From contig NZ_FTNO01000004.1 of assembly GCF_900156425.1 (NCBI RefSeq), forward strand, positions 186,001-250,000: a stretch of 64,000 nucleotides of DNA, read 5' to 3'. Below, piece by piece: positions 1 through 64,000 of the stretch. The notes below the pieces were generated by a model. The model did no database searches and was not told where the DNA came from. It saw only the letters and a program-made list of their open reading frames with translations. This DNA is from Haladaptatus litoreus. Its GTDB lineage: Archaea; Halobacteriota; Halobacteria; Halobacteriales; Haladaptataceae. The first letter of the stretch is position 1, and each line of letters starts with the position of its first letter. Both the position numbers and the translations under genes were made by a program.

Positions 1-75
1 TCACCTTTGACAAAATAATATGTCACACTAATTATAAGAAGATTGAAATATCTATACAAAAATCAATGAGTACCA

Positions 76-1143
76 ATGACCCACACAAGGGTAGCATTTA
101 TCGGTACTGGCCCAGACCCTGAGAATCCGGATTGGGGAACAAGCGCGGCGATGGCATATCTCCATGCAGATGCCTATGACGCACTCGATAACTGTTCGCT
201 CATCGCATGCGCGGATCTTGTTCGGAGTCACGCAGAAACGTTTGCTGATCGATTTGACATTCATGAGCAGCACGTCTATGAAGATTACATGGCCATGCTC
301 CGCGACGTAGAACCGGACATTGTCAGCGTGTGCACACCAGTACCGACGCATGCGGATATCGTCGTCAACTGTGCCGAGAGTGAAACACTGCGTGCGATCC
401 ATTGTGAAAAACCGATGGCAGACACGTTCGGCGATTGCAGGCGAATGGTAGACGTATGTGAGGACCACGGTATCCAGTTGACATTTAATCACCAGCGACG
501 ATTTAGTGCCGCATATACCGAGGCAAAGCGACGCATAGAGGAAGGCGAAATCGGAACCGTCGAGCGGTTTGAAATCGGAGGGAAGAACCTCTTTGATTTC
601 GGTAGTCATCTGATCGACGTTTGTACTGGCTTGAACAGCGAACAAAAACCAGAATGGGCACTGTGTCAAGTCGACTACAGCGTTGAAAACATCCGATACG
701 GATCACATAACGAAAATCAGGCGCTCGCGATGTGGGAATACGATAATGGAGTTCACGCTCTTCTCTCAACGGGATCCGGAGCGGAGATGATCGATTGTTT
801 CGTCCGCATCCACGGATCCGAAGGTACCCTCGAACTCTGGCCATCGGGTAAGCACGACATACGTATAAAACGGGATGGCGACGCAGAACCTGAGGAAATC
901 GACTGCGAAGACGAAACGCGCCCGATTTTCGGTGCAATCGAAGATGTAATTTCGAGCCTTGACGTGGATACGCCACCAGACCTCCACGCTAAAAGCGTAC
1001 TGATAGCGAACGAAATCATCTTCGCGTGCTGGGAATCCGTTCGGCGTCGTGGTCGAGTCGAATTTCCGCTCAATATCGAAGATAATCCACTCCATGCGAT
1101 GGTCGAGTCCGGCGATCTTGATCCGAAGCCGGCCGAGGAATAA
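76..1143 (+). CDS. Gfo/Idh/MocA family oxidoreductase
   Basis: A 355-residue NAD(P)-dependent sugar or sugar-acid dehydrogenase of the Gfo/Idh/MocA family. The N-terminus carries the Rossmann strand VAFIGTG, with an unusual acidic insertion (about residues 12-22) right after it. The family motif CEKPMAD lies near residue 113, and FGSHLIDVC in the C-terminal domain supplies the catalytic His-Asp region. It is followed 67 bp downstream by a TIM-barrel epimerase on the same strand, so the two probably share a transcript and a sugar substrate. Substrate cannot be read from sequence; inositol- or xylose-type sugars are possible. An ATG ten bases upstream is in another frame. Confidence 0.9.
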   Translation: MTHTRVAFIGTGPDPENPDWGTSAAMAYLHADAYDALDNCSLIACADLVRSHAETFADRFDIHEQHVYEDYMAMLRDVEPDIVSVCTPVPTHADIVVNCAESETLRAIHCEKPMADTFGDCRRMVDVCEDHGIQLTFNHQRRFSAAYTEAKRRIEEGEIGTVERFEIGGKNLFDFGSHLIDVCTGLNSEQKPEWALCQVDYSVENIRYGSHNENQALAMWEYDNGVHALLSTGSGAEMIDCFVRIHGSEGTLELWPSGKHDIRIKRDGDAEPEEIDCEDETRPIFGAIEDVISSLDVDTPPDLHAKSVLIANEIIFACWESVRRRGRVEFPLNIEDNPLHAMVESGDLDPKPAEE

Positions 1144-1210
1144 GTCCCTTCATGCATATCGCGGAAAGGTTCAAGGTAATTGATCAACCAATAATGATTG
1201 ACTGGATAAA

Positions 1211-2083
1211 ATGAAGACGACTATCTTCACCAAAGTATTCGGAGAACGGCGTTTAGACGACATCATTGATATCGCCGCAGACTGCAACTACGATGCAGTT
1301 GAGTTAATGGGTCGAGAGCCACATTTCGGCGTTGAGACCAGCGACGAACGAGCACGAGATCTCAAGACACAACTCGATGAAAACGACCTCGAGGTATCGT
1401 GCTTGGCAACCTATACGGGGAAGTATATCGGGAAAAGCGAGGAGGACTGTGAAAAAACGCTACGCAAACTGACCCGTTTCCTTGAATTGGCGGAGATCAT
1501 GGGGTGCCCGCGGATACGCCACGGGCCGGGGGGACCGCCATCTCGCAAGGCTACCGACGAAGAGTATCAAGTCGGTGCAAAGTGGATGCGCCGTGCAGCA
1601 GATGTCGCTGCTGAGTACAATACAACGCTTCTTATCGAAATTCACTCGAATAGGATTGTCGAATCAGCAACGGATGCAGAACGGATGTTGTCGCTGATCG
1701 ACCGTGATAACGTTGGAATCATCCACGATGCTGGGAACATGTATATCTCGGACGTTGAATATGGACGCAAGTCTGTTGCCCAGCTCGGAGACGCACTTCA
1801 GCACGTTCATGTCAAAGACGAGCTTCGTCGTGCTGATTCGATTTATCCGGGTTGTTTTGAGCTAGAAACAAAGCGCGGTGACGAACTGTTCGAGCCCCGC
1901 CTCCTCGGAACGGGCGAGGTTGACCATGGCCCCCTTTTTGAAGCGCTCGCTGAACGTGGCTACGATGGGTACGTTACAGCAGAGTGTCACCGACCGGCCG
2001 ATGATGAGATGGACGCAGTAGCGATTGCACGACACGAGCGCGCCGAAATAGAACGGTTGTGGGAACAAGCACAAACCGGGTGA
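1211..2083 (+). CDS. Sugar phosphate isomerase/epimerase (xylose isomerase-like TIM barrel)
   Basis: A 290-residue protein of the AP-endonuclease-2/xylose-isomerase-like fold. The expected metal-ligand positions are visible in order: Glu in LLIEIHSN (about residue 142), Asp in IIHDAGNM (about 174), His in QHVHVKDE (about 200) and Glu in YVTAECHR (about 257). A glycine/proline-rich loop, RHGPGGPPSRK, follows strand 4. Members isomerise or epimerise keto-sugars or inosose derivatives, or dehydrate keto-inositol. The adjacent Gfo/Idh/MocA gene makes an oxidation-then-isomerisation pair likely. Exact substrate unknown. Confidence 0.88.
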   Translation: MKTTIFTKVFGERRLDDIIDIAADCNYDAVELMGREPHFGVETSDERARDLKTQLDENDLEVSCLATYTGKYIGKSEEDCEKTLRKLTRFLELAEIMGCPRIRHGPGGPPSRKATDEEYQVGAKWMRRAADVAAEYNTTLLIEIHSNRIVESATDAERMLSLIDRDNVGIIHDAGNMYISDVEYGRKSVAQLGDALQHVHVKDELRRADSIYPGCFELETKRGDELFEPRLLGTGEVDHGPLFEALAERGYDGYVTAECHRPADDEMDAVAIARHERAEIERLWEQAQTG

Positions 2084-2106
2084 TTTCTTTCACATCGGTA
2101 TCACAT

Positions 2107-2270
2107 TGCCAACTATTCCGTGAAACCTCGTACCCCATTCGATTGCACTCTTGATACTGTCTGCGTGTTCAATGGCACTCGTCTCGGTTTGAAACGTGAT
2201 GAAGGCTTCACCGTCCCTCTACCGAATCCATACCTCTCTCCCAATATATTCGTTCTGAAGGATTTTATAT
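2107..2270 (-). other. Possible gene remnant in the 2.1-2.45 kb gap
   Basis: The gap between the epimerase and the broken IclR gene holds no intact gene. On the minus strand one frame reads DGEAFITFQTETSAIEHADS followed by IKSAIEWG, which looks like the tail of a soluble protein, but an in-frame break lies just upstream and no family was recognised. Treat it as a weak remnant call. Confidence 0.15.
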
Positions 2271-2458
2271 AGAAATATTGGGGTAAAAAATCAGGTTCCT
2301 TCGTTCTCCGCTCCTATTGGGTGGGTCTAGATGGTGGGGCAATTACGCTGAATTCGTAATACTGCGCGAAAGCAAGTTTCGACAGGGGTTTCTCTCGTCT
2401 AGGGCAAGCCAACATTGAGATGTATAGTCACACAATGAAGTTGAGAGACTTAATTACG

Positions 2459-2900
2459 ATGGGAGAAGCGAAGAATTTGGTAAAGGCAGTACAGACAGGA
2501 CTGAAAATTATCGAAGCACTCCAGGAAAATCGGTGTATGGGCGTTACAGAACTTGCAGACCAACTGAACGTGACCAAAGGTACGATCAGCGGAGGTGAGA
2601 GAAGCGCTCATCGAAGCGCTGGAATTTACGAAACACACAGAACATACGATCTCTAATCGAGACCAACTGCGAGAGGAGCTCATACAAGTGCGAGACCAAG
2701 GGATGGCGTTTAACAGGGAGGAAACCACCGCTGGCCTTGCTGGGACTGGAGCACCTGTTCGTACACAAAAAGAATGTGTGTACGGTGCGGTCAGTATAAT
2801 AGGCCCAACGAGCCAAATGACTGGCGACCGTCTTGATGAAGTTTCGGAGATGATCCATCACACCGTCAACGTGATCGAAATAAACGCGACCTCGATCTGA
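2459..2900 (+). pseudogene. IclR-family regulator, internally deleted and frameshifted
   Basis: The 5' part encodes an IclR winged-helix start (KNLVKAVQTGLKIIEAL, then VTELADQLNVTKGTIS). The 3' part, in another frame from about 2595, encodes the end of the effector domain (REELIQVRDQGMAFNREETT, ending VNVIEINATSI). Against the intact paralogue at 10345-11103, roughly 100 central residues (recognition-helix end and most of the ligand domain) are missing and the frame has shifted. The C-terminal residues are almost the same as in that paralogue, so this is a dead recent relative. The neighbouring catabolic genes may have lost a local regulator. Confidence 0.85.
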
Positions 2901-3419
2901 AGAACGGTCCTGTTTGGCAATACTAAACGGGCGTTCTCTCTTCAGGACATTTTTAGACATGTGAATCAGTCGTCCGGCTAAGAATTACAGATGAGGATGT
3001 GTAATGCTTAGTCATTATCGAAATGATTATCGTTTGAGTGTACCAAACAAATTCATGACCATCTTTGCCATGATAGAGGGCATCATTTACAAATTGCCGC
3101 GTTTCATCCGCACTCATGCCTTGAGAACCGACGAATTCTCCTTACCATCGAGTTGGTTGTCTGGCCGTCAAGTAGTCCAGCCGTTAACGAACTGTTTGCA
3201 ATCGATAAACACCGTAGTGGTAACATAATGACTCGAAAATGCGTGTCAATTTCGATGGTAATCCATGTTTAGCAAGACTTTACAACCACCACCGACCTCG
3301 GGAAATATTAGCATCCTCTGGATGAATTTCCCGAATTAACCCTTTTCTTTCTCATTATTTCTAACTAGGATTCACGGGTTGCCGAAACCAAAACTTCGTT
3401 ATGCTTCCCAACAAACGCT
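2901..3419. other. Intergenic stretch, no gene recognised
   Basis: About 520 bases between the broken IclR gene and the FAH-family gene. No convincing coding region on either strand; one short minus-strand frame around 3010-3160 (GMSADETRQFVNDALYHGKD) could be a decayed fragment of unknown origin. The last 150 bases are AT-rich and probably hold the promoter of the downstream gene. Confidence 0.3.
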
Positions 3420-4163
3420 ATGCTGGCTATGCGAACAGTACGATTTCGTGACGAGACGGGTATCGCCAGAACCGGAGAATTAGCCGATGAAACCATCAAA
3501 TCGGGTACTAAAACATATGATTTCAAAGCCATCGATATCTTGCCCCCCTGTGAACCCACGAAGGTCATCTGCCAAGCCGGGGGCTACATGGACCACCGAG
3601 AAGAATCCGGATTTGAGGATCTGCCAGAACGTCCAGAGCTCTTTTTGAAGGGGCCAAACTCCGTTTCTGGCCATGGTGACGCTATCGAATTGCCACCCGG
3701 GAAAGATCTCGTCGAATTCGAAGCTGAATTTGGTATCATCATTGGTCGACAATGTCGTGAAGTTGCTGCGGATGAAGCGATGGACTACGTCGATGGATTC
3801 ACTTGCGTGAACGATATCTCTAATCGAGATGACCAAGAACTAGAGCGGAATTGGGTTCGCGGCAAAGCCTTTGATGGCTCACTCCCAATGGGACCAGTCA
3901 TTGCAACGCCGGATGAAGTTCCCTCAGATGCAACCTTGACACTTCGTCATAACGGCGAGGTGAAACAAGAGACATCCCGAGAGATGATGATATTCTCGGT
4001 TGCAGAGTTGGTTTCCGATGTATCGCGGCTCATTACTCTAGAGCCAGGTGATATAATTGCATCGGGAACACCATATGGCCCCGATGCTCTCGCCGCCGGA
4101 GATGTGGTCGAAGTCGAATTCGAAGGCGTTGGAACCCTTCGGAATCATGTGATAGAACGGTAG
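3420..4163 (+). CDS. Fumarylacetoacetate hydrolase family protein
   Basis: A 247-residue FAH-fold enzyme. The usual metal-binding acidic residues lie in EFEAEFGIIIG (about residues 99-109), with the FAH signature FTCVNDISNRDDQ and RGKAFDGSLPMGP behind it and SGTPYGPDALAAGD near the end. The normally conserved VGLNYxDHxEE segment is changed to CQAGGYMDHREESG, so the substrate loop has diverged from the paralogue at 22957. Related enzymes hydrolyse 2,4-diketo-3-deoxy sugar acids (giving pyruvate plus lactate or glycolate) or act as dehydratases. An internal ATG at 3429 (MRTVRFRD) fits the family start better. A transporter gene follows 65 bp downstream. Confidence 0.88.
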   Translation: MLAMRTVRFRDETGIARTGELADETIKSGTKTYDFKAIDILPPCEPTKVICQAGGYMDHREESGFEDLPERPELFLKGPNSVSGHGDAIELPPGKDLVEFEAEFGIIIGRQCREVAADEAMDYVDGFTCVNDISNRDDQELERNWVRGKAFDGSLPMGPVIATPDEVPSDATLTLRHNGEVKQETSREMMIFSVAELVSDVSRLITLEPGDIIASGTPYGPDALAAGDVVEVEFEGVGTLRNHVIER

Positions 4164-4228
4164 TAATACACCCCACGATAGTTATGTTTTGAAGAAGATA
4201 TTAATAATATCAATAACAACAACGAGGT

Positions 4229-5446
4229 ATGCCATCAACTGCATCGATTTCCGGACGATTGCGAGCGATTGGACCGGCACTCGTTCTCGCGGCGGTCGTG
4301 GTCGGACCTGGAAGTATCACCTTGAGTACAATCGCTGGCGGAACCTACGGGTATCAGTTACTGTGGATACCTATCGCTGCCACTGCATTCATGATTACGT
4401 ATACGTGGATGGCCGCACGGATCGGCGTCGTTACAGGTGAAACTCTGTTTCAAGCGACACGAAACAAATACGGTGAGAGAACTGCCCAGATTGGCGGATT
4501 ATTTGGGTTTCTCACAATTTTAGCGTTTCAGGCAGGGAACAATGCTGGGATTGGCTTTGCGTCAGCTGCACTATTTGGCGGTGAGCCTCAACTGTGGGCA
4601 GGGGTCTTTACGGTCGCCGCAGCAGGGTTTCTATGGCTCCCTGATCTATACGAAAAAATCGAAACACTCGTGAAAATCGTGGTTGGTGTTATGTTGGTCT
4701 CGTTTGTCGGGTCGCTCGCACTCGTCGGTGTCGATTTCGGCCAAGCAGTCAGCGGATTGGTGCCTGCCTTCCCAAATCGATCGGCTATTTTTCTCGGACT
4801 TGGTTTAGCCGCTACGAACTTCTCCATTGCGGCAGCCGTCTACCAGACCCATCTGATGGCAGAGAAAGACTGGGATGTCGACCAGTTGACCGAAGAAGGG
4901 TTTGATAGTATTATTGGAATAGCGATACTTGGGCTTATCGTGATGGTCATTCTACTCACGAGCGCGGCCGTCATTTACGGCACGTCCAAATCCGCGTTCT
5001 CGGCACAGGGGATGGCCACTCAACTCCGTCCAGTAGCTGGATCCGGTGCCTTCTATCTCTTCTTGACGGGATTTTTCTTTGCGAGTCTCTCTTCGTTAGT
5101 GGTCAATGCGCTCATCGGTGCGACACTGTTAGTTGACGGCTTCGGATATGGATCGTCAATGGAGTCACGTCCGGTCAAGCTTTGGACGATGGTCGCAATG
5201 GGGATCGGATTAGCCGTCGTCCTGATCGCTGGCGAATCACCCGTTGAACTACTCCGGGCGGCCCAAGCACTTGCAATCGTAGCGTTTCCCTTGCTTGGAT
5301 TCCTCGTGCTCTCGATTGCCCGCGACGAAGCTCTGATGGGCGAGTATGCTAACAGCCTCACCGTCGATATAATCGGATTCCTTGGCTATCTGGCCATTAT
5401 CGGCATTGTACTCAACTATCTCCGAGAGGTCGCGTCGTTTCTCTGA
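4229..5446 (+). CDS. Nramp-like membrane transporter without the DPGN metal motif
   Basis: A 405-residue integral membrane protein with about 11 hydrophobic helices and Nramp (SLC11) family layout. In helix 1 the canonical DPGN metal-binding sequence reads GPGSI (residues 26-30). In helix 6 the usual MPH segment reads AAAVYQTHLMAEK. Both metal ligands of classical Mn/Fe Nramps are therefore absent. It lies just downstream of an FAH-family enzyme within a sugar-acid catabolic island, so carriage of something other than Mn or Fe, possibly an organic acid, is an inference. It converges with the epimerase gene at 5525-6286. Confidence 0.85.
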   Translation: MPSTASISGRLRAIGPALVLAAVVVGPGSITLSTIAGGTYGYQLLWIPIAATAFMITYTWMAARIGVVTGETLFQATRNKYGERTAQIGGLFGFLTILAFQAGNNAGIGFASAALFGGEPQLWAGVFTVAAAGFLWLPDLYEKIETLVKIVVGVMLVSFVGSLALVGVDFGQAVSGLVPAFPNRSAIFLGLGLAATNFSIAAAVYQTHLMAEKDWDVDQLTEEGFDSIIGIAILGLIVMVILLTSAAVIYGTSKSAFSAQGMATQLRPVAGSGAFYLFLTGFFFASLSSLVVNALIGATLLVDGFGYGSSMESRPVKLWTMVAMGIGLAVVLIAGESPVELLRAAQALAIVAFPLLGFLVLSIARDEALMGEYANSLTVDIIGFLGYLAIIGIVLNYLREVASFL

Positions 5447-5524
5447 TTGAACTCTTGCTCCGTATTCTCGTTGTGAACACAGCAATTTCGGTACGGATGG
5501 AAACGTAACGGCTTACAACAAGTG

Positions 5525-6286
5525 TTAGATTCCGACTGAGCGAAGATATTCGAGATCTTCTTTGATTGCTGTCGTGTATTCAGTATCCGATCGGACGAAT
5601 TCGACATTCACATACCCATCGAACCCGGCTGCCTGAAATATCTCGAGACATCCTTCAATATCGAAGAACGCGTCTTCTAATGCACATCGAGTATTTCGTC
5701 CGGACGACGACACTGCTTGAGTATGGATATTGTTACTCATGGAAGCAAGCTCTCGTGCTTCCATGAGAATTGTATCAGCCTCCATTCCGAACAGTGGCTG
5801 CCAATTGAGGCCACAGTTCGGTTCATCGACTGTCTTAATCAGTCGTTGAGCACCTTCGGTGGCGTTCGTTAGCGTTCCTTCGTGTTTCTCGACAGTAACG
5901 CCGATATTTCGATCCGATGCAGCGGTCGCCAGTTCTTGAAGATCGGTGACCACCTGATTCCAATGCGCTGAATCGTGGTTGCCATATTCCTGATCACCTG
6001 CCCAGACACGGATAAGGTCGGCATTGAGGTCGGCAGCGATTGCCAGTTCGTTCGCATACGCATCGTCGAATTCTGATGTTCCTGGCCGTAAGTATGAGCC
6101 ATAAACAGGGATTTCAAGGCCGAGTTTCTCAGTTTCTTGCCGAACTGTTTGTGGTGATTTGCCCGATCTATCAACGTGGCCGTTTCCCCAAATTTCGACC
6201 CCGTCGTAGCCAGCGGACGATGCCCGTGACAGGACGGTTTCGACACTCGTTTCTTTGTCGGATATCGTGCAAAGACCGATGTGCAT
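5525..6286 (-). CDS. Sugar phosphate isomerase/epimerase, hydroxypyruvate isomerase-like
   Basis: A 253-residue TIM-barrel protein of the xylose-isomerase-like superfamily. The opening MHIGLCTIS, the YDGVEIWG strand, Glu in VTVEKHEGT (about residue 151), His in NNIHTQAV and Glu in YVNVEFVR are in the expected order. The usual Asp of the third ligand position is replaced by the LNWQPLFG segment, so metal coordination may differ. It is transcribed towards the Nramp-like gene and divergently from the enolase-like gene at 6396, with an AT-rich intergenic region between. Substrate unknown. Confidence 0.82.
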   Translation of the reverse strand: MHIGLCTISDKETSVETVLSRASSAGYDGVEIWGNGHVDRSGKSPQTVRQETEKLGLEIPVYGSYLRPGTSEFDDAYANELAIAADLNADLIRVWAGDQEYGNHDSAHWNQVVTDLQELATAASDRNIGVTVEKHEGTLTNATEGAQRLIKTVDEPNCGLNWQPLFGMEADTILMEARELASMSNNIHTQAVSSSGRNTRCALEDAFFDIEGCLEIFQAAGFDGYVNVEFVRSDTEYTTAIKEDLEYLRSVGI

Positions 6287-6395
6287 ACAGAGTGATTTCG
6301 AGTCAACTATAAAAATATTTGTTCAGAAATTATTCCGTCACGCTATTTAGACAAGCAGGGGATGATTTATTATTTTTTAGTCTAATTCTATTAGT

Positions 6396-7841
6396 ATGGC
6401 AATCGCAATCACGGAGACTGAGCTGTACGTCCTCAATCTACGCCGTCGGATGACGTTTCACTTCGGTAACGTTCATGTGACCGAAGGACCACAAATTCTC
6501 GTCGCACTATCTGTCGATGTTGATGGGAGCGAAACACAGGGATTGAGCATGGGTGCCCTCGCCCCGATGTGGTTTCACAAAAATCCCGAGATGACGCTCG
6601 ATGATGGTATTGAAGGAATGTTGGAAGTATTCGAAGCCACCTGCGAACAGGCAAACGGCATGGCTTCTCAGCCGACCGTATTCTCCCTCTGGAACGCACT
6701 GTTCGAACGAGTCGGCAGTTGGGCTGAGACTACCGATCATCCAGCATTACTTTGGAGTTATGGGGTTAGTCTTGTTGAACAGGCACTGATTGATGCATTT
6801 TGTCGGGCGAAAGGAACGACATTTCCTCATGTCGTTCATAAAAACACCCTTGGTATCGAGTTGGGGTCGATTTACGAGGAATTGGAGGGGTACGAACCGA
6901 CCGACCTCCTGCCAGAAACGCCTCGGCAAAATATTGCAATCCGGCACACAGTCGGATTGAGTGACCCGCTAACAAGTGAGGATATTTCGGCTGAAAGTCG
7001 ACTCGATGATGGTCTTCCGCAGTCGCTTTCCGAGTACGTGGAACAGCAGGGTGTGAATCATTTCAAAATCAAACTCGCTGCAACATCGAGTGACTCGGGC
7101 CGGTTGCAACGAATTCACACACTTCTTGAAGAAAGTTCACTTGATGAGTATGCCTTTTCACTCGACGCAAACGAACAATACGAGAGTGTCGCGGAGTTCC
7201 GTCAACAGTGGGAAAAAATGCAGGCAGACCCGAATCTCACAACGTTCTTGGAGAATCTATTGTATGTCGAACAACCACTGCCACGTGACCAGGCGTTCAG
7301 CGACGAAACTCGCTCTGCGTTCGACGCGTGGGCGGAGTGCCCGCCCGTCATCATCGACGAATCAGACGACCACCTTACGAGTCTGCTGACGGCGCTCGAC
7401 TGTGGATACGCCGGAACGAGTCATAAAAATTGTAAGGGCGTGATCAAAGGCCTTGTAAACCGATGTCTCGTTGAACGTCGCCGTCAGACCACCGACGGTA
7501 CGTATCTGATGAGTGGTGAAGACCTCACGACGCTCGGCCCCGTTGAATTACAGGAAGATCTCGCCGTGATGGCCACTTTCGGCATGGAACACGTGGAACG
7601 AAATGGTCACCACTACTATCGTGGTCTCGATATGTTCCCGGATGACGTTCAAAACCAGATTCTCATGAACCATGGTGATCTGTATCACCCCCATTCAAAC
7701 GGATTCGCCGCACTTGATATTCAAAACGGACAGGTGCGCTTGGACTCGGTTCTCGAAGCACCGTTCGGGTATGATATCGATCTTGACCTCTCACAGTTTA
7801 CGACCCTAGATGAGTGGGAAATTGACTCGATATACGAATAG
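6396..7841 (+). CDS. Divergent enolase-superfamily protein (481 aa)
   Basis: A long protein with enolase-superfamily barrel features: a K-x-K motif in HFKIKLA (about residues 223-229), an acidic strand end SLDANEQY (about 258), YVEQPLP (about 298) and IIDESDD (about 324), followed by GTSHKNCKG. This order matches the catalytic lysines and three metal-ligand positions of mandelate-racemase-like enzymes. The protein is about 80-100 residues longer than typical members, with an extended N-terminal capping region and a C-terminal tail rich in Asp and Asn. Probably a sugar-acid dehydratase or epimerase; the call rests on motif order only. Confidence 0.65.
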   Translation: MAIAITETELYVLNLRRRMTFHFGNVHVTEGPQILVALSVDVDGSETQGLSMGALAPMWFHKNPEMTLDDGIEGMLEVFEATCEQANGMASQPTVFSLWNALFERVGSWAETTDHPALLWSYGVSLVEQALIDAFCRAKGTTFPHVVHKNTLGIELGSIYEELEGYEPTDLLPETPRQNIAIRHTVGLSDPLTSEDISAESRLDDGLPQSLSEYVEQQGVNHFKIKLAATSSDSGRLQRIHTLLEESSLDEYAFSLDANEQYESVAEFRQQWEKMQADPNLTTFLENLLYVEQPLPRDQAFSDETRSAFDAWAECPPVIIDESDDHLTSLLTALDCGYAGTSHKNCKGVIKGLVNRCLVERRRQTTDGTYLMSGEDLTTLGPVELQEDLAVMATFGMEHVERNGHHYYRGLDMFPDDVQNQILMNHGDLYHPHSNGFAALDIQNGQVRLDSVLEAPFGYDIDLDLSQFTTLDEWEIDSIYE

Positions 7842-7924
7842 TCGGTCGTCATACAAAACCATGTGAGAATTTTGTTTAATTGTTGAACTGTTCTATCACG
7901 GGCCCCAGTAGCATTGAGAGGATA

Positions 7925-8983
7925 TCAATCTCTCTCGATGGTCACCCAGCCATCGGTCGACGCAGACTCGTACACTGCGTCCAATACGTACAGCACTTCA
8001 AGTGCATCGTCGAGAGTAGCAGGCATCGAAGCTTCTCCGCGCCTGGCTTGCAACATTTGATTGAAAAACTCGATCCCCCAACGACCGCCGTATCCGGCTG
8101 CAGACTGATATTCATGCGTGATTTGACGATGGGGACTACTTGCCCAATCCTCACAGGATGAACTGAGTTTCAACGTGGTTTCGTCATCGAAGCCAAACGT
8201 CTTGCCCATCGGATCCCAGTTACACTGTCCCTCTTCACCATACACCTGAATGCTCGTATCGTAACGACCCTCACGGAGATAGTAGCCACAAGTATGAGTG
8301 CCAATGGCACCTGATTTCGTCTCTAATTGGAGTGTCGCCCCGTCTTCGACGTCGATTTCCGAAGAACCGGTAGTTAGTTGCGCATTCACTCGGACAATCG
8401 GATCGTCTAGGATCCACGGAAGTAAATCAAGCCAATGCACACCGAGCCATTGGACGATTCCCCCCCGACTGGCTGCTTCATCGAAGAGGTAATGATCGGT
8501 GTTGCGAGTGTCCAGAGCGGAGGCAACAAAGCGAAGATCGAATCCTCGTACGTTTCCGAAAAAGCCAGAGCGTTGTAGTTCACGCAATTTTTTTGAGATA
8601 GGATGACCACGCCATGTATAGGAAACGCCGACTGTGACATCAGCTTCACGGGCGGCCGCCGCGATCGGTTCTAAGTCAGCCGCCGTCCGTGCAGCTGGTT
8701 TCTCGGTAAATACATCAATACCTCGTTCAATGGCTGCCTCAATGACTGCCGGCTTCTTTCGATTTGAGAGTGTGATCCAGACAAGGTCAACGTCAGCCTC
8801 GTCCAGTAAGCGCTCGGGCGTTTCGTAGTGTGGTGCGTCAGTCAGCGTATCAATACCAAGTGCCTCTGGCGTGTAATGCTCATCAGCGGTTGCCATCACC
8901 CTGATATCAAGTTGCTCTATACTCTCGAGATACGGCCGACAATGATGATGATTGAGACCGATATATCCAACCTTTGTCGTCAT
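7925..8983 (-). CDS. Gfo/Idh/MocA family oxidoreductase
   Basis: A 352-residue dehydrogenase with the family TEKPAA motif near residue 94 and GVHWLDLLPW in the C-terminal domain. The dinucleotide-binding loop is unusual: VGYIGLNHHHCR in place of GxGxxG, so cofactor binding may be altered or another cofactor used. Its start overlaps the end of the upstream LLM flavoprotein gene by 4 bp, showing translational coupling in a two-gene minus-strand operon. The pair probably acts in succession on one substrate, which is not identifiable here. Confidence 0.88.
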   Translation of the reverse strand: MTTKVGYIGLNHHHCRPYLESIEQLDIRVMATADEHYTPEALGIDTLTDAPHYETPERLLDEADVDLVWITLSNRKKPAVIEAAIERGIDVFTEKPAARTAADLEPIAAAAREADVTVGVSYTWRGHPISKKLRELQRSGFFGNVRGFDLRFVASALDTRNTDHYLFDEAASRGGIVQWLGVHWLDLLPWILDDPIVRVNAQLTTGSSEIDVEDGATLQLETKSGAIGTHTCGYYLREGRYDTSIQVYGEEGQCNWDPMGKTFGFDDETTLKLSSSCEDWASSPHRQITHEYQSAAGYGGRWGIEFFNQMLQARRGEASMPATLDDALEVLYVLDAVYESASTDGWVTIERD

Positions 8984-9957
8984 TTGAATGCAGGAATAAC
9001 TTCTTTACCGAATCGTTCGAGACACTCAACAGCCGAATCCTGCGGTTGCCCAGGAAACTGACATCGGATGAGAACATGGTCGACACCGAGATCTTCATAA
9101 ATTTGCAATTGCTCGATACATTCCTCAGGCGTCCCGATGACGAATTTTTCATCGAGTTCATCATAATCGATTTCGACTTCGTGTTCGTCCATGTACGTCT
9201 GTCCCCAGCGAGCATACAGCTGATAGAGATTGAGGAGATACGGTTCGATTTCCTCGCGTGCCTCTGTAACGGAATCCGCGACATAGCAGTCACGCATCAG
9301 GATGACATCGTTTTCGTCGCGGTTCATTCCGAACTCGTCAAGGGCGTCTTCGTAAACGCTGATTTGCTCTTCGAGATCCTCCGTCGTCGACGAAGCACTT
9401 GCAATCCAGGCATCGCCGCGGTACGCGGCCCGCTTGATTGCAATGTCGGCATGTCCACCAATCCAAACCGGAATCTCATCCGGTCTTGGGCTCACGAATA
9501 CGTCCTCGAACGACCAGTGGTCGCCATCGTGAGTGACGTTTTCTTCGGACCAAAGTCGCTTGAGGATCGAAATCGATTCGAGGAATTTCCCAACCCGTTC
9601 GTCCATATCCACACCGAATGGTGCGAGTTCACGTTCTCGATAACCAAGGGCTGCCCCAAATGCTGCTCGTCCACCTGAAATCTCGTCAATCATCGCAATC
9701 TGCTCGGCAAGATGAAGTGGATTATAAAGGGCAGGTAGCATGGCTGCCGTACCGAGTTCGAGCCGTTTGGTTCGAGCTGCAATCGCTGCGAGAGCCGTTA
9801 CTGGTTCGACGAATCCTTCCTCATGGATATGGCGTTCACCGAGAGTTGCGGAATCAAATCCGACCTCTTCCATCACCTCAGCTTGTTCGTAAATATCCTG
9901 AACCTCGAACGCTCCCTCTTCCGTATAATATTGGTTAAGGAACACTCCGAATTTCAT
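8980..9957 (-). CDS. LLM-class flavin-dependent oxidoreductase
   Basis: A 325-residue protein of the luciferase-like monooxygenase/F420-dependent reductase family. Family hallmarks are MKFGVFLNQYY at the start, the YEQAEVMEEVGFDSATLGERH strand-helix region (about 24-44), LELGTAAMLP (about 91-100) and PVWIGGHADIAIKRAA (about 179). These enzymes use FMN with NADH, or coenzyme F420, to oxidise carbonyl or alcohol compounds. It is the first gene of a two-gene operon with the Gfo/Idh/MocA gene at 7925-8983 (ATGA overlap). Confidence 0.88.
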   Translation of the reverse strand: MKFGVFLNQYYTEEGAFEVQDIYEQAEVMEEVGFDSATLGERHIHEEGFVEPVTALAAIAARTKRLELGTAAMLPALYNPLHLAEQIAMIDEISGGRAAFGAALGYRERELAPFGVDMDERVGKFLESISILKRLWSEENVTHDGDHWSFEDVFVSPRPDEIPVWIGGHADIAIKRAAYRGDAWIASASSTTEDLEEQISVYEDALDEFGMNRDENDVILMRDCYVADSVTEAREEIEPYLLNLYQLYARWGQTYMDEHEVEIDYDELDEKFVIGTPEECIEQLQIYEDLGVDHVLIRCQFPGQPQDSAVECLERFGKEVIPAFK

Positions 9958-10099
9958 GCGAAGACTCTCTCATGATTTGGATTCCATCTTGTTGGATTTT
10001 CAAATTCAACTCTGTGCATGGTATTGATATATATGTCTGGTCTAATATAGTTTATGTTTATCAGAGCTGGTTATCGGTAACGGAGCTAAAGTCAACAAT

Positions 10100-10117
10100 C
10101 CCGCCACATATGGCGGG
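10100..10117. repeat. GC-rich perfect hairpin (7-bp stem)
   Basis: The sequence CCCGCCA-CATA-TGGCGGG folds into a 7-bp stem with a 4-base loop in an otherwise AT-rich gap upstream of the IclR gene. It resembles the terminal hairpins of TnpB elements elsewhere in the window, but no other element sequence is attached. A transcription terminator is the alternative. Confidence 0.35.
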
Positions 10118-10344
10118 CTTCTTGCCCCACTCTGCCTATAGAACTCGATGTCTTTTACCAATATGAAACAGTCATTGAGGTCGTAAAGATGATAAATATC
10201 ATCAACACTAATACTAACCGTCTATCCGCTGGTGGTTTATTGATATTTGCCCGCCATAAATGACAAAAATGAGTAACTAAAAATTCGTAATCTGTTTGGC
10301 TATTCCAAACGTTTATGTGGTTGTTCACTATGACATCTATAACG

Positions 10345-11103
10345 ATGAAAAAAGCACGAAACCCGGTAAAAGCAACCCAAACGGCGCTCGATATCGTTAA
10401 CGCACTCCGAGAACACGAGAATCTAGGTGTGACCAAACTTGCAGAAACTCTTGATATCTCAAAGAGTGCCGCCCACTGCCACCTATCGACACTTCGTGAG
10501 TACGGCTACGTTGTGAAAGAAGCCGACAAATATCGCCTTGGGCTCCAGTTTATCGACGTTGCCCACCACGTTCGCAACAAATTCGAAATTTACGACCTCG
10601 TGCGTGACGAGATCGACAAGTTAGCAGAAGAAAGTAGAGAACTTGTTTTGTTTACTGTTGAAGAACAGAACCAAGGAATTTGTCTCCACAAAGCCGAGGG
10701 AGAACACGCCGTTCAAACTGAGCTATACGTTGGATACAGGAATGACCTCTACCATACTGCGGTTGGCAAAGCAATTCTCGCAAATAAAACAGAAGAAAAA
10801 TTGCTTGAGTACCTTGACGAGGTGGAATTAGAAGCACGAACCAAGTTCACTATTACCAGCGAAGAACAACTTCGTGAGGAGTTGGCAGAAATCCGTGAAA
10901 GTGGTTTTGCATACAATCGAGAAGAAACGATACATGGATTAAAAGGTGTTGGCGTACCCATTAAAAGACAGAATGGTGGTGTTTACGGAGCTATTAGTGT
11001 GATTGGGCCTACCAGCCGGATGGACGAAGAACGACTCGAACAACTCTCGCAGATGGTGTATCGAACTGTAAATGTTATCGAAATTAATGCGACATCACTG
11101 TAG
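10345..11103 (+). CDS. IclR family transcriptional regulator
   Basis: A 252-residue regulator with an N-terminal winged helix-turn-helix (about residues 8-60: TKLAETLDISKSAAHCHLST) and a C-terminal IclR effector domain (about 75-245) ending VYRTVNVIEINATSL. An earlier in-frame ATG at 10315 exists; 10345 is preferred because it aligns with the paralogue at 38486 (short basic start before the helix, MKKARNPVKATQ against MEKTAKHPVQTT). IclR proteins usually sense small organic acids and control adjacent catabolic genes. It stands alone between catabolic clusters and the RdfA gene, so its targets are not obvious. Confidence 0.9.
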   Translation: MKKARNPVKATQTALDIVNALREHENLGVTKLAETLDISKSAAHCHLSTLREYGYVVKEADKYRLGLQFIDVAHHVRNKFEIYDLVRDEIDKLAEESRELVLFTVEEQNQGICLHKAEGEHAVQTELYVGYRNDLYHTAVGKAILANKTEEKLLEYLDEVELEARTKFTITSEEQLREELAEIRESGFAYNREETIHGLKGVGVPIKRQNGGVYGAISVIGPTSRMDEERLEQLSQMVYRTVNVIEINATSL

Positions 11104-11423
11104 CCCTTTTATCACTTACACTCTGGTATAAAATATATAGCTATTATTTGAAATTTATTTGACTCCGATCACCCAATCTCACGATCAATATGCAACTCGA
11201 TATAAGAATTCTGCCATGTGTCGTCGAGGTTACTCACATCAGAATTAACCAACGTAACTCACCCCCGGTTGGACAACGGAAGAATCTTGGACTCAAAAGG
11301 TATAGGTAAATAATTATAGATTGTGAAAGTCAGCACAATGCTCATTGAGAACCAGTACATTTAAATGCATTACAAAACTACTGCTGTAATAGACGCCGCA
11401 CAACAAAAGAGGCTGAATATACT
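11104..11423. other. Intergenic stretch upstream of rdfA
   Basis: About 320 AT-rich bases with no coding region recognised on either strand. It presumably holds the terminator of the IclR gene and the promoter of the RdfA gene. It shows no obvious similarity to the region upstream of the second rdfA copy near 39580, so the duplicated block seems to begin inside the gene. Confidence 0.3.
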
Positions 11424-12044
11424 ATGTCAGGCAATAATTCGCAGAAGAAGACCAGCAAAGTCGAGCGAGTGATTCGAGAGTATGAATTAGGCGATATGGG
11501 GGAGACACTCGAAGTCTATTGGACTGGTGAGAGTGAAGAGCAATACAGTCTTCGTGATCTCGCTGATATTTTCAATCAAGCAGTGCTAAGGGCCGAGTTA
11601 GATCGAAACAATGCCTCCCAACTGGAAGGGGAAGTTGAAAATACCTATCGACTACTCACTGATACGTCAGTTAGTAGTGGGATCCAGACGGAGACTGAAA
11701 ATGCGCTTGCTCGTGATGGAATTGACGTAGAGCAACTCAAGAAGGATTTCGTGTCTCACCAGGCGATCTATACCTACCTCACTAAGTATCGGGAAGTATC
11801 CCACAAATCAAAAGTGGGTGATACCAAGACACAGATCGAAAAAGGAGCAGATACTATCCGACGTCTCCAAAACCGGATGGTTGCAGTTTCTGAAACAACG
11901 CTCACGAATCTTCGTAATACGGATCGAATCGAACTGGCGGACTTTGAGGTGATCAACGACGTTCGAGTCGTCTGTAACGAATGTGGTCGGTCCTATCCAA
12001 TAGTTGAGCTTCTCGATATGGGGGGCTGTAATTGCATGATGTGA
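11424..12044 (+). CDS. rdfA: RdfA-family protein (rod-determining factor A), intact copy
   Basis: A 206-residue protein matching the haloarchaeal RdfA family, named for a factor needed for rod-cell shape and usually encoded next to an archaea-specific SMC-related protein. The N-terminal part is charged and helical (SKVERVIREYELGDMGETLE). The C-terminus has a probable zinc site: Cys184 and Cys187 in VCNECGRSYP, and Cys202 and Cys204 in GGCNCM. The expected SMC partner should follow downstream, but only a short decayed start remains near 12192. A decayed second copy lies at 39590-40179 in front of an intact SMC gene. Confidence 0.85.
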   Translation: MSGNNSQKKTSKVERVIREYELGDMGETLEVYWTGESEEQYSLRDLADIFNQAVLRAELDRNNASQLEGEVENTYRLLTDTSVSSGIQTETENALARDGIDVEQLKKDFVSHQAIYTYLTKYREVSHKSKVGDTKTQIEKGADTIRRLQNRMVAVSETTLTNLRNTDRIELADFEVINDVRVVCNECGRSYPIVELLDMGGCNCMM

Positions 12045-12167
12045 CACCATGCGTGAAACTATAAAAATTATATATCAAGGAACTCATACTGATCGACCAT
12101 TTGATTCTGATGGGAGTATCTCTCGTTTATTGTAATACTCGAAATACGATTGGATACAGTATAGAAA

Positions 12168-12173
12168 TTTATA
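12168..12173 (+). promoter_or_regulatory. TATA box of the decayed SMC copy
   Basis: TTTATA lies 19 bases before the ATG at 12192. The same box sits in the same place before the intact SMC gene (40293-40298), and the surrounding sequence from about 12108 is nearly identical to that from about 40225. The promoter was therefore duplicated with the module. Confidence 0.5.
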
Positions 12174-12191
12174 ATCTCGCAATCACGCGAA

Positions 12192-12240
12192 ATGAAATGG
12201 ACTCAACGCAACGGAATCGAACTCCTAGCGACTTTTGATA
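12192..12240 (+). pseudogene. Start of a lost archaea-specific SMC-related gene
   Basis: The first codons read MKWTQRNGIEL, against MESTQRNRTPVEL in the intact SMC gene at 40322. At DNA level TCAACGCAACGGAATCGAAC is shared exactly, and the upstream promoter region is conserved too. Similarity stops after about 50 bases and no Walker A sequence follows, so the SMC gene here has been deleted or scrambled to nothing. Confidence 0.75.
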
Positions 12241-12993
12241 TAGTTACATCTGATTTACAGCTACTTGATCCACTCTATGACAACTACGACCCTTCTCTCG
12301 GTGTTTTACGCTGGAAGAGGTGGTTTACCATGCGGGATCTGGTGAAGGACAGAACACGAATTAGACATTACAGCCATAGCTGTGTAATGATATCTCTCGA
12401 TAAGGGCATTCTCTACCTATTGGCGTTTACAACTCAATTTCCCGACGAACTGACCACAATTTGTTCTCTATGATAGAATACGATCTCGAGTGGAAATGGA
12501 AGACGAGTGTTCGGTCAAAAGGGAGTACGCATAGAAAGAGGCGGTCCTCGTCGCCAAACCGAATGAAAATCGATTCGTGGAATTTTGAGAGAATCCGTCT
12601 CGTTGCTTGGAAGCAGAAGGCCTTCATTACTGTGATGCTCGGTACTCCACGGATATTCAAACGTCGTGAATTTCCGCGACAAATACGTTGGTGATTCTCT
12701 ATACAAGAACGTGATTCTCCTCGCTATAAGTAACAACTGCAAAGGAGCGCCCACTGGCTACGTTTTGTAGATCCGAGCAATGTCGAGAATGGACTCTAAT
12801 AGGACTTTCGCGCCACAAGACAGACTCGGCACCTCGAGGACTATTCATCCGGACAACCCCCGATTACGGTCACCGTCGTTCCAGACGGCCCATCGTCTTC
12901 TCCTATCTTCGTTCTCTAAAATAGAATCCCCTGCAAAATTTGGCGTCGGGTGTTTATGATGACGTCGAGAGCGACGTCTCGCTACGCGACTGA
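12241..12993. other. Non-coding stretch after the decayed SMC start
   Basis: About 750 bases between the SMC remnant and the end of the aldehyde dehydrogenase gene. Several short open frames exist, but none resembles a known family or the SMC gene. It is best read as scar sequence left by loss of the SMC gene. Confidence 0.4.
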
Positions 12994-14442
12994 TTAGTAG
13001 CTGTCGTAGACCGTCTTTTCAATCGTATAGAAGTCTAGCCCCGAATCACCTTGCTCGCGCCACGTCTCACTGGAAGAGCGCTTGAACCCGCCGAACGGGA
13101 CGTGAAGCTCCAGACCAGTCGTTTTGTCGTTGACCTTCACAACCCCGGCTTCCACCTCGTCAATAAACCGATTCGCTTCCGTATGATCGTTGGTAACGAT
13201 GCTCGCTGACAGGCCATATGGTACGTCGTTCGCAACCGCGACACTCTCATCGAAATCGCTGACCTCGATGACCGCAATGACGGGGCCGAAAACCTCCTCT
13301 TGTGCGATACGCATGTCGGAGTCGATATCGGTGAACACGGTTGGTTCGACGAAGTAGCCCGACTCGACTTCTGAACCTTCGGGAACGCCCCCACCTGCCG
13401 CGAGCGTTGCACCCTCTTCTTCGGCGATCTCGATGTACTCAAGCGTCGATTCGAGTTCGTCAGCACTAACCTGGGGTCCCATCTCATGCTCCGAACCGGG
13501 ACCGATGTCGATCGATTCTGCCCGGTCAACGAGTTCCGCGACGAACTCATCATAAACATCCTTGTGAACGATCGCACGGGAGCAAGCCGTACACGACTGA
13601 CCGGTCGTTCCGAACCCACCATTCGCAACGATATCAGCTGCCTCTGCTACGTTCGCCGAGTTCGAGACGACCGTTGGATTCTTTCCACCGAGTTCCGTCT
13701 GAACACGCTTTCCGCTATCCGTCGCCTGATCGTATACCATCCGACCGACTTCGCTACTGCCGGTGAACGAGACGGCATCTACCGCATCGTGTCCGATGAA
13801 TTCACTGCCGACAGTGCTTCCCGACCCCGTAACAACGTTCAGTGCTCCATCCGGGAGGCCGGCTTCGTCGAGTGCTCGTGCGAGTTCGATCGCGACACCG
13901 GGTGCAGCCGACGCCGGTTTGAGAACGACCGCGTTACCTGCGGCGAGTGCCGGTGCGAGTTTCCACGCCGGAATGGCGATCGGGTAATTCCACGGCGTAA
14001 TGAGGGAAGCGACGCCGACAGGTTCTTGGACGGTGTAGAGGTTCTGATCGGTTGCGCTTGGACCTTTCACCGTTCCGCCGAGGTCGGCAGCTTTACCGGA
14101 GAAGTAATGGAAAATGTCGATTGCACGCTGTACCTCGCCGTTTGCTTCGGCGTACGCTTTGCCCTCCTCCGCGACGAGGAGATCAGTCAGCTCTTCTTTC
14201 CGTTCGGCAAGCAGAGTGCCGGCTTCGCGGAGAATTCGACCGCGCTCTGGACCCGGGGTCGCTGCCCAGTCATCTGCCACAGCAGCGGCGGCTTCGACGG
14301 CAGCGGTTGCATCCTCCGTACTGGAACGCTGGTACTTTGCGACGACTTCATCAGGATTTGCAGGGTTTTCGACTTCGATGACCTCGTCGGTCGCCGATTG
14401 AACCCAGTCACCATTCACGTAGTTCTGGTTTATTTCCGACAT
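12994..14442 (-). CDS. xacF: Aldehyde dehydrogenase, 2-oxoglutarate semialdehyde (2,5-dioxopentanoate) dehydrogenase type
   Basis: A 482-residue NAD(P)-dependent aldehyde dehydrogenase. The NAD site and fold are shown by TPWNYPIAIPAWK (about 149-161), the general-base Glu by QTELGGKNP (about 250) and the nucleophile Cys by TTGQSCTACSR (about 282). Next to it, divergently, lie a xylonate-dehydratase-like gene and an FAH-fold dehydratase, the other late enzymes of the haloarchaeal oxidative pentose pathway in which XacF makes 2-oxoglutarate. That context is the reason for the xacF assignment. Residues alone would allow another semialdehyde substrate. About 300 bases of shared promoter region separate it from xacD. 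Confidence 0.85.
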   Translation of the reverse strand: MSEINQNYVNGDWVQSATDEVIEVENPANPDEVVAKYQRSSTEDATAAVEAAAAVADDWAATPGPERGRILREAGTLLAERKEELTDLLVAEEGKAYAEANGEVQRAIDIFHYFSGKAADLGGTVKGPSATDQNLYTVQEPVGVASLITPWNYPIAIPAWKLAPALAAGNAVVLKPASAAPGVAIELARALDEAGLPDGALNVVTGSGSTVGSEFIGHDAVDAVSFTGSSEVGRMVYDQATDSGKRVQTELGGKNPTVVSNSANVAEAADIVANGGFGTTGQSCTACSRAIVHKDVYDEFVAELVDRAESIDIGPGSEHEMGPQVSADELESTLEYIEIAEEEGATLAAGGGVPEGSEVESGYFVEPTVFTDIDSDMRIAQEEVFGPVIAVIEVSDFDESVAVANDVPYGLSASIVTNDHTEANRFIDEVEAGVVKVNDKTTGLELHVPFGGFKRSSSETWREQGDSGLDFYTIEKTVYDSY

Positions 14443-14741
14443 CGTACGTTCGTTCTCAGTTCACCCATACGACTCTTACGGTACGTGGAGAGATTGATAT
14501 TTCTCAGATGGTCGTGAACAGTCTCCGGCCCGCGTCCCGAAGCACGTGCTCCGTCTCTCGGTAGAGACGAACCTTGATAGGGGACGGACCTGGTTTTTCT
14601 TGGTCCTACGTGATTTTGCTGCGAGACCACGGTCGCTGGAACACGAATTCACTGGAGTCAACGAACGTAGAGCCGGTGTGAATTGGTTGAACTATAAAAC
14701 CCGTAACGTTTACTATAGCACATCCGAATCGTGTGGACGCA

Positions 14742-15974
14742 ATGGTTGATTATGCGAAGCTCCGCGACCCGAACGCGGAGTATACGATGCGCGACCTCTC
14801 GGCCGAAACGATGGGCGTCTCCAACCGCCGTGGCGGTGTGCGCGATGCGGAAATCACCGACGTTCAGACGACGATGGTCGACGGAAACTACCCGTGGATA
14901 CTCGTTCGCGTGTACACCGATGCCGGTGTCGTAGGAACTGGTGAAGCGTATTGGGGCGGCGGCGACACAGCAATCATCGAACGGATGAAACCCTTCTTAG
15001 TCGGTGAAAATCCACTCGACATTGACCGACTGTACGAACATCTCGTCCAGAAGATGTCCGGTGAGGGCTCTATTTCCGGAAAAACCATATCTGCAATCTC
15101 CGGCATCGAAATCGCACTTCACGACGTTGCCGGCAAGCTCCTCGAAATCCCGGCCTATCAGCTCGTCGGTGGGAAATATCGTGACGAGGTTCGTATCTAC
15201 TGTGACTGTCATGCTGGCGATGAATCCGAACCCGAATCAAATGCGGCGGAAGCCGAGCGCGTGGTCTCCGAACTCGGCTACGACGCCATCAAGTTCGACC
15301 TTGACGTTCCGTCGGGACACGAAAAGGATCGCGCGAACCGCTACCTCCGAGGTCCCGAAATCGATCACAAGGTCGAAATCGTCAAACAAGTTTGTGAGAC
15401 GGTCGGTGACCGCGCGGACGTGGCCTTCGATTGTCACTGGTCGTTCACTGGCGGCAGTGCAAAGCGTCTCGCGGCCGCGCTCGAAGAATATGACGTGTGG
15501 TGGCTTGAAGACCCAGTTCCCCCCGAGAATCACGATGTTCAGGAAGAGATCACTAAATCCACGACGACACCGATCGGTGTCGGCGAGAACGTGTACCGAA
15601 AGTACGGTCAGCGAACGTTGCTCGAACCACAAGCAGTAGACATTATCGCGCCGGACCTACCTCGTGTCGGTGGTATGCGAGAAACGCGAAAAGTTGCCGA
15701 TCTCGCGGATCTGTACTATATTCCGGTCGCGATGCACAACGTTTCCTCGCCGATCGGCACGATGGCTTCTGCTCAGGTCGCAGCTGCGATACCGAACAGC
15801 CTGGCCGTCGAGTTCCACTCCTATCAACTCGGCTGGTGGGAGGACCTCGTTGAAGAGGATGATCTCATTCAGGAGGGTCGGATGGAAATCCCGGAGAAAC
15901 CTGGTCTCGGCCTCACACTCGATCTCGACGCTGTCGAGCAGCACATGGTCGAAGGTGAGACGCTCTTTGACTAG
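14742..15974 (+). CDS. xacD: Xylonate/arabinonate dehydratase, enolase superfamily
   Basis: A 410-residue mandelate-racemase-like dehydratase. Catalytic barrel elements appear in order: AIKFDLDVPSG (about 183), FDCHWSF (about 230), WWLEDPVPPE (about 252), VGENVY (about 283) and a histidine in AMHNVSSP (about 333). The opening MVDYAKLRDPNAEYTMRDLS resembles what I recall of Haloferax XacD, which supports the ATG at 14742 over the GTG three codons upstream. The enzyme would convert D-xylonate or L-arabinonate to the 2-keto-3-deoxy acid. The FAH-fold dehydratase follows 81 bp downstream on the same strand. Confidence 0.85.
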   Translation: MVDYAKLRDPNAEYTMRDLSAETMGVSNRRGGVRDAEITDVQTTMVDGNYPWILVRVYTDAGVVGTGEAYWGGGDTAIIERMKPFLVGENPLDIDRLYEHLVQKMSGEGSISGKTISAISGIEIALHDVAGKLLEIPAYQLVGGKYRDEVRIYCDCHAGDESEPESNAAEAERVVSELGYDAIKFDLDVPSGHEKDRANRYLRGPEIDHKVEIVKQVCETVGDRADVAFDCHWSFTGGSAKRLAAALEEYDVWWLEDPVPPENHDVQEEITKSTTTPIGVGENVYRKYGQRTLLEPQAVDIIAPDLPRVGGMRETRKVADLADLYYIPVAMHNVSSPIGTMASAQVAAAIPNSLAVEFHSYQLGWWEDLVEEDDLIQEGRMEIPEKPGLGLTLDLDAVEQHMVEGETLFD

Positions 15975-16055
15975 TAAATTATTGTATATTCTATCGAAAT
16001 TTTACTAATTTATCGTGGCGATACATTTTTAACGACATCCACGAACTATTGTGTC

Positions 16056-16937
16056 ATGCGCTATTACCGACTCCCCGGTGGAGAGCGTTCAGCGACGGAT
16101 ACCCTCGTTGTCGAAGACGAGGACGGAACAGCATACGATCTGACTTCTGCATCACCTGACTTAGGATCGTTCAAAGCACTTGCTCGAGCGGCAAATGCAA
16201 ATGACGAGTCGATCGATACCGTTGCACGCAAACGTCTCGACGACGCTGATCGGTTCGATCTCGATACGGCTACTGGAGACCTTCTTCAACCGGTCGTCGC
16301 CGACGAAGTCTGGGCGGCCGGTGTTACGTATCAAATCAGCGAAGAAGCACGCAAAGCGGAGAGTGGAAAGCCCGAAGTGTACATCGACGTTTATGATAAC
16401 GAACGTCCCGAAATATTCCTCAAGGCGACACCGTCGCGGACGGTCGGTCCATCGGAGGATATCGGTGTGCGTGGTGATTCGGATTGGGATGTCCCGGAGC
16501 CGGAACTCGGAATTGTTCTTCATCGAGGCAAAACCGTCGGTTACACCATCGGTAACGATGTATCCAGTAGGGATATCGAAGGTGAAAATCCGCTGTATCT
16601 CCCACAGGCAAAAGTGTACGACCGCTGTTGTTCGATCGGTCCATGTGTCGTCTCGGAGGAGACGATCGAGGATCCACACGACCTTGAAATGTCGTTGACC
16701 ATCGAACGTGATGGTAAGATCGTGTACGAGGAATCAACGTCGACGAACGAGATGGTGACCACGTGTGACGAACTCGTATCCTATCTAGATCGACATAACG
16801 TCCTTCCCGAAACGCTCGTCCTCCTCACCGGAACGGCTCTGGTACCCCCAGAGTCGTTTACCCTCACCGAGGGCGACCAAGTGACGATCGACATCGGCGA
16901 TATCGGTCGGCTCGTGAACGGTACTGTCACCGTATAA
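16056..16937 (+). CDS. xacE: 2-keto-3-deoxy-pentonate dehydratase, FAH fold
   Basis: A 293-residue FAH-superfamily enzyme of the 2-dehydro-3-deoxy-D-arabinonate dehydratase type. It has an N-terminal extra domain (about 1-85), a helix-strand segment WAAGVTYQISEEARK (about 88-102), metal-binding acidic residues in WDVPEPELGIVLH (about 145-157), then TIGNDVSSRDIEGENPLYLPQAK, and GTALVPPESFTL near the end. It would make 2,5-dioxopentanoate for the divergently encoded semialdehyde dehydrogenase. The three genes cover pentonate to 2-oxoglutarate; the first-step xylose dehydrogenase and lactonase are not next to them. Confidence 0.85.
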   Translation: MRYYRLPGGERSATDTLVVEDEDGTAYDLTSASPDLGSFKALARAANANDESIDTVARKRLDDADRFDLDTATGDLLQPVVADEVWAAGVTYQISEEARKAESGKPEVYIDVYDNERPEIFLKATPSRTVGPSEDIGVRGDSDWDVPEPELGIVLHRGKTVGYTIGNDVSSRDIEGENPLYLPQAKVYDRCCSIGPCVVSEETIEDPHDLEMSLTIERDGKIVYEESTSTNEMVTTCDELVSYLDRHNVLPETLVLLTGTALVPPESFTLTEGDQVTIDIGDIGRLVNGTVTV

Positions 16938-16951
16938 ACCGACGACACGTT

Positions 16952-18436
16952 CTTGACATCCTCTCCGCCGTAAACGGCGAGGATTCCCCCCGAGTTGGGA
17001 TATTACGGTTCGCGGTTAACGACTTGTTCTCGCGGGGCGAACCGACCCTCGCTACAATCGAACAAGCGCACCGCTGGCTGTGCCAACCAGCCGTTATCCC
17101 TATCCTCATTTGGTGGATTCGGGAGTACTTTTCGTCTGATGTTCTCCGCACCATTACTGTCCGCGTTCGCAACCAACCCACACTCACACACGTACAAGCC
17201 TCGCTGGACACGCTGACGGTCGTCTGACTGACCGCACGCTGAACACGTTTTCGACGTATTGCGCTCGGACTTCGTGACAACAGAGATGCCACGTTCTTCC
17301 GCCTTGTACGCAAGCATCGAAGTGAAGCGGTCGAACGCCCACCCGTGCAAGTCGAGATTGCCGTGCTTACCCCAATTGCGGGCGTCACCGTTCTCGTCCT
17401 CGCGGATGCCGCCGAGGTCACCAACAACAATCGTTCCGACACCCCTTTTAGAACATTCGGATACGATGTCCTTCGAGAGCGTGTGCAAGAAGTGTGTCCG
17501 GCGGTCGGTACGCTTTGTGTCGAGACGACGGGCTTCGTGTGACGCCGAATCGTCCGTCTCGGCGCGCTTCTTGGCGAAGTAGTATTCGTCTTCTTTAAGC
17601 GCCCCACCGGGGTACAACACTGATTCGTCGCCGTACGAGACGGTAGCGAGGTTGCAGATGCCAAGGTCGATGCCTGCCACGCCGTCACCGGGTGATTCCG
17701 CTTCGTTAATCGTGACGCGACAGACGAAATGCAACCGCCAGATGTCGTGTTCGTACACTGCACGAACCTGCTGAACGTTCTCGATAGTCCTTTCGGACGG
17801 GCCGATGGCATCGTACTCGCACAGAACGAAGTCCGACCAATTCTCTTTGAGGTTCTTGCCTTTCGAGAGACGAACTCGGTTGTTGTGCGTGTCATGCTTG
17901 AAGCCAGCCGCCTTGAACGTGATTGTTGAACGCGGGTGGTTGTCGTTGTGTTTGCGGTAGCCGGGCGGATTCGCGTTCGTGTCCCCGTTTCGGCGTTTGC
18001 CGTACCAACTGGTGAACGCCTCTTCGAGTTCTTGGAGAACTCATTGACTCGACTGAGAATGGAGGTCGGCGTAGCGTTCGTGGTTCTTGAGGTACGCCAT
18101 AAGCGCGTTAGCGCCGGGGATGTGGCCGCAAGCATCCCAGACTCGTTGGACCGTCCATCGGCCAACGTTCCAGAGCTTGCTGGCAGCGAATCCGAGCGAA
18201 TCGAGGTCGTTGCGCACCTGCGAGTAGTTGCAGATACGGGCGCGGTAGGTTCGCGTAACGACCTGTTTCGCCATACGTAACCTATGTCACCACAAATACT
18301 TATACCTGCGTAGAGCGGGGTGAAAGTGAAACAATCCGTGGAATATCCGGCCCTGGTACCGGCGGTGGTTGCCGAATACTTTGTCGGATTCATCCCCGCC
18401 CTAAAGGACGGGGCTTTCTCCTCGTATCTACGTAAA
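16952..18436 (-). mobile_element. IS200/IS605-type TnpB element, left end at 18436, right end at 16952
   Basis: About 1.5 kb bounded by a right end (hairpin GCCGTAAACGGC and the terminal GATGTCAAG read on the minus strand, 16952-17000) and a left end (about 18337-18436, with the CCCCGCCCTAAAGGACGGGG hairpin and ATCTACGTAAA). No TnpA transposase is present, so it is a TnpB-only (IS1341-like) element. Its left end is repeated in inverse orientation at 20710, facing this one across a two-gene cassette. The ends were placed by comparing copies in this window. Confidence 0.7.
17003..18274 (-). pseudogene. tnpB: tnpB with one in-frame stop (RNA-guided endonuclease TnpB)
   Basis: Reading from ATG 18274, the frame is open apart from one TGA at 18043-18041 (after LHSQSSQ, codon 78) and then runs on in the same frame to 17003. 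That gives 423 codons if read through. The stop is one base from an Arg codon (CGA). The C-terminal part keeps the RuvC Asp in AGIDLGICN, a zinc ribbon (CSACG, then CECG) and the last Asp in NADSNGAENI. At RuvC motif II it reads VVGDLGGIRED, with Gly where the TnpB at 25036 has Glu (AVEDL). Otherwise well preserved, so inactivation is recent, or a TTG/ATG further in gives a shorter protein. Confidence 0.8.
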
Positions 18437-18548
18437 TACTAGCGAACCGTTGCGTGGTCAAGCCTCGAAGTACATAGGTAGCTTCGTCTATATTATTTGT
18501 AATAATCTTATTAGAAATATTTATGAGACTCGGATGATATTTGTGAAT

Positions 18549-19322
18549 ATGTCCGAAAAATCGTTTCGGGATAGGCTGCTCGATGGCGAAACGGCCGTCG
18601 GTACGTTTCAATTACTAGACTCAGCAATGGTTTCGGAGATGATCGGCGTTGCGGGAATGGATTTTGTAATCTATGATCAAGAACACGGTCCGTTGACCGC
18701 TGAAACAACGCTTAACCTGACTTCTTCCGCACAGAATAAGGACCTCGCACCGATCGTTCGTGTTCGCGAGAACCGGGAAGCTGAAATCCAACGTGCGCTC
18801 GACTTAGGCGCGGCAGGCGTACAGGTTCCACAGATTGAAACGCGATCGGACGCCGAGGCAGCTGTCAAAGCGGCCCGTTTCGATCCGCTCGGAAGTCGGG
18901 GACTCTCGCAGTACGTTCGTGCCGGCGAGTATACCGGAAGCGAGACCTACACGGAAGAACAAAACGAAGAGCGGCTTCTAGTAATACAGGTCGAAGGAGA
19001 GCGTGGAGTCGAAAACATTGAAGAGATCCTCGATGTCGAAGGCATCGACGTCGTATTTCTTGGCCCGTATGACCTTTCCCAGTCTCTCGGAATCCCTGGA
19101 GAGGTTACCCACGAACGTGTCGAAGAACTCATGCAGCGTGTCTGTGAGAGTGCTGCCGAAACGGAGACGGTCGTGGGTGCGTTCGCGGACAATACCCAAA
19201 TCGCGAACAGATGGATTGATGCTGGTGTCCAGTATCTGACGATCGGTGTCGAGGCTGCTCTGTTCACCGAACACCTCGAAAGTCTCGTCGACGATATCGA
19301 TATCCCTCCAACTATTAGGTGA
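18549..19322 (+). CDS. HpcH/HpaI family aldolase
   Basis: A 257-residue TIM-barrel aldolase of the HpcH/HpaI/GarL (2-dehydro-3-deoxyglucarate aldolase) family. Hallmarks: GTFQLLDSAMVSEMIG at the start, MDFVIYDQEHGP (about 37-48, metal-site region), the substrate Arg in APIVRVRE (about 72), GAAGVQVPQIET (about 90), FDPLGSRG (about 115) and FLGPYDLSQSLG (about 173). These class II enzymes cleave 2-keto-3-deoxy acids to pyruvate and an aldehyde. It shares a two-gene cassette with the convergent galactonate-dehydratase-like gene, bracketed by two TnpB-element left ends. The ATG at 18549 gives the family-typical start; earlier in-frame codons are in element-flanking DNA. Confidence 0.88.
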   Translation: MSEKSFRDRLLDGETAVGTFQLLDSAMVSEMIGVAGMDFVIYDQEHGPLTAETTLNLTSSAQNKDLAPIVRVRENREAEIQRALDLGAAGVQVPQIETRSDAEAAVKAARFDPLGSRGLSQYVRAGEYTGSETYTEEQNEERLLVIQVEGERGVENIEEILDVEGIDVVFLGPYDLSQSLGIPGEVTHERVEELMQRVCESAAETETVVGAFADNTQIANRWIDAGVQYLTIGVEAALFTEHLESLVDDIDIPPTIR

Positions 19323-19433
19323 GCACCCGACGCGACCTACTCGACAGCGCTAAAGTTCGCATCGGTAGCCGTCACTTCGAGCCGAGAAATCACAGCCACC
19401 GTGTTTCAAAAAAGGTGCGTCGATGAAAATCGC

Positions 19434-20618
19434 TCAGTCGACCAATGAACGGGTTTCCCAGTCTTTCTCGAAGAGGTTTATCGTGTGTACCTCGTCCTTG
19501 CCATCGGAGTACGCGTGTTCTTCGACGACGCCCATGTCGAGTTCGACTCCGAGACCGGGACGCTGTGGGATTTCAATATACCCGTCTTCGACCACAATCG
19601 GGTCCACCAGCAGGTCATTGACCCATTCTACGTCGTACGTCTGGAAAACCTCCTGAATCATGAAGTTCGGCACCGCAGCGTCCACGTGGGCTGAAATCGC
19701 TGTCGCAACCGGGCCCTGAGGGTTATGTGGAGCGAAACTGACGTGTTCGGCTTCGGCTTGTGCGGCAATTTTCTTTGCTTCGGTTATCCCACCGGTGTTC
19801 ATGATGTCGGGTTGGATGATGTCGACGTCCGTGTTCGCCAGAAGGTCGCGGAACTCGTACTTCGAAACCAGTCGCTCACCGGTTGCGATGGGAATCGGCG
19901 ATTTGTCCGCGACTTTTCCGAGACTGTTAATCGAGTCCGGCGGGCAGGGCTCCTCGAACCACGTCGGATGGAACTCGGAGAACGCATTCGCGACTTCGAG
20001 GGCTTGACCGGCGGTAAATCGACCATGTCCCTCGATGAGAAGATCGACATCGGGACCCACAGCTTCTCGCACTGCACGAACGATATCGACCGAGTGATTG
20101 AATTTCTCGCGATCCATTCGTTGCCACGATTTCCCGAACGGATCGAACTTCATCGCGTCGTAACCATCGTTGACGACCTGCTTTGCCGCTTTCTGCCACG
20201 TTGCGGGATCGTCGGTCGTTTCCGTGTACCATCCGTTGGCATACGCGCGTATCGTGTCGTCATGGACGTTCCCTCCGATCAGTTCATACACCGGTCGGTC
20301 GAGCATCTTTCCCTTGATGTCCCAACACGCCATGTCGATGGCTGAGATGACCGTCGTGTTGACGACGTTCTTCGAGAACCACTCGTCGCGGTACATTTCT
20401 AACCATAGACGCTCGGTTGCGAATGGATCTTCCCCGATGAAGAAATCACTCATCTCCTCGATGGCGGCTGCAACGGTCTCCGGTTTGCTATGCGTCGTCG
20501 CCTCGGCGAGTCCGTGAATACCCTTGTTCGTGTCCAAGCGGACGAACACCCAGGGTTTCCATGGATTGGCGACGATATACGTCTCTACGTCGGTAATGCG
20601 CAAGTCCGACATAATCAT
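19434..20618 (-). CDS. Galactonate-dehydratase-like enolase-superfamily enzyme
   Basis: A 394-residue mandelate-racemase/galactonate-dehydratase family protein. Visible in order: AMKFDPFG (about 152-159), LIEGHGRF (about 196), TWFEEPCPPD (about 219), IATGERL (about 246) and the catalytic-His loop FAPHNPQGPVA (about 297-307). This arrangement is that of D-galactonate/D-gluconate dehydratases. It converges with the HpcH/HpaI aldolase gene, which could cleave its 2-keto-3-deoxy product. A second start two codons in (MSDLRITD, 20612) is equally possible. Confidence 0.88.
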   Translation of the reverse strand: MIMSDLRITDVETYIVANPWKPWVFVRLDTNKGIHGLAEATTHSKPETVAAAIEEMSDFFIGEDPFATERLWLEMYRDEWFSKNVVNTTVISAIDMACWDIKGKMLDRPVYELIGGNVHDDTIRAYANGWYTETTDDPATWQKAAKQVVNDGYDAMKFDPFGKSWQRMDREKFNHSVDIVRAVREAVGPDVDLLIEGHGRFTAGQALEVANAFSEFHPTWFEEPCPPDSINSLGKVADKSPIPIATGERLVSKYEFRDLLANTDVDIIQPDIMNTGGITEAKKIAAQAEAEHVSFAPHNPQGPVATAISAHVDAAVPNFMIQEVFQTYDVEWVNDLLVDPIVVEDGYIEIPQRPGLGVELDMGVVEEHAYSDGKDEVHTINLFEKDWETRSLVD

Positions 20619-20709
20619 TCATTTCGTTACAGATGTAATAATACTTTTTATCGGGTCAAATGGTGTTTCGAACACTGTTCAGCGTATATCAGGCGCCACA
20701 TTGGTGCCG

Positions 20710-21224
20710 TTTACGTAGATTCGAGGAGAAAGCCTCGCCCTTTAGAGCGGGGATGAATCCGACAAAGTACCCAGCAACTGCCGCCGATAGCAAGGCCAGA
20801 TATTCCACGAACGGTACTATTAAGCGTTCTCTTGTCCCACCTATACTACCGATATTCCCTCGTTGACGAACACGGTCTTTGACCGTACCGATGCTTTGCA
20901 TCGACTCGTCGCGTGGTAAGAAAGTCGATGCCCACTCCACCACGTCCGGGCCAACTGGTCGTCTGACGCTGATGGTGGTACCCAGCAGGCTGAATACCCT
21001 GTCGCGGAGGGATGGACGGTATTCCGTCCCGGTGAAACGCCCATTGCAGATGGGTGGAAAGGCCGCTTTGATACGGCTATACGCACTGCAACGCACACCC
21101 TCGGTCATAATTGGGTGGCAACCGGTGAGGGAAGACGCGAAAGCGTCCTTCGTTCCCAAGGAAACGTGCAACCGTAATATCCTCTTCGAGGAATCCCCGC
21201 CGTTTATGATGGGGAGATGTCAAG
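20710..21224 (+). mobile_element. Deleted TnpB element (left and right ends only, no tnpB)
   Basis: About 515 bp starting with a left end almost identical to the inverse of 18337-18436 and finishing with a right end (CCTCTTCGAGGAATCCCCGC hairpin region, terminal GATGTCAAG at 21216-21224) like those at 24109 and 16952. The right 240 bases share long blocks with the region after the tnpB fragment at 24353, such as CACACCCTCGGTCATAATTG. No tnpB survives. It is a MITE-like derivative that could still encode the omega-RNA scaffold. It truncates a D-2-hydroxyacid dehydrogenase gene. Confidence 0.65.
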
Positions 21225-21508
21225 ACGACGCCCATATCGGCGAGGGTTTGGAGTGGAAGGTGATTATATCCCGCTGCGACGCCCGCAAACAATTGGAGGT
21301 TTTCTGCGTACTCTAACAAATTTTCGTCGATACGCACGCTGGATACGATTTTTGCATCGCTTATGAATTCGCGCTCTTGCGATGGTGTTTGTGCGCATCG
21401 AACGCATAGGTTTGGGAGCTGGTTGTCGAGAATGGCGGCATACTCGGCCGCCGGCAGTCCATGTGTATCGCTGCGTAGGACGAGGACATCAGTTCTATCG
21501 TCGTTCAT
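21225..21508 (-). pseudogene. D-2-hydroxyacid dehydrogenase, N-terminal fragment
   Basis: About 95 codons from ATG 21508 encode the N-terminal catalytic segment of an NAD-dependent D-2-hydroxyacid dehydrogenase: FISDAKIVSSVRIDENLLEY, then LQLFAGVAAGYNHLPLQTLADMGV. The gene ends exactly at the TnpB-element right end (21224). The NAD-binding domain and catalytic residues are gone, so the fragment cannot be active. Confidence 0.72.
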
Positions 21509-21753
21509 TTTTCATCCCGCCACTGGGTGAGAGTGTACTCATCCCGTGACTACATTTATGAATTCGAGAAAACCATATTAGTTTTCCCAATTTATTAGCG
21601 TATTGAAATGTGCACCATGGGAGAAAGGACGGTGAAATACTAACTGTGTTCATCGGTGGGATAGAATCCGGTGATGATATTTGCTCCAAATTTCTGAATT
21701 CAGTCGAACCGAACCACCGAATTAATCAAGTACATGGAGAGAGGTTTGAGCAT

Positions 21754-22848
21754 ATGGTTTACAGGGCAGGAATTATCGGAACCGGTGGAATTGCTGGGCT
21801 GGGAATTCTCGGAATGCACGACGAAGCGGATATTGGTCAAAAAAAGTTCAAAGCCAGTCACGCGGGTGGCTACGAGGAGACCGAGGGAATCGAACTCGTC
21901 GCCATTGCGGATGTAGACGAATCAAAACTCGAGCGATTCGGTGACGCGTGGGAGATTCCAGAGGATCGACGTTACGTGGGCCACGAGGCGATGCTTGAAT
22001 CGGAAAATTTAGACGTCGTCTCGGTTTGCACCCCATCGTATCTCCATCGTGAGCACGTCGTATCGACTGCGCGTTCGGCGTCCGACCCCGCTGTCATTTG
22101 GTGTGAGAAACCGATCGCAGCGAGCGTCGGAGAGGCCGAAGAGATGAGCAACGTTTGTGCCGACACGGATACTGAACTCGTCGTCAATCACTCGTTCCGG
22201 TTCACCGAGAAAGTAGAACAGCTTCGGCGTGCAGTTGCCGACGGTATCATCGGGGAGCCGAAATCGATCTCTGCTGATTTCCGGCGGGAGTTGATGCGTA
22301 ACTCGACACATCTGCTCGACCTTCTGGTGTACTTACTCGACGCCAACGCCACGCGGGTTAGTGGCTATATCAACGAGGAGAACGACGCCGTCGATGCACT
22401 CGGCGGAACACGGGAAGTAACTGATTCCGGTGGTGGTGGGCATGTTCTCCTCAACGATGGCACATTCGCTACTATCGACTGCACCGTCGCTCGTGATATC
22501 TCTTCCATGTGTCTCCAATTCATCGGCACTGATGGAAAATTGTATCTCAACAATGACGACGGCGAATGGCGATACTGGACGCTCGAAGACGGTGTCCACA
22601 TCGAAGAACCAGTTCCAGGTGTGTCGGGTGCCTGGTCATGGGATGTCGATTATCGCCAGGCGTTTCCGAACGCTGCGAGCCATATCGTCAACCTGTTGAA
22701 CGGTGTCGCGGAAAACCGTTCTCCAGGGATTGAGGCGACCCGGTCGCTCGAAATCATCGTCAGCTTCTATATCTCTCATTATACCGGTAGCCACGTCGAC
22801 CTGCCACTCGAAACGCCACTCAAGGATGTCCGGATAACCTCGTGGTGA
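21754..22848 (+). CDS. Gfo/Idh/MocA family oxidoreductase
   Basis: A 364-residue dehydrogenase with the dinucleotide loop GIIGTGGIAGLG (residues 5-16), VAIADVDESK, the catalytic-lysine motif WCEKPIAAS (about 111-119) and NSTHLLDLLVY in the C-terminal domain. The ATG at 21754 (MVYRAGIIG) is chosen because it places the Rossmann strand at the N-terminus; a longer frame opens at 21610. Xylose dehydrogenase XacA belongs to this family, so this is one of three candidates here for a sugar dehydrogenase feeding xacD-xacE-xacF. It is followed by an FAH-family gene. Confidence 0.88.
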   Translation: MVYRAGIIGTGGIAGLGILGMHDEADIGQKKFKASHAGGYEETEGIELVAIADVDESKLERFGDAWEIPEDRRYVGHEAMLESENLDVVSVCTPSYLHREHVVSTARSASDPAVIWCEKPIAASVGEAEEMSNVCADTDTELVVNHSFRFTEKVEQLRRAVADGIIGEPKSISADFRRELMRNSTHLLDLLVYLLDANATRVSGYINEENDAVDALGGTREVTDSGGGGHVLLNDGTFATIDCTVARDISSMCLQFIGTDGKLYLNNDDGEWRYWTLEDGVHIEEPVPGVSGAWSWDVDYRQAFPNAASHIVNLLNGVAENRSPGIEATRSLEIIVSFYISHYTGSHVDLPLETPLKDVRITSW

Positions 22849-22956
22849 CGACAAAACGTCTAGCTCTCCCATTCTGACCGCCGGTATTCGCGAATTATAG
22901 TGCGCAACCCTGCCGCTACGGCAACAGTTTTTAGCACCGCTCAGAATACTGGTTAC

Positions 22957-23688
22957 ATGTCACACGTACGATTTCGTGATCCGGCAGGCTATACTCGCGA
23001 CGGTCTGTGGACAGACGACGGCATCGCCTTTGCCGACGACACTTACGATCCTACCGAGGTAGACATTCTCCCGCCAACGGATCCAACGAAGATCGTCTGC
23101 GTCGGACTCAATTATGCAGACCACGCGGAAGAATCAGGGATGGAAATCCCGGATCGCCCATTGTTGTTTCTGAAACCGCCCAACTCGGTGGCCGGACACG
23201 GTGATACGATTACGCTCCCTGCTGGCAAAGAACGAGTCGAGTACGAAGCTGAACTCGGCGTTGTTATCGGACAACAGTGTCGAAACGTGGCTGCTGAGAA
23301 CGCCGAAGCAGTCATCGACGGGTATACCTGTGTCAACGATATCTCGAACCGCGACGACCAGATGGTCGAACAGAACTGGATTCGAGGGAAAGCGTTCGAC
23401 GGGTCCGCGCCCATCGGACCGGTCGTTGCCCCACCCGAGGCGGTACCGGACGATGCGACGGTCGAACTCCGACTAAATGGAGAAATCAAGCAGCGATCGT
23501 CCCGTTCGGAATTCATATTCTCTGTTCCGGAGATCATCGAGGAGATCACGGCATACCTCACGCTCGAACCGGGTGACGTTATTATCACGGGAACGCCCGC
23601 AGGTGTCGGTCCACTCTCCGACGGAGATCAGGTCGAAGTCGAGATCGAAGGCATCGGAACCCTCAAACACGACGTCACTACGGAATAG
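22957..23688 (+). CDS. Fumarylacetoacetate hydrolase family protein
   Basis: A 243-residue FAH-fold enzyme with the full family set: VGLNYADHAEESG (about 49-61), the metal residues in EYEAELGVVIG, YTCVNDISNRDDQ, RGKAFDGSAPIGP and TGTPAGVGPLSDGD. It is closely related to the protein at 3420 but keeps the canonical GLNYxDH loop. Family members include 2,4-diketo-3-deoxy-L-rhamnonate/fuconate hydrolases and acylpyruvate hydrolases. The ATG at 22957 (MSHVRFRD) is preferred over a GTG at 22900. It lies about 100 bp after the Gfo/Idh/MocA gene and is probably cotranscribed with it. Confidence 0.9.
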   Translation: MSHVRFRDPAGYTRDGLWTDDGIAFADDTYDPTEVDILPPTDPTKIVCVGLNYADHAEESGMEIPDRPLLFLKPPNSVAGHGDTITLPAGKERVEYEAELGVVIGQQCRNVAAENAEAVIDGYTCVNDISNRDDQMVEQNWIRGKAFDGSAPIGPVVAPPEAVPDDATVELRLNGEIKQRSSRSEFIFSVPEIIEEITAYLTLEPGDVIITGTPAGVGPLSDGDQVEVEIEGIGTLKHDVTTE

Positions 23689-23854
23689 ACCCCTCGACAT
23701 CGGTGTGCGTTCGATCTACGCATCCGATACGACCAGCTCCCATGATACTGCGAAGTACACTATCTCCGGACGCTATCAGCGTTCCCGAGTTCTATTCGGA
23801 CAATTCAGTATGGTCCGTCGAAAGAGTGGTCGCCCCGTCCGCTCGCGGCGAGAG

Positions 23855-24108
23855 TTAGTGGCCCCAGAGAGTATCGTCCTCACGATATCGAACGTCCATG
23901 ATTCGATTCCACTGTTCTTCGGATAAATCGACGTCGCACGCACTGACGTTCTCGTCCAACTGCTCAGTAGTTCGCGCACCGATGATCGGAACGCACGTGA
24001 AGTCGTCGTGATCCATCAGCCATCGGAGCGACACTTGAGCGGGTGTCGCATCCACCTCGTCGGCCACGTCGCGTATCGCATCGAGGACCTTCCACCCTCG
24101 CTCCGATG
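23855..24108 (-). pseudogene. Aldo/keto reductase, C-terminal fragment
   Basis: About 80 codons of the C-terminus of an aldo/keto reductase: VLDAIRDVADEVDATPAQVS, then LRWLMDHDDFTCVPIIGART, TEQLDENVSA and LSEEQWNRI. These match the NADPH-binding end of the family. The 5' part is replaced at 24109 by the right end of a TnpB element. Upstream in-frame codons in the element merely extend the open frame artificially. Confidence 0.78.
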
Positions 24109-24352
24109 CTTGACATCCTCCCGCCCTAAAGGGCGAGGATTCCTCGAAGAGGATATTGAGGTTGCGCGTTTCCTCGGTTCTCAAGTACGCTTTCGCGTGG
24201 AACGTCAACGGTAGCCACCGAATTATGACCGACGGTGTGCGTTACAGCGCGTGGAGCCGTGTCAAAGCGGCCTTCCTCCCCATCAACTATGGGCGTCAAA
24301 GACGGCTGGCTGTTCAACCAGCAAGGGAGCACGGTTCGCCTCACCCGAAGTG
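24109..24352 (-). mobile_element. TnpB-element right end with putative omega-RNA region
   Basis: The 244 bases downstream of the tnpB fragment, read on the minus strand, end with ATATCCTCTTCGAGGAATCC, the hairpin CGCCCTTTAGGGCG and GATGTCAAG. The block is shared with 20980-21224 and 47938-48225. In IS200/IS605 elements this position encodes the guide (omega) RNA used by TnpB. The element end has replaced the 5' part of an aldo/keto reductase gene. Confidence 0.6.
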
Positions 24353-24745
24353 TTAGGCCGTGCATGGTTCCCCCTCTCGTTTACCGATGTTCGCCGCCGC
24401 GTTCAAATCCACATGGCGTTCGTAGCCACACGACGAACAGCTGAAATGGTCGTGGTTCCGTGAGCCGCGTTCACCACACGAAGAACAGTTCTGGCTGGTG
24501 TAGGCCGGGTCAACCGTTTCTACGCGGATACCTGCCTGTTCAGCCTTGTAGGTGATGAACGTCTGAAGCTGGTGGAAGTGCCATGAATGGACACCCGACC
24601 ATCCGGTACGGTCGCGGATACCTTCGAGCGTTTCAATTCGAATCACAGGATTCTCGAATTGGTCGGCAAAGTCGATGAGCCGACGTGAGAGGGTGTGATT
24701 GAGGTCGCGGATACGGCGGTGTTCTTTGTTACCTAAATTGAGGCG
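24353..24745 (-). pseudogene. tnpB C-terminal fragment
   Basis: About 130 codons of Tnp[21 protein letters not shown], then [18 protein letters not shown] (RuvC motif II Glu present), a zinc ribbon (CSSCGERG, then CSSCGYE) and [10 protein letters not shown] containing the last catalytic Asp. The 5' half is missing. A stop lies at 24746-24748 where the left end of the next TnpB element begins. The missing half is not found beyond that element. Confidence 0.8.
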
Positions 24746-24885
24746 CTAAGGCCCCTTCCTCAACGAACGAGCGAAGCGAGTGAGTAGGGAGGGGATACAG
24801 CGCCGCATGGTTCTCAAACACGTTCGACGCTCGGCCCACAGCCCCACCGCCACCTTCATGTTGAAACGATATGTAAACACAATTG

Positions 24886-25026
24886 ATGGATAGACACGAA
24901 ATCGAAGGCCACGAAGTCCTCGACGGGACGGCCAAAGCCACCGGCAACGGCGCTCACGTTCTCGTCCCGAAACGGTGGCGTGGAGCGGACGTGAAAGTCG
25001 TCCGAACCACCGAACCCAACGAATAG
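24886..25026 (+). CDS. DUF2080-type transposon-encoded small protein
   Basis: A 46-residue protein beginning MDRHEIEGHEVLDGTAKATG and continuing with AHVLVPKRWRG and VKVVRTTE. It matches the small DUF2080 proteins found just upstream of tnpB in haloarchaeal elements; an AbrB-like beta fold is plausible. It ends 9 bp before tnpB, so the two are translated from one message. Its role in transposition or regulation is not known. Confidence 0.75.
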   Translation: MDRHEIEGHEVLDGTAKATGNGAHVLVPKRWRGADVKVVRTTEPNE

Positions 25027-25035
25027 CACCATCCG

Positions 25036-26130
25036 ATGAACTACAACTACAGGTATCGACTCCGACCGTCCGACGCTCTCGAAGAACAATTAGTGTGGAC
25101 TGTCGATACCTGTAGACAGGTCTACAACCACTTCCTCCACCGGCTCAATCGGAACGACGATACGTCGGCGTACTCCGAGCAGAAACTCCTACCGAGTCTC
25201 AAGAAGTGGTGGTCTGACCTGAAAGACGTTCACTCGAAAGTGCTTCAGAAAGTCGTTCAGCGGTTGTACGACAACCTCTCGACGCTTCGCGGACGGAAAG
25301 AGAACGGCTACCACGTCGGGACGCTCAAGTGGAAGGCACCGGACGAGTACCGCAGTTTCACCTATAGTCAATCCGGCTTCAAGCTCAAGAACACGAGTGG
25401 CCGAGCGCGACTGTGGCTCTCGAAACTCGGAGAAATCCCCATCACCTTCCACCGCGACCTCCCCAACGACGCCGACATCAAGACCGTCTCGATTAAGCAA
25501 GAACCAACCGGGAAGTGGTACGCCATCCTCGGTGTCGAAACGCCCGACGACCCACCGGAGAAATCGGAGAATCCCGAGCGGTGCGTCGGAATCGACGTAG
25601 GGATTCTCAAGTATGCCCACGACACCGATGGAGCGGCGGTCGAATCGCTCGACCTGTCCGACGAACGCAACCGGTTGGAACGCGCACAGCGTGACCTCTC
25701 GCGGAAGGAACACGGCTCTGCGAATTGGGAGAAACAGCGCCGTGTCGTTGCCGAACGCCACGCCGAATTGAAGAACAAGCGCCGGGACTTCCTTCACAAG
25801 CTCTCGAACTACTACGCCCGAGAATACGACTTCTTGGCGGTGGAGGACTTGGACACGAAAGGGTTAGTCGAGCTACCGGGCAGCTCGCGCAACCGGGCGG
25901 GTGCGGCGTGGGGGACGTTCCTCCGGATGCTCGAATACAAATGCGAACGGGAGGGAACGCACTTTGTCGCCGTGAATCCGCGCGGAACGACCAAAGAGTG
26001 TGCATCCTGTGGCGTTTCGACCAATAAACCGCTGTGGGTGCGTGAACACTCGTGTCCGTCGTGCGGGTTCGAAGCGGATAGAGATGCGAACGCGGTGTGG
26101 AACATTCTTTCTCGCGGTATCAAGCGGTGA
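25036..26130 (+). CDS. tnpB: RNA-guided endonuclease TnpB, intact
   Basis: A 364-residue TnpB with an N-terminal helical recognition domain (YRYRLRPSDALEEQL, TCRQVYNHFLHRLNR), a split RuvC nuclease and a zinc ribbon. Catalytic residues are all present: Asp in VGIDVGIL (about 187), Glu in LAVEDLD (about 269) and Asp in ADRDANAVWN (about 348). Zinc ligands are CASC (about 322) and CPSC (about 340). TnpB uses the omega-RNA from the element's right end to cut the donor site, keeping the element in the genome. No stop or frameshift is seen, so it may be functional. Confidence 0.92.
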   Translation: MNYNYRYRLRPSDALEEQLVWTVDTCRQVYNHFLHRLNRNDDTSAYSEQKLLPSLKKWWSDLKDVHSKVLQKVVQRLYDNLSTLRGRKENGYHVGTLKWKAPDEYRSFTYSQSGFKLKNTSGRARLWLSKLGEIPITFHRDLPNDADIKTVSIKQEPTGKWYAILGVETPDDPPEKSENPERCVGIDVGILKYAHDTDGAAVESLDLSDERNRLERAQRDLSRKEHGSANWEKQRRVVAERHAELKNKRRDFLHKLSNYYAREYDFLAVEDLDTKGLVELPGSSRNRAGAAWGTFLRMLEYKCEREGTHFVAVNPRGTTKECASCGVSTNKPLWVREHSCPSCGFEADRDANAVWNILSRGIKR

Positions 26131-26272
26131 GGAGCGGGACGCTCCGAATCAACGCCTGTGGAGACTGCACTCCCTGTGGATACGTCCGTATCTGCAAAGC
26201 GCGTCGTAGAAACAGGAAGCCCCACCCTCAAGCGCGAGCCGTTAGGCGAGCGGTAGGGTGGGGTAGTTCACG

Positions 26273-26473
26273 AATGCGGTCGACCGAATCGTTCAGTCAG
26301 CGAGAAACGCCGACATCTCCGTCGGAACGCTCGCAATCAGCGAATCAGACCGAAAAACTCGACTAAATTGGGGTATCGACTTTCTGGTTGCGGGGGTCGA
26401 TTCGATTCATCTGTTGAACGATTCAAAGGAGGCACTACGACATTGCCGTCGAGTATCAAGGCCCGAGGAGTGA
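26273..26473 (+). pseudogene. HpcH/HpaI family aldolase, C-terminal fragment
   Basis: From about 26273 to the TGA at 26471 one frame reads NADISVGTLAISESD, then LNWGIDFLVAGVDSIHLLND, matching the last barrel strands of HpcH/HpaI aldolases (compare the gene at 18549). The rest of the gene is absent. The fragment starts at the right end of the intact TnpB element, so element insertion plus a deletion removed it. Confidence 0.65.
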
Positions 26474-26586
26474 TCGATTCGTTCAGCCTGTGATCACGCT
26501 TTTCACACCGTCTCAGGGGAATCAGTTCGAATATTTCATTTGTTCGATCAAAACACTAATTTGGTGTTCGGTGTGTGTATGTGTGT

Positions 26587-27069
26587 ATGTCTCATGCAAA
26601 ATCGGATGGACGTAATTCTGAACTGCTCTGGGGATCGCTCGCTGTCGGCTCATTCTCGATCACCATCCTCGTGTATCTTCGGCTTGGTTTCGTCGAGAGT
26701 TTCCTGCCACTACTCGTCGGTATTTTCTTCATGCGGCGTTCTATGGCACAGCGCGTGGCTGGTGGACGGAAAAATCAGCAGCCAAGGGATCGATTGGTGG
26801 AAAAGTATGGCATACCAGACGATCGAGCAATCACACGGAGAGAGCGAATAGAGATCCTTAGCGAAATTCGCTCTTCGTTTCGGAAAAAACGAGCCCTCTG
26901 GGGCGTGCTCGGTATCGTTTCGGTTGTCCTCGCATGTGTGTTCATACCGATTACGGTCCTCGTGACGCTCACGAGTATGGTTGTCGCGATGTACTGTTTC
27001 TCCAGATTCTATCGGACACACGAAACACTTCGGTATATCGATCGAGCGATCTCCAAGCTGTCCACATAA
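26587..27069 (+). CDS. Membrane protein with two hydrophobic hairpins, function unknown
   Basis: A 160-residue protein with two helix pairs: about residues 14-50 (LLWGSLAVGSFSITILVYLR, LGFVESFLPLLVGIFFM) and about 105-140 (ALWGVLGIVSVVLACVFIPI, VLVTLTSMVVAMY). A basic, Arg-rich cytoplasmic linker lies between them. No family was recognised. The ATG at 26587 (MSHAKSDG) is preferred over an upstream GTG in a GT-rich repeat. It converges with the Nramp-like gene at 27097. Confidence 0.7.
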   Translation: MSHAKSDGRNSELLWGSLAVGSFSITILVYLRLGFVESFLPLLVGIFFMRRSMAQRVAGGRKNQQPRDRLVEKYGIPDDRAITRRERIEILSEIRSSFRKKRALWGVLGIVSVVLACVFIPITVLVTLTSMVVAMYCFSRFYRTHETLRYIDRAISKLST

Positions 27070-27096
27070 CGGTTCACAAAAACGGACGTAGGTTGC

Positions 27097-28629
27097 TTAG
27101 AACGACGCGAGGCCGAGATATTCGACGATGGAAATAATGCCTGCACCGGTCAGGAACGCCCCAGCAATAATGAGTCCGACGGTGAGCATCCAACCACTAC
27201 GGAGTTCTTCAGGGAGTGCCGTTCGTTCGGCCCAGAGCATCGCCCAACACCAGAGCCCGCATCCAAACACACCACCCAGTATGGATGCCGGGGTGACGAT
27301 CGCGACGGCTGATAGATCGGACCACATCAGCACGAGTCCGAGTCCACCAGCATATACAATAGTTATCAAACGCGCCGTTCCCATTCGTTGGCGTTCCAGG
27401 CTACGCGCAGCTTTCGAGAAGGGTTTGACCGTTTCCAGCCACGTCCACGTGTATCCTTCCCACGTCGCGTAGAGCGTTCCGAATAGCGCAAAGAACACCC
27501 CGATCTTCCAAAGGATCGTTAGCCCTGGGTGAATGGCGGCGAACCACTGCGCCTGAAACGTGTAGAGGTCGAGGTCGGAGGGGATCAGCTGTGCCTCATG
27601 AAGGCTCTGAGCGCCCAGCACCATCGCGGCGGCCGTAAAGAAGGTGATCGCCGTGAACGAAATCAGTACGTCAATCTGTGGAGCTTTCAACCACGATTTT
27701 GCTCGTTGCAGGTTGCTTTCGCTCACGTCAAGTGGCACTTCCTTTCCTGGGGCAAGCTCGCGGACGACGTCGGAGACTTCTTCGGAATCGGAGCGCCGAA
27801 GGATGCCCCAGCGACGTTTTTTCGAATAGCCGACGTAGCCGATGTAGTCGTATATACCGCCGCCAACCGCACCCATATACGTGACAACTTCAATCCAGAC
27901 GGATCGCTCCGCTACAGTTGGATATTTGTTATAAACGAACGGGGCGTAATCGGAAGGCATGGATGGAACCAAGCCCCCGAGGACACCGAACAGAGATGGC
28001 TGAGCGGCGATGGCGAGAACGGCGATGGTCGCCGAGAGGAAGGCGACAATGACGATTTGTGCGCGTTCGACGTATTCGTAGCCACCCACGAAGACCAATC
28101 CAGCGGTTGTGACCATCAGGATGGTTCCGACCGACGCAAACATGGTATCGTTCATCGGGAGTCCAAGAGCCCAAGCCGTGATCTGGCCAAGCATCTTGGC
28201 CAGCCCGCCAACCCACGATGGGAAGGCGACGATGGCAATCCCACCCATTAAGAGGGTGAACCATCCTCGAGGTCCCGGTAACTTCGCCCAGCGGGACATC
28301 ACGTGCTCACCTGTAAGGGTATAATATCGAACACCGGAATACGTCATTATTCCTTTCACGAGTCCCGCCCAGACTAGTGCCCAAATAATCGACAATCCGA
28401 AAATAGCACCTCCACGGGGAGCGAACAGCGTTTCACCTGATCCCAGCGTGACGGAGGCAACGATCGCACCAGGGCCGAAATATGCGAGTAATTTTTTCCA
28501 GTTCCGAGACCCTGATTTGAGTTCCGTCGGTGGCTCTGGAAATGAAATCCCGTCTTCGCTCGGTAAGACAGTTTCTTCGATCGTGCTGTGCTCTGTTTGT
28601 GGTGGTTCATGTTCTACCTTCGCACACAT
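27097..28629 (-). CDS. Large Nramp-like membrane transporter without the DPGN motif
   Basis: A 510-residue protein with about a 45-residue hydrophilic N-terminus and 11-12 hydrophobic helices of Nramp type. Helix 1 reads YFGPGAIVASVTLGSGE (from residue 50), where metal Nramps have DPGN. A long charged loop (about 275-320) follows the helix-6 region VVTYMGAVGGGIYDYIGYVG. It is the distal gene of the leftward sugar-acid cluster, after an MFS carrier. Uptake of an organic solute rather than Mn or Fe is inferred from the missing ligands and the neighbours. Confidence 0.82.
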   Translation of the reverse strand: MCAKVEHEPPQTEHSTIEETVLPSEDGISFPEPPTELKSGSRNWKKLLAYFGPGAIVASVTLGSGETLFAPRGGAIFGLSIIWALVWAGLVKGIMTYSGVRYYTLTGEHVMSRWAKLPGPRGWFTLLMGGIAIVAFPSWVGGLAKMLGQITAWALGLPMNDTMFASVGTILMVTTAGLVFVGGYEYVERAQIVIVAFLSATIAVLAIAAQPSLFGVLGGLVPSMPSDYAPFVYNKYPTVAERSVWIEVVTYMGAVGGGIYDYIGYVGYSKKRRWGILRRSDSEEVSDVVRELAPGKEVPLDVSESNLQRAKSWLKAPQIDVLISFTAITFFTAAAMVLGAQSLHEAQLIPSDLDLYTFQAQWFAAIHPGLTILWKIGVFFALFGTLYATWEGYTWTWLETVKPFSKAARSLERQRMGTARLITIVYAGGLGLVLMWSDLSAVAIVTPASILGGVFGCGLWCWAMLWAERTALPEELRSGWMLTVGLIIAGAFLTGAGIISIVEYLGLASF

Positions 28630-28736
28630 ACTGTAACCTCTACTACCTTGTCAGATAAAGTCATACATGGTTAATAAACATTTCTATTGTATGCATGAAG
28701 TAAATATTTCTGTCAATGTGTTTTATAGCGTATATA

Positions 28737-29972
28737 TTATTTAACTTCTAAACTTCTGTTATCTCCCCGTCGAAGCCGCTCCGAAACGATTGCGGCGATA
28801 ATGGCGAGTATCGCGAGTAAACCGAAGAGCCACGAAAAGCTCGCTCGTGTAAGGACGTATCCAGCGATAGTCGCACCCAAAGCACCAACGCCAAAGACAC
28901 CGGCGTACGTATATCCGTAACTCAATCCACGAGTGTCGGAAGACGAATAATCCGCGACGGTAGCTTGCATGAGCGGCTGCTCACCGAAGAGGAACACGCC
29001 AAGAAGAATACTCAGAGGAACAAGGTTCCACACACTCGGTTGCGTGATCGCTGCAAACATGGCGGAGACACCCGCCAATCCGATAAAAACGAAAACGAGT
29101 CCGCGGACAGGATTCACTCGATCGACGAGCCATCCACCAACGTACTGGCCGAAGACACCGACGAGCAGCAAACCACTGTATAGGTACTGAGACGTCCCAC
29201 GAAACAAGTCCGCTGTGATGGCGGACTCTGACGTGATTACCGTGTCGAAGACGTCAGGGAGGAAGGTCAGAATACCTCGGTAGAACAACCCTTCTAAAAC
29301 CACCAACAGGAATATCACGGCGAACCCACGAGCGAAGAGTCGTTTCGATGATGCACCGAACTCGGCCATCGAGAACCCGCCCTGTGGATCGACAGCCATT
29401 CCTCCATTGCTTACGCGAGCAGGTTTCTCGATAGGAACAAGAAGCGTAACAATACCGACGAGGAGAGCCGGGGCGACGAGCAGCGAAGCCACGTATCGCC
29501 ACGACAACTCCAGGAGTAGCACTGAAACGAGGAGTGGGCCAACTGCAGTACCCACGTTACCTGCCACGCCATGGAACGCTAGTCCGCGCCCACGTTCCGA
29601 GACGGTGCGGCTGATCAGTGAGAGCCCGGTAGGATGATACATACTCGCGGACCCACCCCAGACTATCAAGCCGATGGTAAGGATGAAAATGCTCGGTGCG
29701 AGACTTATGATGACGAATCCGACACCCATTCCCAGCACACTGATCGCGATGAGTTTGCGTGTATCATAGCTATCGGCAAGAATACCGCTCGGAAGCGCTC
29801 CGAGGCCGAACAGGACGTATCCGACGGTGACGACGAATCCGATCATCGCTGTATCGACGGTGTACGTCGTCATCCAGATCGGAATGAGGAGCGGAATGGT
29901 GAGTTCATACGTATGTACCAGCCCATGTGCGAACGATGCGACAGCGACTGTTCGTCGATCGTTACTATTCAT
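28737..29972 (-). CDS. Major facilitator superfamily transporter
   Basis: A 411-residue carrier with 12 predicted helices and an MFS loop 2-3 signature of the form GALPSGILADSYDTRKLI (about residues 64-81). A central hydrophilic loop, VSNGGMAVDPQGGFS, separates the two halves. ATG 29972 (MNSNDRRTVAVASFAHG) gives a standard start; an ATG nine codons upstream is possible. It lies between the UxaA-family genes and the Nramp-like carrier in the same orientation, so it probably imports a substrate of the cluster. Confidence 0.88.
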   Translation of the reverse strand: MNSNDRRTVAVASFAHGLVHTYELTIPLLIPIWMTTYTVDTAMIGFVVTVGYVLFGLGALPSGILADSYDTRKLIAISVLGMGVGFVIISLAPSIFILTIGLIVWGGSASMYHPTGLSLISRTVSERGRGLAFHGVAGNVGTAVGPLLVSVLLLELSWRYVASLLVAPALLVGIVTLLVPIEKPARVSNGGMAVDPQGGFSMAEFGASSKRLFARGFAVIFLLVVLEGLFYRGILTFLPDVFDTVITSESAITADLFRGTSQYLYSGLLLVGVFGQYVGGWLVDRVNPVRGLVFVFIGLAGVSAMFAAITQPSVWNLVPLSILLGVFLFGEQPLMQATVADYSSSDTRGLSYGYTYAGVFGVGALGATIAGYVLTRASFSWLFGLLAILAIIAAIVSERLRRGDNRSLEVK

Positions 29973-30067
29973 TGCAGACACCGCTGGTGATAGCCCCACG
30001 GGTACGACGCATTGAGCCTTGATTCGGGACCGTCATCGAGGATTGAGGGTACACAAATAACATATAA

Positions 30068-31162
30068 TCACATCGATGGTCCGACACGTGTGATCGCGAA
30101 TTCCGTCAGGCCGTGTTTGTCTGCCGCACAGGGATTCCCGTTGCCAACATTTCGAATCCGCGTCAGTAGGTCGTTTTTGGTGGCCGCTGTTGCGTCGATA
30201 TCGATGTCTTCGGCAAGCGCCGTAACTGTGGAACGTTCTCCGGAGACCTTGATAACGGGGGCTATCGGATGACCGGCGGGTATCCCGTCCGCCGTGAGAT
30301 GGACGAGAAGGTTCGCGCCCGCTGCGATCAGTCCAGTTGCTGCTTCTTCGAACCGTGATGGTGAATCGACAATTCCAACGCCGGAATCGTGAGATGCAGC
30401 GGACCCATACTCCAGCACTTCTTCAATGTCACCCGACCCCCATTCGCGAGTTATTTCGTCGAAATTACCCGCTGCAGCACGCATTCCGACATGCGTCGCC
30501 CGGGGTGGCTTGTCTCGGTGCCGGGAAAGCAACGCCTCGAGATCGGATTGAGCGTCTGGAACGGTAAGTGTGCGCGCGGCTTCCGGATGTACGACCAGGG
30601 GTTCGTTTCCTGCAGCGACGATTCGAATATCCATCTCGGTTAGTTCACTGATTACGTCGCCGACGAGGGGTGCTGCGACCTCACGCGTGCTCTCGCGGAG
30701 ATCACTTGCGATAACACCGACGGTCAACCTCCGCAGTGAGACGGATTTCTTGCGGATGTCCGCTTGCGTCCATAGCTCTTGAGCAAGTTCGACACCTTGC
30801 TCGACGCACGCTTCAGTGCTTCCAACATTCTGAATCGAGACCTCTCTAACGGGTACACCTCGTTCGGAGAGTGAGCTAGCCACTTCTGTACTCTGTACTT
30901 CCTCACAACCGAGTCCGACTACAACGACACCTGCGACGTTCGGGTTGGTTCCGATGCCGACGAGTGTTCGCGCCGTTTGTTCATTATCCGCGCCGAGCTG
31001 AGCGCACCCGTGATCGTGTGGGGTCGCTCGAGCGTATGGAAGTCGTGCCGCGATTCGGTCGGCAACGTGATGGGAACAGATCACCGATGGAACGATGAGA
31101 ACGTGGTTGCGTATCCCGACTTCCCCGTTCGAACGTTCGTATCCCTGGAGTGACTGTTTCAT
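30068..31162 (-). CDS. UxaA-family protein lacking the catalytic cysteine motif
   Basis: A 364-residue protein of the altronate/galactarate dehydratase C-terminal (UxaA) family: GYERSNGEVGIRNHVLIVPS at the start, VVVGLGCEEV (about 80), VREVSIQNVGSTE, and GIPAGHPIAPVIKVSG near the end. The motif that is ECGGSDATSG in the paralogue at 31461 reads ASDLRESTREV here, so the expected iron-binding Cys is missing. The start overlaps the SAF-domain gene by one base (TAATG). It may be a non-catalytic partner subunit, or have a different active site. Confidence 0.85.
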   Translation of the reverse strand: MKQSLQGYERSNGEVGIRNHVLIVPSVICSHHVADRIAARLPYARATPHDHGCAQLGADNEQTARTLVGIGTNPNVAGVVVVGLGCEEVQSTEVASSLSERGVPVREVSIQNVGSTEACVEQGVELAQELWTQADIRKKSVSLRRLTVGVIASDLRESTREVAAPLVGDVISELTEMDIRIVAAGNEPLVVHPEAARTLTVPDAQSDLEALLSRHRDKPPRATHVGMRAAAGNFDEITREWGSGDIEEVLEYGSAASHDSGVGIVDSPSRFEEAATGLIAAGANLLVHLTADGIPAGHPIAPVIKVSGERSTVTALAEDIDIDATAATKNDLLTRIRNVGNGNPCAADKHGLTEFAITRVGPSM

Positions 31163-31464
31163 TATTTGGTTTCCTCCTGGTCACCTCGACCACGAGTGCT
31201 CTCACAATTGTGTGTATGTACCCAAGTTCCTGAGGGGACGTCTGCCGTTGCACGGCCGATAACGGCACCGTATTTGTAAATATCTTCCCCGCGCTCTATC
31301 GGGCCAAGTGCAAATTTATGCCCGAATGGAACCCGGTCGGCGAGTACGATTTTCCCGCTGTCAAAATTCAATACGCGTCCGGACTCGAGGTCTTCGAGTG
31401 CGGTCGCAACTGAGTCCTGTTGGTCCATGAGCAGTGCTGCATCTTCGATCACATCGCCTTTCAT
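31162..31464 (-). CDS. UxaA-family SAF-domain subunit (small subunit)
   Basis: A 100-residue SAF-domain protein equal to the N-terminal domain of altronate/galactarate dehydratases. Recognisable parts are LADRVPFGHKFALGPIERGE and IYKYGAVIGRATADV, followed by the metal-binding tail HTHNCES. In many bacteria this domain is fused to the large UxaA domain; here it is a separate gene. It overlaps the upstream gene by 4 bp and the downstream gene by 1 bp, so the three are made together. Confidence 0.9.
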   Translation of the reverse strand: MKGDVIEDAALLMDQQDSVATALEDLESGRVLNFDSGKIVLADRVPFGHKFALGPIERGEDIYKYGAVIGRATADVPSGTWVHTHNCESTRGRGDQEETK

Positions 31465-32642
31465 ACTGCGCTCTCCAATTCTCGTGGTTGAATCTCGTTG
31501 ATCGCGAACTCCTGAAGCTGTCGGCGTTCAGCCTCGGTTCGTTGTCCATCTGCGACCGCTTTGATGGTCTCGTAGACTCGTTCACCGACTGCCTCGATAT
31601 CCTCTCCGTTGACAATCGTCGACACGTTTACGTCCATATTATTTCGCATCTTTTTCCAGGTACTCGGATTACCTGTGACCTTGATGACTGGCGCTATCGG
31701 GTTTCCTGTCGTCGACCCTCGACCTGTTGTAAACGCGATTATCTGTGCGCCGCCGGCGACCTTTGCGACGACGCTCTCGACATCGTACCCGGGTGTATCC
31801 ATAAGGACGAGCCCATTGCCGGACGGTAATTTTTCCCCGTAATCGACGATGCCACGTATCGGGGTCGTTCCACCCTTCGCGATCGCTCCGAGGCTCTTTT
31901 CTTCGATTGTCGTCAACCCTCCTTCCTGATTGCCGGGTGTAGGTTGTGCTCCGCGGAGGTCGACTCCCATCAGTTTCGCCTGTCCCTCGCGCGCTTCGAC
32001 GCGTTCGAGAAGTCGCTCACGAGTTTTCTCGTCAGCACATCGTTCGGCGAGGATGTGTTCTGCACCGATGAATTCTGGCGTCTCGCTGAAACAAGCCGTC
32101 CCACCCGCAGCAATAAGTCGGTCTGCTGCATTCCCCACTGCGGGATTGGCCGCGATACCGCTCGTTGCGTCACTTCCTCCACATTCCGCGCCAAAAATCA
32201 GTTCCGACATATCTGCCTCTTCGCGTCGTGCATTCGATACACTCTCGTACAAGCTTTCGATGAGCTTTTGCCCCGCATCGAGTGTTCGTTTTGTCCCTCC
32301 ACAGTCTTGGATCGAGAGCGTCTCAACCGGCTTGCCACTCGTCGCAATTCGATCCGCGAGCGATTCGGCATCGATGTCTTCGGTACCGAGTTCGAGTACG
32401 ACGGCGGTACCAACGTTCGGATTTCGACCGACGCCAGCCAAGACGCGTTCTGTTTGCCTCCGCGCCGGTGTGGGTTGTGCCGTCCCCATTTGATGAGGTG
32501 TGGCACGTGCCCATGTGCCGGATTCGGTCGCGATTTGCCGGGCAACCGGACTGGCCGCCACCGACGTCGGAATGATGGCGACGTGATTTCGGACGCCGAT
32601 CTGGCCATCGCTTCGGCGATACCCGCGAAATGTTGCACACAT
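31461..32642 (-). CDS. UxaA-family dehydratase large subunit
   Basis: A 393-residue altronate/galactarate dehydratase large subunit. It has the family start GYRRSDGQIGVRNHVAIIP, VVLELGTEDID, SIQDCGGTKRT and the catalytic FGAECGGSDATSGIAANPAV (about 169-188), followed by ACFSETPEFIGAEH and GNPIAPVIKVTGN. The enzyme would dehydrate a sugar acid to a 2-keto-3-deoxy acid using Fe(II). With the SAF subunit it should form the active pair. It is downstream of the lut genes in the same orientation; the sugar acid is not identifiable. Confidence 0.9.
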   Translation of the reverse strand: MCATFRGYRRSDGQIGVRNHVAIIPTSVAASPVARQIATESGTWARATPHQMGTAQPTPARRQTERVLAGVGRNPNVGTAVVLELGTEDIDAESLADRIATSGKPVETLSIQDCGGTKRTLDAGQKLIESLYESVSNARREEADMSELIFGAECGGSDATSGIAANPAVGNAADRLIAAGGTACFSETPEFIGAEHILAERCADEKTRERLLERVEAREGQAKLMGVDLRGAQPTPGNQEGGLTTIEEKSLGAIAKGGTTPIRGIVDYGEKLPSGNGLVLMDTPGYDVESVVAKVAGGAQIIAFTTGRGSTTGNPIAPVIKVTGNPSTWKKMRNNMDVNVSTIVNGEDIEAVGERVYETIKAVADGQRTEAERRQLQEFAINEIQPRELESAV

Positions 32643-32815
32643 ACGCCTTCTTCATTCTCAGGGCTGTGCTATAGGTTTTACTTCGTGAGAAGAGAAAGTA
32701 CCGACAACACTCCCAACCGTTTGAGCATTATCGCCAGTCCAATGTTCGATTCAATGTTATTGCCCTTCTCCGATAGTTCACCCCCACCTCAAATGAGAAA
32801 TACTGTGAAAAGGCG

Positions 32816-35020
32816 TCAGCGCTCGTCGGGTACAAGTAATTCGATCGGATGTTTCACATCGCTAGCCAGGAGATCAGCGAGTTGCTCGGTACACGAGGTT
32901 CCGGAGGCGACGATCGTCCGGTCAGTTTTATCGGCGAACTGTTCGCCAAGGGTCGAACCCAGGTCCATACTCAGTTCGTAATACTCCGATTTGTACCCAA
33001 AGCTGCCGGCCATGCCACAACATTCGACGTCGGAGGTGATGACATCGTACCCGAGCCGATCGAAGACCGCTTCGGTATATGCATCGAGTCCTAACGTCCG
33101 TTGCTGGCAATGACTGTGGTAGGCGAGTCTCGAGTGCTGACTCGAGAGTGAGTCTGCATCAGCACCATTTTCCAATAGACCAAAGACGTACTCGAGAACC
33201 TCGTAGCTGTTTTCCGAGAGCATCTCGAACGCGCTAGCAGGGAGTAGCTTTTCGTAATCACGACGGAACATGGCTATATCGCTCGGTTCGATGACGACGA
33301 TGTCAGCTCCCGCGTCGATATCGCTTCGAAGCCGGTCAGAGACTTGTCTGGCCTTCGATTCGGCGGTGTCGATCATCCCCTGTGAGAGCGGTGCTCGCCC
33401 ACTTCCGGGGATGTCCGGAATACGAACCTCGACTCCCAGTGATTCGAGAACGTTGACGGCAGCTTTCCCGCGCTCTACGAGGACATAGTTCGTGTAAACA
33501 TCCGGGTAGAGCACGGCAGTTCGGTCGGCATTACGAACCTTGCTTCCACCCCGAGCCTCGAACCAGTCGACGAGTGATTCGCGCCTGAACGATGGGAGTT
33601 CGCGTCGCTGGTCGATTCCCATGAATCGGTCCATAATATTCCTGACGGGAGACGAAGCGAGCACCCAGTTCGATACAGGAGCCGTTTTACTCCCCACCTT
33701 TGCCATCGTTTCGAAGGTACCAAACGCTCGTTTCTGGAGGTCCAGCCTCGCTGGTTCCTCGTCGGGAGTCAATCCTTCGACGAGAAAATCGAACTTGGAA
33801 CGGTCATGGTCGTGATTAAGCCGGTCGCGAACGACCGTGTTGATCCACGGAATATCGATTTTCACCGGACAAGCGGTCACACAGCGCGAACACCCTGTAC
33901 ATAGATCGTTGAACTCGGCCGCGCTTTCGATGCCGTGGACCCCCGTCTCCCAACCGGTGGCGATACCGCCGGTGTATGTTTCTCCGCCGAAGGCATGGCC
34001 GCCAACGTGCTGGAAGTTTGCGCAGGAGTTTGCGCAGGCACCACACCGAATGCAGTACAACGTCTCCCGCAGCTCCTCGTCCTCCCTCATCGCCAATCGA
34101 CCGTTATCAATTAGGACGAGGTGGAACGAACGGTCCTCATCCGTTCCAAACGCCGACGATTCGGGGTTCTCGAAATCCAACGTGGGAGAAGCGGTTGGGG
34201 GGCTGAACAGTGATACGTACTGCGAAATGTCCTGTCCAGTGGCCGACCGTGCGATGAGTTCGATAAACGGTCCAAGGTCCGAAAGTGACGGGAGTATCTT
34301 CTCGACACCGGTGACTGCAATATGAGTATCAGGGGTTACAGCACACTTTCGTGCATTCCCTTCGTTGGTAACGAGCGTAATCGTTCCCGAGTCCGCGAGT
34401 ACGAAGTTTGCGCCAGTCATCCCGACATCGGCAGCTCGAATCCGATCCCCGAGATAATCTCGCGCAAACTCGGTAAGCTGTTCCGCCGTCTCGAACGGCT
34501 CGTCGGGGTCGAAATATCGGTTGAAGAGGTCGGCGACATCGTCGGTCGTCCGATGTAGGGATGGCCCGACGAGATGGGAGGGGGCTTCGTCTGCAACCTG
34601 CAGAACGAACTCGCCGAGATCCGTCTCCCAGACATCGACATCGTCCGCTTCCAATGCCTCGTTCACTTCGATTTCCTCCGTTGTCATCGACTTACTCTTC
34701 ACGACGGTGTCTCCACTGGCTTCACCGACGACCTCTCGGATATAGGCGTTGGCATCCGCGGCGTCGTCAGCGATGTAGAGATCACCACCGTTTTCTTCGA
34801 TGGAATCACGGAGCCTTTCTACGAGTTCGGGAAGCCGCTCGATGGCATTCTCCTTGATGGAACGAGCCTCGGCACGAACCGCTTCGTAGTCGTCGAACCC
34901 TTCGACGGCATCGTATCGCTCTTCGTTGAAGTGAGTCGTGTTCTCTCGAACGCTCTCGCCCTCAGTCTCCAGCAGATGGCGGATTTTTGCAGCCTTCCGA
35001 CGTCGGGTATCGCTGCTCAT
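32816..35020 (-). CDS. LutB-LutA fusion: LUD domain, two [4Fe-4S] motifs and CCG domains
   Basis: A 734-residue protein. Residues 1-300 form a LUD domain (GMTGANFVLADSGTITLVTN, GVEKILPSLSDL). Two ferredoxin motifs follow: CIRCGACANSC (about 327) and CTGCSRCVTACPV (about 375). The last 250 residues hold cysteine-rich LutA-type domains, with HSHCQQRTLG and VECCGMAGSFG (about 665). In bacteria LutB and LutA are separate subunits of the L-lactate oxidation complex. The gene starts directly after the stop of lutC (TAGATG), so they are cotranslated. Lactate or a similar 2-hydroxy acid is the likely substrate. Confidence 0.88.
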   Translation of the reverse strand: MSSDTRRRKAAKIRHLLETEGESVRENTTHFNEERYDAVEGFDDYEAVRAEARSIKENAIERLPELVERLRDSIEENGGDLYIADDAADANAYIREVVGEASGDTVVKSKSMTTEEIEVNEALEADDVDVWETDLGEFVLQVADEAPSHLVGPSLHRTTDDVADLFNRYFDPDEPFETAEQLTEFARDYLGDRIRAADVGMTGANFVLADSGTITLVTNEGNARKCAVTPDTHIAVTGVEKILPSLSDLGPFIELIARSATGQDISQYVSLFSPPTASPTLDFENPESSAFGTDEDRSFHLVLIDNGRLAMREDEELRETLYCIRCGACANSCANFQHVGGHAFGGETYTGGIATGWETGVHGIESAAEFNDLCTGCSRCVTACPVKIDIPWINTVVRDRLNHDHDRSKFDFLVEGLTPDEEPARLDLQKRAFGTFETMAKVGSKTAPVSNWVLASSPVRNIMDRFMGIDQRRELPSFRRESLVDWFEARGGSKVRNADRTAVLYPDVYTNYVLVERGKAAVNVLESLGVEVRIPDIPGSGRAPLSQGMIDTAESKARQVSDRLRSDIDAGADIVVIEPSDIAMFRRDYEKLLPASAFEMLSENSYEVLEYVFGLLENGADADSLSSQHSRLAYHSHCQQRTLGLDAYTEAVFDRLGYDVITSDVECCGMAGSFGYKSEYYELSMDLGSTLGEQFADKTDRTIVASGTSCTEQLADLLASDVKHPIELLVPDER

Positions 35021-35563
35021 CTATCGATCCTCCACGATGATAACACAGACGTCTGCTGGCCCGTGAACCCCCTCGACGAGCGCACCCATATCACCGGTTG
35101 CGCTGACGCCAGTCGCAAAGACGGCGGATCGCCGACCGTCGGTGAACTCGCCATCCAACCATTCGAGCGCGTCGCGAACATCCGGAACAATGTCGTCTTC
35201 ACGAACCACAGCGACGTGACGAGGTGGATAGAGGCTGATCGGTTCAGTACCATTGGGGGAGGATTGTAACAGCAGACTCCCGTGTGCTGCAACACCAAGC
35301 GCGGCGGGAGTAATGCCGGTTTTCGCCTCTACGAGTTGCCGCGATGACGGGGAAAGATTCGCATCCGTTTCTTCGAGCGAGATGCCGTCGATGTCTAACG
35401 GAACGCCCACGGCAGGCAGTTCTATCTGCGCAGCGAGTGCTTCGGTAAACCCATCCGGGGTCGTACTTATACACGGAATATCGAGGGTCCCTAACGACGA
35501 CTCGAATGCCGCGACCACGTTTGTTGCCATAGTTTCACACACTGAACGGACCGTGATAATCAT
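35021..35563 (-). CDS. lutC: LUD domain protein, LutC type
   Basis: A 180-residue LUD-domain protein: GISLEETDANLSPSSRQLVE, ITPAALGVAAHGSLLL, PRHVAVVREDDIV and SAVFATGVSATGDMGALVEG with HGPADVCVIIVE at the end. These are the family's conserved blocks. LutC is the third component of the LutABC lactate oxidase. The start overlaps the LarA-like gene by 4 bp (ATGA) and the stop abuts the LutB-LutA gene. Confidence 0.88.
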   Translation of the reverse strand: MIITVRSVCETMATNVVAAFESSLGTLDIPCISTTPDGFTEALAAQIELPAVGVPLDIDGISLEETDANLSPSSRQLVEAKTGITPAALGVAAHGSLLLQSSPNGTEPISLYPPRHVAVVREDDIVPDVRDALEWLDGEFTDGRRSAVFATGVSATGDMGALVEGVHGPADVCVIIVEDR

Positions 35564-36996
35564 TTCTCGTTGTGTCGAGAGATGTTCACATCTTTTATAT
35601 CATCAAATTTACCGTTTGTGAAGGAAATGGACACGGGTTCTTGGACTACGCGTAAGTCGTCGCGAGTACGGGTGGCTTCGACGAGCGGCTCGGAGACCAA
35701 GAGATAGCGAAGGTGGCTCGTGTCTTCCGCTCGAATCACACGCGCTTGCTCAGGAGGGGTGACACCGATCGTCGAGAGGCAGGCGAGTAGCCCCGCGGCG
35801 TCGTTTTCGACGGTCGGGGGAATCCGCATCGAGCGTGGAGAGGTCGCGGTGAGAACGTTGACAAACGTTTTTCGGGAATCAATGGCTGCCAAGAGATCGG
35901 CGTGGATGAAATCGGCGGATCCGACACCGACAGCGTTACCGTGTGAAGCTTCGGTCAACTCACGAACAAAAATCCGCTTAATTTCCGGCGTTTCCGGCTC
36001 CGGTTCGTTAAGACCGTACACGAGCCGGCCAATGACGTTCGTATCCATTCCTGCCCCCGAGATGTCCTTGCCCATGCGATCCAAAATTAATACGTCGAGA
36101 TCGTCGAACGGCAACGTCGGCAATAGCTCGTACGAACGCTCCAGTAACCGAGCTTCGCGCTGGAGAAAACCACCTTGGGATATCCCTTCGATTATCGCAG
36201 TATCATCGTTCTGATCTTCGACGAGGGCGATGCCACCGACAATCGGTAATGCCTCGATCAAGAGCGTCGCCATTTCGGGAATCATCCGGCGGAAACTCCA
36301 GTTAGCCGCCCATTCGTGGGCCGTCTTTGCTCCGCGTTGTTTTCCCATACCAACGACGAGCATCTTCGAGAGGCCGCTTTCGATGCGACCGCTGAAATCC
36401 GTATGCGGTTTGATACGGTTGATTGGAACGATCGCATCCGCATCGACTGCGTTCGCGTCCGCGTGAACCGGAACTTCCCTGTCGTCAGTCTCACCGACGA
36501 TAACGGTCTCCATCGTCGAGCGGATCTCACAGCCAACGGACGTCTCGGTGACACCGAGAGCAGCGAGCGTTTCCCGTTGACCATCTGGTGTTGCACCACC
36601 GTGACTGCCCATCGCCGGGAAAACGAACGGTTCGTAGCTACGGTTACGTAACCCTGCAATCACCCCCGCAACGATCGTTTGGAGGTTTGATATACCGCGG
36701 CTCCCGACACCGACAGCAACAGTTCCACCCCGAGGCACTGAGGACAGGTCGAGCGAATCCACCGCAGCAACCGCGCGATCCCGAATGTCTGCATTGGGGA
36801 TCGGAGACGTTTCCCAGCACTGCTCGATGACTCCCATTTTGGGAAGTGACTGGTCAGTGCATGCATCACGAACCGTCGTTTCGGAGATAATCCTGCCATC
36901 CATGGATTCGCGGACCATACCATATCCATTCCGATCGATTACTAAAATGTAGGGGACGAACTCCGATTCAAACCACGACAGCGGGACAAAGTACAT
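35560..36996 (-). CDS. LarA-like (DUF2088) nickel-dependent racemase family protein
   Basis: A protein of up to 478 residues related to the lactate racemase LarA N-terminal domain. It shows TVAVGVGSRGISNL (about 93), FVFPAMGSHGGATPDGQ (about 123) with a conserved His, and INRIKPHTDFSG (about 193). LarA-family enzymes racemise or epimerise 2-hydroxy acids. The first residues (MYFVPLSWFESEF) are unlike the family; starts at 36918 (MVRESMDG) or 36903 (MDGRIISE) are more likely. It is translationally coupled to lutC, which suggests it supplies the stereoisomer the Lut complex oxidises. No NPN-cofactor genes (larB, larC, larE) are in the window. Confidence 0.82.
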   Translation of the reverse strand: MYFVPLSWFESEFVPYILVIDRNGYGMVRESMDGRIISETTVRDACTDQSLPKMGVIEQCWETSPIPNADIRDRAVAAVDSLDLSSVPRGGTVAVGVGSRGISNLQTIVAGVIAGLRNRSYEPFVFPAMGSHGGATPDGQRETLAALGVTETSVGCEIRSTMETVIVGETDDREVPVHADANAVDADAIVPINRIKPHTDFSGRIESGLSKMLVVGMGKQRGAKTAHEWAANWSFRRMIPEMATLLIEALPIVGGIALVEDQNDDTAIIEGISQGGFLQREARLLERSYELLPTLPFDDLDVLILDRMGKDISGAGMDTNVIGRLVYGLNEPEPETPEIKRIFVRELTEASHGNAVGVGSADFIHADLLAAIDSRKTFVNVLTATSPRSMRIPPTVENDAAGLLACLSTIGVTPPEQARVIRAEDTSHLRYLLVSEPLVEATRTRDDLRVVQEPVSISFTNGKFDDIKDVNISRHNEK

Positions 36997-37060
36997 CGAC
37001 AGTCTGTTCCGAAAATCCAGCGGCGTATCGCTGTATGTCGGATGAAGATTCTACGGGATA

Positions 37061-38236
37061 TTACTCGTAGATGTGGACGCTTCCAGTGGTGTTCGATTCG
37101 ATATAGTCCCAATCGTACTCCACACCGAGACCGGGTTCATCCGGAACCGGAACCGTCCCGTCACTGTCGATTGCGTCGATCATATCCGAGTAGCCTCCGA
37201 CATAGACGGGGGGTTGCGTGTTTTGGCACTTCGGATGAACCAGTGCGAGTTCATAGTAGTTCGAATTCCGTGTCGCCGCGATACAATGCCGCTGGGCGGG
37301 ACCGGGTGCGTGGAATTCGACGTCGAGTCCGAACCCTTCTGCTACCCTGGCACGTTTCATCGCGCCCGTAATTCCGCCGTCGTACTCGGGATCTGCACGC
37401 ACGAAATCGGTAGCCTCGTTCGCGACGAAGTCGGTAGCCATCTCGAGACCGCGAACGTGTTCAGTTTGTAAGATCGGGGTGTCAAGCGATTGGCGAAGCT
37501 TCCGATGTGCGTGTTGGGAAATCCCGCCGTCGCGGAACGGGTCTTCATACCAGAAAAAGCCTTCTTCGTCGAGCGCACGTCCTAATTTGAGCGCATCGCC
37601 GAAGGTTTCTAGCTCACAGGCCGGATCGTGCATCAGATCCATCTCGTCCCCGACACGTTCTCCGACCGCGTGCACGGCCGCGATTTCGCGGTCGAGATCT
37701 CGGGCGGTATCGTCACCTCCCCACCCATGAATCTTGTATCCGGGGAACCCGCGCTCACGGCACTCTTCGGCGAAATCAGCGAACGCTGTCGGCGAATCGA
37801 GCCCTTCATTCTCGTCACCGTGATAGGTGGATGCGTAGGATGGTATCCGCTCTCGGTACGTTCCAAGCAGTTCGTGGATCGGTGCGCCGTGATGTTTTCC
37901 TGCAAAATCCCACAGTGCAATGTCGAGCGGACCGATCCCCATTCGATCGTACTTTCTGAGCGCACGCTTGACCTCGCTCCAGTGTTTCTCGCGTTTTAGC
38001 GGATTCTTACCGACGAGATAGTCGGCGACGGTATTGTATTGGGCCGCTCCTGGAGAGTTGCCTCCTACATACTCCCCAGTGATACCGGTATCGGTGTGAA
38101 CCTTTATCGCGAACAATTTTCGTTCGGTCGTTGCTCCCGGCTCGTAAACGAGGTTGAAACCGTGCGTATCGGTGCCAACGTCTTCTAACGGATACCTGAA
38201 TTCCGTGCTCTCGATCTTCGTTATTTCTGGTGCCAC
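37061..38236 (-). CDS. Enolase-superfamily sugar-acid dehydratase/epimerase
   Basis: A 391-residue mandelate-racemase-like enzyme. Motifs in order: K-x-H in YKIHGWG (about 170), LMHDPACE (about 205), FFWYEDPFRDG (about 229), LQTEHVRG (about 257) and FHAPGPAQRH (about 308). The K-x-H form and the HAPGP loop set it apart from the two other dehydratases here. It is the promoter-proximal gene of the leftward cluster and is divergent from an IclR gene, so it probably carries out the entry dehydration. Substrate not known; L-rhamnonate, L-fuconate or galactarate are possible. Confidence 0.87.
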   Translation of the reverse strand: MAPEITKIESTEFRYPLEDVGTDTHGFNLVYEPGATTERKLFAIKVHTDTGITGEYVGGNSPGAAQYNTVADYLVGKNPLKREKHWSEVKRALRKYDRMGIGPLDIALWDFAGKHHGAPIHELLGTYRERIPSYASTYHGDENEGLDSPTAFADFAEECRERGFPGYKIHGWGGDDTARDLDREIAAVHAVGERVGDEMDLMHDPACELETFGDALKLGRALDEEGFFWYEDPFRDGGISQHAHRKLRQSLDTPILQTEHVRGLEMATDFVANEATDFVRADPEYDGGITGAMKRARVAEGFGLDVEFHAPGPAQRHCIAATRNSNYYELALVHPKCQNTQPPVYVGGYSDMIDAIDSDGTVPVPDEPGLGVEYDWDYIESNTTGSVHIYE

Positions 38237-38255
38237 AGTAATGAATTCCGATGGT

Positions 38256-38305
38256 ATGGTATAAATTTTTCCGGACGTGATTACTCTTGATTATGATTAT
38301 ACCAT
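38256..38305. promoter_or_regulatory. Inverted repeat between the dehydratase and IclR genes, candidate operator
   Basis: ATGGTATAA (38256-38264) and its exact complement TTATACCAT (38297-38305) lie in the 250-base divergent intergenic region between the dehydratase gene and the IclR gene. IclR proteins bind palindromes in such places. The 9-bp arms are separated by 32 bases, about three helical turns, which would suit two dimers or DNA looping. Confidence 0.4.
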
Positions 38306-38485
38306 GATCAACGTGGGATTTTTATACAGCAGCTTCATTGAACGCTGACCACGATAATAGAGAGGGTAAAAAATGACATCTCTGACAGCGGTGCTTTCTA
38401 CAGTTAAATGACGTCCATAGTTTGCTAACTAACTTGTTCTCTATATCAGAATAAAACTTTTATACCCGCAATCAGTGATCGAATC

Positions 38486-39250
38486 ATGGAAAAGACAGCG
38501 AAACACCCAGTCCAAACGACGGAAAAAACGCTCCGGCTCGTCGAGGCGCTCAAAAACAGCGGGAGTTGTGGAATTACTGAATTGGCGGACCGGTTGAATA
38601 TGGGTAAAAGTGCAGTTCACAATCACTTGGCTACGCTCGAACAACACGGATACGTGGTCAGCGAGGCTGGAAAGTATCGATTGGGGCTGAAGTTCTTGGA
38701 TATAGGTGGCTATACCCGTAGTCAGATGGACCTGTATAAGACTGCAGAATCGGAAGTAAAACAGTTGGCAATGGAAACGGGCGAGCGGGCAAATTTACTG
38801 ACCGAAGAACATGGTATGGGAATCTACCTATATCGTGCGAATGGAAACCGGGCCGTTGATTTGGACACTTACACCGGTGTTCGTACCTACCTTCATACCA
38901 GTGCGCTCGGAAAGGCCATCCTTGCAACTATGTCAGAAGAGCGTACCGAGGCTATTCTCGACCGGCACGGGCTACCGGCGACGACACCGGGGTGTGTAAC
39001 CGACCGCGACGAGTTATACGACGAATTAGAAACGATTCGTGAGGACGGATTCGCGGTCGATGACGAAGAACGGATGGAGGGTCTCCGCTGTATTGCGATG
39101 CCCATCACCTCTACGGAAGGGAACTCGTTGGGGGCTATCAGCATCTCAGCACCGTCCAGCCGCATGAAAGGGACTCGGTTTCAAGAAACGATCCCGGAAT
39201 TGTTGAGCGGTGCTGTGAATATGATCGAACTCAATCTCAACTACTCGTAG
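38486..39250 (+). CDS. IclR family transcriptional regulator
   Basis: A 254-residue regulator with an N-terminal winged helix (TEKTLRLVEALKNSGSCGIT, ELADRLNMGKSAVHNHLATL) and an IclR effector domain (about 75-250). The effector-domain core shows HTSALGKAILATMSEERTEA. It is divergent from the leftward sugar-acid cluster, so it most likely controls that cluster and itself, sensing a pathway intermediate. It resembles the regulator at 10345 across its length but has a different C-terminal end (VNMIELNLNYS). Confidence 0.92.
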   Translation: MEKTAKHPVQTTEKTLRLVEALKNSGSCGITELADRLNMGKSAVHNHLATLEQHGYVVSEAGKYRLGLKFLDIGGYTRSQMDLYKTAESEVKQLAMETGERANLLTEEHGMGIYLYRANGNRAVDLDTYTGVRTYLHTSALGKAILATMSEERTEAILDRHGLPATTPGCVTDRDELYDELETIREDGFAVDDEERMEGLRCIAMPITSTEGNSLGAISISAPSSRMKGTRFQETIPELLSGAVNMIELNLNYS

Positions 39251-39303
39251 GCGAGTGTTCTCTATCCCATCCGGATCGAATCGATGGTGTTGGAAATCGA
39301 ACG

Positions 39304-39315
39304 CCCTTTTTTGGG
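39304..39315 (+). terminator. T-rich palindrome after the IclR gene
   Basis: CCCTTTTTTGGG, a six-T run between 3-bp complementary arms, lies 54 bases after the IclR stop. Archaeal termination usually needs only a T tract, so this is a plausible terminator. Confidence 0.35.
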
Positions 39316-39589
39316 TGAATCATAGCTTACTCGATATCGAATCTCGTTCTCTATTTCACGATCCATTGTGATTCACCTTCAGCAACCTGATCCAGCAGAT
39401 CCACGTGAAATCGGACCAAATACATGAAGAAACTGTACACTTGCTACTCCGCATGCTAGTTCTATTCCAGAAGGATCACCTCCGTTTTAAATCAATTACA
39501 GACCTATGACTGTAATGGATACCGGCCAACCGGCATATAAATACGGTCTGGGCAAACAAATATTAATATAATTCGAGGATGATTTTCGA

Positions 39590-40179
39590 AAGAGGACTAG
39601 CAAAGTCGAGCGAGTGATCCGGAAATGTGAGCTAGACGACATGGGTGAGACGCTCGAAAAGCACTGGACCGGAGAGATCGAAGAGCAGTACAGTCTTCGT
39701 AACCTCGCTGATTTTTTCAACCAGGAGATGTTGGCTGTCGAATTTGACCGACATAATGCTGCCCCACTCGAGGGGTAAGTCGAAAACACCTACAGCCTCC
39801 TCACGGACGAAACGGTTAGTAGCAGGGTCAAAACGGAAACCGAAAATTCACTCGCTCGTAATGGAATCGATGTAGAAAAGCTCAGGAAGGATTTCGTATC
39901 TCACCAAGTATCGAAATGTATCTCACGAGTTGAAGAAGGACGACTCCCAAACACAGATCCAAAGGGAGCAGATACAGTTCGACATCTTCAGAACCGGATG
40001 GTTGCAGTTTCTGAAACAACGCTCACGAATCATCGTAGTACGGATCGAGTCGAACTGGCGGACTTCGAGGTGATCAACGACGTTCGAGTCATCTGTGACG
40101 AATGTGGTCAGTCCTATCCAATAATTGAACTTCTCGATATGGAGGGCCGTGATTGCATGATGAATCATCATAACTGAAA
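39590..40179 (+). pseudogene. rdfA: Second rdfA copy, nonsense and deletion
   Basis: Aligned with the intact rdfA at 11424, this copy begins in frame at the codons for SKVERVI (39599). It carries a TAA at 39776-39778 where the intact gene has GAA (after LEG), and near 39900 has lost about 20 bases found in the intact gene (GGCGATCTATACCTACCT region). The 3' half remains very close in sequence, including the CNEC motif region, here CDEC. The first codons are also unlike the intact gene and no start is evident. It lies directly upstream of the intact SMC gene, as the module order requires. Confidence 0.85.
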
Positions 40180-40292
40180 TTTCGAGGATATATATTAAGA
40201 AGCTCATACTGATTGACTATTTGATCTCTGATGGGAGTATCTCTCGTTTATTGTAATACTCGAAATACGATTGGACATAGTATGGAAATTCA

Positions 40293-40298
40293 TTTATA
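40293..40298 (+). promoter_or_regulatory. TATA box of the SMC-related gene
   Basis: TTTATA lies 23 bases before the ATG at 40322, as expected for a leaderless haloarchaeal message. The same box and flanking sequence precede the decayed copy at 12192. Confidence 0.5.
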
Positions 40299-40321
40299 AC
40301 CTCACAATCAAACGAAGTGAT

Positions 40322-42280
40322 ATGGAATCAACGCAACGGAATCGAACTCCAGTTGAGCTTTCAGCTACTAATATCGGTGGCATTGACCACACCAGCGTTA
40401 CGTTTTCTCCGGGAGTCACCGTTCTCACCGGGCGAAACGCAACTAACCGAACCTCATTCCTTCAGGCGATCATGGCGGCACTCGGTAGCGAACGAGCGTC
40501 GCTCAAGGGTGATGCCGACGAGGGGTCAGTCGAACTCACCATCGGCGACGAAACCTACACTCGCACGCTCACACGGCAGAACGGAACTGTTGTGACGAGC
40601 GGTGAGCCATATCTCGACGATCCTGAGATCGCGGATCTCTTTGCGTTCTTGCTTGAATCGAATGAGGCCCGGCGTGCAGTTGCCCGAGGGGATGATCTAC
40701 GAGATCTGATCATGCGTCCCGTCGATACCGAAGCGATCCAAGCTGACATCGAGCAACTTACCACAGAAAAACGCCAAATAGATGATGAATTAGAGGAACT
40801 TAAGTCCCTCAAACATAAACTTCCCTCTCTTGAAGAAAAGCGAACCCGTTTAAAAGAGGAAATAGAGGAGAAACGAGCAGCGCTCGAAACAAAGGAAACA
40901 GAACTCGAAGAGGCTGATTCTGACGTCAGTGAAACCCGGAAAGAACAAAACGAGCTCGAAGAAAAGTTGGATGAATTGCGAGAAACACGATCGACCCTCG
41001 AGGATGTCAGATTCAAGATCGGCACTGAAGAGGATAGTATCGAAGCCTTGCAGGATGAACTTGAGGATCTCGAGAGCGAGCAGGCAGAGCTTCCAGATGG
41101 TTCAACTGACCCAGCGACGGACTTCGAGGAGGAGCTTCAAACGTTGCGCGAACGAAAGCGCCAGCTCGATTCGACGGTGAACGAACTGCAAACGATCGTT
41201 CAGTTCAACGAAGAAATGCTTGAGGGCACCAGCCCCAATATTCGCACTGCACTCCAATCAACAACAGAATCAGATTCGGATGGGTCACTTACAGATCAAC
41301 TTGTTGCCGATACAGAGACTGTTGTCTGCTGGACATGTGGAAGCGAAGTCGAAAAACAGAAAATTGAGTCGACGCTCGATCAGTTACGATCCCTTCGGCA
41401 GGAAAAACTCGATGAACGAAGTGAGCTAAATGCCGAGATGGGGGAGCTCGAAGAAGAGAAATCTGAACTTAAGGCCCAACAACAAGAACGTCAGCAGATC
41501 GAACAGCGTCTTCAGCAGCTCGAAACTGAACTTGATGATCGAACCGCCAAACTCGATGACCTGCGTGATGAGCGCGGTACAATAACCGAAGAGATCGATA
41601 CTCTCGAACAAGAAGTGGAGGAACTCGAGCAAGAAGACTACAGCGAAGTACTGGACCTGCATCGCGAAGCAAATCAACTCGAGTTCGAACTGGAGCGACT
41701 CGAAACCGATCTCGACGACGTTGAAGCCGAAATTTCGGACATCGAAAACCAATTGATCGAACAAGAGCAACTCGAAGACCAGCGGGCGCAGATCCAAGAC
41801 GAATTAACCGACCTCCGGACACGGATTGATGACATCGAGGCCAACGCCGTCGAACAGTTCAACGAGCACATGGCGAGCATGCTGGAGCTGCTTGACTATG
41901 CAAATCTCGATCGAATCTGGATCGAACGCACGGACCAGGAGGTTCGCGAGGGTCGTCGGAAAGTCACGAAAAGCGTGTTCAATTTGCATGTGATTCGCAC
42001 GACCGACTCGGCGTCAACCTATGAAGACACGATCGACCATCTGAGTGAAAGTGAGCGGGAGGTCACCGGACTTGTGTTCGCATTGGCAGGCTATCTTGTT
42101 CACGATGTCTATGACCGCGTGCCGTTTATTCTCTTAGATTCACTCGAAGCGATCGACTCGGATCGGATTGCAACATTGGTTGAGTACTTTAGCGAGTATG
42201 CGGGCTACCTTGTTGCAGCACTGCTGCCGGAGGATGCCGCGGCTCTCGACGATGCGTATGAGCGTGTAACCGAAATCTAA
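40322..42280 (+). CDS. Archaea-specific SMC-related protein
   Basis: A 652-residue SMC/Rad50-like ATPase. The P-loop is the variant GRNATNRTS (residues 37-45), without the usual GKS/GKT lysine. Two long coiled coils (about 150-310 and 350-520) flank a zinc-hook-like CWTC (about 337-340). The C-terminal ATPase half shows LSESEREVTGLVFALAGYL (signature region) and a degenerate Walker B, FILLDSLEAID. Such proteins pair with RdfA in haloarchaea. The start at 40322 is chosen over a frame opening at 40271 because it matches the decayed copy and the TATA spacing. Its own rdfA is broken, so it may rely on the RdfA at 11424. Confidence 0.88.
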   Translation: MESTQRNRTPVELSATNIGGIDHTSVTFSPGVTVLTGRNATNRTSFLQAIMAALGSERASLKGDADEGSVELTIGDETYTRTLTRQNGTVVTSGEPYLDDPEIADLFAFLLESNEARRAVARGDDLRDLIMRPVDTEAIQADIEQLTTEKRQIDDELEELKSLKHKLPSLEEKRTRLKEEIEEKRAALETKETELEEADSDVSETRKEQNELEEKLDELRETRSTLEDVRFKIGTEEDSIEALQDELEDLESEQAELPDGSTDPATDFEEELQTLRERKRQLDSTVNELQTIVQFNEEMLEGTSPNIRTALQSTTESDSDGSLTDQLVADTETVVCWTCGSEVEKQKIESTLDQLRSLRQEKLDERSELNAEMGELEEEKSELKAQQQERQQIEQRLQQLETELDDRTAKLDDLRDERGTITEEIDTLEQEVEELEQEDYSEVLDLHREANQLEFELERLETDLDDVEAEISDIENQLIEQEQLEDQRAQIQDELTDLRTRIDDIEANAVEQFNEHMASMLELLDYANLDRIWIERTDQEVREGRRKVTKSVFNLHVIRTTDSASTYEDTIDHLSESEREVTGLVFALAGYLVHDVYDRVPFILLDSLEAIDSDRIATLVEYFSEYAGYLVAALLPEDAAALDDAYERVTEI

Positions 42281-42419
42281 CTATTCCTCTTTTAGGATCG
42301 TAGATCTCAATTCTGGCTCAAATGTTGATACAAAGTATTCCGTTTTTATTAGATACAATATTAGCACGACAATCGTCATCCTGCTTCTTTGCTACTTAGA
42401 AATGGGACTACTTGAATAA

Positions 42420-42460
42420 ATTAACCAACGGTACTATTGTACACAGATTTGTTGGTTAAT
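42420..42460. repeat. 10-bp inverted repeat (ATTAACCAAC / GTTGGTTAAT)
   Basis: ATTAACCAAC (42420-42429) and its exact complement (42451-42460) enclose 21 bases. The same arms recur on the other side of the 42504-42896 gene, at 42911-42952. Candidate operator, terminator stem or element end. Confidence 0.6.
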
Positions 42461-42503
42461 AGTTGACTTTGTTCCTTTAATAGCGTGGCAATATCCAGAA
42501 TCG

Positions 42504-42896
42504 CTATTGTGGACTCACAGGGGCGATATATTCTGATTTAATGCGGTCGCCCTCCCGCCATTGAAAGTAGTAATACTGATTGTCACTGATTGTCTTCGTT
42601 ACGATCGATGCTTTCGCGGGGACACCTTTTTCCACGATGGCGTTCCAATCCGCACTATCGTCCGAAATCCCCTTCGATTGTGCTCTAGCAACGAGTTCAT
42701 TGGCTGTCGCCTGTTCGCTGTGATGGGTGCCAACGGCAGTTTCACGGTCGGTTTCTGCCTGTGCGGCACGATACACACGAAGCTCTTGTGCATAATCCGC
42801 AACCGCTCGTAATGTCTCGCTGTCTTGTTTTTGCAAACCTTCGACGATGTATTTAGGCAGTAGATCAGAGGGTTGAGGTTTCGGTGGTTTCGGCAT
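42504..42896 (-). CDS. Hypothetical protein bracketed by inverted repeats
   Basis: A 130-residue acidic protein, MPKPPKPQPSDLLPKYIVEG at the start, a helical middle (ETLRAVADYAQELRVYRAAQ) and a beta-rich end (YYYFQWREGDRIKSEYIAP). I do not recognise a named family, though it resembles small conserved haloarchaeal proteins. No membrane segment or signal. The TTAACCAAC inverted repeats 24 and 44 bases beyond its two ends are the striking context; the right-hand pair is in its promoter position. Confidence 0.7.
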   Translation of the reverse strand: MPKPPKPQPSDLLPKYIVEGLQKQDSETLRAVADYAQELRVYRAAQAETDRETAVGTHHSEQATANELVARAQSKGISDDSADWNAIVEKGVPAKASIVTKTISDNQYYYFQWREGDRIKSEYIAPVSPQ

Positions 42897-42910
42897 TTGC
42901 GCTTATTCCC

Positions 42911-42952
42911 TTAACCAACATCATGGCCGCCAAAACATAAACTTGTTGGTTA
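42911..42952. repeat. 8-bp inverted repeat (TAACCAAC / GTTGGTTA)
   Basis: TTAACCAAC (42911-42919) and GTTGGTTA (42945-42952) form a pair with 25 bases between, 14 bases upstream of the start of the minus-strand gene. The arm sequence equals that at 42420-42460. An operator for autoregulation is possible. Confidence 0.55.
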
Positions 42953-43421
42953 GATTCTTAGACAGCCATGTACTCTCTCAGGGCAATAAAAATCGAGACG
43001 ACAAACATCATATCATTCACATGCAGTTTTCTGGAAAATTTTGTGCCTAAGCGAAGGGTTAAATTTGTTAGTAAAGATTAGAAACTGTGGCAAACGGAGC
43101 CACCGGCATGCTCGGTCGATACTGTCATCCAACACAATCTGTTGCGTCGCTGCACCCGACGTAGTTCATGGACAGACCGAGCGTGTCAGCACCCATTGAC
43201 GGGGTACTTATATATGAATATGAGATTATCTATTAAAATATTTAAATAGATGAGCAATTTAGGAATCTGCCATCGAAATTATACGCGAACGGTACTCAAA
43301 CGAAAAACCAGCCATCAGTACCGCTTCTTCTGCGGCACAGAATCGTTAATTGATCCCACGAACTTATATCTACATTACTATTTCCAGAAAGCTTATTCCA
43401 GACCTATCGAAGTGAGGTGGT
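42953..43421. other. Intergenic stretch, no gene recognised
   Basis: About 470 bases of AT-rich DNA. An 8-bp inverted pair, GCTCGGTC near 43111 and GACCGAGC near 43174, is present, enclosing a GC-richer block, which may be the remains of an insertion element. No coding region convinces. Confidence 0.3.
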
Positions 43422-43532
43422 ATGGTGAAAACACTTGATTTGGCTATGAAAACGGTGCTGGCAGGTGTTGGCTTGCTCTTCTTATTGGCGGTCCTGTTTG
43501 GCGGTGACATAGACGAGGATATCGGTGTGTGA
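43422..43532 (+). CDS. Small single-pass membrane protein (36 aa)
   Basis: ATG 43422 opens a 36-residue peptide, MVKTLDLAMKTVLAGVGLLF then LLAVLFGGDIDEDIGV. It has one clear transmembrane helix (about 10-26) and an acidic tail. A GAGGT lies just upstream but very close to the start. It overlaps the end of the broken minus-strand frame. It could be a real micro-protein or chance. Confidence 0.35.
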   Translation: MVKTLDLAMKTVLAGVGLLFLLAVLFGGDIDEDIGV

Positions 43533-43970
43533 CAGATTCCAGAATAGTAGGCTGGTACACAACTCGAAACGAGCGCGTACCAATACGAACAGGAACTGAG
43601 TTCGGAACGAGAGGGAAACAGCGGATTCACCATGGTCAATCGCGAAAGAGGAAGAAAACAAGAGATACAGCTTCAGCGGAGCGGTGGAGAGTTCGATAAG
43701 ATAGTCGTCAGCAGCGAGAGACTGATCGGCGAGATCGGATGTTTCGAGAACCATAGTTCCCTCTTGAGTTCGAACGGTCAACGGTGCAAGCTTGGGGATC
43801 GAAATGGGTTCTGGTTCAATTTGTACTACCGTGTTAACTGGAAAATAGAAGTTGCGAGAAGAAACAGAGAAGAGATCGGCTGGTGCTGATGAAAACAGAG
43901 CAAAGCGAACATCCTCGATAGGGTCGTAAATATCAAGTCCTGGTTCGTCAGGATGTCACTGAAAATCCAT
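43482..43970 (-). pseudogene. Broken gene beside the DUF7504-like gene
   Basis: From ATG 43970 the frame reads MDFQ, then TGA (43958-43956), then runs on for about 150 codons: HPDEPGLDIYDPIEDVRFAL, FSSAPADLFSVSSRNFYFPV, TVVQIEPEPISIPK, TSDLADQSLAADDYLIELST. A TGG-to-TGA change would explain the stop. The sequence reads like a genuine soluble haloarchaeal protein, but I could not assign a family. It lies 39 bp after the DUF7504-like gene on the same strand, so they were probably an operon. Confidence 0.5.
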
Positions 43971-44008
43971 ACTATGAGCTTACGAATCTATTTGCAGAAA
44001 GATCGCGC

Positions 44009-44695
44009 CTATGACAACTCAACCCACTTCGTCGTCGGTAGATCTGGAGCGTGCCAGCGATGCTCGGCAGACATGTTGTCACGCTTTCGAAGTTCAACCC
44101 GTGCATCGAAAATCCCTGTCTCCCACAAGTTCTGAACGTGGGGGTCAGAATCTGGAAGCGCGACGTGATAATGGGCAAGCCCTCGAGCATCGAGAATCTG
44201 CATTCGCAGCGAGCGCAGCATTTGTAGGAGCTCGACGTCGTCAAGAGCGGAGGGAAGGCAATCAAGTGAATCCATACCGAAACGAAGCTGAGCTGGCTTA
44301 AGGCCGCCGAATTCTGATTCGTACGTTTTGATGGTCCGGGTGAGGTTCAATTGAACGGCTTGGAGATCATCAGTAGAAATGTATGCATCGGTAAGTGACC
44401 GAGTTTCCGAATTCCGTTCAGCATCGAGATCGATATCAATGATTGTCGTCGCAGGAGTATCGAAAGAGACGCTGTCAGCGAAATAATCACGGGCCTGCGC
44501 GGCATCGGAAGCAGCGAGTGCGAGGATACGTTTTCGGTGACGTTGAGAGTCATTACTGAACATTGTCCGAGAACAGGTTGCACGAACGCCAGCAGTTACG
44601 TCACCAGTGACGAGAAGATTACTGCCCGACGCTTTGAGCTCCGAGAGAAACACTTGGAATTCGCCAGCTGGCCCGCGTGTGAAATCGGTGGCCAT
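44009..44695 (-). CDS. DUF7504-like (RecA-fold-related) protein
   Basis: A 228-residue protein resembling the haloarchaeal DUF7504 family of degenerate RecA/KaiC-like proteins. The strand SNLLVTGDVTAGVRATCSRT lies where a P-loop would be but lacks GKS/GKT. Later parts are RILALAASDAAQARDYF, TPATTIIDIDLDA, LRFGMDSLDCLPSALDD (about 136) and LQILDARGLAHYHVALPDSD. Such proteins are thought to belong to signalling or regulatory systems. It is followed on the same strand by a broken gene. The family name is my best recognition and is not certain. Confidence 0.6.
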   Translation of the reverse strand: MATDFTRGPAGEFQVFLSELKASGSNLLVTGDVTAGVRATCSRTMFSNDSQRHRKRILALAASDAAQARDYFADSVSFDTPATTIIDIDLDAERNSETRSLTDAYISTDDLQAVQLNLTRTIKTYESEFGGLKPAQLRFGMDSLDCLPSALDDVELLQMLRSLRMQILDARGLAHYHVALPDSDPHVQNLWETGIFDARVELRKRDNMSAEHRWHAPDLPTTKWVELS

Positions 44696-44848
44696 TGGGT
44701 CAATTGTTTGGATTGTTCAATTGTAAATAAGTATTTCGAAACACTATAGAAGATAAATATATTATAATATTTCTAGACATATATTTTCTATAGCGAGACG
44801 AAACATTTCCTTACAGGCAGTTAATGATATCCATATGACATTATAATT

Positions 44849-45541
44849 GGCACTGTCTATATAAGGACGAGCAGGTCGAAGAGCTAGTTGTTCATGCTAC
44901 TCTCAAACCTGCTCAGAGGGAGTTTAGACACGGCTACGCTTGAATGTTGGGAGCGTGGAGCCGGACGGATGTTCGCTCAGGGAAACAAAAGCGATTCTTG
45001 CGCTCCTCGGCGTAAAACGGTCGCATCAAGCGATCTTTCAATAGGTTCATCGGGTATCTGACAGCGTCTCCGTCCCGCCGTCGGTATCGCCGACGCGGGT
45101 CGCGGTGGACGAAACCGCTGTCAAAATCAACGGCGAGTGGTCTTGGGTGTACGCTGCAATAGACACAGAAACAAAGTTACTGCTCGATGTCAAAGTGTTT
45201 GATCGGCATGGCACTGATCAAGCGGCTGCGTTTCTAGCTGATTTGGCCGAGAAACACGATCTCTCGAACGCTATGTTTCTCGTTGATGGCTACGGGTATC
45301 GGACTACCCTCTTTCGAGTTGGATTGCGCGGTCGGCTCGACTACACAGAGCGAAACCTGATCGAAAAGTGGTTTCACACGCTCAAACAGCGGATCGACCG
45401 CTTTCATACGTCGTGGGTGGGCAGTCGGCCAAGCGTCCAGCGCTGGCTTGAACAGTTTGTGCATTACTATAATCATCAACGACCGCATCAATCGCTCAAC
45501 AACCGAACGCCTGTCGAGGAGGAGCTTAACTAGACAGTGCC
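44849..45541 (+). mobile_element. IS6-family (ISH14-like) insertion element, inactivated
   Basis: About 693 bp bounded by perfect 11-bp terminal inverted repeats, GGCACTGTCTA (44849-44859) and TAGACAGTGCC (45531-45541). It carries a defective transposase on the plus strand. No direct target repeat flanks it, which suggests a rearrangement after insertion. Its right end abuts a galactokinase remnant. Confidence 0.8.
44939..45533 (+). pseudogene. IS6-family DDE transposase, N-terminus broken
   Basis: From 45105 an open frame of 142 codons keeps the DDE core: VDETAVKINGEWSWVYAAID (first Asp), MFLVDGYGYR (second Asp) and YTERNLIEKWFHTLKQRIDR (Glu), ending in a typical HYYNHQRPHQSLNNRTP. In the same frame upstream a TAG (after HQAIFQ, near 45048) replaces a likely Trp codon. 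Further upstream the reading (TATLECWERGAG) is in another frame, so there is also a frameshift. The transposase cannot be made whole. Confidence 0.82.
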
Positions 45542-45807
45542 GTACGAGGTAAGTTGTCTTGAATTAGATATGGTTATTAATTGGGTAGATGAAACAGAAG
45601 GCCTCATCGGAGCTCGGATGACAGGAGGTGGCTTTGGTGGATCCGTTATCGGACTCACAACATCTGATGATCTAAATTCATTTAAAATTAATCGAAAAAT
45701 CGCATTTAGCAGAAATTGGTATCGAACCACAAATCTATACCAGTCAGCCGTCAGATGGTGTTACATATATAAAATGTGAGAATACATCGCGAAATCATAC
45801 GATGTAA
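45542..45807 (+). pseudogene. galK: Galactokinase, C-terminal remnant
   Basis: Directly after the IS6 end, one frame reads YEVSCLELDMVINWVDETEG, then LIGARMTGGGFGGSVIGLTT, the GHMP-kinase glycine-rich motif of galactokinase. Then the frame shifts: EIGIEPQIYTSQPSDGVTYI continues in another frame to the TAA at 45805, giving the normal galactokinase C-terminus. The 5' two-thirds are missing. The fragment is visibly AT-rich, suggesting it came from a donor with lower GC. Confidence 0.75.
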
Positions 45808-46065
45808 CATCATCCTCCATTATCAATCCAAATATCTCATGATGGATTTTTATTCATGAAATAATTCTAAGAACCCAAGTCATGAGGGAAGGGATACTAG
45901 TTGCCAGCATTACTATTCATAGTTCAGATATTTGTGTAAGCTACTAAGCAAAGAGCACTATATATGCTTCAATAGTTACGGGATATGTATCGTTACTATA
46001 CACTACTTTGTTAATAACAACCATGATCAGAATATCTAAATGTGCAGAAAAGAATGGGAATAATA

Positions 46066-47136
46066 ATGAATCGGCGAACACTGCTCAAAACGGCCCTCCC
46101 CACAAGTCTCTTATTGGCTGGTTGCGCTACTCAGTCAGATGAATCCGATACTCCAACCTCAACCCAGATATCAACAATAAAAACGACACGCTTGCAGCCC
46201 CAAACCACCCAACGAACGGAATCCACAACAGAACCCAAGACAAACAGCACAACACAATCTACGACAGAGCAGGAAACACCTAGTACAACCCAGTCAACGA
46301 CTAGTACGACTGAATCCACAACTGAACCAGAAACACCTAGCACGACCGAATCCACAACCCCACAAACAACTCGTACATCTCAATCGACAACTGAGACAGA
46401 ACCACCCAGTACAACTCGGTCAACGACTAGTACGACCGAATCCACAACCGAACCAGAGACATCTAGCACAACCCCATCGACGACAGAACCAGAACCACCC
46501 AGCACAACCCAATCTACAACGTCGCAAACGACAACCAGCACCAAACAACCAACTACAACGGTTTCTCACACGGCACCGAACCACCCATCGACGAAGGGAG
46601 TATTCAATGAACCAACGCGTGGGCCAACACCATTCAGTACGGATGCAACCCTTATTGCATTCGAGGATCCGTCTTGCCCCACGTGTATAGATTTTGAGAA
46701 GAAAACATATCCAAAGCTCAAACGCAACCATATCGATTCAGGAGAACTGTCTTTCGTCTTGCGAATGATACCCATCGTCGATGAGTGGGGAGCCCGCGCA
46801 ATCTATGCACTTGAAGCAGCTTACGCTCGGGATGAGCAAGCGTTCTGGGATCTGAAAACATACTACTTCAGTAAACAGAATCAATTCAACAAAAGAAATG
46901 TATTCTCAAAAACGAAATCGTTTATCAATTATAATACACAGTTAAGCGGACGGGCTATCGTTCGGGACGCAAAATCAAAAGTACATAGAAAACAGGTACA
47001 AGAGGATACTTCTGTCGCAAAGGCCGCAGACGTTCCTGGGACGCCAACATTTTTTGCCTTCAGATCTGATGAGTATGTCACAAAAATCGTCGGGAAACAA
47101 AGTTATAGTATCTTTAAAAATGTACTTGGACTCTAG
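46066..47136 (+). CDS. Lipoprotein with long Ser/Thr-rich stalk and DsbA-like thioredoxin domain
   Basis: A 356-residue protein. The N-terminus NRRTLLKTALPTSLLLAGC is a twin-arginine signal with a lipobox (Cys20). Residues about 22-180 are a low-complexity stalk of repeated Thr, Ser, Pro and Glu units (STTESTTEPETPSTT and variants), a likely O-glycosylation region. Residues about 190-356 form a DsbA-like domain: LIAFEDPSCPTCIDFEKK holds the CPTC redox motif, and VPGTPTFFAF the cis-proline. It is probably a surface-anchored disulfide oxidoreductase. ATG 46066 is chosen so the Arg pair is near the start; a GTG at 46042 is possible. Confidence 0.85.
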   Translation: MNRRTLLKTALPTSLLLAGCATQSDESDTPTSTQISTIKTTRLQPQTTQRTESTTEPKTNSTTQSTTEQETPSTTQSTTSTTESTTEPETPSTTESTTPQTTRTSQSTTETEPPSTTRSTTSTTESTTEPETSSTTPSTTEPEPPSTTQSTTSQTTTSTKQPTTTVSHTAPNHPSTKGVFNEPTRGPTPFSTDATLIAFEDPSCPTCIDFEKKTYPKLKRNHIDSGELSFVLRMIPIVDEWGARAIYALEAAYARDEQAFWDLKTYYFSKQNQFNKRNVFSKTKSFINYNTQLSGRAIVRDAKSKVHRKQVQEDTSVAKAADVPGTPTFFAFRSDEYVTKIVGKQSYSIFKNVLGL

Positions 47137-47195
47137 AAGTTAGCATATCGGTTTGCAAAACTAATGTAAGCAGTACGGCACTCGATTGCAAGTGA

Positions 47196-47240
47196 CATTC
47201 TCCCCATCGTTTACGACGGGGCTTCCCCTCCTGAAAGAGT
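47196..47240 (-). repeat. TnpB-element right-end remnant
   Basis: GTGACATTCTCCCCATCGTT followed by TACGACGGGGCTTCCCC is a minus-strand right end with its terminal hairpin (CCCCATCG/CGACGGGG), like those at 16952 and 24109. No tnpB follows. Confidence 0.5.
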
Positions 47241-47313
47241 GGGGTTTTACCCGGCTGCATTTATAACTAATGTACAGTATATTCAATTATGAATATATTG
47301 AGTAAAAGGGTCG

Positions 47314-47799
47314 CTATTTGCCAACCAAGGTATGCTTTAGCCATCCAGACACAGATTGGATGAGTGAGCGGACGGTAGATACTGACCGAGTATTTGAAGT
47401 TGTTGTGTTGTCGGATTTCTCGGACAATCTTTGATAGGCTTGGTTTTTCTCATCGATTATGGATTCATACTTATCAATGGATTTTTGATGCCTAATCTTA
47501 TTAGCCTGAATAGTACTTTCAAGCGATGCGATCTCCTCTTCGAGATTCTCAACATCTGCTTTGAGATTGACGATTTGGTCGTTCAGTGTCTCACGCTCTG
47601 ATTCAAGGAGGTTAACCTCTGCTTGGAGTGTGGCGATCCGAACGTGATTTCTGAGATGTTGGGAAGAACTGTATCGATTCAGACATTGTGAGTGTATGTC
47701 CTCATGATCATCAATTAGGGGTGCTGTAGAGCCATTCGATGCCAGTTCATTAGTGTTGCTGCTATTTCCTGTATCGGAGTGGCCGGACTGAGAATGCAT
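47314..47799 (-). CDS. Coiled-coil protein, function unknown
   Basis: A 161-residue protein. An N-terminal Ser/Asn-rich stretch (about 1-30) leads to a continuous heptad region (about 52-130: IATLQAEVNLLESERETLND, QIVNLKADVENLEEEIASLE), then a Ser/Thr-rich segment and a C-terminus VRSLIQSVSGWLKHTLVGK that could be amphipathic. No family recognised. It may be a structural or partner protein. Confidence 0.65.
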   Translation of the reverse strand: MHSQSGHSDTGNSSNTNELASNGSTAPLIDDHEDIHSQCLNRYSSSQHLRNHVRIATLQAEVNLLESERETLNDQIVNLKADVENLEEEIASLESTIQANKIRHQKSIDKYESIIDEKNQAYQRLSEKSDNTTTSNTRSVSTVRSLIQSVSGWLKHTLVGK

Positions 47800-47937
47800 C
47801 AGTTAGTATAATATATGAATACAGGTATCATATATAAAAAAGTCAGTCAGTCAGTAGTCGGACAATAGTTAAAAAATCGACAGCAGAGAAAACGACTACT
47901 TCCAATGCACATCGTGCAGCTATAAACACCATACAAA

Positions 47938-48225
47938 CTTAAATGCCGCTGCGAAAGTCGGGAAACGAGAGAGGGAACCTTGCACGACCTAACACGTCGG
48001 ATAAAGTGAATCGTGCTCCTCGCTGGTTGAGCACTTGCTGGCATTGACGCCCGTTGTATACGGGGAGGAAGGCCGCTGTGACACGACTGTTTGTGCTAGA
48101 AAGCACACCCTCGGCCATAGTTGGGCGGTGACCTTCGACGGGCCACGCGAAAGCATTTTTGAGTCCTGAGAAAACGCGAAACCCCAATATCCCCTTTGGG
48201 AATCTTCGCCTTTGAAGACGGAACG
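47938..48225 (+). mobile_element. TnpB-element right-end/omega-RNA remnant without tnpB
   Basis: About 290 bases matching the right-end region after the tnpB fragment at 24353 (read from its minus strand): GAGAGGGAACCTTGCACG, GGCCGCTGTGACACGACT, GCACACCCTCGGCCATAGTT, ACGCGAAAGC and CCCCAATATCCCCTTTGGGA. The final hairpin has decayed. No TnpB sequence is left in front of it. Confidence 0.6.
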
Positions 48226-48229
48226 AACG

Positions 48230-48838
48230 TCACTCTCTCCACTGAATGAGTTGGTCCGCTCCGGATTCGGAGTATGTCAACTGTACTGCCACATCAACGG
48301 AAGAAGCTGCCTCCTTCGGCACTTCGAACGCAATGGTTGTGGATGCTGACCCACCGGGTTCCACCGACGATGAGACGAACTGTTGCCAATTCTTGGCAGC
48401 TGGTTCTGCTACATCGTACTGTTCATCGTCCGCCCGTATTGATGCCGTCGTCCCTTCGGGAAGCGACTGCGACGACTCTGCTGAGTTGTTCAGCTTAAAT
48501 GTTACAAGACCGAACATCTTCCCATCAGCCGATTTTGATGTCGTTCCATCGTGTTTGTAAGAGCTGGACACATCACCCCCTGTGGCTGCAATTTTGAGAT
48601 CATTACCGACACTTGTGTACTCTCCGAATGCGACAGTGCGTATTTCACCGCTCGTCGTGGTTGAGTCCGACGTTGTCGCCTCACTCGTTGTTTCGGATGT
48701 CGTTTCACTTTCCGTTGTTCTTGTTGTGGTGGTTTGATCCGTCGAGATTGTTGTTGAACCGGTATCATCTCCATCGGAGGAACAGCCCGCAAGAAGAACT
48801 ACGCTCGTCATACTTGTCATAAACGTGCGACGTTTCAT
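48230..48838 (-). CDS. Tat lipoprotein with Ser/Thr-rich linker and DUF4352-like domain
   Basis: A 202-residue exported lipoprotein. KRRTFMTSMTSVVLLAGC is a twin-arginine signal with a lipobox (Cys19), followed by a Thr/Ser/Glu linker (about 25-65). The C-terminal domain (about 66-200) has the beta-sandwich pattern of DUF4352: GEYTSVGNDLKIAAT, FGLVTFKLNNSAESSQ and a final VDVAVQLTYSES. These domains are ligand- or stress-related surface modules of unclear function. It converges with a TnpB right-end remnant. Confidence 0.82.
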   Translation of the reverse strand: MKRRTFMTSMTSVVLLAGCSSDGDDTGSTTISTDQTTTTRTTESETTSETTSEATTSDSTTTSGEIRTVAFGEYTSVGNDLKIAATGGDVSSSYKHDGTTSKSADGKMFGLVTFKLNNSAESSQSLPEGTTASIRADDEQYDVAEPAAKNWQQFVSSSVEPGGSASTTIAFEVPKEAASSVDVAVQLTYSESGADQLIQWRE

Positions 48839-49247
48839 GGCAGATGATTGTTTTTAGTCAAAGCGTATTTTACTATCGGCCATTTCGATAACTGATTAGC
48901 GAATCTCGCCCGAAAATAATAGCAGAAAGCTGAGTTTGCTGGAATCAAGAAAAAGTTTGAAACCCGTACAGACGACAGCGATACGGATCACTCAGTGGGC
49001 TGTGATTGGCTTAGTGCGTTCTCTGTTAGCCCTATGTGCAATCGGGCAACGCAACCTCCCCCAAGGAATGGTGCGAATCACGTGCATCTGCACTTTTTCC
49101 GAAAATTTTTGTTGAATATAATGTGTAATTGACTTAGACAGATTCGAGTCAACAGCGAAGATTATCGAAGTAGTCGAAACGTAAAATACGGAGCTACAAA
49201 ACCAGCGAATACAAGCGCCAATTGAGCCTGCTACAAGAGCATCGTCG
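48839..49247. other. Intergenic stretch, no gene recognised
   Basis: About 410 bases with no supported coding region. The segment 49000-49240 has uneven composition and may be an old element scar. No terminal repeats or hairpins of the families seen elsewhere were found. Confidence 0.3.
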
Positions 49248-49484
49248 CTATTCAGGGCTGTAATCAGTCAGCCGTAGCTTTCCTTCGACTTCATAGATGT
49301 GGCCACGCATGTAGAGCTGTTCGATGATATCCTCGGCCGCAGGCTGCTCGAGCTCCTCGCTATTCTTGAGGATCGTATATGCTTGCTCGTACGTGAGCTC
49401 ACCTTTGTTTGGGAGTGCACATGCGAGTGCGTCGAGCGACTCTTGCGCAAGTGGTGTGAGTGGTGATCGCCGATTCGAAATCAT
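49248..49484 (-). CDS. Small winged-helix-like protein, function unknown
   Basis: A 78-residue protein starting MISNRRSPLTPLAQESLDAL. It has a helix-turn-helix-like layout: LTYEQAYTILKNSEELEQPA, then AEDIIEQLYMRGHIYEVEGK, and a strand LRLTDY. The pattern suggests a compact winged-helix domain but no family is certain. The ATG at 49484 is preferred to a longer frame from 49541, whose first 19 residues do not look like the rest. Confidence 0.6.
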   Translation of the reverse strand: MISNRRSPLTPLAQESLDALACALPNKGELTYEQAYTILKNSEELEQPAAEDIIEQLYMRGHIYEVEGKLRLTDYSPE

Positions 49485-49674
49485 CGATGTAATCTCATAT
49501 ACGGGCACTAACAATGTAAATCCTCGGGATACAGCGCCCACCCATTTGTTGTTGGTCTGTTAAAACAAGGGGGGGGGTATATCGGCGTGAAAAGATACGA
49601 ATGCCACAGGAGTCACAATACGGACTGAACTAGACAATAGCAGGTTCCTTTTCGAAGGTGATGATTTTAGTAGA

Positions 49675-49698
49675 GACCCGCGTCTTCAGGCGCGGGTC
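49675..49698. repeat. GC-rich perfect hairpin (8-bp stem)
   Basis: GACCCGCG and CGCGGGTC enclose an 8-base loop in an otherwise AT-rich intergenic region upstream of the carboxypeptidase gene. It resembles an IS200/IS605 end hairpin; a terminator is the alternative. Nothing else in 49485-49898 was recognised apart from a run of nine G at 49569. Confidence 0.45.
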
Positions 49699-49898
49699 GG
49701 ACAATAGCCAAAACGATCGAATGCTACTATTTTCTTGACTGCCCAGTGTTTGCTCACATTTTGGCTAATAATATTAATACTTGTTAATAATAAATATTTG
49801 CTTCTCGGTTAGCTAGCACGGGTTTGTTTACCGTTAAGGAAATATAAGTTCATGTAACATCTCGCGTGAGGAAGAAATTCACACGCAGATTAGTGACT

Positions 49899-52706
49899 AT
49901 GAGTAACGATCGACAACACGAGCAGACTGAATCACACAACGAAACAAATCGATACACCGCTGAAAATGCAGCAAAACTCGAACAGAGTGCATTCGATGGC
50001 AGCTCAATCGGCCGACGCACATTCTTAAGCGTCGCAGCTGCAACCGGTGCCGCGCTTGCCTTGCCTAGTACGGTATCAGCTGAGGTCTCTGATGAGGCGA
50101 TGACCGACCTCGCGGAGTTTGCCGTCAACGCCGCACCAGATGACCACCAAGTAACACTGGTCATCGAATTCGAGGATACGGATGCGCTCAACGTGTTTTA
50201 CGATGAGTATGGCGAACCAGACTGGGACATCGAAGAAGATGATTTACCCCCAAAAGCCATACCCCGTGAGAAGCCAACCCCTGCAGCCCACGCCTATCTC
50301 ACTGCTGACGAGCTCGCAAACGCTCTCGATCGCGGTGGTATCGAGTTCGTCGACTTCTCACCAGGTGCAAATCCGTTTTGGAAGCTTGGCGATGCCTATG
50401 CCGATCGTGTTTTCCCCAAGGTTGAGAATGCACGTGACTTTGTTTCCCACAGCGAGCTAAACCAGGGTCTCCATTACCTGGCAGAAGAATATACAGATCG
50501 CCTCCGCGTACGCGCGATCGGCCAGAGTCCGGGCTGGGAAAATCTATATACAGGCGATGACCCCGATCCTAAGGATATCTATGTTGCAGAAGTCACAGAG
50601 AATATCCAAGATGAATCATCATTTGCAGAGAAAGACAAAGTTGTTTTCTCACTTAGCATCCATGGTGACGAACCAGCGGGTCGCGTGGCTGGCACTCGGA
50701 TCATCGAAGAGGCCGCAAAAGGCATAGCCGACGATTTCGAGGACGTTCTCTCCGACATCGTCATCGTATTTGTCTTTATTAATCCGGATGGCTGGGTCGT
50801 GCGAAAGCCGCAGTATGAATTTGAGACATGGTGGGGCAGTACGGAACGATTCCGATATGACCGTGGAAACGCAGCCATTGGAGATACGAATCGACAGTAC
50901 CCGACGATGGGATGGGTCTCTCCCGAGTACTGGCCCGCCGAGCCTGAAGATACACCTGAAGTACGTCCTGATGACCCAGAAGGTCGGGGATACGAAGAGA
51001 TGGTTCCAGACGCACTGGCGGTTGTCGAACACCTACGTGGATACGACAACGTCGAGTATCTCTGCGACTATCACATGATGGACCTCTCGGAATCGATGGT
51101 ATTGAATCTCGAATCCAATGCACCCTACAATCATATTGGGACACACAACCTCGACGAGGTCAATATTCGTATTGACAACGGAATGCAAGCTCACTGGGGC
51201 AGCCCTGAAACAATTGCCGATGATACGTCTCGCGCCAGCAAGGCTATTCACGGCGTCGAAGGATACGTTCCGGAACGACTGCTAGATTATGGGACGATTT
51301 ACGACTCACTAAGTTATCAAATCACTGGTGGGTTGCTTGGCTGGGCGGGGCAACCCGAAGAATTCGGCGGTCTTGGTGCGGTTACGGTCGCCCCAGAGCT
51401 AGTGCTTCGAGACGGCTATGATTGGAAGCCATTTATCGAGCGTCGTCTAGAGATGGCATACCGCATCTCGATGCGCGAGTACGCTGAAATGACGGCCGCA
51501 AAGACAAACGCAACTGTCGCTACCGGTGGACAGGATACCGCCTACGTCAGCTCCAATATCTTGACGCGTCGATCGGCGGATCTCCCGTATACTGACGAAA
51601 AGCCGGGTAACGGAAAGGGCAAGGGTCGGGGGCGCACAACACGGGTTCAACGCCGTCATGAGACCGTCCAGCCGGGTCCCAGCGGGAGGGCGCGTGCATC
51701 GTCGGGAAGCACCACACATTCACTAGCTGTCCAGTTCACCGCCCACGGTATTGACGAGGGTGTCGTCAAGCTCGTCAATCCTGGTGGCCAAACCGTCCGT
51801 GAGATTGATCTTGCTGACCCGCTATCAGAAGATCAGGGTCACTTCTACGTCCCGAATCCGGACAATGGCGACTGGTCAATCGAATACAACGGTGAGGCCG
51901 AAATTAATGTCGAAATGGTTCTCCTCGAGACCGAGGATGAATACCCGGACCCTAAAGAAGTTCTCGGCTACTCCCAGCGCGAATACGTCGTTAACCCAAT
52001 GCAGTTTTTCGAGGATCTCGAGCCGTTCCTCGAGGAAGGGTCGATCGATGGCTTACGCGTCCACGACGTGCGTATCGGTCGGCTGATGCGGGGCAATTCC
52101 GGTAAACGACGGTATGACAATCTTGTTGTCTCGCACGACGATGGTGTCGACGATCGACAATACGTTTCGGCTATCGAGGAGTTCGTTGAGGCGGGTGGTG
52201 ATCTCGTACTTACCGACGCAGGAATCAACCTTCTTGGATCGCTCAACGTCGGTCAAGCTGCAGCTATTGAGGCTGATGATATCGAACATGGGACGACGGA
52301 CTTTCCGAATCTTAGGAATCGAGACCTCGATCATCCGCTGCTGATGGATATCAGACCAATCCAGCAGGAGATCTGGAAAATATCTCAGCTCGGCTATACA
52401 ACAGGCGATGATTCACCAATTTGGACCGTCAGCTCAGATGCCTTTACGGACGCTGGCGGCACTGTCGCCGGTAGCCTCGGCAGAGATGGAGACGTCGGTG
52501 CCGGAATGCTGTCAGCCGACGGTGCAGAAATCAGCGTAATCGGCTCTGTCCTGCCGCCAGCAAATCAGCGAGAGCTCCATCCCTTTGGCATGGCAGACTA
52601 TACACTGTCGTTTATGGGACACACGCTTATCTGCAATGCGCTTGGCTTCGAGCAGCACCGGTACGTGAATGGCGAACTCGTTGGGACGTGGGGTGAACTT
52701 CGGTAG
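49899..52706 (+). CDS. Tat-exported M14-family zinc carboxypeptidase
   Basis: A 935-residue secreted protein. A twin-arginine signal, SIGRRTFLSVAAATGAALAL, lies at about residues 36-55, preceded by a hydrophilic leader. The M14 domain (about 180-560) shows the zinc motif SIHGDEP (His and Glu, about 254), the substrate region FVFINPDGWVVRKP and a third-ligand His in CDYHMMDLS (about 391). The C-terminal part has a beta-sandwich (about 615-690) and a domain like a glutamine-amidotransferase/ThuA fold (about 720-930). It probably trims peptides or glutamyl polymers outside the cell. The ATG at 49899 follows an in-frame GTG at 49866. Confidence 0.85.
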   Translation: MSNDRQHEQTESHNETNRYTAENAAKLEQSAFDGSSIGRRTFLSVAAATGAALALPSTVSAEVSDEAMTDLAEFAVNAAPDDHQVTLVIEFEDTDALNVFYDEYGEPDWDIEEDDLPPKAIPREKPTPAAHAYLTADELANALDRGGIEFVDFSPGANPFWKLGDAYADRVFPKVENARDFVSHSELNQGLHYLAEEYTDRLRVRAIGQSPGWENLYTGDDPDPKDIYVAEVTENIQDESSFAEKDKVVFSLSIHGDEPAGRVAGTRIIEEAAKGIADDFEDVLSDIVIVFVFINPDGWVVRKPQYEFETWWGSTERFRYDRGNAAIGDTNRQYPTMGWVSPEYWPAEPEDTPEVRPDDPEGRGYEEMVPDALAVVEHLRGYDNVEYLCDYHMMDLSESMVLNLESNAPYNHIGTHNLDEVNIRIDNGMQAHWGSPETIADDTSRASKAIHGVEGYVPERLLDYGTIYDSLSYQITGGLLGWAGQPEEFGGLGAVTVAPELVLRDGYDWKPFIERRLEMAYRISMREYAEMTAAKTNATVATGGQDTAYVSSNILTRRSADLPYTDEKPGNGKGKGRGRTTRVQRRHETVQPGPSGRARASSGSTTHSLAVQFTAHGIDEGVVKLVNPGGQTVREIDLADPLSEDQGHFYVPNPDNGDWSIEYNGEAEINVEMVLLETEDEYPDPKEVLGYSQREYVVNPMQFFEDLEPFLEEGSIDGLRVHDVRIGRLMRGNSGKRRYDNLVVSHDDGVDDRQYVSAIEEFVEAGGDLVLTDAGINLLGSLNVGQAAAIEADDIEHGTTDFPNLRNRDLDHPLLMDIRPIQQEIWKISQLGYTTGDDSPIWTVSSDAFTDAGGTVAGSLGRDGDVGAGMLSADGAEISVIGSVLPPANQRELHPFGMADYTLSFMGHTLICNALGFEQHRYVNGELVGTWGELR

Positions 52707-52896
52707 GGGAAATCGAGAAGCACCGTTCTCCTTGTTTTTGAATCGTCTTCGAATCTGATTCGTGTTATGGGTGATTTGCTTTCAGCACGTGTTCTGAGCG
52801 TCGCAATTGTTCTTATTAGCAAAATCGTGTGTTGTGTCGACACCAAGCAAACTATTAACTTTCTAGACGAGCGTATGTCTGTTGGAGGCGATATCA

Positions 52897-53025
52897 ATGG
52901 CGCCGATTCCACACTTTCCGTCGGATGAACCAAGTGATGAGGACGCGCCCGACCTTAACGACTTAGTCGATCAAATATTAAACGGCGGAGATGACCCAAC
53001 GCCAACGGTTACTGATTGCAGGTGA
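52897..53025 (+). CDS. Small acidic protein (42 aa), possibly truncated
   Basis: ATG 52897 opens MAPIPHFPSDEPSDEDAPDL then NDLVDQILNGGDDPTPTVTD and CR. A GGAGG (52884-52888) sits 8 bases before the start, which is good support in a genome where most starts lack one. The stop comes just before a hairpin like the TnpB element ends, so a longer protein may have been cut. No family recognised. Confidence 0.5.
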   Translation: MAPIPHFPSDEPSDEDAPDLNDLVDQILNGGDDPTPTVTDCR

Positions 53026-53030
53026 AAAAG

Positions 53031-53050
53031 CCGCGCCCTTCAGGGCGGAA
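53031..53050. repeat. Hairpin between the small acidic gene and the ROK gene
   Basis: CGCCCTTCAGGGCG-type stem at the convergent 3' ends of the 42-residue gene and the ROK kinase. Similar stems end the TnpB elements in this window, so it is either an element remnant or a shared terminator. Confidence 0.4.
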
Positions 53051-53056
53051 AGGATT

Positions 53057-54022
53057 TCAGGCTGGTGGTTGGATTTCCGTACCGTTGGTAACTGCGAGGG
53101 TGAGAGCACCCTTTAACACAACCTGTGACCCCTGTTCACTCAGATTGATTTCTGGGGGCTCGACGAGAACAGCCTCATCAAGCCGAGATTTGATGGGTTC
53201 TATCACGTGTTCTGGATTGTTAAGCGCAACAGCACCACCAATACTGATGGCAGCGGGGTCATATGCATGGACGATGTTCGCTACGCCAACAGTGTTAAAG
53301 TGTGCAAGCCGATCGATAACGTGATCTGCAAATGCATCCGTTCCACTGTGTTCGAACAGGTGTTTCGCGGAGAACTCAGGACGATCAATGGGAAGGGCAG
53401 TTTCGACCGGATTCTCCTGATGAAGAGCACGAACGAACTGGGGAATATTGTTTCCTGAACAGTATGCCTCCCAATGTCCGTCCTGTCCACACCCGCACTC
53501 CATGAAGCCGTGGACATCGATAGTCATGTGACCCATCTCACCGGCATTCCCGTCCCGTCCTGAAATCACGTCTCCGTCGGCAATTATCCCCACGCCGATA
53601 CCAGAAGAAATCGTAATATAGACAAGATTCTCAGCACTCGGATACGTGTAAAATCGCTCGCCGATAACACCTGCGACGGTATCATTGCGAAGATGGACAT
53701 TATCGGTATCTAAGATCGTCGAGAGTGGATCGACAAGCGGAATTGATCCGATTTCAGTGGACACATTCGCTGGTACTGTGATAACGCGAGCGGTTGCGTC
53801 CATTGTCCCCATGGATGCGATCCCAGCCCCATCGATGTCCGTCGGTTGTACTCCCGCATGATCGCACGCCTCCCGAACAACGCGGAGAACCGTATCCGTA
53901 ACCGCTTTCCCTGTTGGCCCGTGCGGGGTCTCGTCTTGTGCCCTGCCGAGGATCTTGGCTGTCTCATCGCTGACGACCGTACGGATGTTAGTTGCGCCGA
54001 GGTCAACGCCCACAAAGTACAT
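53057..54022 (-). CDS. ROK-family sugar kinase
   Basis: A 321-residue ROK protein (glucokinase, fructokinase or N-acetylhexosamine kinase type). The phosphate-binding start is MYFVGVDLGATNIRTV. The ROK signature region shows GRDGNAGEMGHMTID (about 155-169), and the zinc motif is MECGCGQDGHWEAYCSG (about 174-190), where the third Cys of the usual CxCGxxGCxE is His. No N-terminal DNA-binding domain, so it is an enzyme rather than a repressor. Divergent from a phosphohexomutase gene, which supports a hexose-phosphate role. Confidence 0.88.
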   Translation of the reverse strand: MYFVGVDLGATNIRTVVSDETAKILGRAQDETPHGPTGKAVTDTVLRVVREACDHAGVQPTDIDGAGIASMGTMDATARVITVPANVSTEIGSIPLVDPLSTILDTDNVHLRNDTVAGVIGERFYTYPSAENLVYITISSGIGVGIIADGDVISGRDGNAGEMGHMTIDVHGFMECGCGQDGHWEAYCSGNNIPQFVRALHQENPVETALPIDRPEFSAKHLFEHSGTDAFADHVIDRLAHFNTVGVANIVHAYDPAAISIGGAVALNNPEHVIEPIKSRLDEAVLVEPPEINLSEQGSQVVLKGALTLAVTNGTEIQPPA

Positions 54023-54100
54023 TATTTCGATTTAGCCATCCACAGTACTTAATAATGGCTATAGGAGTCTTTATCATCTCCTCTTCTGAAATCAATCCTT

Positions 54101-55516
54101 ATGGATCAGATTTCTTTCGGCACTGGGGGTTGGCGGACAACACTAGACAACTTTACCGATGATCGAATCCAGATGGTCGGGCAAGCTGTTGCGACGTATC
54201 TTCGTGAAACGCAGGGGCAAACGGATAGATCAGTTGCGATCGGTTATGATGCTCGTAAACGATCGAACGCAGCCGCAAAGAGCCTTGCAGACGTGCTCTC
54301 TGCAAACGGGTTCGATGTGCTTCTCACTGCTCGGGATGTGCCGACTCCAACGGTAGCATACGCGGTTGCCGATCGAAATCTCGCAGGTGCCCTTATTGTC
54401 ACCGCATCGCACAACCCACCCGAATATAACGGCGTGAAGTTCGTACCCGAAGATACTGCATCGCCGTTGCCCAGCGTCACCGAAACCATCGAATCTTACC
54501 TTGAACCTCCGACTTCCCTCCCAGAGGCAAAACATGGTTCGATCGAACGGTTCGATCCAGTACCGGCGCATCTGTCCAGAGCCATCAATCTCACTAATCT
54601 GTATTTTGAGGCTGACCTCTCCGGGTTGACAATCGTCTACGATGCAATGCATGGAAGTGGTCGTGGGATTACTGACTCCCTGTTGGAGTCAGCTGGTGCA
54701 GAGGTCATTCGCCGCCGCTGTGAACGCGATCCAACGTTTGGCGATGTAGCCCCTGAGCCGAATCGGGACACTCTCCAGGGTCTCGCCACCGCAGTCGAGG
54801 CAAACAATGCAGATCTGGGAATCGCGAACGACGGAGATGGTGACCGAATTACAGTATGTACTCCTCAGAGAGGGGTCCTCTCTGGTCATCTACTATTTGC
54901 AGGGTTGTATGAGGCCTTGCTCTCAAACAGTGAGATGAGTGGACCGGCGGTACGAACCGTCTCAACAACCTTTCTTATCGATAGAATTGCCGACGCGTAC
55001 GAGACAACCGTATACGAGGTTCCAGTGGGGTTCAAATGGGTTGCTCGGGGACGTGATGAACACAATGCACTCCTCGCTGGTGAGGAATCCGGTGGGTTCA
55101 CTATCAAAAACCATATTGGAGAAAAAGACGGGGTTTTCGTAGCGCTTCTTGCCGCTGCAGCAACAGCACTCGAACCGTTTGATGATCGACTTGACCGTCT
55201 CTTTGAGACCTATGGCCGAATCTATGCTGATAAAATCAATATTGACTGTCCAGAGGAGAAGAAAACAAGTGTCTTAGTAGCACTCGAGGAGTCGATCCCC
55301 GAGACAATTGTTGGACAGCCGATTGTCGAAACAATCACCCTGGATGGATTCAAACTGCTATTGGCAGATGGTTCGTGGATTCTTATTCGACCAAGTGGAA
55401 CTGAACCAAAACTCCGAGTATATGCTGAAACGACCAACGCCGAACGACTCACGTCGCTCCTCACTGCAGGTCGTGAACTTATCGAGTCCGTTATTGACCG
55501 AGATCCAAAGCGCTGA
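54101..55516 (+). CDS. Phosphoglucomutase/phosphomannomutase
   Basis: A 471-residue alpha-D-phosphohexomutase. The four active-site loops are intact: TASHNPPEYNG with the phosphoserine (about 100-110), the metal loop NDGDGDRI (about 244), the sugar loop GEESGGF (about 327) and the phosphate loop RPSGTEPKLRVYAE (about 431). It interconverts hexose 1- and 6-phosphates. The divergent ROK kinase and the downstream convergent flippase-like gene suggest a role in sugar activation. Confidence 0.92.
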   Translation: MDQISFGTGGWRTTLDNFTDDRIQMVGQAVATYLRETQGQTDRSVAIGYDARKRSNAAAKSLADVLSANGFDVLLTARDVPTPTVAYAVADRNLAGALIVTASHNPPEYNGVKFVPEDTASPLPSVTETIESYLEPPTSLPEAKHGSIERFDPVPAHLSRAINLTNLYFEADLSGLTIVYDAMHGSGRGITDSLLESAGAEVIRRRCERDPTFGDVAPEPNRDTLQGLATAVEANNADLGIANDGDGDRITVCTPQRGVLSGHLLFAGLYEALLSNSEMSGPAVRTVSTTFLIDRIADAYETTVYEVPVGFKWVARGRDEHNALLAGEESGGFTIKNHIGEKDGVFVALLAAAATALEPFDDRLDRLFETYGRIYADKINIDCPEEKKTSVLVALEESIPETIVGQPIVETITLDGFKLLLADGSWILIRPSGTEPKLRVYAETTNAERLTSLLTAGRELIESVIDRDPKR

Positions 55517-55534
55517 TTTGCCCGACAGACGATC

Positions 55535-56557
55535 TCAAATGACTCGTTTTGCCGTTACGGCTGCAAGGACACTTCCACCGATCATCGTCGGCAGCCAATA
55601 GACAAGACCACGAAAAATCAGCACTGCTGCAACCACAATCGCAGACTCAACACTAGTGACGGAAACAAGCAAAGCAATAAGCACTGATTCGATGCCTCCA
55701 GCACCACCCGGAAGAGGAGTAACGCCGGCAATGGCACTGATTGGAATTGCAAATAGCACAACTGAAAACGGGATTGTTGTGCCAATCGCATAAAATGCTA
55801 GCCATAGTGCGCTTGCTTGGAACAACCAGCCGGCACCCGAATAACCGAGTGCAAACACCAGCTGTAACGGACTCGTCGCAATTTGTTCAATTGTTTGAAT
55901 GAAGTGACGAATCCGATCTTGAATTGTCTCTCGATTTGGGGCAGAGATTCGCGGCACGATACTAGCGATTCGATGGGAAACCATGGCAAGAGCAGCAGAA
56001 AGATGGTGTTCGACGGCTCTACGAGAGACCCAGAGATAATAGCCACCACCAAAAATGAGTATTCCAAGACCACAAAGGAGAATCGCAGCAGATTTCATAT
56101 GAGAGGTAAGAGTGAGTACGGTTGCGTAGTACCCAATGCCGATCACCGCGAATACGAACGAAGGCACAAAATTGAGCGTATCAACGCTTGCAATTGCCGC
56201 TAATCCAGTTTCATATTTTGTTTTTGAGGCTTGTGAGATAAGATAGGCAGTAATCGGCTCGCCACCAGCTTGACCAAACGGTGTTACGTTATTCGAGAAG
56301 GTGGCACCTGAAAAGAGAAAGAACGATCGCGGGATAGACAGTGAAACATCTAACACGCGAAGAACCGTTCTGAGCGACAAACTCCACGCAAGCAACCATC
56401 CAAGCACTGCAACCACTGCGAATCCGAGGATTGTCTTTTCTGCCTGCTGTAAGGCAGTAAGAACAGGTTTGATGTCGATAAACAGGAATAAAACTCCGAA
56501 GACAGGAATCGTCAAGAGCAATCCAAAGAACGATTTTTGGATAAGAGAGCGATCCAT
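55535..56557 (-). CDS. Flippase-like (UPF0104/LPG synthase TM-type) membrane protein
   Basis: A 340-residue protein with about 8 hydrophobic helices. Characteristic segments are NVTPFGQAGGEPITAYLIS (about 93-111) and ITPLPGGAGGIESVLIALL (about 274-292), which mark the UPF0104/lysylphosphatidylglycerol synthase TM-domain family. Archaeal members have been linked to lipid or glycolipid export. It converges with the phosphohexomutase gene. Confidence 0.85.
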   Translation of the reverse strand: MDRSLIQKSFFGLLLTIPVFGVLFLFIDIKPVLTALQQAEKTILGFAVVAVLGWLLAWSLSLRTVLRVLDVSLSIPRSFFLFSGATFSNNVTPFGQAGGEPITAYLISQASKTKYETGLAAIASVDTLNFVPSFVFAVIGIGYYATVLTLTSHMKSAAILLCGLGILIFGGGYYLWVSRRAVEHHLSAALAMVSHRIASIVPRISAPNRETIQDRIRHFIQTIEQIATSPLQLVFALGYSGAGWLFQASALWLAFYAIGTTIPFSVVLFAIPISAIAGVTPLPGGAGGIESVLIALLVSVTSVESAIVVAAVLIFRGLVYWLPTMIGGSVLAAVTAKRVI

Positions 56558-56975
56558 ACTGGCGGTAGCGTAAACGATGGATATGTCTTTTTTGGATTCT
56601 GTCCCATCTCGTATTTTGCGTTACAGGAAGGAATAGGTAGCAGGTTGGAATGACTCACCGCTCGCTATTGGCTAGACCAAATGTGCAGGGTCTTCTTACT
56701 AATTATATGATACTATTATTTCATTGTCAAACACACAGAGATAACCTCAGGTACACCATATATTAGTGACAATGAAATTGCCATAAACGAAGAGAACGAT
56801 CCCCTTATTCGATATCTGTCACAGACTCACGGTAGCGTCCCGTACGAGCGTGATTTGGTGAGGTTAATCTTCTAGATATTATTCAATGTGTACTACCTCA
56901 TGAAAATAAAAACTAGCTTGAAAATCGAAACAGTCAGCGGCCATTATCAAGAGCGGGAGCCAGCGGTGGAGTGCA

Positions 56976-57335
56976 ATGAAATGGAAACAACTCGCGGTTT
57001 GCATACTCGTTGGCGCAGTGCTTATGATGCCTGCAACGATGAGTGCAACAGCCACCAGTGATGACCCAGCAACAAGCGTAAGCAACGATGGGGATGGAAA
57101 ACACCACGTCGAAATAAGCGATGGAACGATTCAAATTCAAGATACACACCTTTCAGGACCAGGATTACCAACCACATCAATTGACCATCAAACATTCACG
57201 ATTGATTCATCGACAATCACGATTGACGGAATAACGTTCACTATTGACGGTCATACGCAGACGGTCGGTCAGGTATCCATCACGATAAGCGATGTTGGCA
57301 TTGTTCTTGAAAATGTGTCGATGAGTTCCACCTGA
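56976..57335 (+). CDS. Small secreted protein with Ile/Thr beta repeats
   Basis: A 119-residue protein with a Sec-type signal peptide (MKWKQLAVCILVGAVLMMPA, cleavage near TMSATA) and a mature part dominated by alternating Thr/Ile strands: QTFTIDSSTITIDGI, TFTIDGHTQTVGQVSITIS. Short-period repeats (TFTID, TITID, TFTID) suggest a beta-helix or stacked hairpin. No Cys, no anchor. Function unknown. Confidence 0.65.
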   Translation: MKWKQLAVCILVGAVLMMPATMSATATSDDPATSVSNDGDGKHHVEISDGTIQIQDTHLSGPGLPTTSIDHQTFTIDSSTITIDGITFTIDGHTQTVGQVSITISDVGIVLENVSMSST

Positions 57336-57557
57336 TACAGACCGATCGCGCAGATCTCCGTCTTTAGGCGATCTCAAGCGGGGCATAGTCTGCCCAGTCC
57401 TTATTTCTGGAGAGGGGTCGAATAACAAACCTCTTTGTTTGTAGAAGGTTTATTAACTAGCTATGGCAGCGACCCGTGACCGACTCTCACAACAGGGCTG
57501 GACTTCCTCCCGAATCGGCATTCACCTGTGTCTCAGTAGGGCACCTACATTTGAGTG

Positions 57558-60437
57558 ATGGCATCTTCCACAACCATCCTCAATTCCTCGGTCTTACTTG
57601 TCGGAGCAAGTAACTGGATCAAGGAATTTGCGGATATACTCAACATTCGTACCGAAGCGGCGATACAAACCGTTGAAACAGGAACAGCGGCACTCAATGT
57701 ATTCCAAAATGGGACACTCGATTGTATTATTACAGAATATACACTCGATGGAATGACAGGCTTAGAGCTCCTCAAGGAGATTCGAACAGAGACCACTACC
57801 CTCCCTGTGATACTGGGGACCGCTTCCGGGAGCGAAGCAATTGCCAGTGAGGCTATCAAGGCCGGCGTTACCGATTATGTCACGCTCACCGAAGCAACTG
57901 ATCAGATTCAAGAGGAGCTGCTCGATCGAACGGAATACGCTATTCGATCTGCACAGCGATCGGCTACCCAACGAGAACGCGCTCGACAGTTTGATGCGAT
58001 CTTTAATGATTCACGGACGGCAACGTGGGTACTCGATCCAGATGGTTTGCTCACCCGCACAAACCAGACAGCACGTGAAATGATCGATGCTGATGTCGAA
58101 GCTGTTATCGGCGAACCATTCTGGGCGCTCCCGTGGTGGTCACAATCGCCGGGAACGAAATCGGATGTCAAACAGATAGTAGCGAAAGCGCTCAATGGGT
58201 CGTTTGGTAACGCGGTTGTTGTACAGCCATCACACGTCGAGAATTCACGCGTTATCGATCTCTCTGTTCGCCCTGTTGAAAACGAACGTGGCGACCTCGT
58301 CTCGATTGTCGTTGAAGGCGTTAACATTACCGACCGAGTTGATCTTGAGCAAAGTCTCCGTCAATCTGAGAAACTCCATCGTGTCACACTCAACAATATG
58401 ACAGACACCGTCCTTATTACGGATGAAGCTGGCGAGTATACCTATGTCTGTCCCAATGTGCACTTTATTTTCGGCTATACGGCCGAGGAGATCCGAGAAC
58501 TAGGGACGATTACGAACCTTCTGGGAGAAGATCTCTTCGACCGTGATGAACTCGCGAAAAACGGTGTTCTCAAGAATATCGAGTGTACAGCAACCGACAA
58601 AGCCGGTCGAGAGCATACGCTTTTGATTAACGTTCGTGAAGTCTCGATTCAGGATGGAACACTTCTCTATAGCTGCCGTGATATCACAAAACGCAAACAA
58701 CGCGAAGATGCGCTTGCCACATTGCAAGGGACCGCCCGTGATTTCCTCTATGCCGAAACCCATCAGGAGATTGCCCAACACATCGTCAACGATACACCTG
58801 GAGTTCTCAATCTAGATGCAAGTGCGGTGTATCTCTTTGACGCTGATTCTAACAGTCTTCGACCCGCAGCCCACTCGTCGACGATGAAAGCGATGAACGG
58901 GCCGCTTCCAACTGTTCACGCCGATGGAGAAACCCTTCCGAGTTATAGTTTTGTCGAGGACAATGCACTGTTTTTCGATGATGTCCATCAGGCAGAGAAG
59001 CTCGAAAACCGGGCGACTGACCTCCGGAGTACGACCTACATCCCACTTGGAAACCATGGCGTGTTTATCGCTGGAACAGACCATGTTGGTGCGTTTGACA
59101 GTGTTACCCGAGAACTCGCTGACTTGCTTGCCGCAACTGCAGAGGCAGCGCTAGACCGCGTCACACGGGAGTCACGACTCCGCGAACAGGATCGAACCCT
59201 TCAACAACAAAATGAGCAGCTTACTTCCCTCAATCGTATCAACGAGACGATTCGAGAGATCGATCAAGCACTCGTCCAGGCAGAAACCCGCGAAGAGATC
59301 GATCACACCGTTTGTGATCTATTGACCGATGACGATCGGTTTAAGTTCGCCTGGATCGGGGCGGTCGACCCAACAACGGATACCGTCGATCCACGAGCGT
59401 GGGCAGGAAGTGACCAGGGGTATCTAGACAGCCAGTCGTTCACCGTTGGAAAATCAGGTGTAGAACCAGTAGGACAAACGGCAGCGACTAATGAAGTAAC
59501 GATGGTGACGAACGTCGCCGCTGGCCTCCGCGATGAACTGTGGCGAAAGGACGCTCTTGCTCGGGACTTTCTCTCCGTGTTGAGTATTCCGCTCGTGTAC
59601 AACGACCTTACTCACGGAGTTCTGACGGTCTATGCAACGACCCAAGATGCGTTCGACGAGACGGCGAACGCGGTTTTGGCAGAGCTCGGTGAAACCATCG
59701 CGTCCGCGCTGAGTGCGATCGAACGGAAGAACGCACTGCTCACGACATCTGTAACCCGTCTTGAATTCGTGATCGATGACCCAACGTTCGTCCTCTCACA
59801 ACTTGCTCAGGCCGCGGCATGTACACTCTCATATCAAGGCGGTGTCCAGCAATCCACAGAGGGGAGTTATGTATTCGTCACCGTCGAGGATGCATCTGTG
59901 AAGGACGTTGCAGAAGCTGCTTCAGAGCTAGTCGCAATCGATGACGTGCACCAGATTAGCGCAGATGGTGAAAGCGGGGTCTTACGATTACGACTTACAC
60001 AGCCGTTTCTCGCGCTAGAATTAGCCGACCATGGCGCGGTCTTCCGGGAGGCAACTGCTAATCCGACCGCCACAACGCTCGTTATTGAAATTCCGGACAG
60101 TATCGATGTCCGAATGATTACACAGCTTATCCGTGAGATGTTCTCCACCGTCGAACTGCGCGGTAAGCAGACGCTCGACCAAGCGATGGAACACGACCTT
60201 TACTCAAAGTTCCTCGAAAAGCTCACGGAGCGACAATTGGAGGTAATCCAGACAGCGTACTATAGTGGCTTCTTCGAGTCACCACGTGAGAGTACGGGAG
60301 AGGATGTTGCGGAAACATTGGGGATCTCTCCACCTGCATTCTATAAACATGCTCGGACTGTCCAGCGGAAGCTGTTTGCAACGCTCTTTGATGAACACAG
60401 CCCCTCAATAGCTCCTTCTCCTGATGGGGTTAAATAA
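57558..60437 (+). CDS. Bacterio-opsin-activator-type regulator: pseudo-receiver, PAS-PAS-GAF-GAF-HTH_10
   Basis: A 959-residue multi-domain regulator. Residues about 11-125 form a receiver-like domain, but the phospho-acceptor position reads CIITEYTLDG (Glu) and the N-terminal acidic pair is missing. Two PAS domains follow (about 140-255 and 270-385), then two GAF domains (about 395-540 and 590-740). A Bat-type N-terminal domain precedes an HTH_10 at about 890-945 (LTERQLEVIQTAYYSGFFES, VAETLGISPPAFYKHARTVQ). It would sense a redox, light or small-molecule signal and act directly on DNA. The target is unknown; it stands alone. Confidence 0.88.
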   Translation: MASSTTILNSSVLLVGASNWIKEFADILNIRTEAAIQTVETGTAALNVFQNGTLDCIITEYTLDGMTGLELLKEIRTETTTLPVILGTASGSEAIASEAIKAGVTDYVTLTEATDQIQEELLDRTEYAIRSAQRSATQRERARQFDAIFNDSRTATWVLDPDGLLTRTNQTAREMIDADVEAVIGEPFWALPWWSQSPGTKSDVKQIVAKALNGSFGNAVVVQPSHVENSRVIDLSVRPVENERGDLVSIVVEGVNITDRVDLEQSLRQSEKLHRVTLNNMTDTVLITDEAGEYTYVCPNVHFIFGYTAEEIRELGTITNLLGEDLFDRDELAKNGVLKNIECTATDKAGREHTLLINVREVSIQDGTLLYSCRDITKRKQREDALATLQGTARDFLYAETHQEIAQHIVNDTPGVLNLDASAVYLFDADSNSLRPAAHSSTMKAMNGPLPTVHADGETLPSYSFVEDNALFFDDVHQAEKLENRATDLRSTTYIPLGNHGVFIAGTDHVGAFDSVTRELADLLAATAEAALDRVTRESRLREQDRTLQQQNEQLTSLNRINETIREIDQALVQAETREEIDHTVCDLLTDDDRFKFAWIGAVDPTTDTVDPRAWAGSDQGYLDSQSFTVGKSGVEPVGQTAATNEVTMVTNVAAGLRDELWRKDALARDFLSVLSIPLVYNDLTHGVLTVYATTQDAFDETANAVLAELGETIASALSAIERKNALLTTSVTRLEFVIDDPTFVLSQLAQAAACTLSYQGGVQQSTEGSYVFVTVEDASVKDVAEAASELVAIDDVHQISADGESGVLRLRLTQPFLALELADHGAVFREATANPTATTLVIEIPDSIDVRMITQLIREMFSTVELRGKQTLDQAMEHDLYSKFLEKLTERQLEVIQTAYYSGFFESPRESTGEDVAETLGISPPAFYKHARTVQRKLFATLFDEHSPSIAPSPDGVK

Positions 60438-60546
60438 CAAACCGCCCGTTCAAAGAGTGGTTTAGTAATTAACTACCAAATATTCCCTAATACACCCATT
60501 ATGCATTTGTAGAGTGTCCAGACTTGCTGGCACTCACAACTCAACA

Positions 60547-60690
60547 ATGAGAGACGCTGAAATTGATCCTAACGGCGAACGTCCGTACGAATGCTTTGCG
60601 TGTGGAAATATTATTATAACCGATACCAATCCAGTCACGTGTCCGGATTGCAGCAACCCAATGCGAAATCGGCAGACGCCGCTTGAATGA
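60547..60690 (+). CDS. Rubrerythrin-like zinc-ribbon mini-protein
   Basis: A 47-residue protein, [20 protein letters not shown] then [20 protein letters not shown]. Two CxxC pairs (Cys16/19 and Cys32/35) form a rubredoxin/zinc-ribbon site. Small proteins like this are annotated in haloarchaea as rubrerythrin-like. The stop overlaps the start of glutamate dehydrogenase by 4 bp (ATGA), so the two are coupled and the mini-protein may affect or partner that enzyme. Confidence 0.75.
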
Positions 60691-61994
60691 CAATGGCATC
60701 GACATCCAATAGCAACCTCGATACGTCCACAGACGAGAAAGTAGCGTCATCTGAATCGGAATCAGCGCTCGAAACGGCCCGACGACAGCTGTATCATGCT
60801 GCTGCCCATCTCGACATCGATTCGAACATCGTCGAACGGCTCAAGTATCCCAAGAAAGTCCATGAGGTGACAGTTCCAATTAAGCGAGACGATGGAACGG
60901 TTGAGGTTTTCACGGGCTACCGAGCGCAACATGACAGTGTCAGAGGGCCACACAAAGGCGGACTTCGCTATCATCCTGAAGTGACCAGAGATGAATGTGT
61001 CGGGCTTGGAATGTGGATGACCTGGAAATGCGCCGTCATGGATCTCCCGTTCGGGGGTGCCAAGGGAGGTGTTGCTGTCAACCCAAAGGAACTGAGCTCA
61101 GCAGAAAAAGAGCGGCTTACTCGCCGATTCGCACAGGAACTCCGCGACGTTATTGGCCCCAATCATGATATTCCCGCTCCTGACATGGGCACTGATCCAC
61201 AGACGATGGCGTGGCTGATGGATGCCTATTCGATGCAGGAAGGCGAAACAACACCGGGCGTCGTCACTGGCAAGCCACCGGTCATTGGTGGCAGTGAAGG
61301 CCGTGAAGAGGCTCCCGGGCGAAGTGTTGCGATCATCACACAGCTTGTCTGTGAGTACTATGATCGCCCGCTCGATGAAACAACAGTCGCGATCCAGGGC
61401 TACGGAAGTGTCGGTGCGAATGCCGCTCGACTCCTCGATGACTGGGGAGCAACAATCGTCGCAATCAGCGACGTGAACGGCGCAATGTATGATCCAGAGG
61501 GGATCGATACGGCGTCTGTTCCCTCGCATGATGAAGAGCCAGAAGCCGTCACGAAGTATGCGGACAACGTGATCTCGAACGACGAACTGCTCACGCTCGA
61601 TGTCGACGTACTCATCCCTGCTGCCCTTGGAAACGTACTCACTAAAGAGAATGCAGAGGCGGTCGCTGCAGATCTGGTGGTCGAAGGCGCCAACGGGCCG
61701 ACGACCTCTACAGCAGATTCAATCCTCGCAGAGCGAGATGTTGCCGTGATTCCCGATATACTTGCCAATGCTGGCGGTGTCACGGTGAGCTACTTTGAGT
61801 GGCTTCAAGATATCAATCGCCGCGCATGGTCGCTTGAACGGGTGAACGACGAACTGGAAACAGAAATGCAAGCTGCCTGGCGTGCTATCAAAACGGAATT
61901 CGAACAGCGTGACGTTACGTGGCGTGATGCAGCCTATATCGTTGCACTCTCACGGATCGCAGAAGCCCATGAAGCACGTGGACTATGGCCATAA
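60687..61994 (+). CDS. gdhB: Glutamate dehydrogenase
   Basis: A 435-residue Glu/Leu/Phe/Val dehydrogenase. It contains [17 protein letters not shown] (about 90-106), the catalytic-lysine loop [16 protein letters not shown] (about 117-132), the conserved Asp in [15 protein letters not shown] (about 164) and the Rossmann loop [16 protein letters not shown] (about 235). It converts glutamate to 2-oxoglutarate and ammonia. The N-terminal 25 residues are a Ser/Glu-rich extension typical of haloarchaea. The gdhB symbol follows common haloarchaeal usage and the paralogue number is not certain. Confidence 0.9.
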
Positions 61995-62029
61995 TCCAAT
62001 TTGAGTATGACCTCTAAACTCTCAATGAA

Positions 62030-62350
62030 CCACCTCAGGATCCAGCCCCGAGGCTTCCCGTGGGTTAGTCGGACATTCCCATCCGGCCATCAGCCTAATA
62101 GCCTCGGGCAGTCGAGTGGGTTACGGTTGGGGCGTCCACAACCCCCAATGCCTGCCGTCGCACCTTCCGAATAACGGGAAGGCTGTTGAAAGCAGGCACA
62201 TTCCAATTCTGATTCTTTTCGATGTCTTTCACGACGATGTTGACGCTTGCACCACGGTCGCTGTGGTCCTGATGCCCACAGTCCCGACACTTGAACCGCT
62301 TCTTGTTCTGGTTTGCTCACTCGGTGTGTTCGCACATCGGACACCGCTGA
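62030..62350 (-). pseudogene. tnpB: tnpB C-terminal remnant with right end
   Basis: On the minus strand the frame CPMCEHTE, stop, then KKRFKCRDCGHQDHSDRGAS and VNIVVKDIEK corresponds to a TnpB zinc ribbon and last RuvC Asp region, with one TGA inside. It ends with a GC-rich right end about 62030-62100 (CCCGAGGC/GCCTCGGG arms). Everything upstream of the zinc ribbon is missing. Confidence 0.65.
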
Positions 62351-62515
62351 CTTCGGAGCCTCGAAAGCAGAGGATAGAACACTCCGAAGCAGCACCTGTG
62401 GAGACTGCGCTTTCTATAAACACAATTATGTCTGTAAAGCGCGGTGTGGAAGCAGGGAGACTACCTTCAAGGAGCGAACGGCGTCAGCCATGAGTGAGTA
62501 GGGTGAAGTAGTTCA
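62351..62515 (+). mobile_element. Right-end remnant of a DUF2080-TnpB-type element
   Basis: The sequence CACCTGTGGAGACTGCGCTT to GGGTGAAGTAGTTCAGCACC repeats the right end of the element at 24746-26270, with CCTGTGGAGACTGC shared exactly and TAGTTCA at the end. It abuts the zinc-ribbon remnant of a different tnpB, so two elements have been joined by insertion and loss. Confidence 0.6.
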
Positions 62516-62566
62516 GCACCACATTTCATAAGAAGCAAGTACACAGAGATTAATAGAAGACGACTC

Positions 62567-63778
62567 ATGGTCAACAAAGCCACCATTTATGATGAGTTGG
62601 GTGTTTCTCGTGTAATTAACGCGGCAGGCACGAAAACACGCATTGGAGGAAGTCTTATTCGTCCAGAAGCTGTCGAAGCAATGAGTCGGGCAGCAGAGTC
62701 ATTCGTCCGACTCTCGGATTTGCAGGTTCGTGCGAGCGAACTTATCTCGGAGGTGACTGGCGCGGAGGCGGGCTATGTTGGCAGTGGAGCAGCCGCTTGC
62801 ATGACGCTCGCCGCAGCCGCCGCCATCGCTGGCAACGATCTTGGGGCGATGTCACGGCTGCCAAACACCGAGGGGATTCCGGACGAAATCGTGATGCCGA
62901 GAACCCACCGCAACGGTTACGATCACGCATTTCGGGCAGCGGGTGCGCGCATCGTTGACGTCGGAAACAACGACAACTACCTCGGCACTGGAGCCAACAG
63001 CACCGAACTGTGGGAAATTGCCAATGCTATCACTGAGGACACTGTCGCTGTCGGGTATATGCAGAAAGTATACAGCACGCCACTACTGGAGGAAGTTGTC
63101 GAAATTGCCCACGAGCACGACGTTCCGGTCATCGTTGATGCAGCTGCAGAAGTGCCACCACGGGAAAACCTCTCGACATTTATCGACGCAGGTGCAGACA
63201 TGGTTGTCTTTAGTGGTGGAAAAGCCATCCGAGGCCCTCAAACGACAGGAATCCTCGCAGGCAAACACGAGTACATCCGTTCGGCCGCGCTTCAGCATCT
63301 GGACATGCACGTCGCCGAGTCAGTTTGGGAACCTCCGACCGAATTATTCGACAAAGCAGACCTCGATGGAGTTCCCCGACAAGGTATTGGCCGATCACTA
63401 AAGGTGGGAAAAGAAGAAATTGTTGGTCTCATTGCGGCATTGCAATCGTTTATCGAGGAGGATCAAGACACGCTAAACAAAGAGTGGGAATCCCGGCTTG
63501 ATATCATTGACAATGAACTCGCGAACCTCGTTGGCGTGACGACGAGGAGAGAACCAGGCGGAAAGCTAATGGTAGCTCCTGAGACATATGTTGAAATTGA
63601 CCCCGAGACGGCCACGCTCGACACTATCGAACTCGTTGGTTCTCTCCGAAAGGAGAATCCCCGAATTTTCGTTGGCTCTGACGATCTCCTTGAAGGCGGG
63701 TTCACCATCAACCCAATGTGTCTTACCGACGAGGAAACCGAGTACGTCACCAAGCGGATTCGAAGCTACCTCGAGTGA
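62567..63778 (+). CDS. SelA-like PLP-dependent enzyme (D-glucosaminate-6-phosphate ammonia-lyase family)
   Basis: A 403-residue fold-type I PLP enzyme of the SelA/DgaE group. Start: YDELGVSRVINAAGTKTRIG. PLP-site parts are AGYVGSGAAACMTLAAAAAI (about 66-85), VPVIVDAAAEVPP (about 185) and the Schiff-base Lys in VVFSGGKAIRGPQTTG (about 218). Haloarchaea lack the bacterial selenocysteine pathway that needs SelA, so a sugar-amine or hydroxy-amino-acid lyase role is more likely. Its last codons run into a TnpB-element right end, and the stop TGA is part of the element's GTGACATCC. Confidence 0.85.
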   Translation: MVNKATIYDELGVSRVINAAGTKTRIGGSLIRPEAVEAMSRAAESFVRLSDLQVRASELISEVTGAEAGYVGSGAAACMTLAAAAAIAGNDLGAMSRLPNTEGIPDEIVMPRTHRNGYDHAFRAAGARIVDVGNNDNYLGTGANSTELWEIANAITEDTVAVGYMQKVYSTPLLEEVVEIAHEHDVPVIVDAAAEVPPRENLSTFIDAGADMVVFSGGKAIRGPQTTGILAGKHEYIRSAALQHLDMHVAESVWEPPTELFDKADLDGVPRQGIGRSLKVGKEEIVGLIAALQSFIEEDQDTLNKEWESRLDIIDNELANLVGVTTRREPGGKLMVAPETYVEIDPETATLDTIELVGSLRKENPRIFVGSDDLLEGGFTINPMCLTDEETEYVTKRIRSYLE

Positions 63779-63860
63779 CATCCTCCCATGCCGAAAGACA
63801 CGGGCCTCTCACACCCATCAATGGGCGGTTCGTTGGGATATTTACGGTTCACACCCCGAC
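63776..63860 (-). mobile_element. TnpB-element right-end remnant
   Basis: TGACATCCTCCCATGCCGAA, then GTTGGGATATTTACGGTTCA, matches the right end at 16952-17020 (GTTGGGATATTACGGTTCG). No tnpB is seen before the window ends. The rest, 63861-64000, is AT-rich with nothing recognised. Confidence 0.5.
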
Positions 63861-64000
63861 GAGGTGCTGCGTCTGTTTGTATTTCTTCCATACGTCATTC
63901 ATGACGAACACAGCAGTACTCTTAGACTTTAATATTATCAAACTAATTATATCGCACATAAAGTGGTGTGGAACACGCCATCTAAACGATACCAGAATGG

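Follow-up and report, generated by a model that had tools for sequence, protein, structure and literature searches.

A recombinant rdfA–ASRP module in Haladaptatus litoreus, split between two places, whose intact halves may act in trans

In Haloferax volcanii, deletion of either rdfA (HVO_2174) or sph3 (HVO_2175) yields disk-only, non-motile cells, and genes for RdfA and an SMC-like protein are adjacent in most of the haloarchaeal cases surveyed (PMC10869688). In that published survey of 24 genomes, 12 of 54 rdfA genes and 8 of 50 ASRP genes were solitary. The ASRP/Sph family, i.e., archaea-specific SMC-related, Sph-like proteins, is described as having a coiled coil, a zinc-hook CxxC and N- and C-terminal ATPase-like motifs (PMC9389158).

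We analysed a stretch of 64,000 nucleotides of the Haladaptatus litoreus genome (contig NZ_FTNO01000004.1, positions 186,001 to 250,000; hereafter, the window), in which parts of such a module occur at two places; all genes and fragments of the window given below are on the forward strand. Copy 1 follows a gene for an IclR-family regulator (10315–11103; Pfam IclR_C, 7.5e-38) and consists of an intact rdfA (11424–12044) and a remnant of an ASRP gene. The RdfA protein (206 amino acids) matches PF21811 over its full length (residues 11–204 on profile positions 1–194 of 195; 2.2e-73; 246.7 bits, the curated cut-off being 27 bits) and is of the Haladaptatus pallidirubidus type (P type), with 86.9% amino acid identity to the RdfA of that species. 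The ASRP remnant (12197–12225) has its own promoter upstream, with a TATA-like TTTATAA at 12168–12174; its ATG is at 12197, and some 29 bp are alignable, corresponding to 10 codons (MDSTQRNRTP), with a stop three codons later. An earlier note on this DNA, made from the sequence alone, had recognised the remnant correctly but, with a start at 12192 and about 50 bases, had overestimated its extent.

Copy 2 follows another IclR-family gene (38486–39250), which is 95.7% identical to the IclR gene of Haladaptatus caseinilyticus in the same place. The alignment of its rdfA relic starts at about 39590, and the relic comprises two blocks. The 5′ block (39590–39988), of H. caseinilyticus type (C type), has no start codon; a TAA interrupts it at 39776, a gap of 23 nt opens near 39906, and one nucleotide is deleted after 39959. 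The 3′ block (39999–40177), assigned to the P type by alignment and informative sites, is free of frameshifts and early stops; its stop codon has shifted by 12 nt, and Arg replaces one of four conserved cysteines. An intergenic stretch (40178–40321), which in alignment is closest to that of copy 1, holds the ASRP promoter, with TTTATAA at 40293–40299, the first T of which lies 29 nt ahead of the ATG. It leads into an intact P-type ASRP gene (40322–42280), the product of which (652 amino acids) is 93.9% identical to its H. pallidirubidus counterpart and matches NCBIfam NF045487 over the whole profile (1–593 of 593; 1.1e-219; 730.9 bits, cut-off 300). The earlier note had described the intact rdfA, the breakage of the second one by the TAA and a gap, and the intact SMC gene some 28 kb away, all of which we confirm: the two intact genes are 28.3 kb apart, beyond the 1 kb within which we call two intact genes an adjacent pair.

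The likeness of the two copies is far beyond chance. As foreseen by the earlier note, they align: a BLASTN search of the window with 11001–13000 returned a single other match, 39590–40350 (77.9% identity over 786 columns, E 0.0). In 60-base steps, their identity is 65–80% up to 39949 and mostly 85–93% over 39950–40309, with a fall to 73% at the rdfA stop. Over the ASRP promoter stretch (40196–40321), they agree at 107 of 121 aligned sites, both with TTTATAA, whereas the two rdfA promoters have a TATA-like box and a 22-bp palindrome in common and little else; the near identity of promoter DNA that had been claimed, thus, holds for the ASRP gene and not for rdfA.

Sliding identities place the copy-2 rdfA up to about 39990 nearest to the H. 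caseinilyticus pair, and the sequence from about 39999 through the ASRP gene nearest to H. pallidirubidus. Among 137 informative sites, 14 are P and 47 C to the left of 39988/39999, as against 72 P and 4 C to the right (maximum chi-square 74.6, a value reached in 0 of 10,000 permutations); coding sites alone (n = 86) give the same break, with 14 P/47 C versus 25 P/0 C. Copy 2 has arisen by recombination between two lineages, with one sharp breakpoint. The sister relation of the copy-2 ASRP to that of H. pallidirubidus is resolved by DNA and by synonymous distances (dS), and not by the protein trees within the trio with H. caseinilyticus. The first of these trees excluded the incomplete ASRPs Hpal 338k and Hpal C4, and the L062 rdfA is absent from their rows. 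For the tree tests, 17 rows per protein were kept from the first trees, which had 20 for RdfA and 19 for ASRP, and 19 out of 20 new loci per protein were included (the L110 ASRP is incomplete, and one rdfA was not found); the AU groups were chosen after the first trees had been inspected.

For the 5′ rdfA blocks, dS is 2.3 between the two copies, 0.34 between copy 2 and H. caseinilyticus, and 0.22 between copy 1 and H. pallidirubidus; for the 3′ block, it is 0.12 between copy 2 and H. pallidirubidus and 0.11 between the copies. These values bear on the proposal of the earlier note, reciprocal loss after duplication, by which the whole module was duplicated within the genome and opposite halves then decayed. 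The alignment of the copies from rdfA into the start of the ASRP gene and the complementary losses speak for such an origin, but the 5′ blocks are of different lineages, with a sharp switch at about 39990, and H. caseinilyticus plasmid unnamed5 has nothing of the module at the copy-1 place. While the complementary loss stands, an origin by one duplication within the genome is improbable, being refuted by the mosaic unless C-type DNA from outside later replaced the 5′ block. A joint duplication of IclR gene and module was also rejected: the IclR proteins upstream of the two copies are 41% identical (blastp), and the copy-1 IclR is 31% identical to the H. caseinilyticus gene in that place. As to direct repeats flanking copy 1, there was one 9-mer, which we did not accept as a signature.

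H. caseinilyticus plasmid unnamed5 (NZ_CP111041.1) carries its pair (rdfA 40767–41387, ASRP 41572–43530) in the copy-2 place, after the same IclR gene, and the broken 5′ block is of its lineage; unlike H. litoreus with its split module at two places, it has one intact pair only. The backbone between our two copies (12341–39250) is syntenic with this plasmid in pieces of 82–91% identity with gaps between them. An assembly or sequencing error is very unlikely: the assembly is in draft state (11 contigs, reported contamination 6.96%), but synteny of the flanks with H. caseinilyticus extends as far as the module, the broken rdfA has four separate lesions, and the breakpoint fits two known lineages.

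In the plasmid collection, the nearest relatives of the copy-1 RdfA (87%) and the copy-2 ASRP (94%) are encoded by H. pallidirubidus plasmid unnamed4 (NZ_CP085305.1; rdfA matched at 131783–132400, annotated as 131855–132403; ASRP 132561–134519). There, the two genes are intact and adjacent, next to an inverted decayed module, while in H. litoreus they are 28 kb apart; judged by their sequences, the intact RdfA and ASRP of H. litoreus are the equivalents of this one adjacent pair. The dS to H. pallidirubidus is 0.21 for the copy-1 rdfA and 0.37 for the copy-2 ASRP gene, lower than that of the backbone (0.83–1.26 to H. pallidirubidus and 0.37–0.53 to H. caseinilyticus, in three of three genes tried), which shows the P-type module to be younger than the backbone and, hence, imported, not duplicated in place.

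We consider it likely that a C-type module was resident in this large replicon and a P-type module imported, that the two recombined, and that the intact halves now act in trans. The resident module, of H. caseinilyticus type, would have stood after the IclR gene at 38486, and the P-type module, now at the copy-1 place, would have arrived from another lineage. Through recombination within rdfA at 39988–39999, the C-type place would then have received the 3′ end of a P-type rdfA together with the promoter and ASRP gene that follow it. The most likely route would be gene conversion with copy 1 as the donor, given that each intergenic stretch of this genome has its nearest counterpart in the other (107/121, versus 102/126 for copy 2 and 89/121 for copy 1 with H. 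pallidirubidus); the identity of the donor, like the direction in which the last exchange ran, is our inference. Efficient intermolecular gene conversion has been described in polyploid Hfx. volcanii (PMC11276520). The C-type 5′ rdfA would have been broken and the copy-1 ASRP gene lost, or never complete, in either order, so that one rdfA and one ASRP gene, both intact and of P type, remain at a distance of 28 kb.

Alternatively, incoming P-type DNA may have directly replaced the resident 3′ half, copy 1 being an independent and incomplete insert of the same origin and no conversion being involved, a possibility that we take seriously but hold to be distinctly less likely than conversion. Copy 1 has the intergenic stretch closest to copy 2 within the genome, yet this candidate donor holds 10 ASRP codons today and may never have been whole; the dS values of the 3′ rdfA block, moreover, are similar for either source. 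The mutual closeness of the intergenic stretches argues for conversion, although a common source would give the same, and the intergenic differences unique to one sequence (3 in copy 2, 11 in copy 1, 21 in H. pallidirubidus) are compatible with both.

A site scan located the 22-bp palindrome ATTACA-N10-TGTAAT, a candidate operator, upstream of the copy-1 rdfA (11369–11390), where it starts 2 bp past a TATA-like TTTAAAT (11360–11366), and upstream of the broken rdfA (39495–39516). A further exact copy at 12367–12388 has an H. caseinilyticus counterpart in the corresponding place (G008 C6:13299). As regards a possible role as a general IclR operator, the H. litoreus genome has 13 such sites, four of them no more than 300 bp away from an IclR-family gene among the neighbours scanned; some of the remaining ones adjoin unrelated genes. 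In relatives, the palindrome precedes three of six solitary ASRP genes. The comparison comprised 33 genes or fragments from nine genomes, leaving out the ASRP pieces G002 C2:60647, G003 C10 and G006 C4, and its 5000 random stretches were drawn from the same loci and, hence, include true sites. The sequence TATCA-N4-TGATA, reported as the CsmR site in Hfx. volcanii (PMC13286277), is absent near either copy when up to one mismatch is allowed.

Each survivor has a TATA-like box, so separate production and joint action in trans are probable; as the two are counterparts of one adjacent H. pallidirubidus pair, it is plausible that the copy-1 RdfA and the copy-2 ASRP act across loci, probably beside a complete third pair. 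By analogy with RdfA and Sph3 of Hfx. volcanii, their output would be rod shape and motility. The third pair, intact and with its genes within 1 kb, is present on contig C5 of the same genome; the earlier note had named such a pair beforehand, provided that it serves both, as counting against its own reading. It could make both survivors dispensable. That both are on their way out, with the C5 pair doing all the work and the split without function, is compatible with any of the histories above, but seems to us rather unlikely. Besides the presence of that pair, it would be in keeping with the broken or partial module genes that also occur in other Haladaptatus and with the dN/dS of 0.31 for the copy-1 rdfA versus H. 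pallidirubidus (0.06–0.14 in the other finite rdfA comparisons), which may reflect relaxed selection. Against it stand the 652 intact codons of the copy-2 ASRP gene, with a dN/dS of 0.09 versus H. pallidirubidus, and the intact copy-1 rdfA, which has kept its TATA-like box and palindrome.

Solitary partners as such are not special, as was already so in the published survey of 24 genomes. An ASRP gene lies within 1 kb of 99 of 131 rdfA genes; 32 of the 131 rdfA and 28 of 126 ASRP genes are without a partner at that distance. Not counted in the first total are three rows below the threshold and a G067 fragment interrupted by three stops, and not counted in the second are the rows below the threshold and two pieces from G081 C16. 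Both families exceed the cut-offs in 72 of 99 genomes, ASRP alone in one, rdfA alone in none and neither in 26; seven of the 72 (compiled by hand) have no pair within 1 kb. We count these figures, together with the genome G003 described below, in favour of action in trans. Fisher tests on these genome sets, likewise compiled by hand, ignore kinship among the genomes.

A second Haladaptatus genome (G003) encodes a single RdfA and, 15 kb away, a single full-length ASRP. Its partners, like those in our window, are not adjacent; unlike those of H. litoreus, they differ in lineage, the RdfA being of the window type and the ASRP of the C5 type, and the rdfA of the C5 place is, for the most part, deleted there. 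Tentatively, RdfA and ASRP of different lineages might be interchangeable in trans, with recombination and complementary loss constantly reshuffling the pairs on Haladaptatus plasmids; they might stay under common control, because the predicted 22-bp operator precedes rdfA in one clade and the ASRP gene, in some cases a solitary one, in the other. To our knowledge, it is not settled in what way RdfA and the neighbouring SMC-like protein determine the shape of archaeal cells, nor whether the two make up a single machine. Genomes with exactly one full-length RdfA and one ASRP, unlinked and even of different lineages (G003 and G004), are natural tests of the link, and supply defined protein pairs for interaction work together with a candidate regulatory site.

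For RdfA itself, an AlphaFold2 model from a three-row alignment had a mean pLDDT of 44.8; no solved structure matched it by sequence up to E 1, and no relative was confirmed when the RdfA alignment was compared with viral_contigs. In the copy-2 ASRP, the zinc-hook CxxC in the coiled coil is CWTC, and CxxC is found in all 38 sequences compared. Canonical ATPase motifs have a Lys in Walker A and a Glu in Walker B; the corresponding motifs of the copy-2 ASRP, GRNATNRTS and LLDSLEAID, have neither. Of the 38 sequences, 34 have Arg in place of the Walker A Lys, and none has Glu directly behind the Walker B Asp. Such degenerate motifs leave the membership of the ASRP family intact; what they remove is the presumption that ATP is hydrolysed as in SMC proteins.

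The copy-2 ASRP shares the coiled coil, the CxxC and the terminal ATPase-like motifs with the ASRP/Sph family as described; the Walker A Arg and the non-Glu Walker B residue find no mention in the available text of that description (PMC9389158). With rdfA–sph3 of Hfx. volcanii (PMC10869688), the H. litoreus module has in common an RdfA of the same family and an SMC-like protein. It differs from that system in that the partners are 28 kb apart, that a recombinant rdfA pseudogene accompanies the ASRP gene, and that an additional complete pair is present.

In all, a genome-wide search of this Haladaptatus litoreus assembly (4.67 Mb in 11 contigs; the window covers 186001-250000 of contig C6, which has 397,787 bases) identified two intact rdfA genes, one broken rdfA and, above cut-off, two genes for ASRP, the archaea-specific SMC-related, Sph-like protein of which RdfA is the usual neighbour. 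In copy 1, rdfA is intact (11424-12044) and is followed by the ASRP promoter and just 10 ASRP codons, from 12197; in copy 2, a broken rdfA (39590-40177) precedes an intact ASRP gene (40322-42280). The two half-decayed copies described in the earlier note are borne out. That note had also proposed that the surviving halves may work across loci, and had named, as a refuting finding, a complete pair elsewhere that serves both: a complete pair occurs on contig C5 (by profile match, rdfA 107340-107924 and ASRP 108039-109901) and might serve both. Compared with the window copies, the C5 pair shows 75% identity for ASRP (to copy 2) and 72% for RdfA (to copy 1).

H. caseinilyticus, which shares the replicon backbone, carries a single intact pair at the copy-2 place; no piece of the module was found there at the copy-1 place. 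In H. pallidirubidus, an intact pair is located close to the same IclR gene, with an inverted, decayed module in between, opposite the pair. This decayed rdfA-ASRP module, facing the intact pair, spans 11520-13200 of locus L066 (about 134519-136200 in H. pallidirubidus coordinates).

Over copy 2, there are 137 informative sites at which copy 1 and H. pallidirubidus agree and both differ from H. caseinilyticus. Left of 39988/39999, copy 2 has the H. pallidirubidus state (P) at 14 sites and the H. caseinilyticus state (C) at 47; to the right, the counts are 72 P and 4 C. The maximum chi-square for this breakpoint, 74.6, was matched in none of 10,000 permutations, and the 86 coding sites alone yield the same breakpoint (14/47 versus 25/0, P/C). 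Along ASRP (40350-42150, in 120-base steps), copy 2 is closer to P throughout, except for an even step at 40590; the step at 42150 is nearly even (98 versus 97 of 120).

In all three backbone genes tried, this genome is closer to H. caseinilyticus (dS 0.37, 0.53 and 0.50), its dS to H. pallidirubidus being 0.83, 1.26 and 1.01. Within the broken rdfA, the C block (dS 0.34 to H. caseinilyticus) is in line with the backbone. The P parts are out of line with it: rdfA of copy 1 stands at 0.21 to H. pallidirubidus, and ASRP of copy 2 at 0.37 to H. pallidirubidus versus 1.16 to H. caseinilyticus. Since the dS of the P parts departs from that of the backbone, the P module passed from one lineage to another once the backbones had diverged. 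Duplication in place, the history implied by the earlier note, fails on both breakpoint and dS, and the comparisons argue firmly for a history of importation and recombination. In the intergenic stretch, copy 1 matches copy 2 at 107 of 121 sites and H. pallidirubidus at 89 of 121, and copy 2 matches H. pallidirubidus at 102 of 126; this pattern speaks for exchange between the two copies but does not establish it. Published work (PMC11276520) describes efficient gene conversion in the polyploid Hfx. volcanii and its impairment in sph deletion mutants.

Against H. pallidirubidus, dN/dS is 0.09 for ASRP of copy 2 and 0.31 for rdfA of copy 1, the other finite rdfA comparisons giving 0.06-0.14; rdfA of copy 1 is under constraint, albeit seemingly less than in those comparisons. 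The broken rdfA looks like a pseudogene: its P block versus copy 1 gives 0.72, from just four synonymous and 10 other changes.

Elsewhere in the window, 16956-18538 is extra DNA compared to H. caseinilyticus and matches plasmid stretches annotated as TnpB or transposase; a Pfam search of the minus-strand ORF there (16927-18393) gave nothing at 0.001. At 25036-26130, in a stretch unlike H. caseinilyticus, the DNA encodes a TnpB-like protein (Pfam OrfB_IS605, Cas12f1-like), and 57555-60437 specifies a 960-aa protein with response-regulator, PAS, GAF, BAT and HTH_10 domains.

A 22-bp palindrome, ATTACA-N10-TGTAAT (approximately ATTACANNNCTAGNNNTGTAAT), is located 2 bp after a TATA-like TTTAAAT before both rdfA of copy 1 (11369-11390) and the broken rdfA (39495-39516). 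Further sites occur at 12367-12388 and 2984-3005, and on contig C5 at 95431, 95533 and 107233; two of the C5 sites sit between two IclR genes, one of which is identical to the IclR gene of copy 1. RTTAYA-N10-TRTAAY has 13 sites in this genome versus one for the reversed control, and 160 versus 14 over the genus (nine genomes). Of 33 rdfA and ASRP genes in these genomes, fragments included, 11 have an exact site no more than 170 bp ahead of the profile start (rdfA 5/16, ASRP 6/17), compared to 53 of 5000 stretches taken at random from the same loci. Within the clade that unites the window and C5 modules, the palindrome precedes rdfA in 7/7 (11 or 12 of 12 positions, broken copy counted). In the other ASRP clade (six rows: G001; H. 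halobius, G002, C3a and C2b; G004; G005; H. salinisoli, G007, C3), it lies 122-123 bp ahead of ASRP in 6/6, five exactly and G005 at 11/12; it likewise precedes one ASRP fragment of H. halobius. All other rdfA and ASRP genes score 7-10, except one H. pallidirubidus ASRP fragment (11), and 10 of 40 regions upstream of rdfA, drawn from this family and others, score at least 11. The genus has six intact solitary ASRP genes: the palindrome is present in three (G001, G004, G002 C2b) and absent from the others (G002 C2a, G003, G007 C5). We considered a CsmR site and rejected it: the pattern differs from the TATCA-N4-TGATA given in PMC13286277, which does not occur near copies 1 and 2. Our searches found no published work on a rod-determining factor in Haladaptatus, nor on an IclR inverted-repeat binding site in haloarchaea.

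ASRP of copy 2 has the CxxC hook, but its Walker A motif is without the Lys and its Walker B motif without the Glu. Among 38 ASRP sequences, the zinc-hook CxxC is kept in all, the Walker A Lys is missing in 34, and every head is missing the catalytic Glu that follows the Walker B Asp. These motifs suggest a coiled-coil protein linked by its hook, whose ATP turnover would be weak or absent, and ASRP is possibly an SMC-like family without normal turnover. RdfA, modelled with low confidence as mostly helical, ends in a C-terminal four-Cys motif (columns conserved in 38-39 of 39 rows) and may be a partner or regulator of ASRP; by analogy with Hfx. volcanii, both would act on shape.

At the C5 place, rdfA survives in H. 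pallidirubidus, where ASRP lacks about 1.25 kb internally, and ASRP survives in genome G003, where most of rdfA is gone; opposite halves are, hence, lost in two relatives at one syntenic place (L067 7358-8845 and L080 8667-10810). In G003, the sole RdfA falls with the window type (C5 grouping rejected, p-AU 0.025) and the sole full-length ASRP with the C5 type (a grouping with the window type being rejected, p-AU 0.0001); its contig C10 carries an additional partial ASRP (profile 368-593). In G004, RdfA is closest to G010 and ASRP to G005, and the tests reject the converse groupings (0.003 and 0.00008, respectively); in both genomes, the groups were picked after inspection of the trees. If RdfA and ASRP need each other, partners of different lineages must cooperate in G003 and G004.

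Our survey of 99 genomes, this one counted, comprised 131 rdfA and 126 ASRP genes. An ASRP gene occurs within 1 kb of 99 rdfA (broken copy 2 counted), 69 of these pairs being on the same strand with rdfA first, with 10 convergent, 10 divergent and 10 ASRP-first; 28 ASRP genes are without an rdfA inside that distance. By family cut-offs and ignoring kinship, 72 genomes have both families, 26 neither, one ASRP alone (G035, 81% complete) and none rdfA alone. Seven of the 72, tallied by hand from the survey, have no pair inside 1 kb (G001, G003, G004, G011, G026, G086, G098; the genes are 2.8 kb apart in G026). Solitary rdfA and solitary ASRP co-occur (13 genomes with both, 15 and 7 with one kind, 38 with none; p 0.005, kinship ignored). 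Split pairs are not unusual; that the proteins act across loci is plausible, and such action is probably ordinary in this family. A published survey of 24 genomes (PMC10869688) reports 42/54 and 42/50 as adjacent, and one rdfA-partner case with eight genes in between; our counts over 99 genomes are consistent with that adjacency.
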